Shown: positions 1 to 64,000 of the stretch, one piece after another
How positions within the stretch are numbered: the first letter of the stretch is position 1
Layout of the letters: each line of letters opens with the position of its first letter
NCBI GenBank assembly: GCA_948144175.1
Contig: CANXME010002104.1
Location: 124,001 to 188,000, forward strand
Direction of reading: 5' to 3'
DNA length: 64,000 nucleotides
Origin: Closterium sp. NIES-65
Taxonomy: Eukaryota > Streptophyta > Zygnematophyceae > Desmidiales > Closteriaceae
Notes under the pieces: generated by a model
Databases searched by the model: none
Told to the model about the DNA's origin: nothing
The model's input: only the letters and a program-made list of their open reading frames with translations
Made by a program: the position numbers and the translations under genes

Positions 1-339
1 CGGCGCGCGGGCGGCTAGGGGCCTGAACGGGCGGCGCGCGAGCGGCTAGGGGCCGGGACAGGCGGCACGCGGGCGGCTAGGGGCCTGCACGGCAGGCCGA
101 AAGAGTGAGAGCGAGGGCCCGGAGCGCGCTCCGGGCAGAAAAAAAAGTTTAAAAGTGGTGGGCCCTAAGCACAGTTCCCACGGGGGAACCTGCTCGATAC
201 CATGTGGAAAATAGAACGAGAAATGAATGAACTATGAGTGAAGTGAGTACAAATAGCAAAACCCTAATTGGGTTGTACCCCCTATGGTATACCCCACTGT
301 AGCCTACACAACAGCATAAGCTACATATATGTTCTGACA
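1..339 (-). mobile_element. Partial Ty1/copia element (5' end only), cut by the window edge
   Basis: Only the 5' end of a minus-strand element is present. Its 5' LTR lies at 203-339 (137 bp, starts TG and ends CA). Next to it, at about 185-202, the minus strand reads TGGTATCGAGCAGGTTCC, which resembles a primer-binding site for initiator Met-tRNA. Positions 1-120 are GC-rich repeats of the ggcggctaggggcc type, like the untranslated leaders of the other two copia copies. The LTR resembles those at 6893-7024 and 969-1093, so all three are one family. The body and 3' LTR lie outside the window, so coding state and target duplication cannot be judged. Confidence 0.8.
203..339 (-). repeat. 5' LTR of the partial copia element
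   Basis: The 137-bp block starts tgtggaaaatag and ends gttctgaca, with the TG...CA ends typical of LTRs. It shares the aaccctaattgggttgtacc-like core and the actgtagcctacacaa block with the other copia LTRs of the window. Confidence 0.8.
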
Positions 340-968
340 CTGGCTGCTGGGCACGAACGGGGACGCGACCGCATTACCCGATTGATTTTGTAACGCGACC
401 GCCGCTGCCGCAAATGGTATTTGTGGCTGCGGTGCTAGGTGGAGCCCGTTGACCAGTTGCTGTGGGTGAAACGCGGGCATCCGGGACCCAAAAACCACGG
501 GCTGCACGTATGGGGTGCTCCATGTGGGGTTGAGCGCGTTCACCCCGTGCACGGGAGCGGTAGGTGGTTCGGCATTATGGATTTGATGCGCGGTTGTGTT
601 GCCCGGAGCATTGATGGAGTCGTGAAGTATTGGTGCCGTGACGCGTTTCACGGTATGCATGCGGCGTGCGAGATTGCACCTACTCATATTCACCGCGTGC
701 GTCAACATGATGCGCGGTCACTACTTAATCATCCGGGTGTGACTTAGACCCGTCTACCTCGCGACCGATGTGCTAGCGGACATTCGAGCGCGGCACACAA
801 CGTAACCGCGATACTGGTGTCCCGTTTTCTGTCTAAGTCAGATGAATCCAGTGGGTCATGAGGGGGAAGATCTTGGTGTGCAACTGGCGATCGGAAAGTG
901 GAAAATGTGGCATGCTCAGAGTACTGACCGGACACTGCGTGGACTTGGTTGACACGTTACCGCGATCG
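340..968. other. Pre-insertion host segment, no supported gene
   Basis: This is sequence between two copia copies. Open frames exist on both strands (304-708 minus, 439-747 plus), but neither shows a recognisable domain. I see no RNA gene or repeat. It was probably contiguous with 6787-6892 and 13666-13976 before the copia insertions. Confidence 0.5.
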
Positions 969-1093
969 TGTGAAACTCATATTATATAGCTTGTCTAGGC
1001 TATAGTGGGGTAGACACTATGGGGTACAGTTTCCTAGGGTTTCCTACTTGTACCCAACCTTGTGCTAGTTCATTCATTCCTTGTTTCTTCACA
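969..1093 (+). repeat. 5' LTR of the plus-strand copia element
   Basis: 125 bp, tgtgaaactcat to tttcttcaca. It matches the 3' copy at 6662-6786 except for g/c at base 4 and one t/a inside. Confidence 0.93.
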
Positions 1094-1111
1094 TGGTATA
1101 GAGCAGGTTCC
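1094..1111 (+). other. Primer-binding site, initiator Met-tRNA-like
   Basis: TGGTATAGAGCAGGTTCC lies directly against the LTR. It resembles the usual copia site TGGTATCAGAGC with one base missing. The same form (TGGTATAGAGCGGG on the minus strand) abuts the 5' LTR of the element at 6893-13660. Confidence 0.75.
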
Positions 1112-2019
1112 CTCGTGGGAACGCTTCCTTGGGCCCACCACTAAAATTTTCTTTCTGACCGGAGCGTCAATCGCTCCTGCCCGAGGCGCGTCTTTTTCGC
1201 CGCCCTCCCAGGCCCTTAGTGGCCCCTAGCGGCCTCGTCGCCCCCCCTACGCGGCCTCGTCGCCGCCTCTAGCGGCCCCGTTGCCGCCCCTAGTGGCCCC
1301 GTAGCCGCCTCTTTCCCTACGCGGCCCCGTTGCCACCCCTACGTGGCCCCATTGCCGCTCCCCTTCCTACGCGGCTCCGTCGCCACCACTACGCGGCCCT
1401 GTCGCCGCCTCTACACGGCCCCGTCGCCGCTCCTAGCGGCCCTATCGCCGCTCCCCTACCTACGCGGCCCCATCGCCGTCCCTAGCAGCCTCGTTGCCGC
1501 CCCTACACGGCCCTATCGCCGCCCCTAACGGCCCCGTCGCAGCCCCTAGCGGCCGCGTCGCTGCTCCCCTTCCTACACGGCCCCGTCGCCGCCACTACAC
1601 GGCCCCGTCGCCACCTCTACGCGACCTCGTAGCCACCTCTGGCGGCCCCGTCACCGCTCCCCTCCCTACGCGGCCCCATCGCCGCCTCTGTCGGCCCCGT
1701 CGCCGCCTCTACCGAGTAGCCCAGCAGCCGAGCAGCACAACAGCAGAGCCGCCGAGCCGCCCAGCAGCCGAACCGCCGAGTCGTAGAGCCGCCCGACAAC
1801 CGGGCCGCCCAGTAGCCGAGCCGCCGAGCCGCCCAGCAGCCGAACCGCCGAGCCGCCCGACAGCCGAGCCGCCCGACAGCTGAGCCGCTCCACAGCCGAG
1901 CTGCCCAGCAGCCGAGCCGCCGAGCCACCCAGCCGTCAAGCCGCTACTGTTCCTACCGGCGTGCCCCGGCCCTACTTACTCGGACTGGTGAGCTCACTTC
2001 TTGCTAGGCCACTACAGTC
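1112..2019 (+). repeat. GC-rich repetitive leader of the copia element
   Basis: This is an untranslated leader between primer site and gag. It consists of irregular cggcccctacgcggccccgt-like repeats (about 1200-1700), then ccgagccgcccagcagccga-like repeats (about 1715-1945). It opens several low-complexity frames on both strands, which are compositional artefacts. Confidence 0.75.
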
Positions 2020-3067
2020 ATGGCTACCCCCAGTGTTCTTACCTTTGATACTCAGGGTCGTGCTCTTGACTTTGAGGTCTGGGTGGATGACCTCCAGCTG
2101 TTCCTACAATGCGATAGGGCAGACGGACTCTCCCAATTCGATCTCACCTGTGGTGCCTCCCCTGCCCCGCCTGATACTGCTGACAACACTATTCGCTCAC
2201 AGTGGGCCACACGCGATGCTGCTGCTCGCCTTGCTGTGCGTCGCCACTTACCGACCACTGAGCATGCGCACTTTAGCCAGTACAAGAGTGCTCAGACCTT
2301 GTACGACGCTGTAGTTGCACGCTACTCTTCCCCTGCCACTACTGCACTGAGCCGCCTCATGCTACCGTACCTCTTCCTTGACCTTGCTGCCTTTCCCACA
2401 TTCACTGACCTCATTACGCACCTCCGCACTAGTGACACTCGCTACCGCACTGCGCTTCCTGCTGAGTTCTTTGCCAAGAACCCACCCCCCCATGTACATC
2501 ACCCTCTACTACATAGTCACCCGACTCCCTGACTCCCTTTGCTTAGTCAGGGACCACTTCCTCTCAGTTTGCCCCACCACTCTCACCGTTGACCTCCTCG
2601 AGGAGCGTCTCCTAGCAGCAGAGAAGAGCATAGTTGCTGTAGGAGCCTCTCGTGGTGACCCTCGCACCCTCGTCTTTGAGGGGTGTTCCCCTTCCCCCCT
2701 CTTGCCCTCTGTTGCTTCCGCTGCTGCGGCCGACCTCGTTGGTTTCGAGTTGGTCGGCGCTGCGTCTGCCCCTAGAGGGAGACGCCGCACCGGCAAGGGC
2801 AAGGAGGGCAAGGGCGCTGGAGGGGCTGGCGGGGGCGGTGGAGGTGGTGGTGGAGGCAGTGGAGGGGGTGGGGGTGGTGGTGGGAGTGGTGGCGGGGGTG
2901 GCGGTGTTGGTGGCAGCAGTGGAGGCGGAGGAGGAGGCGGCGGTGACGAAAGGAGCGGAGGCGGCGTTGGTGGCGAAGGCGGCGGGGGTGGCGGAGGCGG
3001 CGGCGGCAGCGGTGGAGCTGGTCGCGGTCCTGCGCAGAGGAGTGGGTCCGGTGGTGGTCCGCGCTAG
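2020..3067 (+). pseudogene. copia gag, frameshifted
   Basis: The gag begins at the ATG at 2020 (MATPSVLTFDTQGRALDFEV) and resembles the plant copia gag (UBN2-like) fold, with WVDDLQLFLQC near residue 30. At about 2485-2492 a C homopolymer causes a frame change. The protein continues in another frame (YITLYYIVTRLPD, DLLEERLLAAEKSI), then runs into a long Gly-rich stretch (about 2815-3030) and a TAG at 3065. Downstream, in the same frame, a Cys/His knuckle-like pattern (C-x13-C-x3-H-x4-C) lies at about 3160-3222. The gag forms the virus-like particle, and this copy cannot be made intact. Confidence 0.8.
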
Positions 3068-4960
3068 CAGCGGCAGCGCAGTCGTGAGACCCTGTCCCCT
3101 CATCAGCTTCGTGAGTGGTACGCTGCGCATCAGCGCGGTGGGGGTACTGGTCCCTGCACCTATGTCCTCCGTACCGACGACCGCGCTGGTGAGCAGTGCG
3201 GGGGCCCGCACTCCACCCAGCGCTGTTTCGGCCGAGTAACGGACGCGTGGCGCCACCTGTTCCCTGTGGCCTCTGAGATCCCTCGCCGGGGAGAGCTGTC
3301 AAAGGCGGGGGTTGCTATCTTTGATCTTGATTATGATGCTATTCTTGCTGCCATGTATGCTGTGTCTACTAGTGATGAGGGTGACTGTTACCTGTGTGTA
3401 CCACCTGACCCGGGCATTGAGGCTGCTGCTCTAGGTGCTGGTGAGGCTGCTACTCTAGGTGCTAGTGTGTGTGCTGCCCCAGGTGCTGGTGAGTCTGCTC
3501 TCTCAGGTACTACGTCGAGTCAGGCCTTACACACCTTCACCCTTGACTCGGGTGCTTCCCGCTCATTCTTTGGAGACCGCACCACACTTACGCCGCTTAG
3601 TCGGCCGGTTGCGGTCTCTCTGGCGGGCCCCTCTGGGGGTCCTGTCCTTGCTAGCTTCTCCACTGTCTTACCGTGCCTGACAGCCCCCTCTGGCACCTTG
3701 TCAGGTCTCTACCTCCCCTCGTTCTCTACAAACTTGGTGAGTGGAGCTGATCTACAAGATAGGGGGGTTGACCAGTTCAATCCTGCGAGTCAGCGAGTGA
3801 CCCACTGCACGTGTGCTCGCATAGGCCGACACTTCGCCACATTCACCCGTCGGCCGGGGTTGAGCCTGTACACACTTACTACTCAATCTCCTCCGGCTAC
3901 TAAGTCTGGTCAGGTAGCTGCGTCGAGTCAGATGTTTGCTTCAACGTCCAGGTCTGGCCCTGAGTCTGCTCCCTGCTCGTGTCGTCTCCTGTCCCACCAG
4001 ACTCTCCTTTGGCACCACCGCCTTGGTCACCCCTCCCTGCCTCGTCTCCGAGGCATGGCCTCCCGTGTCCTTGTCTCTGATCTCCCCGGGTCTCTCCCTC
4101 CCCTACCTCCGGGGCTTGCCCCTACCTGCGTCCCCTGCGTTGAGGGGCGACAGCGCGCCGCCCCTCACTCCTCTGAGTTTCCTCCGACAGAAGCTCCGCT
4201 ATAGACTCTTCACATGGACGTGCGGGGCCCCGCCCGCGTCCGTGGACAGGGGCACGAGCGTTACTTCCTGTTGGTGGTTGACGACTCCTCGCGTTACACC
4301 ACGGTCTTCCCTTGCGCAGCAAGGGTGACGTCACTGAGGTGTTGATCGACTGGATCTGCGCAGCTCGTCTCCAACTCAGAGAGAGTTTCGGCTCGGACTT
4401 TCCTGTTCTGCGTCTGCACTCTGACAGAGGCGAGGAGTTTTCCTCTGCCCGTCTGGGAGCCTTCTCTCGTGCACAGGGCATCCATCAGACCTTCACGCTT
4501 CCGGCCTCTCCACATCAAAATGGAATTGCTGAGCGCCGCATTGGCATGGTCATGGACGTCGCTCGTACGTCCATGATCCATGCGTCTGCCCCCCATTTTC
4601 TGTGGCCGTTTGCGGTTCAGTACGCAGCGCATCAGCTCAACCTTAAGCCCCGGGTCTCCTTGCCGGAGACCTCCCCCACCTTGCGGTGGACGGGGAAGGG
4701 TGGCGATGCGTCTGCGTTTCGGGTCTGGGGATCACGGGCGTTTGTCCGCGACTTGTCTGCGGACAAGCTGTCCCTCCGTGCTGTTCCCTGCGTCTTCCTT
4801 GGCTCCCCCCCTTGATACGCCTGCGTGGCAGTTTTACCACCCCACCTTGCGCCGTGTTCTGTCCTCCCAGGACGTCACCTTTGACGAGTCGGTGCCTTAC
4901 TACCGTCTCTTCCCCTCCCCTCGCCACCGCTCTTCCTTGCACCAGGTCCTCCCCCGGTAG
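3068..4960 (+). pseudogene. copia protease and integrase, multiply interrupted
   Basis: The aspartic protease motif LDSGASRSFF is at about 3543-3572. The integrase zinc region (HHRLGHPS, then CVPCVEG) spans about 4015-4150. A TAG at 4202 replaces the Gln expected before the TLHMDV catalytic block. A base lost at about 4305 shifts the frame, and an extra T at about 4813 shifts it again. Core motifs SDRGEEFS and QNGIAERR are still visible, with Glu in place of the usual second Gly of the former. Inactive. Confidence 0.82.
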
Positions 4961-6525
4961 ACCCCCTCCCCCCTCAGGGTCCTGCCTCATCAGGTGTGTC
5001 CCAGGTAGACGCAGTCGAGCCTGTCGAGGTAGCTGTTGACTCTGGTGCTGCTAGAGGTGCTGAGCTTGCGGGTGTTGGGTATGGAGGTGCTGGGCCTGGG
5101 GGTGCGGAACCTGGGGGTGCTGAGTCTAGGGGTGCTCAGCCTGGGGGTGCTGAGTCTGGGGGTGCTGAGCCTGGGTGTGCTGAGTTTGGGGGTGCTGAGA
5201 CTTGGGGTGTGGTGCATGGGGATGCTGGGTCTGCTTGTGAGGCCGCTCGCGGTGCTTCGTCGAGGTGGGAGCCACTCTCTCCACAAGAGCCGTGCGAGTG
5301 GTTTGCCTGGCGCTGGAGCAGTGCTACTGGAGCTGGAGGTACTTGTACTGGTGGTGCTGGAGCTGCTGGGACTGGGGGTGCTGCTGGGGCTGCTTGATTT
5401 GGTACTGCTAGAGCTGCTTGCGGTACTGGAGCTGCCGGTCCTGTTGGAGTTGGTGATGCTGGACTTGGAGTTGCTGGAGCTGGTGCTGCTGGGGGTGTTG
5501 GCGCTGGTGGTTCTGCTGGCGCTGGTGCTTCTGAGGGTGCTGGAGTTGGCGCTGTTGGAGCTGGGGGTACTGCTGGCGCTGGTGCTGCTGCTGGGGGTAC
5601 TCGTGCTGTCCCTGCTGGTTCTGGAGGCATTGCGCGGCCGCGGCCATACTTCGTTCCGCTCCTTGAGCAGGTTCTTGATCTCTCGCCTTCTACTGGTCCT
5701 GCTCCTCCCCTAGAGTGTCCGCCGCCTGATAAGTCGTAGTCACAGTTATAGCCCGCCTCCCCCCTACCTGCTCCTTCTCCCTACACTGGTCCTACTGGAG
5801 GTCTTGCTGAGCGTCGTGAGCCTGTGTCTCGTCCTGCATCGCCTGTTCGGGCTGCTCGCACTAGACGTCGTGCTCTGCGTCTGCGTCGTCCTGCGGTCCT
5901 AGGCACACATCAGATGGCACTGTGTCCTTCCACTGCTCCTCTGCGTGTCCCATTGCCGTCTCCTCCAGAGTCCTCTCTTCCTGTTCTTGCTGACCCGAAG
6001 TCTGACTCTCTCCGTGCTGCCAGTCCTATTGTCATGCGTCTCCTGGCTACTGTTATCACTAACCCTTCCTTTGAGTCCACTGCTGCGTCTGCCTTAGTGG
6101 CTGAGCTTGTCGACTTTGCTGCTTGCTGTGGTCTCGACTACGCCGCTAGTCTTGTTGCTGAGTCTGAGTCTGTCTGTCCTCCGTCCGTCGAGGGTGAGTG
6201 TGCTCTTAGCACGGACGTCGTTGAGGACAGGCAGGCTGAGTTCCAGTGTTTTGCTGCTGCTTTGCCTCATCTCGTGTCCACGCTGATTGCCCCTGAGGGA
6301 GACCCGGATGCACCAGACATCCCGACTCTTCGATCGTACGTTGAGGCGATCGAGGGTCCCTACTCCTCTCAGTGGCAGTCAGCCATGGATGCAGAGATGG
6401 CTTCCTGGAAGTCCATAGGCACCTATGTCTTGTGCCTACCTGGCCTCACTTGCTCACTTCTTGACCTTGCTTGTACTGTGATCTTTCTATACCTACACTT
6501 GCTTGTTTACCTTTATATATGATCT
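4961..6525 (+). pseudogene. copia Gly/Ala-rich linker ending before RT
   Basis: A decayed run of (G-G-A-E-P)-like codons at 5040-5640 precedes a conserved stretch from about 5940, ending in SQWQSAMDAEMASWKS at about 6370-6415. In the other element the next residues begin reverse transcriptase. Here the reading passes into the 3' tail and stops at 6520-6522. The missing block is RT plus RNase H. Confidence 0.8.
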
Positions 6526-6661
6526 TGTATGTGAATTGGCCTTTTGGCCTTGCTCTTGTGCTCGGATTGTGTGGTGACGTTGTGATCCACCCTGAGCTTG
6601 CTTTGCTTTGCTTGACTGGTCTTGTGACCTCTTGTTCTCCCCCACTTTGCCTATGGGGGTG

Positions 6662-6786
6662 TGTCAAACTCATATTATATAGCTTGTCTAGGCTATAGTG
6701 GGGTAGACACTATGGGGTACAGTTTCCTAGGGTTTCCTACTAGTACCCAACCTTGTGCTAGTTCATTCATTCCTTGTTTCTTCACA
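6662..6786 (+). repeat. 3' LTR of the plus-strand copia element
   Basis: 125 bp, tgtcaaactcat to tttcttcaca. It is preceded by tatgggggtg, a short purine run that also precedes the 3' LTR of the minus-strand element and probably serves as the polypurine tract. Confidence 0.93.
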
Positions 6787-6892
6787 GATTGCGCATCGAC
6801 CAAACACCGACCGCTGTGTGGCTCGTTCAAATTGCTACAAGTGTCAGCCGACATGGAGCCTACCAAATCGCGCCAGCTCTAACCGACCAGGA
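6787..6892. other. 106-bp host sliver between two copia elements
   Basis: It starts with the right target repeat of the left element and ends with the left target repeat (CAGGA, 6888-6892) of the right element. No gene is seen. Confidence 0.7.
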
Positions 6893-7024
6893 TGTGAGAA
6901 TAAGCGAACAGGAATGAATGAACTAGCAGTGAAATGAGTACAAGTAGGAAACCCTAGAATTGTGTACCCCCTATAGGCTAACCCACTGTAGCCTACACAA
7001 GCATAACATATATAATGTTTGACA
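6893..7024 (-). repeat. 3' LTR of the minus-strand copia element
   Basis: 132 bp, TG...CA, identical to 13529-13660. Confidence 0.95.
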
Positions 7025-7230
7025 CACCCCCATAGGCAAAGTGGGGGAGAACAAGGGGTCACAAGACCAGTCAAGCAAAGCAAAGCAAGCTCAGGGTGGA
7101 TCACAAAGTCACCACACAGTCCGAGCACAAGAGCAGGGCCAGAGGCCAGTTCACATGCAGGAGTACAGACATATATATAAAACTAGACAAGCAAGAGCAG
7201 GTATATATATATGTCACAGTACAAGTGAAG

Positions 7231-10200
7231 TCAAGAGGAGAGCAAGTGAGGCAAGACAGGCACAAGACCCAGCTGGGTGCAAAAGCGCTGATGGTCACAA
7301 GGCGCGAGTGCCTTGGTGAAGACATCAGCAGTGTTGGCCTCAGAGGCCACGTACGCAAGTCGCAACTGACCACGCTGCTGCAGCTCACGAGCAAGGAAGT
7401 AGCGGAGAGCAATGTGCTTCGTTCTGTGCTCCAAGCGCTGCTCTCGACACAAGGCCAGCATGGCCTTGTTGTCTACGTACAGCACTGGAGGAGAACGAGG
7501 CGGCTCTCCAAGGTCAGTCAGCAGGTAGGTGAGCCAGCGAAGCTCCTGTGCAGCCATGGCCCCGGCGTAGATCTCAGCCTCACAACTGGAGCCGAGAACT
7601 GAAGACGAGCGAGTAGACCGCCACGAGACAGAGCCGGAACCAAGGCTGAAGGTGTAACCCTGTGACGACCGCTGCGTAGCCTGGTCGTCAGCCCAAGAAG
7701 CGTCCGCGTGGCCGGTAAGGACCACTGGACTCCGCCCTCCAAGCACAAGCCCCATGCCCGACGTACTGCACAGGTAGCGCAATACCCTCTTCGCTGCAGC
7801 CATGTGCTCTGGTCTGTGTCTCCCAGGAGCAACATAGCGTGCAAGAATGCTCAGAGGATATGCAAGGTCAGGTCGTGTGCAGGTCATCAGGTACATGAGG
7901 CAGCCAACAAGCTCTGCATACGGACCACTCGACTCTACGGACTCATCCGAAGGCAGAGCTGAGAGTGAGTGGCGAGTAGGCAGAGGAGTGGCCTGAGGCG
8001 AGGAGTACGTGAAGCCGAAGCGCTGAAGGACCTGCTGCACCATGTGTGACTGAGTCAAGGTAATGGTGCGGCGTGCTCTGTCCCGAGTGATCTGCAAGCC
8101 AAGGTAGCTGCGCAGTTCACCCAGGTCTGTGCACGTGTGTCTCTTCAGCAGTTCGGACTTCACGTGGGCGAGTCCAGCAGTGTCCGCTGTGGCAAAGACC
8201 AGGTCGTCGACGTACACGAGGATGTAGAACGGCGGCAAAGAAGTGTCGGTGCGCAGAAACAGCGACGGGTCAGCAGTAGAAGGAGCAAACCCAAGAGCCG
8301 CAAGCGTAGTCCTCAGTGTGTCGTGCCACTCACGTGGTGCCTGGCGGAGACCGTAGACTGGCCGTCGGAGGCTCCACTGGGTGCCAAGAGGGAAAGTCCC
8401 TGTGAAGCCAGGTGGACGGCGCAGCCAGATCTCCTCGTGCAGGCTACCCTGCAGGAACGCAGTGCTGAAGTCAAGAGAGTGAAGCTCGTAGTCGCGCTGA
8501 GCGGCTATGTGCAGCAGCACCCGAAGAGTGGTCATCTTCGGGGTGGGAGAGAAGGTCTGAAAGTAGTCAACTCCCTGCCGCTGACTGAAGCCACGAGCAA
8601 CGTACCGCGCCTTGAAGACAGGTGGAGAGCCCGGCGGCCGCTTCACCCGGAAGATCCACATGCCACTGACGATGTTCGCCCCAGGAGGGGGAACTGCGTC
8701 AACGTAGGTGCCTGTGGACTTCCAGGAAGCCATCTCTGCATCCATAGCTGCCTGCCACTGAGAGGAGTAGGGACCCTCTACGGCCTCCGCGTAAGAACGC
8801 GGAGTCGGGATGTCTAGTGCATCCGGGTCTCCCTCAGGGGCAAGCAGTACAGACGCGAGATGAGGTGAAGCAGCCGCTAGACACTGTAACTCCTCCTGTC
8901 TGTCCTCTAGGACGTCCGTGCCAAGAGCACACTCACCCCCGACGGACGGAGGACAGACAGACGCAGACTCAGTAACAAGACCAGCAGTGTAGTCGAGACG
9001 ACAGCGAGCAGCAAAGTCAACGAGCTCAGCGACTAGAGCAGACGCAGCAGTGGACTCAAAAGAGGGGTCAGTGACGACAGTAGCAAGCAGACGCGTGACA
9101 GTAGGACTGGCAGCGCGAAGAGAGTCCGACTCAGGGTCGGCAAGCGCAGGAAGAGAGGACTCAGGAGGAGAAGGCAAAGGGGCACGCAGAGGAGCAGTGG
9201 ACGGACGCAGAGACATCCGGTGCGTGCCAGGGACAGGAGGAGGACGCTGACGCGAACCGCGACCACTAGCGCGAGCAGCACGAACAGGCGACGCGGGACG
9301 AGACGCAGGCTCACGACGCTCAGCAAGACCTCCAGTAGGACCAGTGTAAGGAGAGGGAGCAGGCAGAGGAGAGGAAGGCTCCAACAGTGACTGTGACTGG
9401 ACAGGCGGTGGACACTCTACCGAAGGAGAAAGACCAAGAACCTGCTGTAGGAGCGGAACGAAGTACGGCCGAGGCCGCGCGGCAGCTCCAGACTCAGCAG
9501 GGACAGCACCAGCACCCTCAGCGACAGCACCAGCGCCACCCACACCTCCAGCGGTAGGACCAACAGCAGTAGGCTCAGCACCAACGCCCTCAGCACCTCC
9601 AGCTCCAGGAGGACCCGCAGGTCCAGCAGCTCCGGAACCGGCAGCACCCGCACCCTCGACGGTCGAAGAAGCTCCAGCTCCAGCTCCAGCAGCACCTCCA
9701 GACTCAGCAGCACGCCTCCAGCGGCGAGCGTACCACTCGCGCAGCTCCTGTGGAGAGAGGGGCTCCCGGCGAGACGCAGCAGCAGGAGAAACCCCAGGCT
9801 CAGCAGCTCCAGACGCAGCAGGGACAGCACCAGCACCCTCAGCGACAGCACCAGCGCCACCCACACCTCCAGCGGCAGGACCAACAGCAGTAGGCTCAGC
9901 ACCAACGCCCCCAGCAGCTCCAGCTCCAGGAGGACCCGCAGGTCCAGGAGCTCCGGGACCGGCAGCACCCGCACCCTCGACGGTCGAAGAAGCTCCAGCT
10001 CCAACTCCAGCAGCACCTCCAGACTCAGCAGCACGCCTCCAGCGGCGAGCAAACCACTCGCGCAGCTCCTGTGGAGAGAGGGGCTCCCGGCGAGACGCAG
10101 CAGCAGGAGAAACCCCGGGCTCAGCAGCTCCAGACGCAGCACCCCCAGGCTCAGCAGCTCCCGACCCAGCACCCCCAGACCCAGCACCTCCAGGCACAGC

Positions 10201-12351
10201 ACCCCCCGGCTCAGCACCCCCAGGCTCCGCACCCTCCGCAGTAGCACCCTCAGGCCCAGCACCCCCAGCAGTAGCACCCCCAGGCTCAGCACCCCCGCGC
10301 ACAGCACCCCCAGAGTCAGCACCCCCAGGCTCAGCACCCGCAGCAGCACCAGAGTCACCAGTAACCTCGACCGGGTCAACGGCGTCTACCTGGGACACAC
10401 CTGAGGGGGCAGGAACCTGAGGGGGGAGGGGGTCTACCGGGGGGGGAACCGGCACAAGGAAGTCCGGGGGAGGGGGGAGGGAAGGAGTGCGGTAGGGGAA
10501 GAGACGGTAGAAGGGGACTGACTCGTCGAACGTGACGTCCTGGGAGGACAGAACACGACGAGAGGAGGGGTGGTAAAACTGCCACCCTGGGGCGTCAGTG
10601 GGGAAGCCAAGGAAGACACAGGGAGCAGCACGAGGGGACAGCTTGTCCGCAGACAAGTCGCGGACAAACGCCCGAGATCCTCAGACACGGAACACAGACG
10701 CATCGCCAACCTTCCCCGTCCACAGCAAGGCTGGGGACATCGCAGGCCGAGAGACCCGGGGGTGAAGGTTGAGCTGATGCGCCGCGTACCTCACCGCAAA
10801 CGGCCACAGAAAATGGGGGGCAGCCGCATGCATCATGGACGTACGAGCGACATCCATGACCATGCCAATGCGGCGCTCAGCAATCCCATTTTGCTGTGGT
10901 GAGTCCGGAAGCGTGAAGGTCTGGCGGATCCCCCGTGCACGACAGTAGTCTCGCAGAAGGCGAGAAGAGAACTCTCCGCCTCTGTCAGAGTGCAGACGCA
11001 GAACAGGAAAGTCCGAGCCGAAGCTCTTCCTGAGCTGGAGACGAGCCTCGCGGATCCAGTCGATCAGCACCTCAGTGACCTCACCCTTGCTGCGCAAGGG
11101 GAGGACTGTGGTGTAACGCGAGTAGTCGTCAACCACCAACAGGAAGTAGCGCTCGTAACCCTGCCCACGGACGGGGGCTGGGCCCCACACATCCATGTGA
11201 AGCGTCTGCAGGGGAGCCTCTGTCAGGGGGAAGTGGGAGGAGTGAGGAGTAGCCCGGAGGCGACCCTCGACACAGGGGACACAGGAAGGTCCTGGCCCGG
11301 AGGGGAGAGGAGGGAGAGACTGGGGAAGACCAGAGACAAGGACACGGGAAGCCATGCTCCGAAGACGGGGCAAGGAGGGGTGACCAAGACGGTGGTGCCA
11401 CAGGAGAGTCTCGTGAGACAGGAGGCGACAAGTACAGGGGGCAGACTCAGGACCAGACCTGGACGCAGCAGCAAACACCTGACCCGACGCTGCTACCTGA
11501 CTGGACGCGGGGACAGGAGGAGACTCAGTGGTCAGGGTGTAGAGGCTCGACCCCGGCCGACGCGAGAACGTGGCCAGGTGCCGGCCTGTGCGTGCGTCCG
11601 TGCAGTGGGTCACCCGCTGACTCGCAGGAGTGAACTGGTGAACCCCCGCATCCTGTAGGTCTGCACCACTCACCAAGTTCGTCGAGAACGAGGGGAGGTA
11701 CAGGCCAGACAGGGTGCCCGAGGGGGCAGCCGGACACGGGAGGACAGTGGAGAAGTGAGCGAGGACAGGACCCCCAGAGGGGTCAGCCAGGGAGACTGCA
11801 ACCGGCCGACCAAGCGGCGTGAGTGTGGTGCGGTCCCGAAAGAAGGAGCGAGAAGCCCCAGAGTCAAGTGTAAAGGTGAGGGAGGCCGAAGCCAACGCGG
11901 TACCTGAGAGCGCAGCCTCACCCGCACCTGAGGAAGCAGACTCACTAGCACCTAGAGCAGCAGCCTCACCAGTAGCTAGAGCAGCAGGTCCTATACCTGG
12001 GTCAGGCGGGACGCACAGGTGACCGGCACTGTCAGCACTAGTAGGCAATGCATACATGGCAGTGAGAATAGCATCATAGTCAAGAGCATATATATCCACC
12101 CTCTGCCTAAGTAACTCCACCCAGTCGGGAAGCTCAGCCTCGTCGCCAAACACGGTACGCCAGGCGTCGCTCAGACGGGCGAAGCAGCGGGACGGTGTAT
12201 GACTACGTGTCCCACAAGGCTGACCAGTCCGAGTACCAGTGCGAATCACGTAAGAGCAGCGAACAGCAGTGAGAGACCCTCCACTCTGAGCGTACCACTC
12301 ACGAAGCTGGCGAGGCGTGAGAGACACGCGAGAGGGTCGCGGGAGCTGCAT
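7231..12351 (-). pseudogene. copia pol polyprotein (PR-IN-RT-RH) with one nonsense codon
   Basis: One frame runs from the Met at 12351 to the stop at 7231, about 1706 codons, interrupted by a TGA at 10681-10683 where Trp is expected (FRV-stop-GSRAF). N-terminal part: knuckle-like Cys/His cluster (residues about 32-56), protease LDSGASRSFF (162-171), integrase HHCC (H320, H324, C357, C360) and DDE (D387 in MDVWGP, D456 in SDRGGEF, E492 in NGIAERR). After the stop comes a Gly/Ala/Pro/Glu-rich linker with two near-identical blocks, then RT with YVDD and RNase H with HADASWADD and YVDNKA near the C terminus. Apart from the one stop the enzyme domains look complete. There is no gag upstream. Confidence 0.92.
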
Positions 12352-12399
12352 CTGGCCGCCACCACGAGTAGAGGCAGCAGGAGTGGTAGTAGGAGTAAG

Positions 12400-13500
12400 A
12401 GCTCACCAGTGGTGGGAAGAGTAGGCTCGGCGACCCAGCGGCTCGGCAGTTCGGCGGCTCGGCGGCTCGGGCGACTCGGGCGGCTCGGCGGCAAGGCGGC
12501 TCAGCAGCAACTGCAGCTCAGCAGCTCGGTGAATCGGCGGCTTGGCGGCAGGGCGGCTCGGCAGCAACTGCAGCTCAGCAGCTCAGCGACCCGGCGGCTC
12601 GGCGGCAGGGCGGCTCGGCTGTGGGGCGGCTCGGCTGCTGCAGGTGAGCGGCTCGGCTGCTGCAGTGGGAGATGAAGGAGGAGGAGAAGCAGGGGAGGCC
12701 ACAAACCTGCCACCCCTCTGCTGGCCTCTCCCGCAAGCGGCCCCCTCAGGTCGCCTCGACAGGCGACGGGAAAAGGGGGGGTGGGTGGTGGGGGGCCGGT
12801 AGGTGCAGCGGCGGGGCCAGCAGGTGCAGTTGCGGGGCCGGTAGAAGGGGACGGCAGGAGCCGTCAGGAGGGGACGGCGGGGCCGTCAAGAAGGGACGGC
12901 GGGGCCGTCACGAAGGGACGGCGGGGCCGTCAGGAGGTGACCGGGCCGCGACGGGGGCAGGCGGCGGGGCTGCGTAAGGGCCTGGGCGGGGCCGCGACAG
13001 AGCCGTCGGCGGGGCCGCGTGAAAGCCGGGGCGGGGCCGCGTAGAAGCCGGGGCGGGGCCGCGCGAGAGCAGGTGGCGGGGCCGCGTGAGAGCAGGCGGC
13101 GGAGCCGCGTAAGGGCCTGGGCGGGGCCGCGACAAAGCCGTCGGCGGGGCCGCGTGAAAGCCGGGGCGGGGCCGCGTAGAAGCCGGGGCGGGGCCGCGCG
13201 AGAGCAGGCGGCGGGGCCGCGAAGGAGCCGGGGCGGGGCCGCGGGAGAGCAGGCGGCGGAGCCGCGTAAGGGCCTGGGCGGGGCCGCGACAAAGCCGTCG
13301 GCGGGGCCGCGTGAAAGCCGGGGCGGGGCCGCGTAGAAGCCGGGGCGGGGCCGCGTGAGAGCAGGCGGCGGGGCCGCGACAGAGAGGGCGGCGGGGCCGC
13401 GTCAGTGAAGGCGGCGGGGCCGCAGGGGAAATGGCGACCCGAGGGGTCGCTAAAAAGAAGATCGCGCCTCGGGGGGCGCTTCGGTGGGCAAAAAAAAAAC
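12400..13500 (-). repeat. GC-rich leader repeats of the minus-strand copia element
   Basis: Two repeat types fill the leader: gcggctcggcggcagggcgg-like repeats (about 12420-12660) and ggcggggccgcg-based units of roughly 25-50 bp (about 12780-13430). These occupy the place where gag would be expected. Confidence 0.75.
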
Positions 13501-13528
13501 GGTCCGTAGAAGGACCCGCTCTATACCA

Positions 13529-13660
13529 TGTGAGAATAAGCGAACAGGAATGAATGAACTAGCAGTGAAATGAGTACAAGTAGGAAACCCTAGAATTGTG
13601 TACCCCCTATAGGCTAACCCACTGTAGCCTACACAAGCATAACATATATAATGTTTGACA
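13529..13660 (-). repeat. 5' LTR of the minus-strand copia element
   Basis: 132 bp, identical to 6893-7024. The adjacent 13515-13528 reads on the minus strand TGGTATAGAGCGGG, the primer-binding site. Confidence 0.95.
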
Positions 13661-13976
13661 CAGGATCTCGCTGTGTGCTCTCCGAACCTATCATTGTGCG
13701 AATTTTGTTCGCGATAAGTTGCGAGATAGCACAACCAATAGTAGCACTGCTTTGGTGTCGCGAACTCGCGGTTGCATGCGCGGGATGCCCCGCTTGTCAA
13801 TGTTACCGACTTATCGCGTTCGTTTTGTACCGAGTCGCGCATGCATCAGCGCGTAAGAACGAGATGGGTTCTTTCGGTTGATTGGGGGCCGCGGAGCTTT
13901 CAGTGGCAGCGTGGTGGGTTTCATTGAGCCACGCAGGGACACGTTAAGTCCAAACATGGTGGGATTGTGGGTGGCC

Positions 13977-14161
13977 TGTGAAGATAGGTGCGTAATGGAA
14001 GGAGCCATAGCTAGGAACAACCTAGCTAGGCAAGAAAGAAGTTAGGCAAAAGAGGGGGTTGCACTAGCAAGCAAGGGGATACATATACGAAACCCTAAGG
14101 GGTTATACTCGCTATAGAGTACCCCACTGCAGGCTAGAGAACATAAGATAATATTCTGACA
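13977..14161 (-). mobile_element. Solo copia LTR
   Basis: 185 bp from tgtgaagata to attctgaca. The inner block gaaaccctaaggggttatac and the accccactgcaggctaga stretch match the copia LTRs to the left, in minus orientation. Flanking 5-mers are TGGCC (13972-13976) and TGGTC (14162-14166), a target duplication with one change. No internal domain is adjacent, so this is the product of LTR-LTR recombination. Confidence 0.72.
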
Positions 14162-16190
14162 TGGTCGTCTTCGCCCCACGCTCTTCGCGATGTCTCCGCG
14201 CCCCGTGCATCCCAATATGTGGGCGGGGTTTTTCCTGGGCCGCACCGTATGAACATTCCATGCGAGCGACATCTAAATTGACGGAACACCGGTGATTTAT
14301 TTTGCGCGCCAAAATGGCATGCATGCAGTGCGTTTTGTTTCTTCAATGTTGAATGCCGTGCATGATCGGCTGTGCAAGGAGCCGTTCGGGAACGCACAGT
14401 AAAATTTAGCGTATTACCTTAAGTTTATTTTTATTTGTCACAGAATATATCACTAGTAGTAAAATTGTGATTCATTCTGTGATTATTCATAGTTTGAGCA
14501 TAACATCTAAAGATAGTTGATTTTGAATGAGATCTTAAGCAGTAATATGTGTTTTGTTTATTATATATCACTACATTAAAATATTTGTCTTTTCACAAAC
14601 TTGGTAATTGGAGGGTAATATTTCTATTCTAAAAAACAAAAATCAATATAGTAATTTTTTTCCTGATTTAAAATGTTTAATTTTAATCTGCCTATTGATT
14701 TCTGCTATAAAAATGTAAATTAAATTTTAAGTCTAGATTGATTTTATATGTTTTGTGGAATAAGCTTAATATAATAAGATTTAAAACATGAACAAAATCT
14801 AGAAGCTGTTTGAAAGGTGATGTGGCATGCCACAAGTACCTGGACACTGTCGCATGTTGTGGTTTGATCGTAAATCGTGACTGTTTGTGATTTCAGGCGA
14901 GTACACACGGCTGCCCGAATTTCGTAGGGGAAGGGCGGGAACATCGAGTTGGCGAGGCGTGGAGAAAGGCGGTCCATCCAATTATGAAAAACGCCCGCGT
15001 GTCTAGGGGGGAGCAATTCGGGTCGATTTAACTGAGATAAACGCAATTTCCGCCAATGCGCGCTATTTCGCCGATTTACAGCAATGTTGCAGAACTTCGA
15101 GTGTTGCGATACTGCACATCATATCTGCCGTCGATCTCAAAGATCCGTGATTATGGCTGCCGTAGGATCCTTCTCCCGAGTAAACAACCGCTTCAGGGGG
15201 GGTATGGGCAGGGTGGGAGGGAAGCACTTGTGGAGGCTGGGATGGGGGAGGCTTTGCGTGAACCTGGTTCTGATAGGCTCGTCGTAGAGAAAGGTGAACA
15301 TGTGATTTCTTACAAGTCATGCTAGTCGCGTGTTACAAACGAAGCACTCTAAAAGCACACCCTTCCAGACGGGCGTGATGTGTGGTGGAAGTTTGAACCC
15401 TGAGTTGGTTGATTGGTCGTCAAATTTCATCCTCCACACGAAAGTGCGCAGGTGTAATTCTGGACACGTTTTCCGTCAAGCCACTGTAGGTGTAGTGAAA
15501 AAATTCGTCTCGTCCCGTCAATCCTCCTGACCTGACGTAGACATCACGCACGGGGGAGGCGTTCGTCAGCACCAAGCAGCGGCACAACAGCTGCAGCACA
15601 TTTCTCAGCTTCCATCCGTTTGCCGTATGCGCTGCTTCGCGAGTAGAGTGGAGATGAAGCATCCTGGTTAGCAAGCGAGAACCAGTATCGTGATTTCGGT
15701 TCGGGGCCGTTCGCTTCTCTGTCATTCCCATTGCATGTGCTTTAGCATCCATCTTGACATCTCCGTCGCGTCATTCCCGAGGTCAGCCAGAGCCTCATTT
15801 CACTAACGGCCGGCATCTAGTTTTGAGGCGCCTCAAAACTAGATATCAGGGTCACGCATGTGCTTCAGCGGCTGGTCGACGCCAGGGGAGCCACGTGGCA
15901 CATCAGGAACGTGTTTCGAGCTGGCGGACCCTTTCTTGTAGGGCCACGGTTCTGACCGGTTCTTTCCGGTGCCGAGCTTCACGTTTCATGTGCTTAGACG
16001 GCATGTCGTTTCGTGGAGCGTTCAAACGGTTCGTACAGAGTGAGTGCTGTTAGTGAATGGTGTGTGGGTGGGTTGGTGAAAGTTACGTGAAACAAGTAGA
16101 TTTCTGAGACGTCTAAAAAATCTGCGTGTTTCGTACAGAGTGAGTGCTGCTAGTGAATGGTGTGTGGGTTGGTTGGTGAATGTGAGTGGG
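14162..16190. other. Gene-poor spacer with an AT-rich block
   Basis: About 14400-14830 is strikingly AT-rich against the GC-rich surroundings. No open frame here resembles a known protein and no repeat array is seen. A perfect 30-bp palindrome lies at 15815-15844. Confidence 0.55.
15815..15844. repeat. Perfect 30-bp palindrome, TTTTGAGGC type
   Basis: The arm ATCTAGTTTTGAGGC is followed at once by its exact reverse complement. It is one member of the TTTGAGNCGNCTCAAA palindrome family. Confidence 0.9.
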
Positions 16191-16420
16191 CGAGAGTGGT
16201 AGTGCGAGTGAATGATTGTGTGAGCGATGTGACTGTGTGTGAGTGAGTGTGAGGCGGAGTGGTGTGAGGGGGAGCGGTGTGAGAGGGAGTGGCGTGAGAG
16301 CGAGTGGTGCGAGCGTGAGCGGTGTGAGAATGAAAGGTGTGAGAGTGAATGGCGTGGGAGTGAGTGGTGTGAGAGTGAATGGCGTGGGAGTGAGTGGTGT
16401 GAGAGTGAGCGGTGTGATAA
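16190..16420 (+). repeat. Degenerate gtgagagtgagtgg microsatellite
   Basis: Imperfect repeats of gtgagagtgaatggcgtg-like units run directly into the first acceptor-side copy of kinase 1 exon A. Confidence 0.7.
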
Positions 16421-16421
16421 G

Positions 16422-16893
16422 CCGTCCGCAGGGGCGTATCCCCTTATGAAGCCCGTGGGGCCGGACGGAGCCCTGCCGCACTACACCAGTGGGGTGGGAC
16501 GAGCTTGGCACAGCCCCTAGCACGTCTCACCCTGTCCCTCCTTGTATTCTCTGTCCTTCCCCATCCCCTACTGCAGAGAAGAAGCCATCCGCAGGGGCGT
16601 ATCCGGTTATGAAACTCATGGGGCCAGACGGGGCCCTGCCGCACTACACCCGGGAAGAGCTTGACGTAGCTCCTACTACCACACCTCACCCTGTTATTCC
16701 CCGTCTTCGTCCTTCCTCGTCCCTCATGGCAGAGAAGAAGCCATCCGCAGGGGCGTACCCCGTTATGAAGCCCGTGGGGCCAGACAGACGGAGTCCTGCC
16801 TCACTACACACGGAAAGAGCTCGCCGCTGCCCCTACCTACGACTCATTCCGTCCCTCCTTGTATTCTCTGTGCTTTCCCATCCCCTACTGCAG
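16422..16893 (+). repeat. Acceptor-side copies of kinase 1 exon A
   Basis: Three partial copies of the 5' part of exon A start just after an AG at 16422, 16577 and 16733. The real exon starts at 16894, so units are about 155-161 bp. Each copy keeps the KPSAGAYP coding start and breaks off before the P-loop. Confidence 0.85.
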
Positions 16894-19800
16894 AGAAGAA
16901 GCCATCCGCAGGGGCGTATCCGGTTATGAAGCCTGTGGGGCCGGACGGTGCCCTGCCTCACTACACCCGGGAAGAGCTTACCGCTGCCACGAGCAATTGG
17001 ACGCAGAAAATCGGCGAAGGGGGCTTCGGGACTGTTTATAAAGGGTACCTGCGGAGTGACGGTAGTAGCCGCATTGGTGGCATTAGCAGCAGCAGCAGCA
17101 ATGGGAAGAGTGGCAGCAGTGGGAATAGCGGGGGTGCTGGTGGTGGGGGAGAGGGTGGAGCAGGAGAGGGGGGAGAGGGAGGGGAAGTGCTGGTGCCAGT
17201 GGCTGTGAAGATGTGCACGAGTGGGATCAAGGACAGCGGCAGGGAGCAGCTCATGGTGAGTGCTGTGCGGTGCTGAGCGGTGGTAAGCGCTATGGTGCAG
17301 TGCGATGAGGTGATCATGGTTGTGGGAGCAGTGGGAGTGCTGGTGGTGGGGGAGAGGGGGGCGGACTGCTGTATCTGTGAAGATGTGCACAAGTGGGATC
17401 AAGGACAGCGGCAGGGAGCAGCTGATGGTGAGTTCAATGCGGTGCTGATGGGTGGTGAGCGCTGTGGTGCAGTGCGGTGAGGGGATCATGGCTGTGGGAG
17501 TAGTGAGAGCTCTGGTGGTTGAGGGGAGGGGGGCGGATCCCAGTGGCTGTGAAGATGTGCACGAGTGGGATCAAGGACAGCGGCAGGGAGCAGCTCATGG
17601 TGGGTGGGTGCTGTGCGGTGATAGTGAGGTGGTGCAGCATCCGTATATCCTCAGGTCAGGCTGCTGGAAGTGGCTACTCAAGCCTGCTTCAGGAGGTGAC
17701 TCAACCCCCCATCGCATCCCATCCCACCCCTTCTGTCGGAAATGCTCTGTATGGCCCCTTTCTCCTGACTCCCACCGACCACGCCTGTAGACCCCTGAGT
17801 CTCCCTTCCCCCTTCCACTTGTCTCTTGCTCTTGCTCTGGGGTACTACCGACGCCCTAACTGCTGTATACTGTGTGCCGTGTGGCAGCGTTCCATCATGA
17901 CATCTCACTTGCCCCCTCTGGAACAGACTAGGGCTCCTGCTGGTTCTGATCCAGACCACTCAAACTCCTACATCGCGCCCTTGCTGTGTTCGTGGTGTGG
18001 TCCTGGACCCTCCTGCCCTGCTGATTCTCCAGCACCACCACTCCAGACTCTCGGACTTCTACCACTCTCCAGCGTTCCTCGCTGAGGCCACGGTCTAACG
18101 TCTGCTGCCGCGCAGTCCTGCGATACACTTCCTGCCCTTCCTGCAGCTGCCCTCCACTTGCTGGCCTCTGCCCCCCGAGCCTCTGCTGGTACCGATGCGC
18201 GTCTCGCAGCTGAGCCACATGAAGATTCTCTAACGCTGAAGGCAGAAGCGCTCGTAGGTAATCCCCCTTGGCCTTGGCCAGTGCTGCCCACAACTCTGGG
18301 GTTCCTGCTGTCACCACATCAGTCAACACTTTGGGCGCCCCTACCGGCAGGATCGGCTCTCTGCCATAGAGCAGATAGTAAGGGGACACGTCTCGCAGCG
18401 CCGCCTGCTTGCTGAACTGGTACCCCGCAGCAACCCAGTGCAGATCCTCATCCCAGCTGCGCTTGTGTGCCTCTCCATATGCCCGTAGCCCTCGCTTGAG
18501 TGTCTGCACCATCCGCTCTGTGAGGCCATCAGCTTGTGGATGATACCGGGAGGTCCTTCTGTGCGTGATCCCGATAACTGCCAGCGCCTTGTCAAACTCC
18601 CCCCGAAACTCCGTGCCCTGATCCGTGAGCACTTCACCACATGCCCCCATCCTGGTGAGCACTTGCTCCGTGAAGGCCTCCGTGACGAGTGCCGCGCTCT
18701 TACTGCTAAGAGCGCGCACCTCCACCCACTTACTGACATGCTCTATCATGACCAAAATGTACCGCTTGCCTCGCCGGCTGAGGGGCAATTCCCCCGCCAA
18801 ATCCAAGGACCATCTGTAGCCCAACCCGCGGATGGGGAGCGACTGTAGCTCTTGCTGGCTCTTCTCCAACTGGGCCTTATTGCGGTCGCAAGCCTCACAT
18901 TGCGCCACCCGTTCCTTAATCTGTCGCGCCATGCCTGCCCACCACCAGCCCGTGTTGACCAGCTGGGTTGTTCTGACGTGCCCAAAGTGCCCCAACTGTC
19001 GGTGCACCCTGTCAATGATGCCTTCTCGATCCGCTGGCGCAGGCACCAGCTTCCACCCCTCTCTGGTCCTCAGCTGTACCTGCCCCGCATACCACCTGTA
19101 GTGCTGTCCCCTTGCCCGTGCTCTCTCCGAGGCAGGCTCTTCTGCCTCCGTCTCTCCCCGCAGCCACCTGAGAGTTTCTTCGTCCTGCCATATGTCGGCC
19201 GCTCCGCGCTGCTCCTGACGCTGCTCCCCCTGCCTTTCTGCTTCTCTTGCCAGAGCCACGAGCCCGGCCACTGGCTCTGCCGCCGGCGGGTTACGCGATA
19301 GCCCATCCACGTGCTGAAGCGTCCGGCCTGGCCTGTGCTTCACCACGAAATCGAATTCCTGCAACCGCATGGCCCACCGCGCGTTGCGGCCTGTCAGCGT
19401 ATGATTAGTCATTAGCCACAGCAGCGGCTGGTGGTCCGTCACCAGTGTGAACTCGCGCCCTTGCAGGTACACTCGGAAATGCGTCACCGCCCAAACCGCC
19501 GCCAACCCTTCTCCCTCGTAGGAGCTGTAGTTTGCCTCCGCTGCGTTGCAGCTGCGACTCGCAAAGGCCACCACCCTCTCCCCCTGCTCAGTCTGTTGGC
19601 TGAGCACGGCTCCCATGCCTGCGCTGCTCCAGTCAGTGTACAGCACGAACCTGGCCTCTGGCATCGGCAGCAGAAGCACCGGTCCCGACTTCACGGCTTC
19701 CAGCAGGTCCCGTAGTGCCCCCTGCTCGGCCTCTCCCCACTTCCAGGCTACGTCCTCCCGCAGCAGCCTATTCAACAGAGCCGCCCGCCTACTAAAGTTC

Positions 19801-22800
19801 GGCACGAACTTACGGTAGTAATTCAAGAAGCCCAGAATTGCCCTCAGCGCGAAGCGACCACTCTGGGTCGCCAGGTTGTCCAGCACTGCGACCTTCGCTT
19901 GCTGAATGGTCATCTGGCCTCCACCCACTTCAAAGCCCAGATACCGCACCGTATTCGTGCCGAAACGGCACTTCTTGGGGTGGCATGTGAGTCCGGCTCC
20001 CCTGATGGCTTCCAAGACCTGCTGCACATCCTTCACGTGCTGCTCGGGCGTTGAGCTGAACACAACTACGTCGTCTATGTAGCAGGCCGCGCAGTGCTGC
20101 AACGCGCGCAGCACCCGGTCCATTGCTTTCTGGAACACTGCCGACGCGTTCTTAGTCCGAAAGGCATGAACAACCATTCGTACAGTCCGTCCGGCCCATG
20201 AAAAGCTGTCTTCCTCACATCCGCCTCCTTGATTCGTATCTGATTAAATCCCTGGCAAAGATCCAGCGTGCTGAAGATCGCTGCCCCCTGCAACTTGTCG
20301 AATATCTCCTCTGGCGTAGGCATGTGATAGCGATTCGCCACCGTCAGCTTATTGAGGTCTCTGTAATCTCCGCACATGCGTCGCGACAGCACTTCTCCTG
20401 TAAGTTCTTTCCTCGCGGCCACCACGGTGGCAGCCGCGTACTCCGACTCAAAGGGCCTGATGAGTCCTGCCTCCAGCAATTCCCGACACTTCTCTCTGCA
20501 CAGATCAAGATCTCCTGGGCTCATGCGGCGTTTGCGCTGGTACACCGGCACCTCCTCCGTCAGCCGAATCTCCATCTCTCCCCCGTTGTATTTGCCGAGC
20601 TCCTGCAGTGTGAAGGCAAATGCCTGTCGGAGCCTCCTCACCACGCTCCACATCTGCTCCCGCAGGTCTCCCTTCAACCCTTCTCCTACTTCCCATGCTC
20701 CATCCTCTTCTGCCGCTGGTCGGACTGCCGCTGTGCTTCCCCCTCCTTCGGTCTCGGCTTCCGGTTCCGACCCCGCCCCTGGCTCCTGCTGCCCCCTGCT
20801 CGTGTCTGCCACCCCAGCCCCGTTTGGTGACATCGGCTCGCCGGCTGCCACTGCTTCTCTTCTTGCCGGCAAAACTTCCAGCGCCATTAGAGCCCAACCT
20901 CGCTCTCTCTGCTGCTGCCTTTCCACCTGCAGGTCCAAGAGCCGCTGTTCCGCCCTCTGCTGGCTGGCGCGCACCTCTTCTACGCTCGCATCCCCTGGCC
21001 CTCCCACTTCCACTTCCATCTCCAGCTGCTTGGAGGCCAGGTGCATCTGTATCACGTGCATCAGCCAATGCACCGCCTCCACGTCCATTGCTCGCCCGAG
21101 CGCTTCCCTCCGCTTGGCTTCTTCCACTCCTGGTGCTGCCGTGGCGTCAGGGACGAACCCCATCGCCAGCTCTCGCTCCCTGGCCGAGGGCTCTTCCCAC
21201 TGATCCTTCAGCCGGTCATACACCATGCCTGGGCCCGGCAACCCTTCGCTCCACACGAAGCCATGGGCCTGGTGGTGCGCCATCAGGGTGGGCCAGGCTT
21301 CTCTCGGCAGCCCGGGCTCATTGCACTGGAACTGACTTGGGTGATCGGGCTTTGTCACCGGCGCTGGCTCCCGATGCGTCTCCAGGATGTCCTCCACGGG
21401 GCGTGGCGAGGGCCTCTCGGTCTGTATGAGCTCCCATCTGAGCCTCCCTTCTGACACCCCATTCTGCCAATACCGTCTAACCCTGTGCGCGTAAGACCCT
21501 TGCTGTACCGCATCCCATGCCACTCCCGGTCCCAGCGCTCCCGCCACCACTTCTAGCATTCGACGCACCGGCTCCCTACAGTCAGTCGAAAAGTCAGGGT
21601 TTTCCAGGATGTACAAGTACTCCCCGTGCTGCTGGTATATCAGCTTCATGACCCGCAGTAACTCCGCGAAGAGCGTGGACCGTGGGTCATCCAATCCTTT
21701 GCCCTTCCCAGCCCTCGACACTCCCTGACACTCCCAACCTGCCACCAGCAGATCCACTCGTCCCCACTTTCGCACGTCCTCTGCCGCCACCTCCCTAATA
21801 TCGTAGAGTGATTCTTCTTCCGCCTCTGCTTCTACCCCCAACATCAGCTGAGCCGGGTAGATCCCTCTTAGCTTCCTTGCGTGGTTGAAGGCCATCCTGC
21901 GCACCACAGGATCTATCTCCACTAGTATCCACTTCTGTACTCTGCATCCCGCCTTTAGTGCTGCAGCCAGCCCCGTTCCGATTCCTCGGAACAGCTCGAC
22001 AATGGTAATTGGTTCCTGCAGGCGCGTCAGATCTGTCAGCCTTGGGGGCAGCGCCAAGGACCGCTCGGTCCTTTCTTCTTCCGCTTTGCGCGTCTCCTGC
22101 TCCAGCACGTATTGCTTCCAGGACCAATCTTCGATCTGCTCTTCCACTTGCGCCATACGCACTCGAAAGGCTTCCCTCGGCTCGCGTCTCACGAAGTGCA
22201 CAGGCAGGGTGCCTACGGGCCCATCATTCCTCCAGTACTGAGTCCGGTAGAGGACCTTCTCCTGCCAGGTGCAGATGGTGGCTCCCACACGATACAACAG
22301 CTCCATGCCTATCAGCAAATCAAAATCCCCTGACGGCGATATGCCGCACCGCATCCGGATTCGACATTCGTCCTTGGTGCCCGGCTGCAGGATCACTTCC
22401 ACTGGCATGCGGGTGCAGGGCATCCACTTCGGCTCTCCTCCTTCTGCCGTCATCACCAGGATTCCCCGTGTAATCAGCCGGTTCGGCAGGTCTAGTTCCA
22501 GCCTCTGAGCCAAGCCTTTCCCCAGGAGGATATGATGCGCTCCCGTGTCGATGATCGCTTGCGCCACCGTCACCCCTCCCACCGTGATTGCCCCCTTTTC
22601 GATTGTCAGCACCGATGGCTGACACACCATGCGCTCTTTGGGATGTCTTTCTGATGTCATTTCTTGCTCTGGTTCGGCCGCGTACCCACGGAACCGCCTG
22701 ACCCTCGGGGCGGGCAGCTCTCTCCTTTCCCCTTGATCACTCCTGAGCACTATCTCTTCTCGCTGCCGTGGCGCCCGCACCACGAGCACAAACTCTGCTT

Positions 22801-25800
22801 CGCTACTCCCCTCCTCCTCCTCTCTCGCCAACATGGCGGTCTCCTTGTGAGCCGAACCTTCCAGCTCCCTGATCCGTGCTTGCAGCACCAGCAGCTGCGC
22901 CTCCAAGTCCTTCTCGTTTCTGGGGCCCGCCGATCCTGGTCTCCGACTGTAGCAATCAGATGTCCGATGTCCTCGCCTGCCGCAGTTCTCACAGGTGGGG
23001 ACTTCTGGACACTCCCGTCGCATGTGCCCTTCCTTCTGGCAGTGATCACACCTTGGCGGCCTGCTGCAATCCCGCTGTAGATGCCCCTCCAGCCCGCACC
23101 GATGACACCTGCGCGTCTCCGCCTCCCGTGCGGCACGTCTACTGGAGGCTTCTCCGGTTGCCACGGCCGCCCAAGCTGACCCCCGTCGTCCCTCGGCCTG
23201 CATACCGCCTCTCTCCATCTCATATAGGCGGAGTCCCAGCTCGTATTTCTTCGCCAGCTCATACGCGTACTCCAGCGTCGCCGATGGTCCCCTCTCAAAC
23301 ACCCTTCCTCGTACATCCCCGGCCACCCGCTCGTCCAGGCAGTTGAGGAATTTGGAGACCAGCCTCCACTCATCCCTGCACTCCATGTCCGCCGCCAGCT
23401 CGCGCAGTCTGCCGTACGTTGCTAGCAGAGATTCTCCCGTCTTCCTTTTGAACGACGCGAACTCCCTCATGCGCTCCGGCGTCTGTACTGGGAAGTGGCG
23501 CTTCAGCGTGTCGAAAAACTGTGCCACTACGTCTCAGGTCACTCCGCTGGCTTGTGCCGGCTCACTCAGCATGCGCTCTAGCTCCATGCCATACGCGGTC
23601 TCCGCTTCTCCTGTCACGGTGTTCGAGAGTCCCCGGAAGAAGTCTTCTGGCTCCAGGCCGTCCTTCATCCAGCGATACTGCGCGTTGCGGATCTGCATCA
23701 TGTAATTCTTCAGACTGCTGCCCACGCCTGGCGTGCCTGCGAAGCGCTCGGGCACCTCTATCTTGGGCAGCGCAGCGTACTTCACGTTGCCCGGGCGTGC
23801 TACCTCCGTCACTTGATGCTCTGACAAGGAGAGACGCCTCAAGCGCCCGAGCAGCTCGCCGTCGGTACCGCCCTCTCCTTGCGCGTTAATCGCGCGCGAC
23901 GGCGACCCTCCCGTGGTGGCTTCCACCCGCGGTCTCCCCGTCGAGCTCTCTCTCGCGTCCCGACCCTCGCTCGGCAGGTCACCCATGCTGTGCCTCCGAT
24001 GCGGTGCCGTGTAGGCCTCCCTGCGGGCGCCGTCTTCCGTCTCGCCCGCCTGCGTCCTTTTCTCGCTCCCCGTGACTTCTCCTGCACGCCATCCTGGCGT
24101 CGCCATCGTCGCCAATTCTGGCGGCCGCTCGTAACGCTTCCCAGAGCGTGTCTGCATGCGCTGTCCAAGGCGCTTTACTCCGGAGATTTCCTTCGTTGTA
24201 TGTCAGAAAATCTCCTTGCCACTACCGGCTGACAAGCTGGTTCCCTAGCGTGCTCATGACTGCCTGCGAGTGGGTTAACAGGATTACATTGGAGCAAACG
24301 GGAAACATACAACGAAGCAGCCTACACTAGGGTATCAGCTCTGCTATGTACAAGCCAACTTTGCTGCCCTAGCCTAGCGCCTCTATCATGCACACATCAC
24401 ATGGGCGAGGCTCGGGGTGCCGAGCCATATTTCCAAACCGCAGGCGCTCTGAATCTGCATGGGCTCCAGCGCACGCCCTTCGCCAGCTGCAAGCTTGGCG
24501 TGCATGTTCAACTGCAGCTTTTGCCACCTGTCGGCTGTGCTGCACTTATTCGCGTCAACAGCTCTCGCCCTGCACCGGACACAAACGAAACATGCACCAC
24601 CCCGACTCATACACCCACCATTCTCATGCAAACTTTCTTGAGCGTTATTTACAATTATGTACACCCACCCTTCTTCCCTCCGCACTTGTAGATTCAGCTT
24701 CTGCCACATCCTCCCACTCTCCCTGCTGCCAACTCTTGGCGCTGTCTCGGTTCCTATGCGGCCCTCCTGGCTACATAAACCGCGACACTTCCCAATCCCA
24801 TCCCATCCCATCCCTTCCCATCACCCTTTACTGCAGACGGAGGTGGTGGTAATGACGGCGGTGCAGCATCCGTACATCCTCAGGCTGCTGGAAGTGGCTA
24901 CTCAAGCCTGCTTCACAGGGTGACTCAAGCTTCACCCCACCCCACCCGACCCCACCCAACCCACCCCTTTCCACCCCTTCCCATCCCTCAGACAGAGGTG
25001 ATGGTGATGACAGCAGTGCAGCATCCGTACATCCTCAGGCTGCTGGGGGTGGCGATTCATTGCCCAGTCCCGTGCTGTCCCCCTCTACCTCATCCTCCCA
25101 CACACCCCCATCCCGCAGACGGAGGTGATGGTGATGACGGCAGTGCAGCATCCGTACATCCTCAGGCTGCTGGGGGTGGCGACGCTGGGAGAGACTCTCG
25201 CCATGGTGTCAGAATTCGTGCCCCACGGGGATGTTGACTTGCTGCTGGAGCGAGGTGAGTGTGATGAGGGGTGTGAGGGGTGTGAGTCTGCTTTTGAGTC
25301 GACTCAAAAGCAGACTCGTTACACGCGGTTTCTACATTGAAAAGTTATTTGTTGCATGGCAGGTTGGGAAGAGTGTACAGAGAACACTTGTTCGAGCGAG
25401 ACTTCCAAGGACTCGCCCCCGAATTTCTCTTGAAGCAGACGTGGACACTTCGGGCTCACCCGAGTGAAAACGATTGGCCAGTTTTCAGATTGTCGGGCCA
25501 AGGGTAGTTGGAGACTTTGCCTCGGCTATTTTCTAGGGCTATCCTCCGTTTGTTATATAGGGGTTAGCTTTGCTTGCTACTGAATAGGAGTTCGGCACTG
25601 ATGAAGGTCTGATCGGGTCTTTCCCCCGTGATAGGCCGAAACATGTTTGTCTTTGTCTTGTTTTAATCAAGAGACGAGTTCCTGCGCAAGCCTTTTCTTT
25701 AGCCGAGCATTCAGTTTAGTGGACGGATTTTTACAAGGCTTTGATCCTACTGCTATAAGGATCTCTATCTTGCTGCTCTTCCCCGATGAGTGAGGACCCG

Positions 25801-28409
25801 TGGGACCTCACATTCGTGACTTGCTGCTGGAGCGAGGTGAGTGTGATGAGGGGTGTGAGGGGTGTGAGGGAGTGTTTATAGCACCATGCAAGTAGACATG
25901 GCTATTCTGGGAAAAAGAGACGCTCGCCATGGTGTCTGAGTTTGTGCTGCACGGAGATGTCGACCTGCTGCTGGAGAGAGGTGAGTGTATCACGAGGGTT
26001 GGGGAAGGCAAGAGGTGATTGAAGCACAGAGCAGAGTAGAGCCTCTCTCCCTCTCTCTGCGACCACAGGCGTGGCGTCTGACTGACTCACAACCCTTCCT
26101 CCGTCCCTCGCCCCCTCTGTGTCCTCCCTTTCCCCCTACCTGCAGTGCGCTACAGGGCGGACTAAGCTGACTAAGGAGTAAGGATGCTGGTGAGGTTGAT
26201 GCTTGACTGAAACCTCTTCCCTTCTCCCCTCTCCTTTCCTCTCCCCAAAACATGAGTCAAGCAGACTCTCTCCCTTCCCCCAGGTCCCTCAAGGGCGGAG
26301 CAGAGAAGGCATGTCTCTGACTCAGGACTCTCCCGGCCCTCCCTCTCTCCCCCCCCTCACCCTGCAGTGCGCAACAGGGAGGACTCGTTTGACTGGACGG
26401 CCAGGATGGTGCTGGCGGAGCAGGTGGGGGAGGTGGGACAGCTGAACTCAAGCCGGACCACTCCCGGTGCTCCGTATCCCATGTGTCTCCCTTTTCCCTC
26501 ACCCTGCAGTGCGCAACGGGGAGGACTCGTTTGACTGGACGGCCAGGATGGTGCTGGCGGAGCAGGTGGGGGAGGTGGGACAGCTGAACTCAAGCCGGAC
26601 CACTCCCGATGCTCCGTATCCCATGTGTCTCCCTTTTCCCTCACCCTGCAGTGAATGGGGAGGACTCGTTTGACTGGACGGCCAGGATGGTGCTGGCGGA
26701 GCAGGTGGGGGAGGTGGGACAGCTGAACTCAAGCCGGACCACTCCCGATGCTCCGTATCCCATGTGTCTCCCTTTTCCCTCACCCTGCAGTGCGCAACAG
26801 GGAGGACTCGTTTGACTGGACGGCCAGGATGGTGCTGGCGGAGCAAGTGGGGGAGGCGCTGGTGTTCATCCACAGCAAGGGGTACATCCATCGGGACTTT
26901 AAATCCGCAAATGTGCTGCTGGGAGAGGTGGGTGTAGGGTGCTGTGCGGTGAAGTGTGGTGGTGTGTGGTGGAAGGGGATTGAGGGATAGGGGGTCTTGG
27001 AGCAGGTGGGAGAGGCGCTGGTGTTCATTCACAGCAAGGGGTACATTCATTGCGACTTCAAGGCTGCAAATGTTCTGCTGGCAGAGGTAGGTGTGGCAAG
27101 GGAGGGCTGAAATGGGCATGCTCATGGATCTGTAGAAGGACTGTGGGATGAGTACTGGTCAATCAGGCGTGTTGGGGCACCTTAGCTGCCTTCTGAGGCG
27201 CCTCAAAAGACATGGTCATGGACCTGTAGTGGGACGAGTACTGATCGATCAATCAGGCGTTTTTGGGGCACCTTAGTGTGCTTGGGGCACCTTAGCGTGC
27301 TTGGGGCACCTTAGCGTGCTTGGGGCACCTTAGCGTGCTTGGGTCCATCCATCCTCAACCCCTTCCTTCCTGCCACTTCATCCCTGCCACTTCATCCCTG
27401 CCCCCCTGCTGCCCTCTTTCCCCGCGCCAGGGCATGGTGCCCAAGGTGGCGGACTTTGGAATGGCGCGGCTGGTAGAGGACTGGAAGACACATGTCACGA
27501 CGCGAGTGGGCGGCTCTCAGGGCTACATCGACCCCAATTACTTCTCCACTGGTGAGTGCTGGTGCTGCCACTCACGTCTGAGATTTGAAGCACTTGAGAA
27601 GGGCTTTTGAGTGCGGCACGAGGGCTTTTGTGGCACCTCACAAGCCCTCACAAGGCCTCTCAGGGCTACATCGACCCCAATTACTTCTCCACTGGTGAGT
27701 GCTGCCATTCGGGGTCAAGTTTTAGAAGCACTTGGTAAGGGCTTATGAGGCACCTCGCATCAAAAGGCCTCTCAGACCCCAATCACTTCTCCACTGGTGA
27801 GTGCTGCCACTCTTGTCTGAGTTTTGAAGCTCCACTGAGTTTTCAGTGCGCCAAGGGGGCTTGTCCGTGCGCCAAGAGGGCTTTTCAGTGCGCCAAGAGG
27901 GCTTTTGAGGTGCGTCACAAGGCCTCTCATGGGTACATACACTGACCCGAGCCACTTCTCCACAAGTGAGTGCTACCCCTCTTGTTCAAAGGATCACTGC
28001 TGTTTACTCCACTCCACCGACTTTAAAAATGTTTTCTTCCTTCCCCTCACCCTCCCTACTCACCACCCCGACCTCAACCCCAGGGTTTCTCACCAACCAT
28101 TGTGACACGTATGCGTTCGGCATCTTCCTTCTAGAGCTCATGTCAGGCGAATGTGCGGAGGAGAACGGCTTCAAGGCGATCAGAGTGGCAGCAGAGGAGC
28201 GCCTAATACCGCTAGAGAAGCTTAAGAGGGTGGTGATGGATAAAACCATTGCCGGGCAATGGTCCGAGGAGCATGTAAGGTTGGTGCTTAAAATTTTCCG
28301 GTTGGCTGTGTGCACCGATTGGGCGAACCGGCCAAAAATGGACCAATTGGTTGGGAAGCTTAAGAAAGCGAGGGAAAGTGCAGCCGGATTAGAAAAAAGT
28401 CAACATTAG
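16894..28409 (+). CDS. RLK/Pelle-type protein kinase 1 (five exons, N-terminus not found)
   Basis: Exons 16894-17255, 25119-25254, 26791-26927, 27431-27551 and 28084-28409 join in frame with GT-AG introns. They give about 360 codons, starting two bases into a codon, so at least one upstream exon is missing. The product has the full kinase core: GEGGFGTVYKG glycine loop, VAVK lysine (after a Gly/Ser-rich insert), HRDFKSAN catalytic loop (an RD kinase), DFG, GYIDPNY and a C lobe ending ESAAGLEKSQH. This would phosphorylate Ser/Thr on proteins. The N-terminal YTREELTAAT segment is typical of plant receptor-like or cytoplasmic RLK kinases. No receptor domain or membrane span was found. Intron 1 holds a gypsy element. 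It is paralogous to kinase 2. Confidence 0.85.
17256..17599 (+). repeat. Donor-side copies of kinase 1 exon A
   Basis: Two copies of the exon A 3' end (VKMCTSGIKDSGREQLM) with its donor end at 17427 and 17599, spaced 172 bp from the real donor at 17255/17256. Confidence 0.87.
17620..17692 (+). repeat. Copy of kinase 1 exon B 5' part, left of the gypsy element
   Basis: It contains gtgcagcatccgtatatcct and ggaagtggctactcaagcct, matching the exon B copy at 24837-24912. The gypsy element therefore landed inside the exon B acceptor-side array. Confidence 0.8.
17928..20177 (-). pseudogene. gypsy RT C-terminal part, RNase H and integrase
   Basis: This 749-codon frame continues the polyprotein after a one-base frameshift just past the FMPFGL motif. 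RT palm motif YIDD is at residues 33-36. RNase H has YTDWSSAGMGAVLSQ and TDHQPLLWL. The integrase zinc region is HRQLGHFGH, then CEACDRNK. The catalytic triad is in WSLDLAGELP, LTDQGTEFRGEF and HPQADGLTERMVQ. The C-terminus carries a short basic tail. All catalytic positions seem preserved, so the frameshift is the only visible damage in this part. Confidence 0.88.
20075..23527 (-). pseudogene. gypsy gag knuckles, protease, DNA methyltransferase and RT N-terminal part
   Basis: A frame of 1150 codons. Knuckles CHRCGLEGHLQRDC (141-154), CDHCQKEGHMRREC (160-173) and CENCGRRGHRTSDC (179-192); protease IIDTGA (325-330). Residues about 505-830 (about 21040-22015) form a C5 cytosine methyltransferase: motif I ELFRGIGTG (511-519), motif II VEIDP (536-540), motif IV LVAGWECQGVSRAG (594-606) with the catalytic Cys600, motif VI ENP (642-644), motif VIII around HRVRRYW (681-687), and a motif IX/X-like end (SARERELAMGF, LGRAMDVEAV). 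The usual Pro before the Cys is Glu. RT begins at about residue 1000 (VPVYQRKRRMSPGD) and reaches FMPFGL before the frameshift. It may methylate element or host DNA; activity is untested. Confidence 0.88.
23534..24157 (-). pseudogene. gypsy gag N-terminal part, cut by a TGA
   Basis: Starts MQTRSGKRYERPPEL and runs 207 codons to a TGA, after which the same frame continues into DVVAQFFDTLKRHF of the next piece, so the TGA is a point nonsense in one gag (Arg CGA is the likely ancestor). The region FAGTPGVGSSLKNYMMQIRN and YRWMKDGLEPEDFFRGL resembles retrotransposon gag capsid sequence. Confidence 0.82.
24191..24317. repeat. Inverted repeat upstream of the gypsy gag
   Basis: CTTCGTTGTATG (24191-24202) and CATACAACGAAG (24306-24317) are exact 12-bp inverted copies about 100 bp apart. 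They lie where the 5' LTR or leader of the gypsy element should be. Role unknown. Confidence 0.6.
24318..24836. other. Kinase 1 intron 1 sequence right of the gypsy element
   Basis: No gene or clear LTR copy is seen. It ends in catccc-type pyrimidine repeats leading to the acceptor copy at 24837. Confidence 0.5.
24837..25118 (+). repeat. Acceptor-side copies of kinase 1 exon B
   Basis: Partial exon B copies start after AG at 24837 and 24992. The real exon starts at 25119. Each codes TEV(V/M)VMTAVQHPYILRLL and then diverges. Confidence 0.87.
25284..25317. repeat. Perfect 34-bp palindrome, TTTTGAGTC type
   Basis: The 17-base arm GAGTCTGCTTTTGAGTC is followed at once by its exact reverse complement. 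It sits at the start of the insertion between the two exon B donor copies. Confidence 0.92.
25598..25651 (+). ncRNA. Hammerhead-ribozyme-like core (tentative)
   Basis: CTGATGA (25598-25604) is followed by a foldable stem II (GGTCTGATCGGG with CCCCGTGATAGGCC, wobbles and a bulge), then GAAAC (25638-25642), a mini stem III (ACA/TGT with loop TGTT) and the cleavage triplet GTC (25649-25651). This is the order of a type I hammerhead, the form known from Penelope-like elements. Stem I pairs poorly, so activity is doubtful. Confidence 0.4.
26146..26790 (+). repeat. Acceptor-side copies of kinase 1 exon C
   Basis: Copies start after CTGCAG at about 26146 (short, decayed), 26366, 26510 and 26650; the real exon starts at 26791. 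Units are about 141 bp. Each codes NREDSFDWTARMVLAEQVGE and diverges before the catalytic loop. Confidence 0.88.
27000..27087 (+). repeat. Donor-side copy of kinase 1 exon C
   Basis: Repeats the 3' part of exon C with its donor (gcagag/gtaggt). The catalytic-loop Arg is changed to Cys (IHCDFK), so a product using this copy would lose the RD motif. Confidence 0.82.
27180..27345. repeat. Palindrome between direct repeats, then a 19-bp array
   Basis: A near-palindrome around ctgaggcgcctcaaaaga (27193-27210) lies between two diverged copies of a block of about 70 bp (starting about 27115 and 27210). Then gcttggggcaccttagcgt repeats about four times (27280-27340). Confidence 0.7.
27552..27968 (+). 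repeat. Donor-side copies of kinase 1 exon D
   Basis: Three decayed copies of the exon D 3' end (GYIDPNYFSTG) with gtgagtgctg-like donors, near 27655-27695, 27768-27803 and 27926-27968. Confidence 0.82.
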
Positions 28410-29387
28410 CCTGTCAGACGTTTGTGCCATGAACTTGTTGGATGATTGTTGATTTTTCCTTTTTAGATGAGGCTATACATGATATTGAGTTACAATGTTG
28501 TCCTAATAACAAGCAATCTAAGGAGCAGAGCCACCGTGTCGCCCGTGGAACACCTCTTAGCGGGAAAAGCCCCAGCTAGCAATTCTGGCCATGCACGTTC
28601 ACAATTTGGAGTGCTGTACATTGCTGTAATATCCTGATATTACTGTATGGACAGCCGTCTCATCCGCCCAGCAAATCAAGTCCTGGCTACCCAAAACCCG
28701 TTATTTTAATGGTCCGGAACACTCAAACTTTGTGACTTGCGGAATGAGATATCGATGCGCCAAAAGCGAGGTCAGACTGGTGAATTTTCCTGATTATTCG
28801 GTATTTCGAGAATTTTCCGTGGAGACTCGATGCATCAGGGTTCCTAGAAACGAAATCCATGACAGGGCGTGTACACCATCCGAGCGTGATCACTATTTTT
28901 TTGGCAGCCACCGTTTGGAACCGTAGGCTAACCTAATCTGATACGAAGTACCGTGTACAACCTCTCGAAACCGAGCTCTTTCCCCCATCCTGACTGCACC
29001 ACACATCTATCAGTGACCAGACCACTGACCGCAATCCCAGTCCAATCGCGGCTGGAGTTTTGAGAGAGCCACAAAATCCAGTTCATTAGAGTGACGATTT
29101 TAACCTCAGTACAATTGAGTACTCTGTTCCCTCTCTTAGTAGCTTCCCGTGCTGGCGCCTACCCGGCTCGTCTCGCGCGGCGAGTGCAGAAGCTGCGTTG
29201 GAGTTACAATCTGCATTACGGTTTCTGAAACGATTTGAGGTCACATTTCTGAAACCCTGCATTCCTTAAAGCTCAGCTCCAAGTGCATTACAGAAAAAAT
29301 ATCGGGGCAATTCTGGTTCAAGGTTTTGCTTTTAATTTTATAAAGCGACTTAAATTCAGCTCGGGTCGCGGTGGAGCGGTTGGCGCC
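28410..29387. other. Intergenic region between the kinase paralogues
   Basis: Low coding potential on both strands, with no repeat array or RNA gene recognised. It probably contains the terminator of kinase 1 and the promoter of kinase 2, but no motif decides this. Confidence 0.5.
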
Positions 29388-32300
29388 ATGAAGTCTTTCG
29401 GCAAGATGATGAAGAACCTCAGCAGCGGCATGAAAAGTGCGACCACCCGTTATCATTCCCTATAATCATGCTATACTTTTCAACCCATTTCATGTATACA
29501 TTATTTTGTAAAAAATGCTTATTCTTTATCCCTTTTATGTATACATATTCATTGTCATTGTAAGGCTGCGTTGCTAATACTGAAGTTGATCGACATGATA
29601 AGTGAATACAGCATGATATTGGAACGCCAAGCGCCATGCATCATCTCATCTCTCGCCTTTCTCCTCTTGCTCTACCTTCCGCCGGTCCACATTTCACCCC
29701 ACTGCTCTGCTCCCTGTCGCTCCCCGACTGCCCTCGTCCGCTCCCCCTCCCCTCCCCCTTCCCCTCCGCCCACTTACCGCGCCACGCGCGCAGAGAAGGG
29801 CTCCTCTGTCCAACCGGACTTAATTCCCCTGTGGAGGGGACGACACCTAATCACACTCTCCCCCGCCCCCACTTCTTGTGGCCCTCACTTCCCCTTGCCC
29901 TCACTTCCCCCCGCCCCCACTTCTCCCCTCCCCCCCCCCCCCCCCTCCTCCCTCTTCCCCCGCCCCCACTTCCCCTCCGCGCAGAGGAAAAGCCCGCGGC
30001 GCCCCACCCGGACTTAAAGCCCCTGGGGGGGGACGGCGCGCCCCCCATGTACACAAAAGCGGAGCTCAGCGCCGCTACCAACAACTTCAAGCACAAGCTC
30101 GGTGAAGGGGGGTTCGGAGCGGTGTACAAGGGGTACCTCAAGGTGGAGAGCGGTGCGGAGGCTGCAGAGTCGCTGGGCGTGGACCTGAGCGCGGTTTCTG
30201 ATGGGGAGATCCCTGTGGCGGTCAAAATGTGCGCTGCAAAGGTTCTGAGCGCAAGGGAACAGCTCATGGTACGTAAGGGCTGCTGAGAGTGGGGGAAGGG
30301 GGGATCCCTGTGGTTGTTAAGATGTGCGCTGCAAAGGTTCTGAGCGCAAGGGAACAGCTCATGGTGGGAGATTCTGGGCACCCCATGGCTCTCTTACCCT
30401 TGGTGCCATGCCATGGCGGGTGGGTGGGCTGCTGGGCTGGGAGAGTGGGGTGGAGGGGCGAGGGGGGGAGATCCCTGTGGTGACTAAGATGTGCGCTGCT
30501 AAGGTTCTGAGCGCAAGGGAACAACTCATGGTGGGTGGTTCGGGTGCTGGGAGTGTTGATGGTGATGGGGAAACTGCGGCAGTCTCAACATCCTGTGCCT
30601 GCTGGGGCAGGCCTCCTCCCATATGGTGTTGCACCCTCCACCTAGCAGCGTGCTCCTTGCTGCACCTTGCATTCAATCCCTCCCTCCTCGCCTTTCTACC
30701 ATCCAGACGGAGATGATGGTGATGGGAAAGCTGCGCTGCGGGCAACCCAACATCCTGCACCTGCTTGCATGCAGGCGAAGCTGTTGCACCTCGAACCTTG
30801 AAGTTTGCAAAGAAACCCTAAATTACTCCCCTTCCCACGTCCACCACCCTTCCCACCAACCAGACGGAGATGATGGTGATGGGGAAGCTGCGGCACCCCA
30901 ACACCCTGCGCCTTATTTGCAGTATCTGATCCTGGTGCACCTTGTTGATTTTTGAGTCGACTCAAAAATCAACGCGTTGCAGTATCTGATCCTGCTGCAC
31001 CTTGTTGATTTTTGAGTCGACTCAAAAATAAACTCTTTGCAGTATCTGATCCTGGTGCACCTTGTTGATTTTTGAATCGACTCAAAATTCAACTCTTTGC
31101 AGTATGTGATCCTGGTGCACCTTGTTGATTTTTGAATCGACTCAAAAATCAACTCGTTGCAGTATCTGATCCTGGTGCACCTTGTTGATTTTTGAGTCGA
31201 CTCAAAAATCATCTCGTTGCAGTATCTGATCCTGGTGCACCTTGTTGATTTTTGAGTCGACTCAAAAATCAACTCGTTGCAGTATCTGATCCTGGTGCAC
31301 CTTGTTGATTTTTTAATCGACTCAAAAATCAACTCGTTGCAGTATCTGATCCTGGTGCAACCCCCATCCTTCCCCAACCCGACGGAGATGATGGTGATGG
31401 AGAGGCTGCGGCACCCCACCATCCTGCGCTTGCTGCGGGCAGGTCTCCCCTCATGGTGTTGCACCTTCCACCGTACTACAACTGTGAACTCGCACCTTGC
31501 AACGGGCACAGTGTGCATTGCCTGCTCCCCTTCTTCCCCCTTCCCCCCCCCGTGCGCTGCAGGGAATGTTTCATGTTCTTGCACCTCATAGTTTTCAGGC
31601 AGCACCACGCACTGTTCCCCGCCTTCCCCCACCCCCCCATCCTTCCCCCACCCCCCCATCCTTCCCCCATCCCCCCATCCTTCCCCCACCCCCCCATCCT
31701 TCCCCCATCCTCCCCCCATCCTTCCCCATCCAGACGGAGATGATGGTGATGGGCACGCTGCGGCACCGCAACATCCTGCGCAAGCTGGGGAAGGTGTCAA
31801 TCGCTGATGATGCACCTTGTATCCTGCTCCCCTTCCACCCCATCCGCGCCTCCCACCCACCCCCCAATTCAGACAGAGATGATGGTGATGGGGAAGCTGC
31901 GGCACCCCAACATCCTGCGGCTGCTGGGCGCGTGCATATCAGACGACAGCATGGCCATGATCTATGAATTCATCCCCTGTGGGGACGTGCACGAGCTGCT
32001 GGAGGATGGTACGTGTGTCTGTATGGTGCTGACAATTCTGTGCTGTGCGGGGCTGTGTGGTTGTGGGTCTACGGTGTGTGGAGCCTCAGAGGCTGCTGGG
32101 CGCGTGCATATCAGACGACCAGATGGCCATGATCCACGAGTTCATCCCCTGTGGAGACGTGCACGAGCTGCTGGAGGATGGTGGGTGCACGGAAGGAGGT
32201 GAGAGGGTGGAGGGAGGGTGAGTGTACGTGGCTGTGCCGTGTGTGCTTGTGGGTGGGTGGTTTGAAGAGCCTCAGAGGGGCTGGCTGGGGGCCGCAGGTG

Positions 32301-35300
32301 CATATCAGATCAGACGACAGCAGGGCCATGATCCACGAGTTCATCCCCTGTGGAGACGTGCACGAGCTGCTGGAGGACGGTACGTGTTCAGGGCTGGGTG
32401 CTTTGGCCTGTGCATGTGTGCATATGGGGCTGTGTGCATATGGGGCTGTGTGCATATGGGATGACAGCATGGCCATGATCACGAAATCCCCTGTGAGTGA
32501 GGAGAGTGGGGACGTGCACGAGCTGCTGGAGAGGTAGGTGAGAGGCTGCAGGAAGGGAGCCTCCTCGACGTGTCTCCGTGTACTCATTTCCCTTCCTTGT
32601 CCCCCTCTTCCTCCCCCACTCATTCCCCCCCAGCCCCCTAGCAGCGCGAGCGAGCAAGGAGGAGTTGAAGTACGAGGACCGAACCGAATGAAGGTGGCCA
32701 TGGGGTGTGCCGATGCTCTCTCCTTCATCCACGGGCAATCACCCATCGGCCCCACATACCTTCCCCCTCGTTTTCTCCCCCCGCTTCTCACATACGCTCC
32801 CTGCTTCCTCTCCCCTTCCCTTTGCAGTGCGAGCGGGCAAGGAGGAGTTTAAGTATGAGGACCGGATGAAGGTGGCCATGGGGTGTGTGTGCGGAGGCTC
32901 CAGTATTCACCCACGGCACATTCCCTCCCCCCCTCTCCCGCATTACCCTGTTTGACAGCACGCGCGGGCAAGGAGGAGTTGAAGTTTGAGGACCGAATGA
33001 AGGTGGCCATGGGGTGTGCGGAGGCTCCCTCATCCTTACATGAGCAATCTCGCTTTTCCCCTTCTCACCGCATTTTACCACCCACCCACCTCCCCTAATC
33101 TTCCCCCTCTTGCAGCACGAGCGGGCAAGGAGGAGTTTAAGTACGAGGACCGGATGAAAGTGGCCATGGGGTGTGCTGAAGCCTTGGCGTTCATTCACGG
33201 GCAGGAGTACGTTCACCGCGACTTCAAGGCTCCCAACGTGCTGCTGGCCGAGGTGAGCAGCACCATACTGCACCGCAGGGCACCGCAGAGCAACGCAAAG
33301 CAAGTAGAGCAGAGCTTTGGCATTCATTCATGGGCAGGAGTACGTTCACCGCGACTTCAAGGCTCCCAACGTGCTGCTGGCCGAGGTGAGCAGCACCATA
33401 CTGCACCGCAGGGCACCGCAGAGCAACGCAAAGCAAGTAGAGCAGAGCCTTGGCGTTCATTCACGGGCAGGAGTACGTTCACTGCGACTTCAAGGCTCCC
33501 AACGTGCTGCTGGCCGAGGTGAGCAGCACCATACTGCACCGCAGGGCACCGCAGAGCAACGCAAAGCAAGTAGAGCAGAGCCTTGGCGTTCATTCACGGG
33601 CAGGAGTACGTTCACCGCGACTTCAAGGCTCCCAACGTGCTGCTGGCCGAGGTGAGCAGCACCATACTGCACCGCAGGGCACCGCAGAGCAACGCAAAGC
33701 AAGTAGAGCAGAGCTTTGGCATTCATTCATGGGCAGGAGTACGTTCACCGCGACTTCAAGGCTCCCAACGTGCTGCTGGCCGAGGTGAGCAGCACCACCG
33801 TAGAGCATCGTGGAGCACCGCAGGTCCGTGTTAATACACACGCAGGAGTGCGTTCACCACGGCATTAAGGCTCCCAACGTTTTTTAGTCGACTCAAAAGC
33901 AGGAGTACGTGTGTGATAAGTCAAGTTTTGAGTCTACTCAAAAGCAGGAGTACGTGCACCGCGACTTCAAGGCTCCCAATGTGCTGCTGGCTGAGGTGAG
34001 TGCGGGTGTACCGTACAGCACCGCCCGGCCCACAGCACTGCATGGGTGTGCGGAGGCTCTGGCGTTCATCCACGGACAGGAGTACATTCACCGCGACTTC
34101 AAGGCCCCTAACGTGCTGCTGGCTGAGGTGAGGAGCACCTTAGAGCACCGTAGAGCACCGCAGAGCACCGTAGAGCACCGCAGAGCACCGTAGAGCACGG
34201 CAGAGCACCGTACAGCACCTCAGAGCACCGTAGAGCACCGCAGAGCACAGCTTCGTGTTCATCCGTGGACAGGAGTACGTTCTCCATGGCGTCAAGGCCC
34301 CCAACGTGCTGCTGGCAGGCAGAGGTGAGTGCACCAAAGAGCACCGCAGAGCACCGCAGAGCACCATACAACAAATTAGAGCTCTGGCGGTCCACTGGCG
34401 GGCAGGAGAACGTTCACCACTTTAAGGCACCCAACGAATGTGCTCCTGGCGGAGGTGGGTGCAACTACAATGTGTAGCAAGGAGTACCGTACTGCCACTG
34501 CGAGTGGCAGACTTTGGGCTGGCGAGGATAGTGGACAACTGGAAGGACAGCAAACTTCAATCCTCCCCTCTCACCCCTCTCCTCCTCATCCCTTCCTCTC
34601 CCGTTCGCCTCCGTGTTCCTTCCTTCCTCTCGTGCCCCAAGGCCTGCCACCACGTGAAGCGATGTTGTTTTTGAGACGTCTCAAAAACAACCTCGCTTCA
34701 CGTGTCCTCTCGTGCCCCAAGGCCTGCCACCACGAGTGGCGGATTTTGGGCATTTTGTTTGAGGTTGATTTTGAGAATTCTCAAACAAAATGGATTTTGG
34801 CCTGGCGAGGATAGTGGAGAACTGGAAGGACAGAGTCACCCCTCTCGCTCACCCTTCCCCTTCTCGTCGCTCCTCCTCTCTTTCCCTGCTCCCACCCTCT
34901 TGCACTTCCTCCCCCCAGGGCCTGTCCCCGCGAGTGGCAGACTCTGGCCTGGCGAGGATAGTGGAGAACTGGAAGGACCATGTGACGACCCACCCTCCTC
35001 CTGTCCCCCATCAGGGTCTGTCCCCCCGAGTAGCCGACTTTGGCCTTGCAAGGATAGTGGAGAACTGGAAGGACCATGTGACCACCCACCCTCCTCCTGT
35101 CCCCCATCAGGGTCTGTCCCCCCGAGTAGCCGACTTTGGCCTTGCAAGGATAGTGGAGAACTGGAAGGACCATGTGACCACCCACCCTCCTCCTGTCCCC
35201 CATCCCCCATCCCCTCCTCCCCCTCCCTGCTGCCTCCTTTCCCCTCCCTCCCTTGTACCTCATTTCCCCATCCTCGCCTCTCCCCATCAGGGTCTGTCCC

Positions 35301-37881
35301 CCCGAGTAGCCGACTTTGGCCTTGCAAGGATAGTGGAGAACTGGAAGGACCATGTGACCACCCACCCTCCTCCTGTCCCCCATCAGGGTCTGTCCCCCCG
35401 AGTAGCCGACTTTGGCCTTGCAAGGATAGTGGAGAACTGGAAGGACCATGTGACCACCCACCCTCCTCCTGTCCCCCATCCCCCATCCCCCATCCCCTCC
35501 TCCCCCTCCCTGCTGCCTCCTTTCCCCTCCCTCCCTTGTACCTCATTTCCCCGTCCTCGCCTCTCCCCATCAGGGTCTGTCCCCCCGAGTAGCCGACTTT
35601 GGCCTTGCAAGGACAGTGGAGAACTGGAAGGACCATGTGACCACCCACCCTCCTCCTGTCCCCCATCAGGGTCTGTCCCCCCGAGTAGCCGACTTTGGCC
35701 TTGCAAGGATAGTGGAGAACTGGAAGGACCATGTGACCACCCACCCTCCTCCTGTCCCCCATCCCCCATCCCCTCCTCCCCCTCCCTGCTGCCTCCTTTC
35801 CCCTCCCTCCCTTGTACCTCATTTCCCCATCCTCGCCTCTCCTCATCAGGGTCTGTCCCCCCGAGTAGCCGACTTTGGCCTTGCAAGGATAGTGGATAAC
35901 AGGAAGGACCATGTAACAACCCGCCATCACCCCCTTCTGTCGCCCTCCCACTCCCCCCCTTTCGTTCCCTCCCTCCGTCTCCCCACACCAGGGCCTGTCC
36001 CCCCGAGTAGCCGACTTTGGCCTTGCAAGGATAGTGGAGAACTGGAAGGACCATGTGACGACGAGAGTGATGGGGTCACGCGGGTACATTGACCCTGAAT
36101 ACTTTGAGTCAGGTGTGCTGGGATGGGAGGGAGGGAGAACAGGGAGCAGCAGGGGAGTCACGCGCCAGGTGTGCTGGGAGGGGGATTGGTGTGAGTGGCT
36201 GGTCGGGTGTCTGGCTAGTCATGGAGAATTTGCACGACCATGTGACGACGAGAGTGATGGGGTCACGGGGGTACATCGACCCTGAATACTTCGAGTCAGG
36301 TGCGGTGGGGTCGGCAGAAAGAGTCAAAGAGAGAAATACACTAGGTGAGTCAGGTTGGTGGTTGACGAGTTGAGCGGGGGTGTTTAGAACCTCTCATAAC
36401 GACCATGTGACGACCCGTGTGATGGGGTCACGGGGATACATCGACCCTGAATACTTCGAGTCAGGTGCGGTGGGAGGGGATTTGGGTGAGTGGCTGGTTG
36501 GGTGTCTGGTTAGTCTGGTGCACGGCTTGTCAGTTTGTCATGGAGAATTGGAAGGACCATGTGACGACGAGAGTGATGGGGTCACGGGGGTACATCTACC
36601 CTGAATACTTCGAGTCAGGTGCGGTGGGAGGGAGGGAGGGAAGAATAGGGAGCACCAGGGGAATCAGGCAGGTGAGTCGCGCGGGGTGGATTTTGGAGGA
36701 AAGCAGGTGTTTTCTGGTAATTGTGGAAGGACCATGTGACGACGAGAGTGATGGGGTAACGCGGGTACATCGACCCTGATTACTTTGAGTCAAGTGCGCT
36801 GGGGGATAGGGAAAGGGAGAGATAGTGAGAGAGAAGGGGCGAGATGGAGTGAGAAGGGTAGGGGCCCTACCCAGGTGGCAACTGGTTGAGCTGGCCTTTG
36901 TAACTCTCTTACCCTTCGCACCCCTCGCAGGCCACTGTGATGCACATTCAACATCCTCATTCAGCTTGTGGCAGAGCACTCAGGGATAGGCCCATAAGCC
37001 CATAAGCCCATAAGCCCATAAGCCCATAAGCCCATAAGCCTATAAGCCTATAAGCCCATAAGCCCGTAAGCCCATAAGCCTATAAGCCCTTAGCTGTTTC
37101 TCCCCCTTGCCACCCACTCTCCCCTCCAGGCTACCTGAGCGAGTACTGTGACACATTGGCTTGTGGTTTTTTCCTTATCAAGCTCGCCACGGGCCACTCA
37201 GTGATGAAGACCCTCTCGTTCCCTCTTCCCCTTCCTTGTTCTCCTCCACCCCTCTGTTCTCCCCTCTTCCAGGCTTCCTGAACGAGCACTGCGACACATT
37301 TGCCATTGGTATTTTTTCTTATCGAGCTCGCCACAGGGCACTCAGTGATAAACATTAACCCCTGTGTGGTTCTCTTCCTCCTCTCTTCCCCCCCCTCAGG
37401 CTACCTGAACGAGCACTGCGACACATTTGCCTCCGGTATTTTCCTCATAGAGCTCGCCACAGGGCACTCATTGGCAATGAGCTAGCCACAGGGCACTCAT
37501 TGACAATGAGCTAGCCACAGGGCACTCATTGGCAACGCCCTATATGGTTTTCTTCCTCTCTGTACCTTCTACCCCTCTGTTCTCTCTCTTCACACAGGCT
37601 ACCTCAACGAGCACTGTGACACATTTGCCTTTGGCATCTTTCTCATCGAGCTCGCCACGGGTCACTCAGTTCTCGAGGCCAAGTTCGACGATGTGGTGAA
37701 CGGTGCAGTGCGGTCGGACGATGTGGATCTGGGTGCGGTGATGGACCCGCGATTGCAAGGGCAGTGGAGCGAGGAGCAGGCGAAGACGCTGCTGGGAGTG
37801 GCGAAAGTATGTATTACGACGGATTGGGACGACCGGCCTACCATGGACAACGTGGTTGAAATGATGCAAGGGGTGATGTGA
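29388..37881 (+). CDS. RLK/Pelle-type protein kinase 2 (five core exons plus a possible first exon)
   Basis: Core exons 29985-30268, 31873-32008, 33116-33252, 35992-36112 and 37598-37881 join in frame; exons B, C and D have exactly the lengths of kinase 1 (136, 137, 121 nt). Motifs: GEGGFGAVYKG, VAVK, HRDFKAPN, DFG, GYIDPEY, CDTFAFGIFLIELATGHS, and a C-terminus ending VVEMMQGVM. RD kinase, predicted Ser/Thr specificity. A possible first exon starts at ATG 29388 (MKSFGKMMKNLSSGMK), ending at 29436 or 29448; either leaves the phase that exon A needs, but it is unproven. No signal peptide or membrane span is seen, so a cytoplasmic kinase is likely. Almost every splice junction is amplified. Confidence 0.83.
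29785..29984 (+). repeat. Acceptor-side copy of kinase 2 exon A
   Basis: A decayed copy after cgcgcgcag at about 29792 (agaagggctcctctgtccaa), matching the start of the real exon at 29985. Long C-rich tracts lie between. Confidence 0.65.
30269..30531 (+). repeat. Donor-side copies of kinase 2 exon A
   Basis: Two copies of the exon A 3' end (VKMCAAKVLSAREQLM-like, with donor) end at about 30363 and 30530. The real exon ends at 30268. Confidence 0.88.
30712..31872 (+). repeat. Acceptor-side copies of kinase 2 exon B
   Basis: Partial copies coding TEMMVMGKLR...NILRLL start after AG near 30711, 30863, 31381 and 31734; the real exon starts at 31873. Pyrimidine-rich intron ends are copied too. 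Confidence 0.87.
30917..31360. repeat. 60-bp tandem array with a 30-bp palindrome in each unit
   Basis: About seven and a half units of exactly 60 bp (gcagtatctgatcctggtgc and following). Each contains GTTGATTTTTGAGTC followed by its reverse complement, first at 30944-30973. Some units carry one change in the palindrome centre. Confidence 0.93.
32009..32535 (+). repeat. Donor-side copies of kinase 2 exon B
   Basis: Three copies of the exon B 3' end (EFIPCGDVHELLED with donor) end at about 32180, 32382 and 32535. The last is decayed. Confidence 0.86.
32637..33115 (+). repeat. Acceptor-side copies of kinase 2 exon C
   Basis: Copies coding R(A)(G/S)KEE(F/L)K(Y/F)EDR start near 32645, 32828 and 32959; the real exon starts at 33116. 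Confidence 0.86.
33253..34460 (+). repeat. Donor-side copies of kinase 2 exon C, including a 133-bp array
   Basis: From 33183 to 33790 a 133-bp unit repeats about four and a half times. Each holds the exon 3' end (EYVHRDFKAPNVLLAE) plus donor and about 60 bp of intron. One unit reads HCDFK. More decayed copies follow near 33950-34000, 34055-34130, 34265-34325 and 34395-34456. Runs of agcaccgtagagcaccgcag fill 34130-34380. Confidence 0.9.
34625..34734. repeat. 54-bp palindrome between perfect 30-bp direct repeats
   Basis: 34651-34704 is a palindrome with one mismatch, centred on TTTTTGAGACGTCTCAAAAA. The same 30 bases, beginning tcctctcgtgccccaaggcc, flank it at 34625-34654 and 34705-34734, like a large target duplication. 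Confidence 0.92.
34751..34792. repeat. Inverted repeat in an exon D copy
   Basis: CATTTTGTTTGAG (34751-34763) and its exact reverse complement (34780-34792) with GAATTC inside. The flanks repeat ggattttggg/ggattttggc on both sides, so it splits a DFG-coding copy. Confidence 0.85.
36113..36800 (+). repeat. Donor-side copies of kinase 2 exon D
   Basis: Four copies of the exon D 3' half (DHVTTRVMGSRGYIDPEYFESG with donor) end near 36300, 36464, 36619 and 36793. Confidence 0.9.
36931..37597 (+). repeat. Acceptor-side copies of kinase 2 exon E and a 9-bp array
   Basis: Copies of the exon E start (GYLNEHCDTFA-like) begin at 36931 (decayed), 37130, 37273 and 37400; the real exon starts at 37598. 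A gcccataag repeat fills 36985-37090. Confidence 0.88.
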
Positions 37882-38275
37882 TGAGAAAGCAGTTTCGGAA
37901 TGACTTTTGAGTTGACTCGAGAGGATCAGGCGAAGACGCTGCTGGGAGTGGCGAATGTGTGTGTGACGACGGATTGGGACGACCGGCCTACCATGGATCA
38001 TGTGGTTGAGATGATGCAAGGGGTGATGGGATGAGGAGCGGGGGTGTTGAGTAGGCGATTGACTGGGATAACCGGCCCACCATGGATAACGTGCTTGAGA
38101 TGATGCAGGGGGTGATGGGATGAGAAAGCAGTTCCCCGAATGGCTGTTGAGTTGACTCGAGAGGAGCAGAACAGGCGGAGGCTGTGCGGGGTTTGGCGTA
38201 AGTGTGTGTGTGACGACGGATTGGGATGACCGGCCATGGATAACGTGCTTGAGATGATGCAGGGGGTGATGTGAT
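37882..38275 (+). repeat. Downstream copies of the 3' end of kinase 2
   Basis: Three partial copies of the last coding stretch (TDWDDRPTMDNVVEMMQGVM-like, with stop) lie at about 37920-38033, 38056-38122 and 38205-38275. Two are preceded by gagttgactcgagagga, half of a TTTGAG palindrome. Here there is no splice junction, so the amplification is not limited to introns. Confidence 0.85.
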
Positions 38276-39942
38276 GAGGAGGGGTGATATTCGAAAGGAT
38301 TCTCAAGTGCTGCTGAGAAGAGGGAAACATTGCCCAGAAGGATTCAGGGCTGGTGGGACGAGGAGGGCGTTGTCTTGGAGGCGCCATGGTTGTCGGGATG
38401 ATGTGACATGCATGTACTGCCGTTTAGAGGGTCGGTGGGATGAGTTTCTGTAGAGGCAACTCTGGTGTGTGGGCTGTAGTGCTTGAAGTCTTTCAGTTAA
38501 GGTTCTATTCATCATCGCTTTATAGAATTGATCCGATGAGTTGAACGTGTTTATTCTACAGTAGATGTTATGTGATGTTCATCTGTCCTTTAGTTGTAAT
38601 GTCTAATCAATGTTCTGCTCTGACCGTATGGCTTCTGATGTTCTAACAGCTAATGCAGCTTGATATTGTTGGGCTTGCCTGCTCGTTGGCTGATCTGAAA
38701 TGTTGTAGTTTAGGCAGTACAAAAGTGAGATGTAGTTATCCAGCTTTGTAAACTCCCGACAAGTTTTCTGAGTCTGACGCTGCGACCCGAACCCTGTCAC
38801 CCACATCCTTCAAACAGTGCTGATGCAAACCCGCCAGTCTGTCATGGCAAGCCACGTCGGGCTTACGTCAGCCTGTGGAGTCGAGCTGTTTCGCAGCTGT
38901 ATTTGTGTCCTCTTCCACGCCCAGATCAGGACAGTTTGAAAAGTTCGTCGACCAGTTAAAGATTCACAATTTACGTTACCAGCAGTTTCGTCGTCGTTTA
39001 AGCTTAGCTTTTCGCATCTATCATAAATACGCGCCACGACGCCCCTTACGCTACGCACCGCATCACTAAGGATTTGCAATCTTTACAGTGTACTGCACTC
39101 CCCTCCGCTTCCTCACTCTCCTTACATCTTGTAAAATCTACATGATCTCACCACCACCTCACTCTTCCCTCAGGCCATTCCTCATAACCACCCCCGTTCC
39201 AATCCACCACACACTCAAAATCTTCAGCAGCCATACCCTCGGTACAGGCAGGGAGACCCCAGGGAGAAGAGCGTTCGTGACGAGGTTTGATCTCAACGTG
39301 GTGCCACCGCAGGGTGAGCACGTGAGTAAATTGTCCGCAGGTGCCGATAATCGCCAAGACACAGTAATCGCTAGAACTATGATATCCCGCTAGTCCATCC
39401 TCACGCCTTCACAAGTTCTTGCGACGCAGACTGATGTTACTGTACATCAGACTTCGTACAGTGCTATACTGTGCTCCTATATCTTGGCTGAGTCAACCAG
39501 GTGCCGGCCTGAGGTGCTGGCTGCCAGGCTGGCGCTCGTCTGGAAAGGAGCGGGAGGCCGGGAAACGGACAAAAGGACTGCCATGCCGTCGAGCCGCGGC
39601 GAAGCAAGCTCCATGTCGAGGATGCTTCAGCACCGAGTCCTATATGGTGAGCACACCAACTCATTCTTTCCGAACGTCAGGTTCGAGATTACTCTCTCAT
39701 CGCGTACATTCGCAGCCAGGCGCGAAATTTGAGTCGACGCAGTACTTGCGATTCATTTGCGCTAGTTCCCAGCCAGCGGCGTTTAGCTCTCGCTTTCAAT
39801 CGAGAGTGCTTCAGCGTCACGCTAGTAGAATCGCTGTTCGCCACCGAAGGAAGAGGCTAGCATTGTCTCATTTTCAAGGGAAGTTTTCGTCGGCCCTCTT
39901 TCAGTGCTCGAGCTTCTCTTTACATAATTTGAAGTCATTAAA
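38276..39942. other. Intergenic region, no supported gene
   Basis: Short open frames on both strands lack recognisable domains. No array is present. It should hold the promoter of the gene starting at 39943. Confidence 0.5.
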
Positions 39943-41985
39943 ATGGCTGTGCGCGGCACAATATACTCTCCACGGATCTGCGGCGGGATCGTCAGCCTCG
40001 CGATTGCCATACTCGTTATACACCCACAGCTTTCCTTCATCGCCGTCGGATCAAATCTCCCCCCCGGCGGCTGCGACACGTGCCGCCAGCTGCGCGGGCT
40101 GGAAGACGCGGGGGTGAACGCGCGTAGCCTGCACCGGCACGCGGCGCTCGTCGGCAACTTCAAGGGGCTCTTCCTCAGCCAGCGCGGCAAGTTCAAGAAC
40201 CACGCCAGAGGATCCGGCCCCGTCAATCTCGAGGTTTTCCAGGTGCGAGAACACGGTGGCTCACTCACAGACGTGACGTTTCGGTCTCTCGCGTTTCTTT
40301 GCGTTTGCAGTTGAAACGTAGCTCGTGTTTTTAAATAATTAATCACGCCTAATACGGAAATGCTAATGTTTATGTGTGCGTATGTCGTTTGTTTGTCCAG
40401 GAAGTTGGTAACCACGTGGCTGTCGTCGACGGCGAAGCTGGCGATACCCTTGAAAAGTGCTGCGATGCATGCAAGCGAACAGCCGGCTGCCTCCAATACC
40501 ACTTCTTCCTCAGGTGAGCTTCGATCTTGAATTCTCAATCAGCAGATTAAATTCGCGCCGCGTGCGCGCTTGCATGTGCTTCCCCTCGTACTATCCAGAT
40601 TGCTTTCGGAATTAGTCTCTTACCGTTTATCAGCTCTCTTCTCAACTGCCGCTTTCCCATTTCTTCCTATTGCAACAAACTCTCTAGACGTCTCAATCTT
40701 CCGCGGCACTCCCTACACTTCTCTTCCCGACTTTTCCTGTTACAGCAACCGGCTACGCGACAATGTCAACGTCCGCGGCTTCATGAGCGGCGTGCAGTGC
40801 TACCTGCTCGCGAAAGACGGCGGCGCGGGTCACTCTGGCGAGTACCGGACGCCTCTTAGCGGGGATGTCAAGGAGCAGCGCGCTATGTCGCCGTATTTCC
40901 CGCTCAGCTGGCTCGGTGGGCTGTGCGACGGAAGCCGCGCCACAGCAACGCCTGGCGAATCCGCTGCCGCTGGTAATGATTCTACAGGCGCACTGCCGCT
41001 TGCAACATCATCAGCACGGCGTTTTGGAAAGCCAGCAAGGACAGCGTCAGCTGTGCTTCGGCGGAAGGCGGAGAGACCGCCGCCGCTGTCCCCGCAAGGC
41101 CTGCTCAACGCGTCTTTCTGCCTCGTTTCCGACCGTAGATTGCACATCAACATCAAGCTCCGCGAAACTCCACCGCAGGCTGCTGGTGCTGACCTGGCGG
41201 AGGTGTCCAGTGACGTGGCGTATGCTGCCGCCCCGACATCCAACCCTACCTTCGCCCAGATGTCAACAGCAGCTGCTGCCGATGCCGCTGCTGCTGCCAG
41301 GAAGGAAGCTGAGAAGAGAGCAACAGCAGCTGTTGTGAGGGCTGCTCTTGCAAGCACTAGTGATGAAGTGAGTGGTGTAGTGGAAGGACGAGAGGGCGAG
41401 AGAGAGGGAGCACAGGCAGCTATCAGGGAGATCGGGTTTGTGTGGGTGGCTGATGGGCTGCATTCCCTTCGTATGGCCGTAACACCCAAGGTAACCGCTG
41501 AGAACAGCAGGAATATCACAGATACTGCCAATAGTTTGTTGTCCCTTCTGGAGCTGGATGGCGTGCCACTGTCGCCCCCAGAAGCAGTGGGTGAGCGGGT
41601 GACTGGATCAGGAGGGCTGGTTCTTAGCAAAGTGGCAGAGGAGAGCGAGTGGCCTGTGAACATGGTGAAGTATAGGGTGGAGATTGAGGGGTTGATGGTG
41701 GTGGAGGTGCGGGCAAGCATCGTGCGGGGCGAAGGGGATGCGGGTGAAGGGCACCTGTCTGTGATGCTGATGAAGGTGAAGGTTTCTCCCACGGTCAATG
41801 GACTCCTGGGTAGCGCAATCCGAGCATCCTCTAAGCTGGAACTGACTGTGACGCCGTTTCACACATCCTTGAACATTGAAGACCGAAACGCAGAGGCTGG
41901 CCTAAGTGGCCCTCTTGCCGATTATGTCTCCACGACAGAGATTTCAGCGGACTGCAGATTCTCAACATTTGGAGTGGTTGCTTGA
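39943..41985 (+). CDS. Secreted PAN/Apple-like plus Root_cap-like protein
   Basis: Exons 39943-40242, 40401-40513 and 40746-41985 join in frame (300, 113, 1240 nt) to 550 residues. The N-terminus has a hydrophobic stretch (GGIVSLAIAILVI) consistent with a signal peptide. Exons 2-3 code a Cys-rich segment (EKCCDACKRTAGCLQYHFF, then VQCYLLA) of PAN/Apple type, which binds carbohydrate or protein. The C-terminal half has ASFCLVSDRRLHINI and IGFVWVADGLHSLRMAV, matching the pattern of the plant Root_cap (LEA-like) family as I remember it. Probably apoplastic or cell-wall. Unlike its neighbours the gene has short introns and no junction copies. Start chosen as the first Met before the hydrophobic stretch. 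Function unknown. Confidence 0.8.
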
Positions 41986-42509
41986 AAGTCCCTCTTTAAG
42001 AGGGTCAAGTGCTAGGTAGGACATATTCCTTCATTATTTTATGTATATAACAATGTTCCAATGTCACTTCGCCCGCAAGCGAGATTTCAATACACCTACA
42101 TGTTTGTAGCAAAGCATTGTTGAAATGCTTCAGACGCGACAGGCGAAGCACGGAATATCGTTGCTTCGGGTACGAAACACATTTCCTTCTGAATGTTACA
42201 GATTCCCCATGCAAACGACGTCGCCACCTGGTGTAGCGCACAGGGGATTGGGCATCGATATTCTTCGTCATGTTCGCTTGCCCCTCCCAGCCATAGGCGA
42301 AGAAACTCTTATTCCCCACCACACATCAGTTGTGGAGATCCCAAGGAATTTGGGTCTCCCTAGGAACTACACGACTGGAGATTTTACGAAAAGAACGGAT
42401 AGTCGTTGCTCAATACTTACTTCCACCGTATCCTATGCCTCTGACGGTGTCAGGGAAGCAGCAGCGTCGTCGGGAGTAAGCCAAGGTCCATTAGCTTCTC
42501 CGGCTGTTT
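41986..42509. other. Spacer before histidinol dehydrogenase
   Basis: Open frames here (for example 42125-42664) match nothing I recognise and overlap the presumed transit-peptide exon in another frame. Confidence 0.5.
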
Positions 42510-43649
42510 TTGTCCTTGCGCTCAGTTTCTGCGCTGCCAGATATGGCACTTGCGGCTCGCCTATCATCCTCCAGCATCGTAGCTGTTTCGACTACGCTCA
42601 CATCGTCTGCCGGATCAGCTGGATCGTCGCGTTCTGCGAATCTTCTCGCATATTCGCGCGCTGATTGGTCGCACGGGCTTAGCCTCCGATCGTTGCCGTC
42701 TGTCGCCGCTAACATGTCGAGAAGTCGAAGCAGTGTCAGCACGATCAAGTGCATGGCGGAGGCGTCCCAAACGACCGGTCTGTGCTTTCTTACTGTAGAG
42801 TGCAGGATGATTATAAATGCGTAGCTTTGCTGGTGTCACTTTCGCCGGCATTGCGGGACAGCAGAGCATTCAGGGTTACCTAGAATTCGGGTTTCCAAGA
42901 GTTAGGGTTACACGCAGTTCGAGATCGTAACGCACGCTCACGAATGTTTGATGTAGCTACCGTGACGTGGCTGCATTAGGAGGTTACGTTTGAAACGGCA
43001 ACCTGACGCTTTTCATTACTCGCAGGGTCCAGTTTTCAGGCTTCAGGCTCGCCACAACCGTGTTTCCGCACAACTACTTTGACAAACTCCTTCGCATGCA
43101 GATTCCTGAGTTCTAATCCTCTTGGACTTTCTTTCTCCACCTTCCCCATTATCCCCCGCACCCCTCTTCCTCTCTTCCCGCCTCCCTCGTCCCGCTGTCT
43201 CCCTCGACCGTTTGCTTTTCCTGCTTTCCGTGCCAGCAGCCGCTGCGGTCTCTTCGCCAGCCACTGGCCTCCGCGTGTTCCGGCTCGCTGACCTGGCAGA
43301 GGATGACGTGGCGCAGCTGCTCACCAGGCCGCGCATAGACTTCACCTCTATCTTCAGCACGGTAGGAACCTTCCGCCGATGCTTTCTCCGTAAATTCCTC
43401 CTCCTGCAACCTCAGCGCCATTCACCCCCCCATCCTCAATCCGCGAATCCCTTACACCCCCCCACCTCAACCCCCTCCCCCACAATACCCTTACTCCCAG
43501 AGCTTCTAACTGTCCGGCTCCTCCGCTTCCCCCAATACCACGCCCCATTCCCCCCCCCCCTCTCTCTCTCAAGCAGTCCTGTATTGATATGGTTCATAGG
43601 GTACAAACAAGGCATGGGTAGTTCGAACACGCTATCCTAGAAACATGCC

Positions 43650-43730
<81 letters not shown>

Positions 43731-46700
43731 CCGCTCTCCTTTCTCTCCAGGTGGGTCCTATAGTGGAGGATGTGAGGCAACGGGGCGACGAGGCTGTTAA
43801 AGAGTACGTACTGAGCGTGCCACTCAAAAAACACAATGTAACGCATTTTCTGCTGGCTTCTGTAATCACCTATAAGGTTGTGCCAAACCCTTCTGTTCCC
43901 CACCACGTTCCCATCCCACCACCTTTTCCTCAATCAATAAGCTGCTTCTCTTCACAGCGTCCCGTCCACTCTCCACCCACCCTACCACCCATCACCTTCC
44001 CCTCCCCCGTTTCGTAGCTTTCAAATTCGTCTGAAATTTTGCCGTTTTTCTATACCCATCTATCCCTCTCTAACCCTCCCCATCCTGCCCAATCCGCGAC
44101 AGACCCCTATTTTTCCTTCTCCCCCCTTCTCTACCCCCTCTCTATCCCCATTCCCCACGTCCACCAATCAGGTACACGGAGAGGTTTGACCGAGTCAAAC
44201 TGGATGACGTGGTGGTCCGAGTGGCAGAGCTGCCTGACCCTGAGGTACGCACCACAGTCCACCCCTCCCCACCCCTCCCCCCCCTTGCTCAAGTCAACCC
44301 CCAATCTCTTAGTCAGCTCAAAAGTGGTGGTCCGAGTGGCAGAGCTGCCTGACCCTGAGGTACGCACCACGGTCCAACCCCCCCCCCTTGCTTTTAAGCA
44401 ACCCCCATTTTTCAAGCCAACTCAAAGGTGGTGATTAGTGGCAGAGCTGCCTGACCCTGAGGTACGCATTGCATGACTGTGACCCAGAACAGAGGTAACC
44501 GTCAGTGACTGTCTATCTGAACTAGTAACCATCACTGCTACCCTCATCCTCCGCCCAAACCCCTCCCTCGTCCAATTCTTCGCACCCTCCCTGTCGTTTA
44601 CCACCTGTTTCCCACTTATCCCCCTCTTTTCCCACTTGTCCCCCTCTTTACACATAGAACCTGCCCGACAAACTGGGATTTTAGAAGGGGGGGAAGGGAG
44701 GGGAAAGAGGGTGGGAGGTTCTAGACGTCTCAAAACTCTTTACATCTGGAACCTGTCCCACAAAATGCCTCTGATATGCACCTACGTTTGTTTCCTGTAA
44801 AAGGATATCTTGCTTGCAGCATCACCTCCCAAGTCATTTTCCCGGTTCCACCCCGACCTCCTATCTCTCCTCCCCTTTTCCGCCTCTCCTCCTCCACCTC
44901 GATCCGTCTCTACTCTCTTTCCCGCCCGGTCCCACGCCCTCAGCTGCCTGCTGACGTGGCAGCAGCGTTTGACGTGGCGTTCAGCAACATCCACAAGTTC
45001 CACCTGGCACAGATGCCGTCCAGCTCGTTCCAAGTGGAGACCATGCCGGTGAGTGAGGGGAGTTAGAAAGGAAAGGTGCGGAGAGCAGAGGAGAAGTGGG
45101 AGAGGGGTATGACGAGTGATCGGTAGAGAAGTCAGACAGAGAATGGCGGTGAGAGAGATGGAGGTTAGGAGAGAGGGAGTGGGCGAGTGGGGAGGACTTT
45201 ACGAACAACCCTTCCTTTCCCGTACGTCTCCTACCCTCACTCCTATCAATCGGCAGGGAGTGGTGTGTGGGCGAGTGGCGAGGCCCATAGAACGTGTGGG
45301 GCTGTACGTGCCAGGAGGTACTGCTGTGCTGCCTTCTACTGCTCTCATGCTCGCCGTGGTGAGTGCGGGAGTGAAGGAGAGGTGAAGTGTATGTTATTTT
45401 CTGCGTTCGAAAGACGCCCATAGAGCGGGTGGGGCTGTATGTGCCTGGGGGTACCGCTGTGCTGCCCTCCACTGCTCTCATGCTCGCTGTGGTGAGTGCA
45501 GGGGAGGGAGTAAGCAATTGAGAGGAGAAGTGTGTGAGTATGACGCCGCCCGACTCTTTTGAGCTCTACTGCACCGCCCGTCACAGCCGGCAGGCACAGC
45601 CGTTCTCACTTGCTCTGACGGGCTTGCAGCCAAGCCATCATAGCCGTTCCTTGCAGCCCGTTCTCTGACCGTTCATAGCAGGCTGCATCGTTGGTGTTTA
45701 CTCAAGGCAATTCATTCCTTTCGTTGCCATCCCTCCTCACTACATGCCTCCGCCCCTCATTCCACTTCTCCTTCTTCCTCCCCAGCCGGCAGGCATAGCA
45801 GGCTGCACCACTGTGGTGGTCGCCACTCCCCCAACCCCTCTAGCTTCGCTCCATCTCTCCGTCGCATCCAACCCCCCTCGCTCTTGCCGCTCGATCCATC
45901 GCCCCCCCACTCCACCTCCCAGCCGGCAGGCATAGCAGGCTGCACCACTGTGGTGGTCGCCTCGCCACTCCTCCTCTCCCCATTTAACTTCACTCAGTCT
46001 CTCCACCTCTTCCCTTCCCCTTTCCCCTCGAATCCTCAATCCATCTCTCTCACCGCATCCCAGCCGGCAGGCATAGCGGGCTGCACCACTGTGGTGGTCG
46101 CCACTCCTCCCCGCCCGGATGGTTCAATCTGCCCGGTACGTCTCTTTCCTGCCCGTTGATTCATCGTATTGATGTAATTTCTGCTCTCACGCGCACTCTC
46201 TTAACTATGTACCGCTCTGCACCCTGCATCACCCATGAGGGGGGTGGTGTTTTCCTCACCCCCCCTTCGCCACACCCCAGGAGGTGTTGTACAGCGAGCA
46301 ACCGTTCACTGCAAGACGGCCGGCATTACTCGCATTCCTACAATTAGATTACACATGCTCACTCACACTCCCATCATCTTCTTGCACTCTCCTCCTTGTC
46401 CCATCTTATAATCCAGGAGGTGCTCTACTGCTGCAAGAAGGCCGGCGCCACTCACATTCTCAAGGCGGGAGGGGCTCAGGTGAGTGCGAGATCCAGACAT
46501 AGCTCAGGTGAGTGCGAGATCCAGACATAGCTCAGGTGAGTGCGAGATCCAGACATAGCTCAGGTGAGTGCGAGATCCAGACATAGCTCAGGTGAGTGCA
46601 TGTGTGTGCTTGTAACGCGATGAGCTAGTCCGGGGACGTGGAGAGGGAGGACTACTGATGGGCGAGAGGGGAGAGGGAGAGGAAGAGGAAGACGCTTCGT

Positions 46701-49287
46701 CCGTTGCTTCTCGCCCTCGAGTTCTGTTTTCACCTTTTTCTGCGCCGCTCAACTTTCTGACATCGGTGATCTTCTCAGGTCAATCTTGGTGATCTTCACC
46801 TTTTTCCGCGCTTCTTAGTCAATCTAATAGTCGCTCAGGTCTTCCTTCCCACGCCTTCCCATGCTCACTCCCACGGCGCAGGCTATTGCAGCCATGGCAT
46901 GAGGCACAGCCACCTGCTGAGTACTAAGAACACCCTCCCTTCCCCCCCTCCCCACCTTTCCGCCCCTCCACCTTGCCACCGTCGTTCCCACGGTGCAGGC
47001 TGTTGCAGCCATGGCATGGGGCACAGCCACCTGTCCCAAGGTAAGCCATTCACTCCTGCCATGCCTGTGCCATGTCACTGCCACCATGCCTGGCGCCCTG
47101 CCCTATATCGTGCTTGGGGTTACAGAAACACCCAATCGCCTCAGGCGCTTGGGGCTGTGACATCCCTCCGTCCCATTCAACATGCTCCTCTCCTCCCCTT
47201 TCCCCGGCATCACCCATACCGCCTGGTCAGTGGTCATGAGGGCTCGTCTCCTCATGCCCAGTAGATGACAGCAGCAGCCATGCCTCACGGCTCACGGCTC
47301 TCTCCTTTATCGACCCTTGTCCCATCACCACCCATCACCACTCATCACCACCCATCACCACCCATCACCACCCATCACCACTCATCACCGCTCACCACCC
47401 CTCAGGTGGACAAGATCTTTGGTCTCGGCAACCAGTACGTGAAAGCAGCAAGCCTTGCTGCTGCTGCTCTCTCTCTCTCTCATGCCTCTCCCTTCTCCAC
47501 CCTTGCCCCATCACCACCCATCACCGCCCACTCACCACCACTCACCACCACTCACCACTACGCAGGTGGACAAGATCTTTGGCCCGGGCAACCAGTACGT
47601 GACAGCAGCCAAGATGGCGCTGCAGACGAGCGAGGCCATGGTCTCCATCGACATGCCTGCGGGGCCTTCCGAAGTGCTTGTCATTGCCGACGAGACGGCT
47701 TCTCCTTCCCACGTCGCCGCCGACCTGCTGTCCCAGGTATGTCCAGTTCGGTGCACTCAGGTTTGTATGTCCAATTCCCAGCTGTGAGCCAAGATGGCAC
47801 TGCAGAGCAGATGAGTGAGGCCGTGGTGGCCATCGACATCCGTGCTGGTTGCTCGTTATTGCCGACGAGCTGGCGCTCTGCAGTCCCAGGTGAGCATTCT
47901 GCTGGTAGACCAGTGAGGCCATGGTGGTTATCGACATCCCTGCTGGGCCCTCTAAGGTCCTTTCGACCAACCGTCCTTTCCATCTCTGTCTCCCTCTTTC
48001 CAATCATTCAGGCGGAGCACGGGCCGGACAGTCAGGTGGTGGCGGTGGGCGAGGGGGAACCAACTGTGATTGTTTTTCCAATCATCCCTCCTCTCCTCTC
48101 CATCTCTATCTCCCCCTCCTCCTCCCATCAGGCGGAGCACGGGCCAGACAGTCAGGTGGTGCTGGTGGCGGTGGGCGAGGGGGTGAACTTGGCAGCCATC
48201 GAGGCAGAGGTGGAGCGGCAGAGGGGGGAGCTGCCCCGAGGGGACGTTGCTGCCAAGGCGCTGAGCCACTCTTATGTGGTGGTGGCTGCTGATATCAACG
48301 AGGTAAGTTGCATGAAATTCCAGGTTGAGAGGCAGAGAGGGTCCTGTTGCTGCCAAAGAGCTGAGCCACACTCTTTTCGTTGTGGTGGCAGCTGAAATCA
48401 GAGATGTATAACAAGGGCGCACAGCCTAACATAGCAGGGTGTGTGAAGTGACGGATGGGTGGAAAGGCGGAATTGCCGCCAAGGCGCTGAGCCACTCTTA
48501 CGTGGTGGTGGCAGCTGATATTCACGAGGTATGAAAGATGCAGACAGAGACATGAGCCATTAACGCCTAAGCTATGGTCTCCCCTTATTCCCCTGTTACT
48601 CTGGCCCCCATCCCACTAGGTATGCCCTTCTCCTACCGCTATTCCCCCAGCATCTCATCGTCAATGCCTGAGACACCATCTCTTTGCGGTGCTGCCTCAG
48701 GTTAGGTTCCCCCCCTCACATTGCCCCCTTTTACTCTGCCCCCCCTTCCCACCAGGCGTGCCTCTTCTCCAACCGGTACGCCCCCGAGCATCTAATTATC
48801 AACGCCGCACAGGCGGTGGACTGCCTGCCCCTCATCCGCAATGCTGGTGAGCCTCCTCCTTCTCCCTGCCCTCAAATATTTCTGAGAATCATAAGAAATC
48901 TCTCGCAACGTCATCCTCCTTCCAGCCGACCATGTGGCTGCCATCCTCCTCAACACCATCCCATCCCAATCGCCCATCCGCCATCCCCCATGCCTCTTTC
49001 CTCTTTAACTCTCAGGGTCAGTCTTCCTGGGCCCATGGACCCCAGAGAGTGTGGGAGACTACGCCAGCGGAACCAACCACGTGCTGCCCACCTACGGCTA
49101 TGCACGCATGTACGGCGGCGTGTCTCTCGACGCCTTCTTCAAGCACATCACCGTGCAGTCTCTCTCTGCCTCGGGCCTGCAGCTGCTGGGTCCCTCTGTG
49201 GCTAAGATGGCCGAGGTCGAAGGGCTCGAGGCACACAGACGTGCGGTTACCCTACGGCTGGCGGACATCGAGGCTGCTTCTCAGTAA
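42510..49287 (+). CDS. HDH: Histidinol dehydrogenase, predicted plastid form
   Basis: Oxidises L-histidinol to L-histidine with two NAD+, the last step of histidine synthesis. Exons: 42510-42777 (tentative transit peptide, Ser/Ala/Arg-rich), 43240-43361, 43751-43803, 44172-44244, 44944-45048, 45257-45358, 46064-46135, 46417-46479, 46999-47040, 47566-47736, 48132-48302, 48756-48846 and 49016-49287. All phases agree, giving 534 residues. Family landmarks: [66 protein letters not shown]. Zinc ligands: Gln and His of [10 protein letters not shown], Asp of SVGDYASG, His of LEAHRRAV; the catalytic Glu-His pair is in YAPEHL. The first exon and the second exon's acceptor (43237, 43240 or 43261) are the least certain. 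Most introns contain exon-junction copies. Confidence 0.9.
43655..43730. repeat. (CT)n microsatellite in HDH intron 2
   Basis: A C tract followed by about 35 uninterrupted CT dinucleotides, ending 20 bp before the exon 3 acceptor, where it extends the polypyrimidine tract. Confidence 0.95.
44245..44466 (+). repeat. Donor-side copies of HDH exon 4
   Basis: Two copies of tggcagagctgcctgaccct with the donor gtacgc end at about 44360 and 44460. A half palindrome (ctagacgtctcaaaactc, 44723-44740) with flanking repeats lies further on in the same intron. Confidence 0.85.
45359..45493 (+). repeat. Donor-side copy of HDH exon 6
   Basis: Repeats [26 protein letters not shown] sequence with the donor gtgagtgc, ending at about 45490. 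Coding changes are synonymous as far as read. Confidence 0.87.
45590..46063 (+). repeat. Acceptor-side copies of HDH exon 7
   Basis: Copies of ccggcaggcatagcaggctg after an AG start near 45589 (short), 45786 and 45923; the real exon starts at 46064. They code [13 protein letters not shown]. Confidence 0.9.
46281..46416 (+). repeat. Acceptor-side copy of HDH exon 8
   Basis: A decayed copy starts after ccccag at 46281 (gaggtgttgtacagcgagca). The real exon starts at 46417. Confidence 0.78.
46472..46600 (+). repeat. 28-bp tandem array of the HDH exon 8 donor
   Basis: ctcaggtgagtgcgagatcc plus agacatag repeats four to five times, so four extra CAG/GTGAGT donors follow the real one at 46479/46480. 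Confidence 0.93.
46882..46998 (+). repeat. Acceptor-side copy of HDH exon 9
   Basis: A copy of gctattgcagccatggcatg begins at 46882. It reads TGA where the real exon (46999) reads Trp. Confidence 0.85.
47406..47565 (+). repeat. Acceptor-side copy of HDH exon 10
   Basis: A copy coding [15 protein letters not shown] starts at 47406; the real exon starts at 47566. Cccatcacca repeats precede both. Confidence 0.88.
47737..47965 (+). repeat. Donor-side copies of HDH exon 10
   Basis: Two decayed copies of the exon 3' part (SEAVVAIDI, then [16 protein letters not shown]) at about 47787-47890 and 47908-47963. The first ends in tcccag/gtgagc. Confidence 0.83.
48012..48131 (+). repeat. Acceptor-side copy of HDH exon 11
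   Basis: A copy coding [16 protein letters not shown] starts at 48012, after attcag. The real exon starts at 48132. Confidence 0.88.
48303..48755 (+). repeat. HDH exon 11 donor-side and exon 12 acceptor-side copies
   Basis: Two copies of the exon 11 end ([19 protein letters not shown]) near 48340-48400 and 48473-48530, the latter with a gtatga donor. Then a decayed exon 12 start copy from 48620 (tatgcccttctcctaccgct). The intron is thus largely made of junction copies from both sides. Confidence 0.85.
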
Positions 49288-49565
49288 AAACTTCATCCAT
49301 TCGAGTGAAGGGTTGTGTTTGCTGTATGCTGAACGCTCTAGTGACTGGCAGGTTCAAAGTTAGGGAAAAAATTACCCAGGTTGAAGGGTCAGCAGCTTCA
49401 TCAAGCACATCACCATAAGAACACGATATTACTGTCTCCGTTCCTCCTTCCACTGCACAACCACATATGAACTCTTTGTCTCAGGCCTCTAGTTGCTTTA
49501 GAACCCTTTTTTTTACCAGGATCCTTGGAGGGCAGGAGGGGCCCTTGTTGCCAGAGGCACTGCAC
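49288..49565. other. Downstream flank of HDH
   Basis: No gene seen. It should contain the transcript end. One decayed piece (agcttcatcaagcacatcac, about 49392) echoes the last HDH exon. Confidence 0.5.
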
Positions 49566-49624
49566 ACTGCCACCGGCAGTTCACAACTGGATTTGAGGCG
49601 CCTCAAACCAGCAAACGAGGTCCT
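49566..49624. repeat. Dispersed repeat with TTTGAGGCGCCTCAAA palindrome, copy 1
   Basis: Matches 57625-57683 almost base for base (actgccaccggcagttcaca, palindrome, then accagcaaacgaggtcct). Each copy is followed by a repetitive stretch. Confidence 0.9.
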
Positions 49625-51027
49625 ACTCTGCTTCCCTGCAACCTGTGTTCCCTGCAACCTGCTTCACCCCCTGTTCTGCTTCGCTGCAACCTGTGTTCCC
49701 TGCAACCTGCTTCACCCCCTGTTCTGCTTCGCTGCAACCTGTGTTCCCTGCAACCTGCTTCACCCCCTGTTCTGCTTCCCTGCAACCTGTGTTCCCTGCA
49801 ACCTGCTTCACCCCCTGTTCTGCTTCCCTGCAACCTGTGTTCCCTGCAACCTGCTTCAACCCCTGTTCTGCTTCGCTGCAACCTGTGTTCCCTGCAACCT
49901 GCTTCACCCCCTGTTCTGCTTCCCTGCAACCTGTGTTCCCTGCAACCTGCTTCACCCCCTGTTCTGCTTCCCTGCAACCTGTGTTCCCTGCAACCTGCTT
50001 CACCCCCTGTTCTGCTTCGCTGCAACCTGTGTTCCCTGCAACCTGCTTCACCCCCTGTTCTGCTTCGCTGCAACCTGTGTTCTCTGCAACCTGCTTCACC
50101 CCCTGTTCTGCTTCCCTGCAACCTGTGTTCCCTGCAACCTGCTTCACCCCCTGTTCTGCTTCGCTGCAACCTGTGTTCCCTTCAACCTGCTTCACCCCCT
50201 GTTCTGCTTCGCTGCAACCTGTGTTCCCTGCAACCGGCTTCACCCCCTGTTCTGCTTCGCTGCAACCTGTGTTCCCTGCAACCTGCTTCACCCCCTGTTC
50301 TGCTTCGCTGCAACCTGTGTTCCCTGCAACCTGCTTCACCCCCTGTTCTGCTTCCCTGCAACCTGTGTTCCCTGCAACCTGCTTCACCCCCTGTTCTGCT
50401 TCGCTGCAACCTGTGTTCCCTGCAACCTGCTTCACCCCCTGTTCTGCTTCCCTGCAACCTGTGTTCCCTGCAACCTGCTTCACCCCCTGTTCTGCTTCGC
50501 TGCAACCTGTGTTCCCTGCAACCTGCTTCACCCCCTGTTCTGCTTCACTGCAACCTGTGTTCCCTGCAACCTGCTTCACCCCCTGTTCTGCTTCCCTGCA
50601 ACCTGTGTTCCCTGCAACCTGCTTCACCCCCTGTTCTGCTTCCCTGCAACCTGTGTTCCCTGCAACCTGCTTCACCCCCTGTTCTGCTTCGCTGCAACCT
50701 GTGTTCCCTGCAACCTGCTTCACCCCCTGTTCTGCTTCGCTGCAACCTGTGTTCCCTGCAACCTGCTTCACCCCCTGTTCTGCTTCGCTGCAACCTGTGT
50801 TCTCTGCAACCTGCTTCGCCCCCTGTTCTGCTTCCCTGCAACCTGTGTTCTCTGCAACCTGCTTCACCCCCTGTTCTGCTTCGCTGCAACCTGTGTTCCC
50901 TGCAACCTGCTTCACCCCCTGTTCTGCTTCGCTGCAACCTGTGTTCCCTGCAACCTGTGTTCCCCGCAATCTGCTTCACCCCCTGTTCTGCTTCGCTGCA
51001 ACATGTGTTCTCTGCAACCTGCTTCAC
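49625..51027. repeat. 48-bp satellite array, about 29 copies
   Basis: Unit ctgcttcgctgcaacctgtg plus ttccctgcaacctgcttcac plus ccccctgtt-like end. Point variants alternate cttcgctg and cttccctg. Because 48 is a multiple of three and the unit lacks stops in several frames, long open frames on both strands (up to about 550 codons) arise by chance. Confidence 0.95.
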
Positions 51028-51990
51028 CAGGCAAAGCGAAAAAGGCAACAACCATGCATCAGAACGAACAAACCAACGCAAGTGCAAAACGAATAAAGCA
51101 ACAACAATGCATCTGAACGAACAAACAAGCTAACGCAAAAAAGAGGAAAACCACTGGCAGCACATATTTACTCCACCTCTGTGCTTGTTCGCTCCATCGC
51201 TCCCTAAATCGAGAGCAGCAAAGGAGATCCCCACCAGCAGTGGCAGGGGGCTGTCCTTTGCCTCCTCTGCTCCTTTGCTCCTTCAAACTTTCGCACGCCT
51301 CCTCTCCTCAGCTGCTCCTCCTCCTCTGATGCATCTCCTTTGCTCCTCCTCCTCTGATGCATCTCCTCTGCTCCTCCTCCCCTGATGCATCTCATCTGCT
51401 CCTCCTCTGCACCACACCCCCTTCACTGCAGCACCGCTCCCCCTCCACTGCAGCACAACTCCCCCTCCACTGCTGCTGCCACTGCTGGTGTCACTGCTGG
51501 CCTTCTCTTTCTGCTTGCACTGTTGCTGCCACCGGTAGTGTCACCGCATGCCTCTCCCCTACTCCCACTCCTGGTGTCACTGCGGGCGCCACCTCCAATG
51601 ATGCAGCAGCAGCACCACCTCGCAATGCAGCAGCAGCATCAATCCCCTTCCAGCAGCAGCGCCACTCCACCACAGCACCAGCAGCAGCACATGCGAGGGA
51701 GGTAGGAGCGAGGCAGCACAAGGCAGCTAAAGGTAGGTACAGCTCGCACCTTGCTGCTGCCAACTCTAGCCCCTTCTCTGCTCCTCTGCTCTATTCACCT
51801 GCTCATCACCTCTCCTGCAGTGGCCTTCTCTTCTGCACACGTAAGGGAGGAAGCATCATTTCTCCCACTGCTGCTCCTCTGCTCCTCTGCAGTAGCACAC
51901 GGGAAGGCCTTCTCTTCTGCTGCCACTGCTGCTGCCACCGCTGGTCCCACCGCTGGCCTTTTCTTCTGCTCGCCTACCCATCACTTCACA
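51028..51990. other. Low-complexity TCC/CTG-rich stretch, left part of a segmental duplication
   Basis: Ctcctcctctgatgcatctc repeats at 51300-51400, then sequence closely matching 59940-60300 (ttctctttctgcttgcactg, gctgccaccggtagtgtc). No gene is supported. Confidence 0.7.
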
Positions 51991-53045
51991 GCACCAGCAG
52001 CAGCACGCGGGAGGGAGGTAGGAGCGAGGAAGGTAGCAGCTGCCGTCCCATCACTTCACAGCACCAACAGCCGCACGTGGGAGGGAGGTAGGAGCGAGGA
52101 AGATAGCAGCTGCCATCCCATCACTTACACAGCACCAGCAGACGCACGTGGGAGGGAGGTAGGAGCGAGGAAGGTAGCAGCTGCCGTCCCATCACTTCAC
52201 AGCACCACCAGCAGCATGTGGGAGGGAGGTAGGAGCGAGGAATGTAGCAGCTGCCGTCCCATCACTTCACACCACCAGCAGCAGCACGTGGGAGGGAGGT
52301 AGGAGCGAGGAAGGTAGCAGCTGCCGTCCCATCACTTCACAGCACCATCAGCAGCACGTGGGAGGGAGGTAGGAGCGAGGAAGGTAGCAGCCCATCACTT
52401 CACAGCACCAGCAGCCGCACGTGGGAGGGAGGTAGGAGCGAGGAAGGTAGCAGCTGCCGTCCCATCACTTCACAGCACCAGCAGCAGCACGTGGGAGGGA
52501 GGTAGGAGCGAGGGAGGTAGCAGCTGCCGTCCCATCACTTCACAGCACCAGCAGCAGCACGCAGGAGGGAGGTAGGAGAGAGGGAGGTAGCAGCTGCCGT
52601 CCCATCACTTCACAGCACCAGCAGCAGCACGCAGGAGGGAGGTAGGAGCGAGGGAGGTAGCAGCTGCCGTCCCATCACTTCACAGCACCAGCAGCAGCAC
52701 ACAGGAGGGAGGTAGGAGTGAGGGAGGTAGCAGCTGCCGTCCCATCACTTCACAGCACCATCAGCAGCACGTGGGAGGGAGGTAGGAGCGAGGAAGGTGG
52801 CAGCTGCCGTCCCATCACTTCACAGCACCTCCAGCAGCATGTGGGAGGGAGGTAGGAGCGAGGAATGTAGCAGCTGCCGTCCCATCACTTCACACCACCA
52901 GCAGCAGCACGTGGGAGGGAGGTAGGAGCGAGGAAGGTAGCAGCTGCCGTCCCATCACATCACAGCACCAGCAGCAGCACGTGGGAGGGAGGTAGGAGCG
53001 AGGAAGGTAGCAGCTGCCGTCCCATCACTTCACAGCACCAGCAGC
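51990..53045. repeat. 70-bp satellite array, copy 1, about 15 units
   Basis: Unit cagctgccgtcccatcactt plus cacagcaccagcagcagcac plus gtgggagggaggtaggagcg plus aggaaggtag. One unit is shortened at 52390. The same family recurs at 60440-61325. Confidence 0.94.
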
Positions 53046-53705
53046 ATTGCAGCTGTGTGGTTCTCTGCGCCTCTGCTCCTTTAGCCTTCTTCCCTCCATG
53101 CCTTCTCTCCTCCGTGGCCTCAGCTCCATGTCTCTCCAATGCTGCATCTTTGTTCCTCTTCTCCATCTCCTTTGCCTCTCCTTCCTCTCCTCTGCTGGTT
53201 CTCCTCCCCTTCTGCTGCAACTGCTGCTGCAACCAGCAATGTCACTGCGGGCCTCCTCGCCTCCTCTCCACCTCTCCTCCCCTCTTCCTCGCCTCCTCGC
53301 CTCCTTCTCCTCCGATGCATCTACTGCAGAATGGGAAGGAAGGGAAAATTCTATGAGCCGAAGGACCAAGAAATCGAAGGCAGGAAAGAAGATGACAGCC
53401 ATACAAGAAACGCAAGAGAATTGCACGGATTGGGCAACAAAAGTGCAGAACAACAAAAGAAACATTTGCAGAGGCAGTTTCCATTCACCAGCACGCTCCA
53501 CTGCTCTTTACCTCCTCTGCTCCTCTCCTCCTCTGCGCCGCTGCTCCACGCCTACTCTCCTCAGCGTCTCCTCTCCTCCGCGCCTCTTCTGCTCCACGCC
53601 CCCTCTCCTCCGTGCCTCCTCTGCTCCACGCTCCCTCTCCTCCGCGCCTCCTCGCCTCCACGCCTCCTCTCCTCCTCGCCCCCTCTCCTCCTCGCCTCCT
53701 CTGGA
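53046..53705. other. Duplicated unique block plus CTCCTCGCCTCC-rich stretch, copy 1
   Basis: Matches 61326-61930. It contains a conserved block (about 53325-53500) open on both strands, with no recognised domain, followed by ctcctctcctcctcgcctcc repeats. Confidence 0.65.
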
Positions 53706-53885
53706 GGCTGGAGGCGTCGTAAAGTCTCGCGGCTGTCTGAAACGGGAAGCAACAACGACATTAGTACATGTGGAAAACAGAAAGCAGAAACTTGGAGAGC
53801 ACTTACCGAGGGGGCTGGAGGCGTCGTGAAGTCCCGTGGCTGTCTGAAACGGGAAGCAACAACGACATTAGTACATGTGGTAAGT
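53706..53885 (-). repeat. 107-bp exon-intron unit, two copies
   Basis: The same unit as the array at 61930-63344, here only about 1.7 copies. On the minus strand it shows TTTCAG, a 37-nt exon-like block and GTAAGTG. Confidence 0.88.
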
Positions 53886-54917
53886 TACCACCAATCAGAT
53901 CTCTGCCTCGAGACCCTATGGATGGGTGTGTGTGTATGTCATGGCCCGAGCCGCCATAACATGTGAATGATGAGGTGAAGTTGAACTGGTGGTGTCAGAC
54001 GACGAATTCAAATTGAGCCGCTTGTCTAGTCCATCATCATTCAGGCGGTCTTGCTTTCATCCACGTCTTGATTTTACAGTAAAGAATTAATGGCTAGTTA
54101 TAGAGGTGAACGTAAATCGCTAGTGAATACCTACTTCTATCCTTTCCGCTAATCACACATCTGCCATTACACCTGTCATTTTATCAAAACGTTTGAGATA
54201 AATCACCTCGCGTGAAAATATGCACTAACTTGAGGGTAGCTAGCATGGGGGATTTTTTTTTCTCAATTCTTATATTTTGCTTTGATATCCCTTATGATCG
54301 GAGGTCTAGTAAAATGTTAGGCACCATGATTCCACTCACTCCATGCACCACCATGTGTGCATCTGTGTAGAGGTCTGGCAGCACCACTCGTACATTCCCC
54401 TGCGCTCCCAACAGTGGCTTGCCCATCGCACGATACCCTCCCCTTCCACCTTCTCCATCTCCATCTCCTCAAACCCTGTTGTGAACTGCATGGGCACCAG
54501 AGGTTGGGGGGAGGGGGTAAAAAGGGAGGATCAGAAAAAGGGGGAGAGAGAGGTTTGTCAAGGGTGATGGAATGAGCGGGAGTGGCTGGGGAAGGGAGAG
54601 GGGGTGGCTGGGGAAGGGAGAGGGGGTGGCTGGGGAAGGGAGAGGGGGTGGATGGGGAAGGGAGAGGGAGTGGCTGTGGAAAGGGGGGGGTGGCGCTGGG
54701 TGACGGAGATGGGGAGAGAGCGAGGGCTGAGGAAGGAATATATTAGGCGAGAGAGATTATTGAACGAGCAAAAAGTGCCAGCAAATCTATTGGTGCAAAC
54801 AATACACCAGCAATGCTGGTGGTGCGATGCGTGCACAAGGCACCACCAACACCCCATCTCACTCACATTTCCATGGCTCCCAAATTCACAACAGCCAGTC
54901 TGCGTGCTTCAGCGCAC
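53886..54917. other. Spacer with short g-rich repeats
   Basis: No gene recognised. 53950-54330 is more AT-rich. 54575-54680 repeats ggggtggctggggaagggag about five times. Confidence 0.55.
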
Positions 54918-55594
54918 GCACCAGTGAGCATGCACGCACCAGTGAGCATGCACGCACCAGTGAGCATGCACGCACCAGTGAGCATGCACGCACCAGTGAG
55001 CATGCACGCACCAGTGAGCATGCACGCACCAGTGAGCATGCACGCACCAGTGAGCATGCACGCACCAGTGAGCATGCACGCACCAGTGAGCATGCACGCA
55101 TCAGTGAGCATGCACGCACCAGTGAGCATGCACACATCAGTGAGCATGCACGCACCAGTGAGCATGCACGCATCAGTGAGCATGCACGCACCAGTGAGCA
55201 TGCACGCACCAGTGAGCATGCACGCACCAGTGAGCATGCACGCACCAGTGAGCATGCACGCATCAGTGAGCATGCACGCACCAGTGAGCATGCACGCATC
55301 AGTGAGCATGCACGCACCAGTGAGCATGCACGCACCAGTGAGCATGCACGCACCAGTGAGCATGCACGCACCAGTGAGCATGCACGCACCAGTGAGCATG
55401 CACGCACCAGTGAGCATGCACGCATCAGTGAGCATGCACGCACCAGTGAGCATGCACGCATCAGTGAGCATGCACGCACCAGTGAGCATGCACGCATCAG
55501 TGAGCATGCACGCATCAGTGAGCATGCACGCACCAGTGAGCATGCACGCACCAGTGAGCATGCACGCACCAGTGAGCATGCACGCATCAGTGAG
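54918..55594. repeat. 18-bp satellite array, about 37 units
   Basis: Unit CACCAGTGAGCATGCACG with a recurring variant CATCAGTGAGCATGCACG. It is open in several frames (for example a six-residue HARTSE repeat), with no sign of a real protein. Confidence 0.96.
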
Positions 55595-57360
55595 GCTGCA
55601 GGTAGTTGTGCCAGCTGAGCGGCAGAGAGCTTCCGGTCGAGAGTGTGGAGGGCGAGCACGCGGTGCATGACGCGGGCACGGCGCGTGACAGGCGGCAGGG
55701 AGAAGCGTTATGCGCTTAGGAGAAACGATAGCGTGATGTTGAATTCTGAGCAAGAGAGGAAACACGCCGGGGAAGGGAGAGAAAATGCGGGCTGCGGGAA
55801 AGCACCAGGCGTTGGGGAGGGAAAGGGAGGAGGGGGAAAAGATGGTAGGGGAAGTGATGAGGATAATGGCGCTTTAGCAGAAAGCCCGGAGAACAATTCC
55901 TAGGAAAAAACGTTTAAAAGAAAGAAAGAATTTGCAGAAAACGTTTTAGATGCATGTTTCCTCGCTCGTTAGCAGAACTGCCCGGAGACCGATTCCTAGG
56001 CCCGCAGATTTGTATCAGAGCTTAACGGAGAAGCATGGAGCACGCTAAACAGAGATCCACTGCTTACTAGATCGCTCCATGTTGGAGACTGGCAGCGTGA
56101 AGCACGGCATGCACGCACTATTTATCGTACCAGGCTGACTTTTGAGCGGAAGCAGGAAAGTAGGAAAGCAGGAAAGTAGGAAAGCAGGAAAGTAGGAAAG
56201 CAGGAGATAAAGCAAGGAATAGTGCGAAAGCAGGAAGGCGGAGGAGGGGGAAGGGTGGGGAAGGGAAGGTTAATGTGGAAAGATAGAAATTTCAGACATT
56301 GGAGCGCATATAGCAACATTGTGACTGGTAGACTCACAGCGGAGATTTTATTTGACTTGATATTCTGTTTCTTCGTAGAAGCAGGGAGCATCGCACGTCG
56401 CTACTACGGTTTAGATAAGGGTCGACCGCTGATGGTTCCGAATCTCACGGGACCGCTGATGGTACAACCGCGTGAGAGCCATTTCCCGCTGTCATCGCCC
56501 CGTGAGCCGCTTCCGCGTCGACTCTTGTAACCAGCGTCCGATCGTCAGCGTGGATCCTTGTAACTAATGTACACTCGCGTACACTGAAACGGCGAGACAA
56601 ACTGAAGCTAGAGGAGTCGCCGAGGACATCATCGGTCCAAGTGCTTATCAAATATCCGCTACTAGGATTGCCAGGACATGATCAGGATATCCAGAGAAGT
56701 AGCCGACACTGACGCAGCGCGAAGTTCGAATCTAAAAAATCCATCTCAGCGCGACATTCGAAAGCCATCGCAGCACGAAATTACTAAAGCCATCGCAGGG
56801 AAGTCTCGAAGTGACAATGGTGCGTTTGAAACAGGGGAGTACAAATTGATCACTATCAAGTTCCATTTACTGATCTTTTTACGGTAGCTGTCTATGTGGC
56901 TCTGTATGTGTAACTTGTTTCTCTGGTTCAAGTGGTTCTATGGTATCTGTCAGACCAGCAAATACACATCATCGGGTGCATTAATTGACTAAATATATAA
57001 CATGCTGGTCCATTGTATTCATTGTCTACATATGCCTGAACTAAAGCTACACCTACTGCAGAATTAGTTCAAAAATATGGTAATTATCCATTCAAAGTTC
57101 CTAATGATGATCCAATATACATAATAATTAAATGTACTATTGTACTACCCATGCACTGTAGGTATGCATGGGGGGTTCCTCTTGGCCGCCAGGAGCAAGC
57201 TCCCAACGTTACACCCAAGCACCGCGGTGAGGTGGGAACCATCGCTCGGGACCCTGTTGGGGGGGAGACAGAACACAAAAGGACACTGGATACTGCCCAG
57301 GGGGCAGGTTAAAATTAATCTCAAATCCAATGCTGCCCGGTCTTGTTCCTTGACCAGCTG
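55595..57360. other. Spacer, no supported gene
   Basis: Contains a caggaaagtaggaaag repeat at 56150-56210. Otherwise unique-looking sequence without recognised domains. Confidence 0.5.
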
Positions 57361-57370
57361 TACAGTTTTG

Positions 57371-57568
57371 CTCACTGCAAAGCTTGCAGTGAGGAACATG
57401 CAAAAGAGTTTTGGGAGATCTGATCTCCCGAAACCCTGATTTTGCTCACTGCAGCTACACTGCAGTGAGGAAGGCGTGAGTTTTGAGACGTCTGTCAAAA
57501 CTCACAAGTTTAGTAAGGAAGAGAGAGAGAGAGTGTGTTAGTGAGTTTTGAGATGTCTCTCAAAACTC
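57371..57568. repeat. Cluster of five successive inverted repeats
   Basis: Hairpins: CTCACTGCAA/TTGCAGTGAG (57371-57393), GGGAGATC/GATCTCCC (57413-57429), CTCACTGCAG/CTGCAGTGAG (57445-57469), GTGAGTTTTGA/TCAAAACTCAC (57476-57505) and GAGTTTTGAGA/TCTCAAAACTC (57543-57568). Two belong to the TTTTGAG family. Confidence 0.88.
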
Positions 57569-57624
57569 AGAGAAGAGAAGAGAGGAGGAACGGAACACTG
57601 CAGTGCACTGCAGGACACAACAGA

Positions 57625-57683
57625 ACTGCCACCGGCAGCTCACAACTGGATTTGAGGCGCCTCAAACCAGCATACAAGGTCCT
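57625..57683. repeat. Dispersed repeat with TTTGAGGCGCCTCAAA palindrome, copy 2
   Basis: Counterpart of 49566-49624, differing at about three or four positions, 8 kb away. Confidence 0.9.
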
Positions 57684-57689
57684 CACACC

Positions 57690-57772
57690 CCTCACTCACT
57701 CTGACTCTCACTCTCACTCTGACCCTCACACTCACTCTAACCCTCACACTCACTCTCACTCTGACCCTCCCA

Positions 57773-57804
<32 letters not shown>

Positions 57805-57880
57805 GACCCTCACACTCACTCTGACTCTCACTCTCACTCTTACCCTCACACTCACTCTCCTCTCACCCTCTCAGTCACTC
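57690..57880. repeat. (cactctgaccctcactct) simple repeat
   Basis: Pyrimidine-purine alternation of ctcactctgaccctcaca-type hexamers. No coding meaning. Confidence 0.85.
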
Positions 57881-57956
57881 CGTTCCCTCCTCACTCCCCC
57901 CATCACTCTGCTGCTCCTCCCTTCCCAGGAGGTACCAGCAGTCATTGGCTCCCATT

Positions 57957-58925
57957 GCTGCTCCTCCCAGCAGGTGGCCTTCTCTTCTGCTCCTACTGCT
58001 CCTCACTTCCCAGCAGGTGGCCTTCTCTTCTGCTCCTACTGCTCCTCACTTCCCAGCAGGTGGCCTTCTCTTCTGCTCCTACTGCTCCTCACTTCCCAGC
58101 AGGTGGCCTTCTCTTCTGCTCCTACTGCTCCTCACTTCCCAGCAGGTGGCCTTCTCTTCTGCTCCTACAGCTCCTCACTTCCCAGCAGGTGGCCTTCTCT
58201 TCTGCTCCTACTGCTCCTCACTTCCCAGCAGGTGGCCTTCTCTTCTGCTCCTACTGCTCCTCACTTCCCAGCAGGTGGCCTTCTCTTCTGCTCCTACAGC
58301 TCCTCACTTCCCAGCAGGTGGCCTTCTCTTCTGCTCCTACTGCTCCTCACTTCCCAGCAGGTGGCCTTCTCTTCTGCTCCTACTGCTCCTCACTTCCCAG
58401 CAGGTGGCCTTCTCTTCTGCTCCTACAGCTCCTCACTTCCCAGCAGGTGGCCTTCTCTTCTGCTCCTACTGCTCCTCACTTCCCAGCAGGTGGCCTTCTC
58501 TTCTGCTCCTACTGCTCCTCACTTCCCAGCAGGTGGCCTTCTCTTCTGCTCCTACAGCTCCTCACTTCCCAGCAGGTGGCCTTCTCTTCTGCTCCTACTG
58601 CTCCTCACTTCCCAGCAGGTGGCCTTCTCTTCTGCTCCTACTGCTCCTCACTTCCCAGCAGGTGGCCTTCTCTTCTGCTCCTACTGCTCCTCACTTCCCA
58701 GCAGGTGGCCTTCTCTTCTGCTCCTACTGCTCCTCACTTCCCAGCAGGTGGCCTTCTCTTCTGCTCCTACTGCTCCTCACTTCCCAGCAGGTGGCCTTCT
58801 CTTCTGCTCCTACAGCTCCTCACTTCCCAGCAGGTGGCCTTCTCGTCTGCTCCTACAGCTCCTCACTTCCCAGCAGGTGGCCTTCTCGTCTGCTCCTACA
58901 GCTCCTCACATCCCAGCAGGTGCCA
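57957..58925. repeat. 43-bp satellite array, about 22 units
   Basis: Unit ctcctcacttcccagcaggt plus ggccttctcttctgctccta plus ctg. As 43 is not a multiple of three, all three plus frames stay open through the array and cycle through the same 43-residue peptide. Each unit looks like a splice acceptor (pyrimidines, CCCAG, CAG, GTGGCC). Confidence 0.95.
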
Positions 58926-59392
58926 GCAGTCTCCTCTGCTCCTCTGCAGTGGTGTCATTGCTACTGCCACCGCTACTGTCTCCTCTTGCAATCCCTTCTG
59001 CTCCCACTGCTGCTGCCACCGCTGGTGACACTGCTGGCCTTCTCTTCTGCTCACCGCCCCATCACTTCACAGCACCAGCAGCAGCTAACGGAAGGGAGGT
59101 AGGAGCAAGGAAAGTAGCAGTTGTCGTCCCATCACTTCATAGCGCCAGCAGCAGCACAGGCAAGAGAGGCGGGACCACAAGGCAGCAGCAGGTGGTAACA
59201 GCTCGATCTTTCTCTTCTCTGCCCCGCAACTCTGCTCCCCCTTTCACTCTGCTCCCCCTTCCATCTGCTTCATCCCCTTCACATCTGCTTCATTCCCTTC
59301 ACAGCTGCTTCATCCCCTTCACAGCTCCTTGGCAGCAAAAGGTAGCTAAAGGTAGGTACAGCTCGCTGGCATCGCTCATGGCAGTCCAGCGC

Positions 59393-59730
59393 GCTTGTAG
59401 CAGCCGTCTCCTCTGCCCGCCTGTAGCAGCCGTCTCCTCTGCCTGCCTGTAGCAGCCATCTCCTCTGCCCGCCTGTAGCAGCCGTCTCCTCTGCCCGCCT
59501 GTAGCAGCCGTCTCCTCTGCCCGCCTGTAGCAGCCGTCTCCTCTGCCCGCCTTTAGCAGCCGTCTCCTCTGCCCGCCTTTAGCAGCCATCTCCTCTGCCC
59601 GCCTGTAGCAGCCGTCTCCTCTGCCCGCCTGTAGCAGCCGTCTCCTCTGCCCGCCTGTAGCAGCCGTCTCCTCTGCCCGCCTTTAGCAGCCGTCTGCTCT
59701 GCTCGCCTGTAGCAGCCATCTCCTCTGCAT
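59393..59730. repeat. 26-bp satellite array, about 13 units
   Basis: Unit TGTAGCAGCCGTCTCCTCTG plus CCCGCC with few variants. Confidence 0.93.
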
Positions 59731-60439
59731 CTCGTCTGCTGATCCCTCGCCTCTGCGCCCTTCTGTGAAATGGGAGGAGAATGAGTCAGGGACGATGAGT
59801 GCAGTGCAGTGAAGGAACTCAGAGCAAAGTTAAAACCAAGGCAACGACATTCGACCAAACAAAACAACTTAAGTGAAAGAGAAAATCACCATCAGCAGTG
59901 AATAGTTATCCACCACCGTGCTCCTTTGCTCTTTGCTCTTCAGTGCAGCACCACTCCCCCTCCACTGCTGGTGTCAATGCTGGCCTTCTCTTTCTGCTGG
60001 CACTGTTGCTGCCACCGGTAGTGTCGCCGCATGCCTCTCCCCTACTCCCACCGCTGGTGTCACTGCGGGTGCCACCTCCAATGCAGCAGCAGAAGCACCA
60101 CCTCCAAACGCAGCAGCAGCACCACTCCCCCTTCAGCAGCAGCGCCACTCCACCACTTCACAGCACCAGCAGCAGCACATGTGAGGGAGGTAGGAGCGAG
60201 GCAGCACAAGGCAGCTAAAGGTAGGTACAGCTCGCACCTTGCTGCTGCCAACTCTGGCCCCTTCTCTGCTCCTCTGCACTATTCAGCTGCTCATCATTTT
60301 CTCCCACTGCAGCTCCTCTGCACACGGGAAGGGTGGCCTTCTCTTCTGCTGACTCGGCTGCTGCCACTGCTGCTTCCACTGCTTGCATTCCGTTCTGCTG
60401 CCTTGGCTGCTGAAACCAGTATGTCACTGCGGGCCTCTC
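59731..60439. other. Right part of the segmental duplication, unique block
   Basis: From about 59940 it matches 51424-51800. No gene is supported. Confidence 0.65.
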
Positions 60440-61325
60440 TTCTGCTCGCTGTCCCATCACTTCACAGCACTAGCAGCATCACGCGGGAGGGAGGTAGGAG
60501 CGAGGAAGGTAGCAGCTGCCGTCCCATCACTTCACAGCACCAGCAGCATCACGCGGGAGGGAGGTAGGAGTGAGGGAGGTATCAGCTGCCGTCCCATCAC
60601 ATCACAGCACCAGCAGACGCACGCGGGAGGGAGGTAGGAGCGAGGAAGGTAGCAGCTGCCGTCCCATCACTTCACAGCACCAGCAGCATCACGCGGGAGG
60701 GAGGTAGGAGCGAGGAAGGTAGCAGCTGCCGTCCCATCACTTCACAGCACCACCACCAGCACGTGGGAGGGATGTAGGAGCGAGGAAGGTAGCATCTGCC
60801 GTCCCATCACTTCACAGCACCAGCAGCATCACGCGGGAGGGAGGTAGGAGTGAGGGAGGTAGCAGCTGCCGTCCCATCACATCACAGCACCAGCACCAGC
60901 AGACGCACGCGGGAGGGAGGTAGGAGCGAGGAAGGTAGCAGCTGCCGTCCCATCACTTCACAGCACCAGCAGCATCACGCGGGAGGGAGGTAGGAGCGAG
61001 GAAGGTAGCAGCTGCCGTCCCATCACTTCACAGCACCACCACCAGCACGAGGGAGGGAGGTAGGAGCGAGGAAGGTAGCAGCTGCCGTCCCATCACTTCA
61101 CAGCACCAGCAGCATCATGCGGGAGGGAGGTAGGAGTGAGGGAGGTAGCAGCTGCCGTCCCATCACATCACAGCACCAGCAGACGCACGCGGGAGGGAGG
61201 TAGGAGCGAGGAAGGTAGCAGCTGCCGCCCCATCACTTCACAGCACCAGCAGCATCACGCGGGAGGGAGGTAGGAGCGAGGAAGGTAGCAGCTGCCGTCC
61301 CATCACTTCACAGCACCAGCAGCAT
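60440..61325. repeat. 70-bp satellite array, copy 2, about 13 units
   Basis: Same 70-bp family as 51990-53045, with more gcatcacgcgggaggg-type variants. A higher-order alternation of unit types is visible. Confidence 0.94.
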
Positions 61326-61929
61326 TACAGCTGTGTGGTTCTATGCGCATCTGCTCCTTTGGCCTTCTTCCCTCCATGCCTTCTCCGTGCCCTCAGCTCC
61401 ATGTCTCTCCAATGCTGCATCTTTGTTCCTCTGCTGGTTCGCCTCCCCTTCTGCTCCCACTGCTGCTGCAACCAGTAATGTCAATGCGGGCCTCCTCGCC
61501 TCCTCTCCTCCTCGCCTCCTTTCCTCCTCGCCTCCTCTCCTCCTCTCCTCCTCGCCTCCTCTCTTCCTCGCCTCCTCGCCTCCGTCTCCTCCGATGCTTC
61601 TCCTGCAGAATGGGAAGGAAGGGAAAATTCTATGAGCCGAAGGACCAAGAAATCGAAGGCAGGAAAGAAGATGACAGCCATATAAGAAACGCAAGAGAAT
61701 TGCACGGATTGGGCAACAAAAGTGCAGAACAACAAAAGAAACATTTGCAGAGGCAGTTTCCATTCACCACCACGCTCCGCTGCTCCTTACCTCCTCTGCT
61801 CCTCTCCTCCTCTCCTCCTCTGCTCCACGCCTACTCTCCTCCGCGCCTCCTCTGCTCCACGCTCCCTCTCCTCCGTGCCTCCTCTCCTCCACGCCTCCTC
61901 TCCTCCTCGCCTCCTCTCCTCCTCGCCTC
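61326..61929. other. Duplicated block, copy 2
   Basis: Counterpart of 53046-53705, with small deletions. The conserved inner block at about 61605-61765 is again open on both strands. Confidence 0.65.
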
Positions 61930-63344
61930 CTCTGGAGGCTGGAGGCGTCGTGAAGTCTCGCGGCTGTCTGAAACGGGAAGCAACAACGACATTAATACAT
62001 GTGGAAAACAGAAAGCAGAAACTTGGAGAGCACTTACCGAGGGGGCTGGAGGCGTCGTGAAGTCCCGCGGCTGTCTGAAACGGGAAGCAACAACGACATT
62101 AGTACATGTGGAAAACAGAAAGCAGAATCTTGGAGAGCACTTACCGAGGGGGCTGGAGGCGTCGTGAAGTCCCGCGGCTGTCTGAAACGGGAAGCAACAA
62201 CGACATTAGTACATGTGGAAAACAGAAAGCAGAAACTTGGAGAGCACTTACCGAGGGAGCTGGAGGCGTCGTGAAGTCGTGCGGCTGTCTGAAACGGGAA
62301 GCAACAACGACATTAGTACATGTGGAAAACAGAAAGCAGAATCTTGGAGAGCACTTACCGAGGGGGCTGGAGGCGTCGTGAAGTCCCGCGGCTGTCTGAA
62401 ACGGGAAGCAACAACGACATTAGTACATGTGGAAAACAGAAAGCAGAAACTTGGAGAGCACTTACCGAGGGGGCTGGAGGCGTCGTGAAGTCCCGCGGCT
62501 GTCTGAAACGGGAAGCAACAACGACATTAGTACATGTGGAAAACAGAAAGCAGAAACTTGGAGAGCACTTACCGAGGGGGCTGGAGGCGTCGTGAAGTCT
62601 CGCGGCTGTCTGAAACGGGAAGCAACAACGACATTAGTACATGTGGAAAACAGAAAGCAGAATCTTGGAGAGCACTTACCGAGGGGGCTGGAGGCGTCGT
62701 GAAGTCCCGCGGCTGTCTGAAACGGGAAGCAACAACGACATTAGTACATGTGGAAAACAGAAAGCAGAATCTTGGAGAGCACTTACCGAGGGGGCTGGAG
62801 GCGTCGTGAAGTCCCGCGGCTGTCTGAAACGGGAAGCAACAACGACATTAGTACATGTGGAAAACAGAAAGCAGAAACTTGGAGAGCACTTACCGAGGGA
62901 GCTGGAGGTGTCGTGAAGTCCCGCGGCTGTCTGAAACGGGAAGCAACAACGACATTAGTACATGTGGAAAACAGAAAGCAGAATCTTGGAGAGCACTTAC
63001 CGAGGGGGCTGGAGGCGACGTGAAGTCCCGCGGCTGTCTGAAACGGGAAGCAACAACGACATTAGTACATGTGGAAAACAGAAAGCAGAATCTTGGACAG
63101 CACTTACCGAGGGGGCTGGAGGCGTCGTGAAGTCCCGCGGCTGTCTGAAACGGGAGGCAACAACAACATTAGTACATGTGGAAAACAGAAAGCAGAAACT
63201 TGGAGAGCACTTACCGAGGGGGCTGGAGGCGTCGTGAAGTCCCGCGGCTGTCTGAAACGGGAGGCGACAACGACATTAGTACATGTGGAAAACAGAAAGC
63301 AGAAACTTGGAGAGCACTTACCGAGGGGGCTGGAGCGTTGTTGA
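61930..63344 (-). repeat. 107-bp array of microexon plus mini-intron, 13 units
   Basis: Read on the minus strand each unit is: acceptor CCCGTTTCAG, a 37-nt block (ACAGCCGCGGGACTTCACGA and on to CCCCCTCG), donor GTAAGTGC, then a 70-nt intron with TACTAATG about 24 nt before the next AG. Thirteen donors and thirteen acceptors are present. The 37-nt block is not a multiple of three. Confidence 0.9.
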
Positions 63345-63649
63345 TGTCTTCGTGACGGCTAAGACAAGAAGACACACACATAACAACATTAGGCATGCGA
63401 CGACACAAGAAAGCAAAGAAGACAGCAGCTTACAACGGGTCCTAGCTGCTGCGTCCTCGTGTTGCTCCCACCTTGGTGTTGCCTCCCCCGTTCTTGCTGT
63501 ACCTAGAAGAGGGGCGGCACAAATTTAATTCTTTGCTGTTGCGTCCCCGTATTGCCCCCGCCTTGGTGTTGCCCCTTGATGCTTGCTGTACCTAGAAGAG
63601 GGGCGGCACAAAAAATATATTTTGAAGGTGCTGCTCATCCTGCCGCTGC
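63345..63649. other. Spacer with a duplicated block of about 100 bp
   Basis: ttgctgtacctagaagaggg plus gcggcacaaa occurs twice (63493-63522 and 63582-63611), each after a ccttggtgttgcc block. On the minus strand this would lie upstream of the microexon array. Confidence 0.6.
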
Positions 63650-63935
63650 TCCTCGTGTTGATCCTTTGCCCCCCAGGGGGTCAAAGCGCCTCACTTGAAG
63701 GTGCTGCTCCTCGTGTTGATCCTTTGCCCCCCAGGGGGTCAAAGCGCCTCACTTGAAGGTGCTGCTCCTCGTGTTGATCCTTTGCCCCCCAGGGGGTCAA
63801 AGCGCCTCACTTGAAGGTGCTGCTCCTCGTGTTGATCCTTTGCCCCCCAGGGGGTCAAAGCGCCTCACTTGAAGGTGCTGCTCCTCGTGTTGATCCTTTG
63901 CCCCCCAGGGGGTCAAAGCGCCTCACTTGAAGCTC
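63650..63935 (+). repeat. 58-bp array of an acceptor-like junction, five units
   Basis: Each unit ends tgttgatcctttgcccccca plus G, then GGGGTCAAAGCGCCTCACTT. The fifth copy (from about 63908) does not return to the repeat but runs on as an open stretch (QSASLEAPPPQILSRP) to a possible donor near 63971. This looks like acceptor-side amplification of an exon of a gene continuing past the window. Confidence 0.7.
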
Positions 63936-64000
63936 CACCTCCTCAAATCCTTTCCCGTCCTTGCTGCCCCGGTAATGCTTCAGGACCAGCTGTTCAATTT

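Follow-up and report, generated by a model that had tools for sequence, protein, structure and literature searches.

Partial copies of exon ends accumulate at splice junctions in three genes of Closterium sp. NIES-65

How do introns come to carry ordered, partial copies of the exons that flank them while the encoded proteins remain intact? The question is raised by a 64,000-nucleotide stretch of the Closterium sp. NIES-65 genome (contig CANXME010002104.1, positions 124,001 to 188,000; hereafter the window), where a first-pass annotation had described such copies in two kinase genes. The observation is real, and half-exon copies are confirmed in the introns of both genes. Beyond what had been described, the same kind of copy occurs at a boundary that is not a splice site, the stop codon of the second kinase gene, and in a third gene at 43 to 49 kb. 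The three genes that contain copies, with all exons and copies located below, lie on the positive strand, and coordinates are those of the window.

The copies were catalogued by aligning up to 110 exonic nucleotides locally to the adjoining intron, with a score threshold set above 20 block-shuffles. Of the 66 partial exon copies catalogued in the three genes, 63 belong to splice junctions and the other 3 follow the stop codon of kinase 2 (K2). Kinase 1 (K1) has 14 copies, K2 has 39 plus the 3 post-stop copies, and the histidinol dehydrogenase gene (HisD) has 10. Copied junctions make up 22 of the 42 tested (7/9 in K1, 8/10 in K2, and 7/23 in HisD), a denominator that leaves out the donor of the first K1 exon and the first exon of HisD. 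BLAST alone detected three additional families (the K2 exon A acceptor, the HisD exon 10 donor, and the HisD exon 12 acceptor), and two more, on both sides of HisD exon 8, were recognized by eye only. The biggest arrays were found at the K2 exon D acceptor, where the 10 copies agree with the maximum originally reported, and at the K2 exon C donor, with 9. With 22 of 42 junctions affected, up to ten copies per junction, and copies at both intron ends, the scale is unusual.

K1 and K2 are two plant-type receptor-like cytoplasmic kinase genes. Both contain PF07714, their closest named land-plant matches are of the RLCK/PBL type, and their exon models yield intact kinases with inner exons of identical length (B, 136 nt; C, 137 nt; D, 121 nt). 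K1 spans approximately 15988 to 28409. Its functional exon A (16894 to 17255), across which the NIES-53 protein P0010 aligns, is preceded by three copies of its 5' part (16419 to 16487, 16577 to 16662, and 16733 to 16831; 91 to 92% identity, two of them keeping the AG) and followed by two copies of its 3' part with a GT donor (17317 to 17599, from BLAST and the catalogue). Exon B (25119 to 25254) is present exactly in the NIES-64 model P0241. The array of its three upstream copies (17617 to 17677, 24837 to 24901, and 24992 to 25055) is interrupted by a Ty3/gypsy-like element, and two 3'-part copies with the donor follow at 25817 to 25980, one over the threshold and one from BLAST. Exon C (26791 to 26927) has three upstream copies with a unit of 142 bp (26368 to 26714) and one catalogued downstream copy (26999 to 27086). 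Downstream of exon D (27431 to 27551), 3'-part copies with the donor occupy 27657 to 27957; one is over the threshold, one came from BLAST, and one was seen by eye. Exons C and D are supported by the exon model and the NIES-64 protein. Exon E (28084 to 28409 in the exon model) has no copies in the catalogue. The initial description had exons A to E affected on at least one side in one or both genes; K1 exon D is copied on the donor side only, and K1 exon E is not copied at all.

In K2 (29388 to 37881), every functional exon is supported by the exon model and the NIES-64 protein, and the copies are from the catalogue unless stated otherwise. The first exon (29388 to 29436) is followed by a single degenerate copy of the 5' part of exon A (29791 to 29842; BLAST only), exon A itself (29985 to 30268), and two copies of its 3' part (30295 to 30530). 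Exon B (31873 to 32008) has five upstream copies (30557 to 31789), among which sits a 60-bp palindromic minisatellite (30917 to 31359), and three downstream copies (32091 to 32531). Exon C (33116 to 33252) has three upstream (32647 to 33025) and nine downstream copies (33313 to 34454), and exon D (35992 to 36112) has ten upstream (34501 to 35920) and four downstream copies (36222 to 36792). Exon E (37598 to 37881), which contains the stop codon, has three upstream copies (37130 to 37470). Past the stop codon, three copies of the last 60 to 110 nt of the coding sequence lie at 37922 to 38274; the alignment reference had a maximum of 110 nt, and BLAST gives 111 nt. Thus, a splice site is not required for duplication.

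The third gene, absent from the initial description, encodes histidinol dehydrogenase (43240 to 49287; PF00815, 532 bits). Twelve exons were modelled with an intact frame, the first exon lying outside the model. Ten over-threshold copies were found at seven junctions: 44324 to 44359, 44428 to 44461, 45413 to 45491, 45786 to 45832, 45923 to 45980, 46882 to 46916, 47406 to 47452, 48012 to 48057, 48337 to 48400, and 48473 to 48528. In the intron between exons 11 and 12, the approximately 90 nt between the donor and acceptor copies resemble, by reading, an original intron. A 2.1-kb gene at 39.9 to 42.0 kb contains no such copies.

The copies share a simple architecture. Acceptor-side copies consist of the first ~70 nt of the exon together with the polypyrimidine tract and AG, and donor-side copies consist of the last ~70 nt of the exon and GT. 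In 53 of the 63 junction copies, no more than 2 nt separate the end of the alignment from the junction; the remaining 10 fall 4 to 21 nt short of it. Seven introns have copies at both ends, and in each of them all donor copies precede all acceptor copies. BLAST of both strands found no inverted exon copy, and BLAST of the three genes found no copy of a whole exon. The 63 junction copies and the 3 past the stop codon are direct and ordered, as originally proposed, and they stop inside the exon, none in the catalogue spanning a whole exon with both splice sites. Exon-exon repeat pairs were sought in the three genes, and none were seen apart from short repeats in K1 exon A. The latter are 15-bp in-frame repeats.

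The unit of duplication has a narrow length range, 146 ± 20 bp in 25 families. Successive copied junctions are spaced by a median of 143 bp (interquartile range, 129 to 164; 63 of 66 distances, those below 400 bp), and clean recent arrays consist of near-identical units of 133, 142, and 96 bp. The exonic and intronic parts of the unit are negatively correlated (-0.67, 25 families), as a fixed unit length predicts. The intronic flank was clearly copied along with the exon in K1 A, K1 C, K2 C, K2 D, and HisD 4 and 10. In other families, such as the K1 B and K2 B acceptors, homology of the intronic flank is weak or short, and in several acceptor arrays, these two among them, the homology of the spacers from one unit to the next is slight or undetectable. 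Comparing the identity of exonic and spacer sequence is of limited help here, since shuffled spacers align nearly as well (0.82 versus 0.87).

Copies differ from their exon by 0 to 18%, and 54 of the 66 differ by 3 to 18%. Divergence rises toward the centre of the intron (one-sided p = 0.019, 16 arrays). The spread and the rise together indicate that the duplications were spread over a long time. Copy-specific changes are distributed over the three codon positions as 34:44:53, and 16 indels shift the frame as opposed to 5 that keep it. Thus, the copies appear to be mostly non-coding, and a coding function was set aside on these grounds. Differences common to all copies of an array have another character: 21 of 25 are at third positions and 19 of 25 are silent, so that they mostly represent changes of the exon itself after copying. 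All unique differences taken together (61:70:181) have a third-position share above the ~1:1:1.7 roughly expected if the copies are dead; faster mutation of GC-rich third positions may have lifted this share.

The splice dinucleotides are in place in 53 of 63 copies and, by inspection, in 3 more after small indels; 7 have lost them. Conclusions on site retention are based on the over-threshold copies, as those found by eye were picked partly by their GT or AG. In donor copies, positions +1, +2, and +5 were changed in 0 of 24 cases each, whereas +3, +4, and +6 were changed in 4, 10, and 8 of 24. In acceptor copies, only 1 of the 87 cells for positions -1 to -3 shows a difference. The constancy of +1, +2, and +5 amounts to more constraint than dead copies should show, and the lineage of the real site is partly responsible for it.

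Protein models indicate which of the many splice sites are probably used. The 336-aa K2 model recurs without a mismatch, across all K2 junctions, within P0241, an annotated protein of NIES-64, and K1 from exon B on is an exact 196-aa run in the same protein. The odd N-terminal peptide of P0241 has a letter-for-letter match at 24401 to 24517. HisD aligns without gaps over all modelled exons to Naga37s-1 (439/444) and to a 429-aa open reading frame on a 2,009-nt contig (356/421), which is probably the transcript of a relative. Gene prediction for these genomes is reported to have used RNA-seq hints (PMC10407611), and we assume that the public protein record is the annotation described there. These models point to the innermost copies as the ones in use. 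Where flanking introns are large, the splice sites nearest to each other across the exon are reported to be preferred (PMC9225289). The choice that we infer in Closterium follows this proximity rule, which suggests that its splicing proceeds by exon definition. The rule, as presented in that source, came from work with a database of higher-eukaryote alternative splice sites, whereas here it would apply to whole natural arrays of duplicates in an alga.

We consider it probable that the arrays arose by recurrent tandem duplications of ~145 bp at junctions, tolerated since splice sites pair across the exon. The DNA itself shows that a segment of about this size, overlapping one exon-intron border, has been duplicated in tandem again and again. 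The copy adjoining the exon would keep its continuity with the rest of the exon, and its junction would stay in use. Older copies would be shifted toward the middle of the intron, where they would flank the original short intron and then decay, and arrays would afterwards grow locally by near-identical units such as those described above. Only the functional exon would offer an acceptor and a donor spaced as far apart as an exon is long, and hence one-junction copies would be tolerated; with such copies, the copied donors of an intron would always come before its copied acceptors, in keeping with the order in the seven introns. Duplications that alter the mRNA would be purged by selection. The outcome would be introns lengthened from both ends and an unchanged protein. 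One guess is that the ~145-bp unit reflects the size of a nucleosome or an Okazaki fragment, and short palindromes at some break edges may take part. The homology-poor spacers are left unexplained by plain duplication of whole units and count against this explanation.

Direct order, ends inside the exon, and completeness of the innermost copy follow automatically from one-junction duplication. In simulations with the observed unit lengths, one-junction events comprised 45 to 64% of random placements for introns of 90 to 330 nt. Exon-internal duplicates of ~145 bp and duplicates spanning at least two junctions numbered 0 and 0 in the three genes, as opposed to 5.2 to 5.9 exon-only and 4.4 to 6.1 multi-junction events expected per 25 families (P of zero, 0.002 to 0.013). 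Since both missing classes would change the mRNA, selection is the simplest filter. Two exceptions lie outside the three genes: in the NIES-54 model P0242, 74 aa from exon A form a tandem repeat, which is either real or an effect of assembly, and a 107-bp array at 61937 to 63335 repeats an exon-like piece together with an intron-like one.

The first-pass annotation had likened the arrangement to junction-spanning tandem duplication that lengthens introns from both ends, a view our analysis supports. It had also held that no described process predicts the arrangement. Our analysis does not support this, as tandem duplication over one junction yields it and a single case has been published: in a potato RdRp gene, a tandem duplication across an intron-exon border is reported to have led to intron gain (PMC4974935). 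As in Closterium, the 3' side of an intron and the 5' side of the next exon were duplicated there, with the branch site, pyrimidine tract, and acceptor. In potato, as described, a single event created a new intron and changed the mRNA; in Closterium, there were many events and up to ten copies, donors were copied too, and the protein models are unchanged. The Rogers model of intron gain (exonic AGGT or proto-splice sites; Drosophila, PMC2891723) likewise has tandem duplication provide splice signals. As presented there, however, an exonic segment is duplicated and a new intron results, whereas in Closterium existing junctions are copied and existing introns lengthen. No new intron position between copies was found, the inner exon structure of the two kinases being the same and the protein models being gap-free or exact. 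A literature search over titles and abstract openings returned no report of the pattern among the matches listed.

Other explanations have to be weighed against this one. Arrays of near-identical units are difficult to assemble, but we regard an assembly artefact as extremely improbable. Most copies differ from their exon to the extent given above, PacBio and linked reads are reported as the basis of the NIES-64 sequence (PMC10407611), and half-exon copies turn up inside gene models of other strains. By exact-string matching, the Naga37s-1 model P0004 contains GKEEF four times and GLSPRVADFGLARIVENWKDH three times, with the start regions of K2 exons C and D as their source, and the peptide of the donor copy of K1 exon C occurs twice in the NIES-54 model P0242. 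The contig that carries P0004 equals in length (4,277,759) the one that carries HisD in Naga37s-1. On reading, P0016, a further kinase of NIES-64, also continues through copies of the start of its own exon B. The divergence of the copies and these models bear out the original judgement that a simple assembly error is not involved. Alternative or mutually exclusive exons might be considered, given that most copies keep their splice site; yet such exons would be complete, and tandem duplication of a complete exon with both splice sites was not seen in the three genes, which leaves this reading with almost no credibility. The copied sites might instead be kept for use, either in splicing that starts at the middle of the intron and moves outward in nested steps or as decoys that determine how efficiently splicing occurs. 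The near-constant positions +1, +2, +5, and -1 to -3 amid variable neighbours are in line with such a role, as is a pyrimidine content upstream of copied acceptors of 0.85 versus 0.56 in general intron windows. Furthermore, a central donor-acceptor pair can, by reading, enclose an ordinary short intron, for example between HisD exons 11 and 12. However, the loss of the site in 7 of 63 copies is about as expected under neutral decay, most indels (16 of 21) are frameshifts, and donor and acceptor copies of an intron usually differ in number (9 and 10, 2 and 5), K2 B-C being the one case in which they match. Use of copied sites is possible; that they are kept for it seems very unlikely to us.

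It is also conceivable that the duplication process is itself targeted to exon-intron borders, with chromatin edges, transcription-linked breaks, or hairpin-forming palindromes as conceivable guides, and not random and then filtered by selection. This we hold to be doubtful, although the evidence is not one-sided. Since exon conservation eases detection, exonic sequence was masked in a scan for near-tandem repeats; 10 of 13 clusters lay near junctions (p = 0.012, or 4.6e-5 if only true junctions set the denominator). When the cluster list was read against the catalogue, 21 of the 22 clusters of the three genes were on a junction or the stop. The 22 clusters in 20.4 kb of gene compare with none in 6.7 kb of nearby intergenic DNA, an absence not predicted by a general duplication process, though the conserved arm eases detection; neither the 2.1-kb gene nor the 6.5-kb gypsy-like insert contains any. 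Clusters in this size range do occur elsewhere in the window, however: copia-like sequence has 5 in 10.4 kb, and satellite-rich sequence has 9 in 14.4 kb. The post-stop copies, moreover, needed no splice junction. The junction falls near the middle of the unit (mean offset 16.6 versus 25.7, p = 0.0016; 25 families; range of p, 0.001 to 0.005), but this tendency is not significant in the 9 families with exons of at least 171 nt (p = 0.13 to 0.18), and p = 0.08 overall once an intronic part of at least 40 nt is required. Under random placement in a geometric model, the share of survivors that span a junction drops from 93% through 54% to 38% as the ancestral intron goes from 150 through 330 to 500 nt; for this Closterium complex, the annotated introns of today are reported to average 485 to 554 nt (PMC10407611). 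As the short-intron model also gives 93%, junction anchoring is suggested only. The palindrome TTTTGAG-NNNN-CTCAAAA, with up to two mismatches, occurs at 21 sites versus 0.08 expected, seven of them in one 60-bp array. Each of the eight independent sites tested has a repeat edge no more than 8 nt away (4.1 expected, p = 0.006), and six have one no more than 3 nt away (2.3 expected, p = 0.008). These eight, at 25.2 to 38.2 kb, comprise seven from the pattern scan and one read at 38147; the 60-bp array, the poor palindromes at 27626 and 27903, and sites outside 24231 to 38300 were left out. The edge test was devised after seeing the data, and palindromes cover a minority of the joints. In a fuller version, a junction-targeted process would copy nucleosome-sized, border-centred segments with palindromes at some joints, and the copied sites would be functional, being removed in nested steps or out-competed across the exon; we consider this version unlikely.

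If recurrent one-junction duplication is the correct explanation, introns could grow without transposons and without protein change, and the intermediate stages would be kept as dated copies of exon ends. The arrays would also constitute a natural test of duplicated splice sites, one that predicts exon definition in an alga closely related to land plants. Finally, half-exon copies can account for some wrong gene models in these genomes, P0004 and P0241 among them.

A public gene model of this region is affected by the partial duplicates of exon ends that lie within introns. In the NIES-64 model P0241, the two receptor-like cytoplasmic kinase genes, K1 and K2, are joined into one protein, which takes in a half-copy of K1 exon B read in a different frame (24401-24919). 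This fusion is a gene-model error, caused by the exon half-copies.

Short palindromes of the form TTTTGAG-NNNN-CTCAAAA form a family in the window, with 21 matches found versus 0.08 expected. They are located at 15821, 25292, 27191, 30950-31327, 33881, 33926, 34669, 34769, 37905, 49591 and 57650, and a third of them (7 of the 21) sit within a single array. The central NNNN is frequently self-complementary (TCGA, GCGC, ACGT or AATT), and the arms are often prolonged in a locus-specific manner, the longest reaching 27 nt with a single mismatch. Several of these palindromes adjoin repeat edges.

In K1, the array of exon B copies hosts a Ty3/gypsy-like element (17700-24230, minus strand) with RT, RNase H and integrase domains. 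Its first frame also matches a fragment of a C-5 cytosine methylase (PF00145, E = 7e-9); retroelements with a captured methylase occur in charophyte algae. A copia-like element occupies 7234-12402, with an RVT_2 domain in the minus-strand frame at 7234-10680.

A tandem array of about 13 repeats of a 107-bp unit spans 61937-63335 on the minus strand. Read on that strand, a unit can be divided into a 37-nt exon-like piece and a 70-nt intron-like piece, the latter carrying GTAAGT, TACTAAT and TTTCAG.
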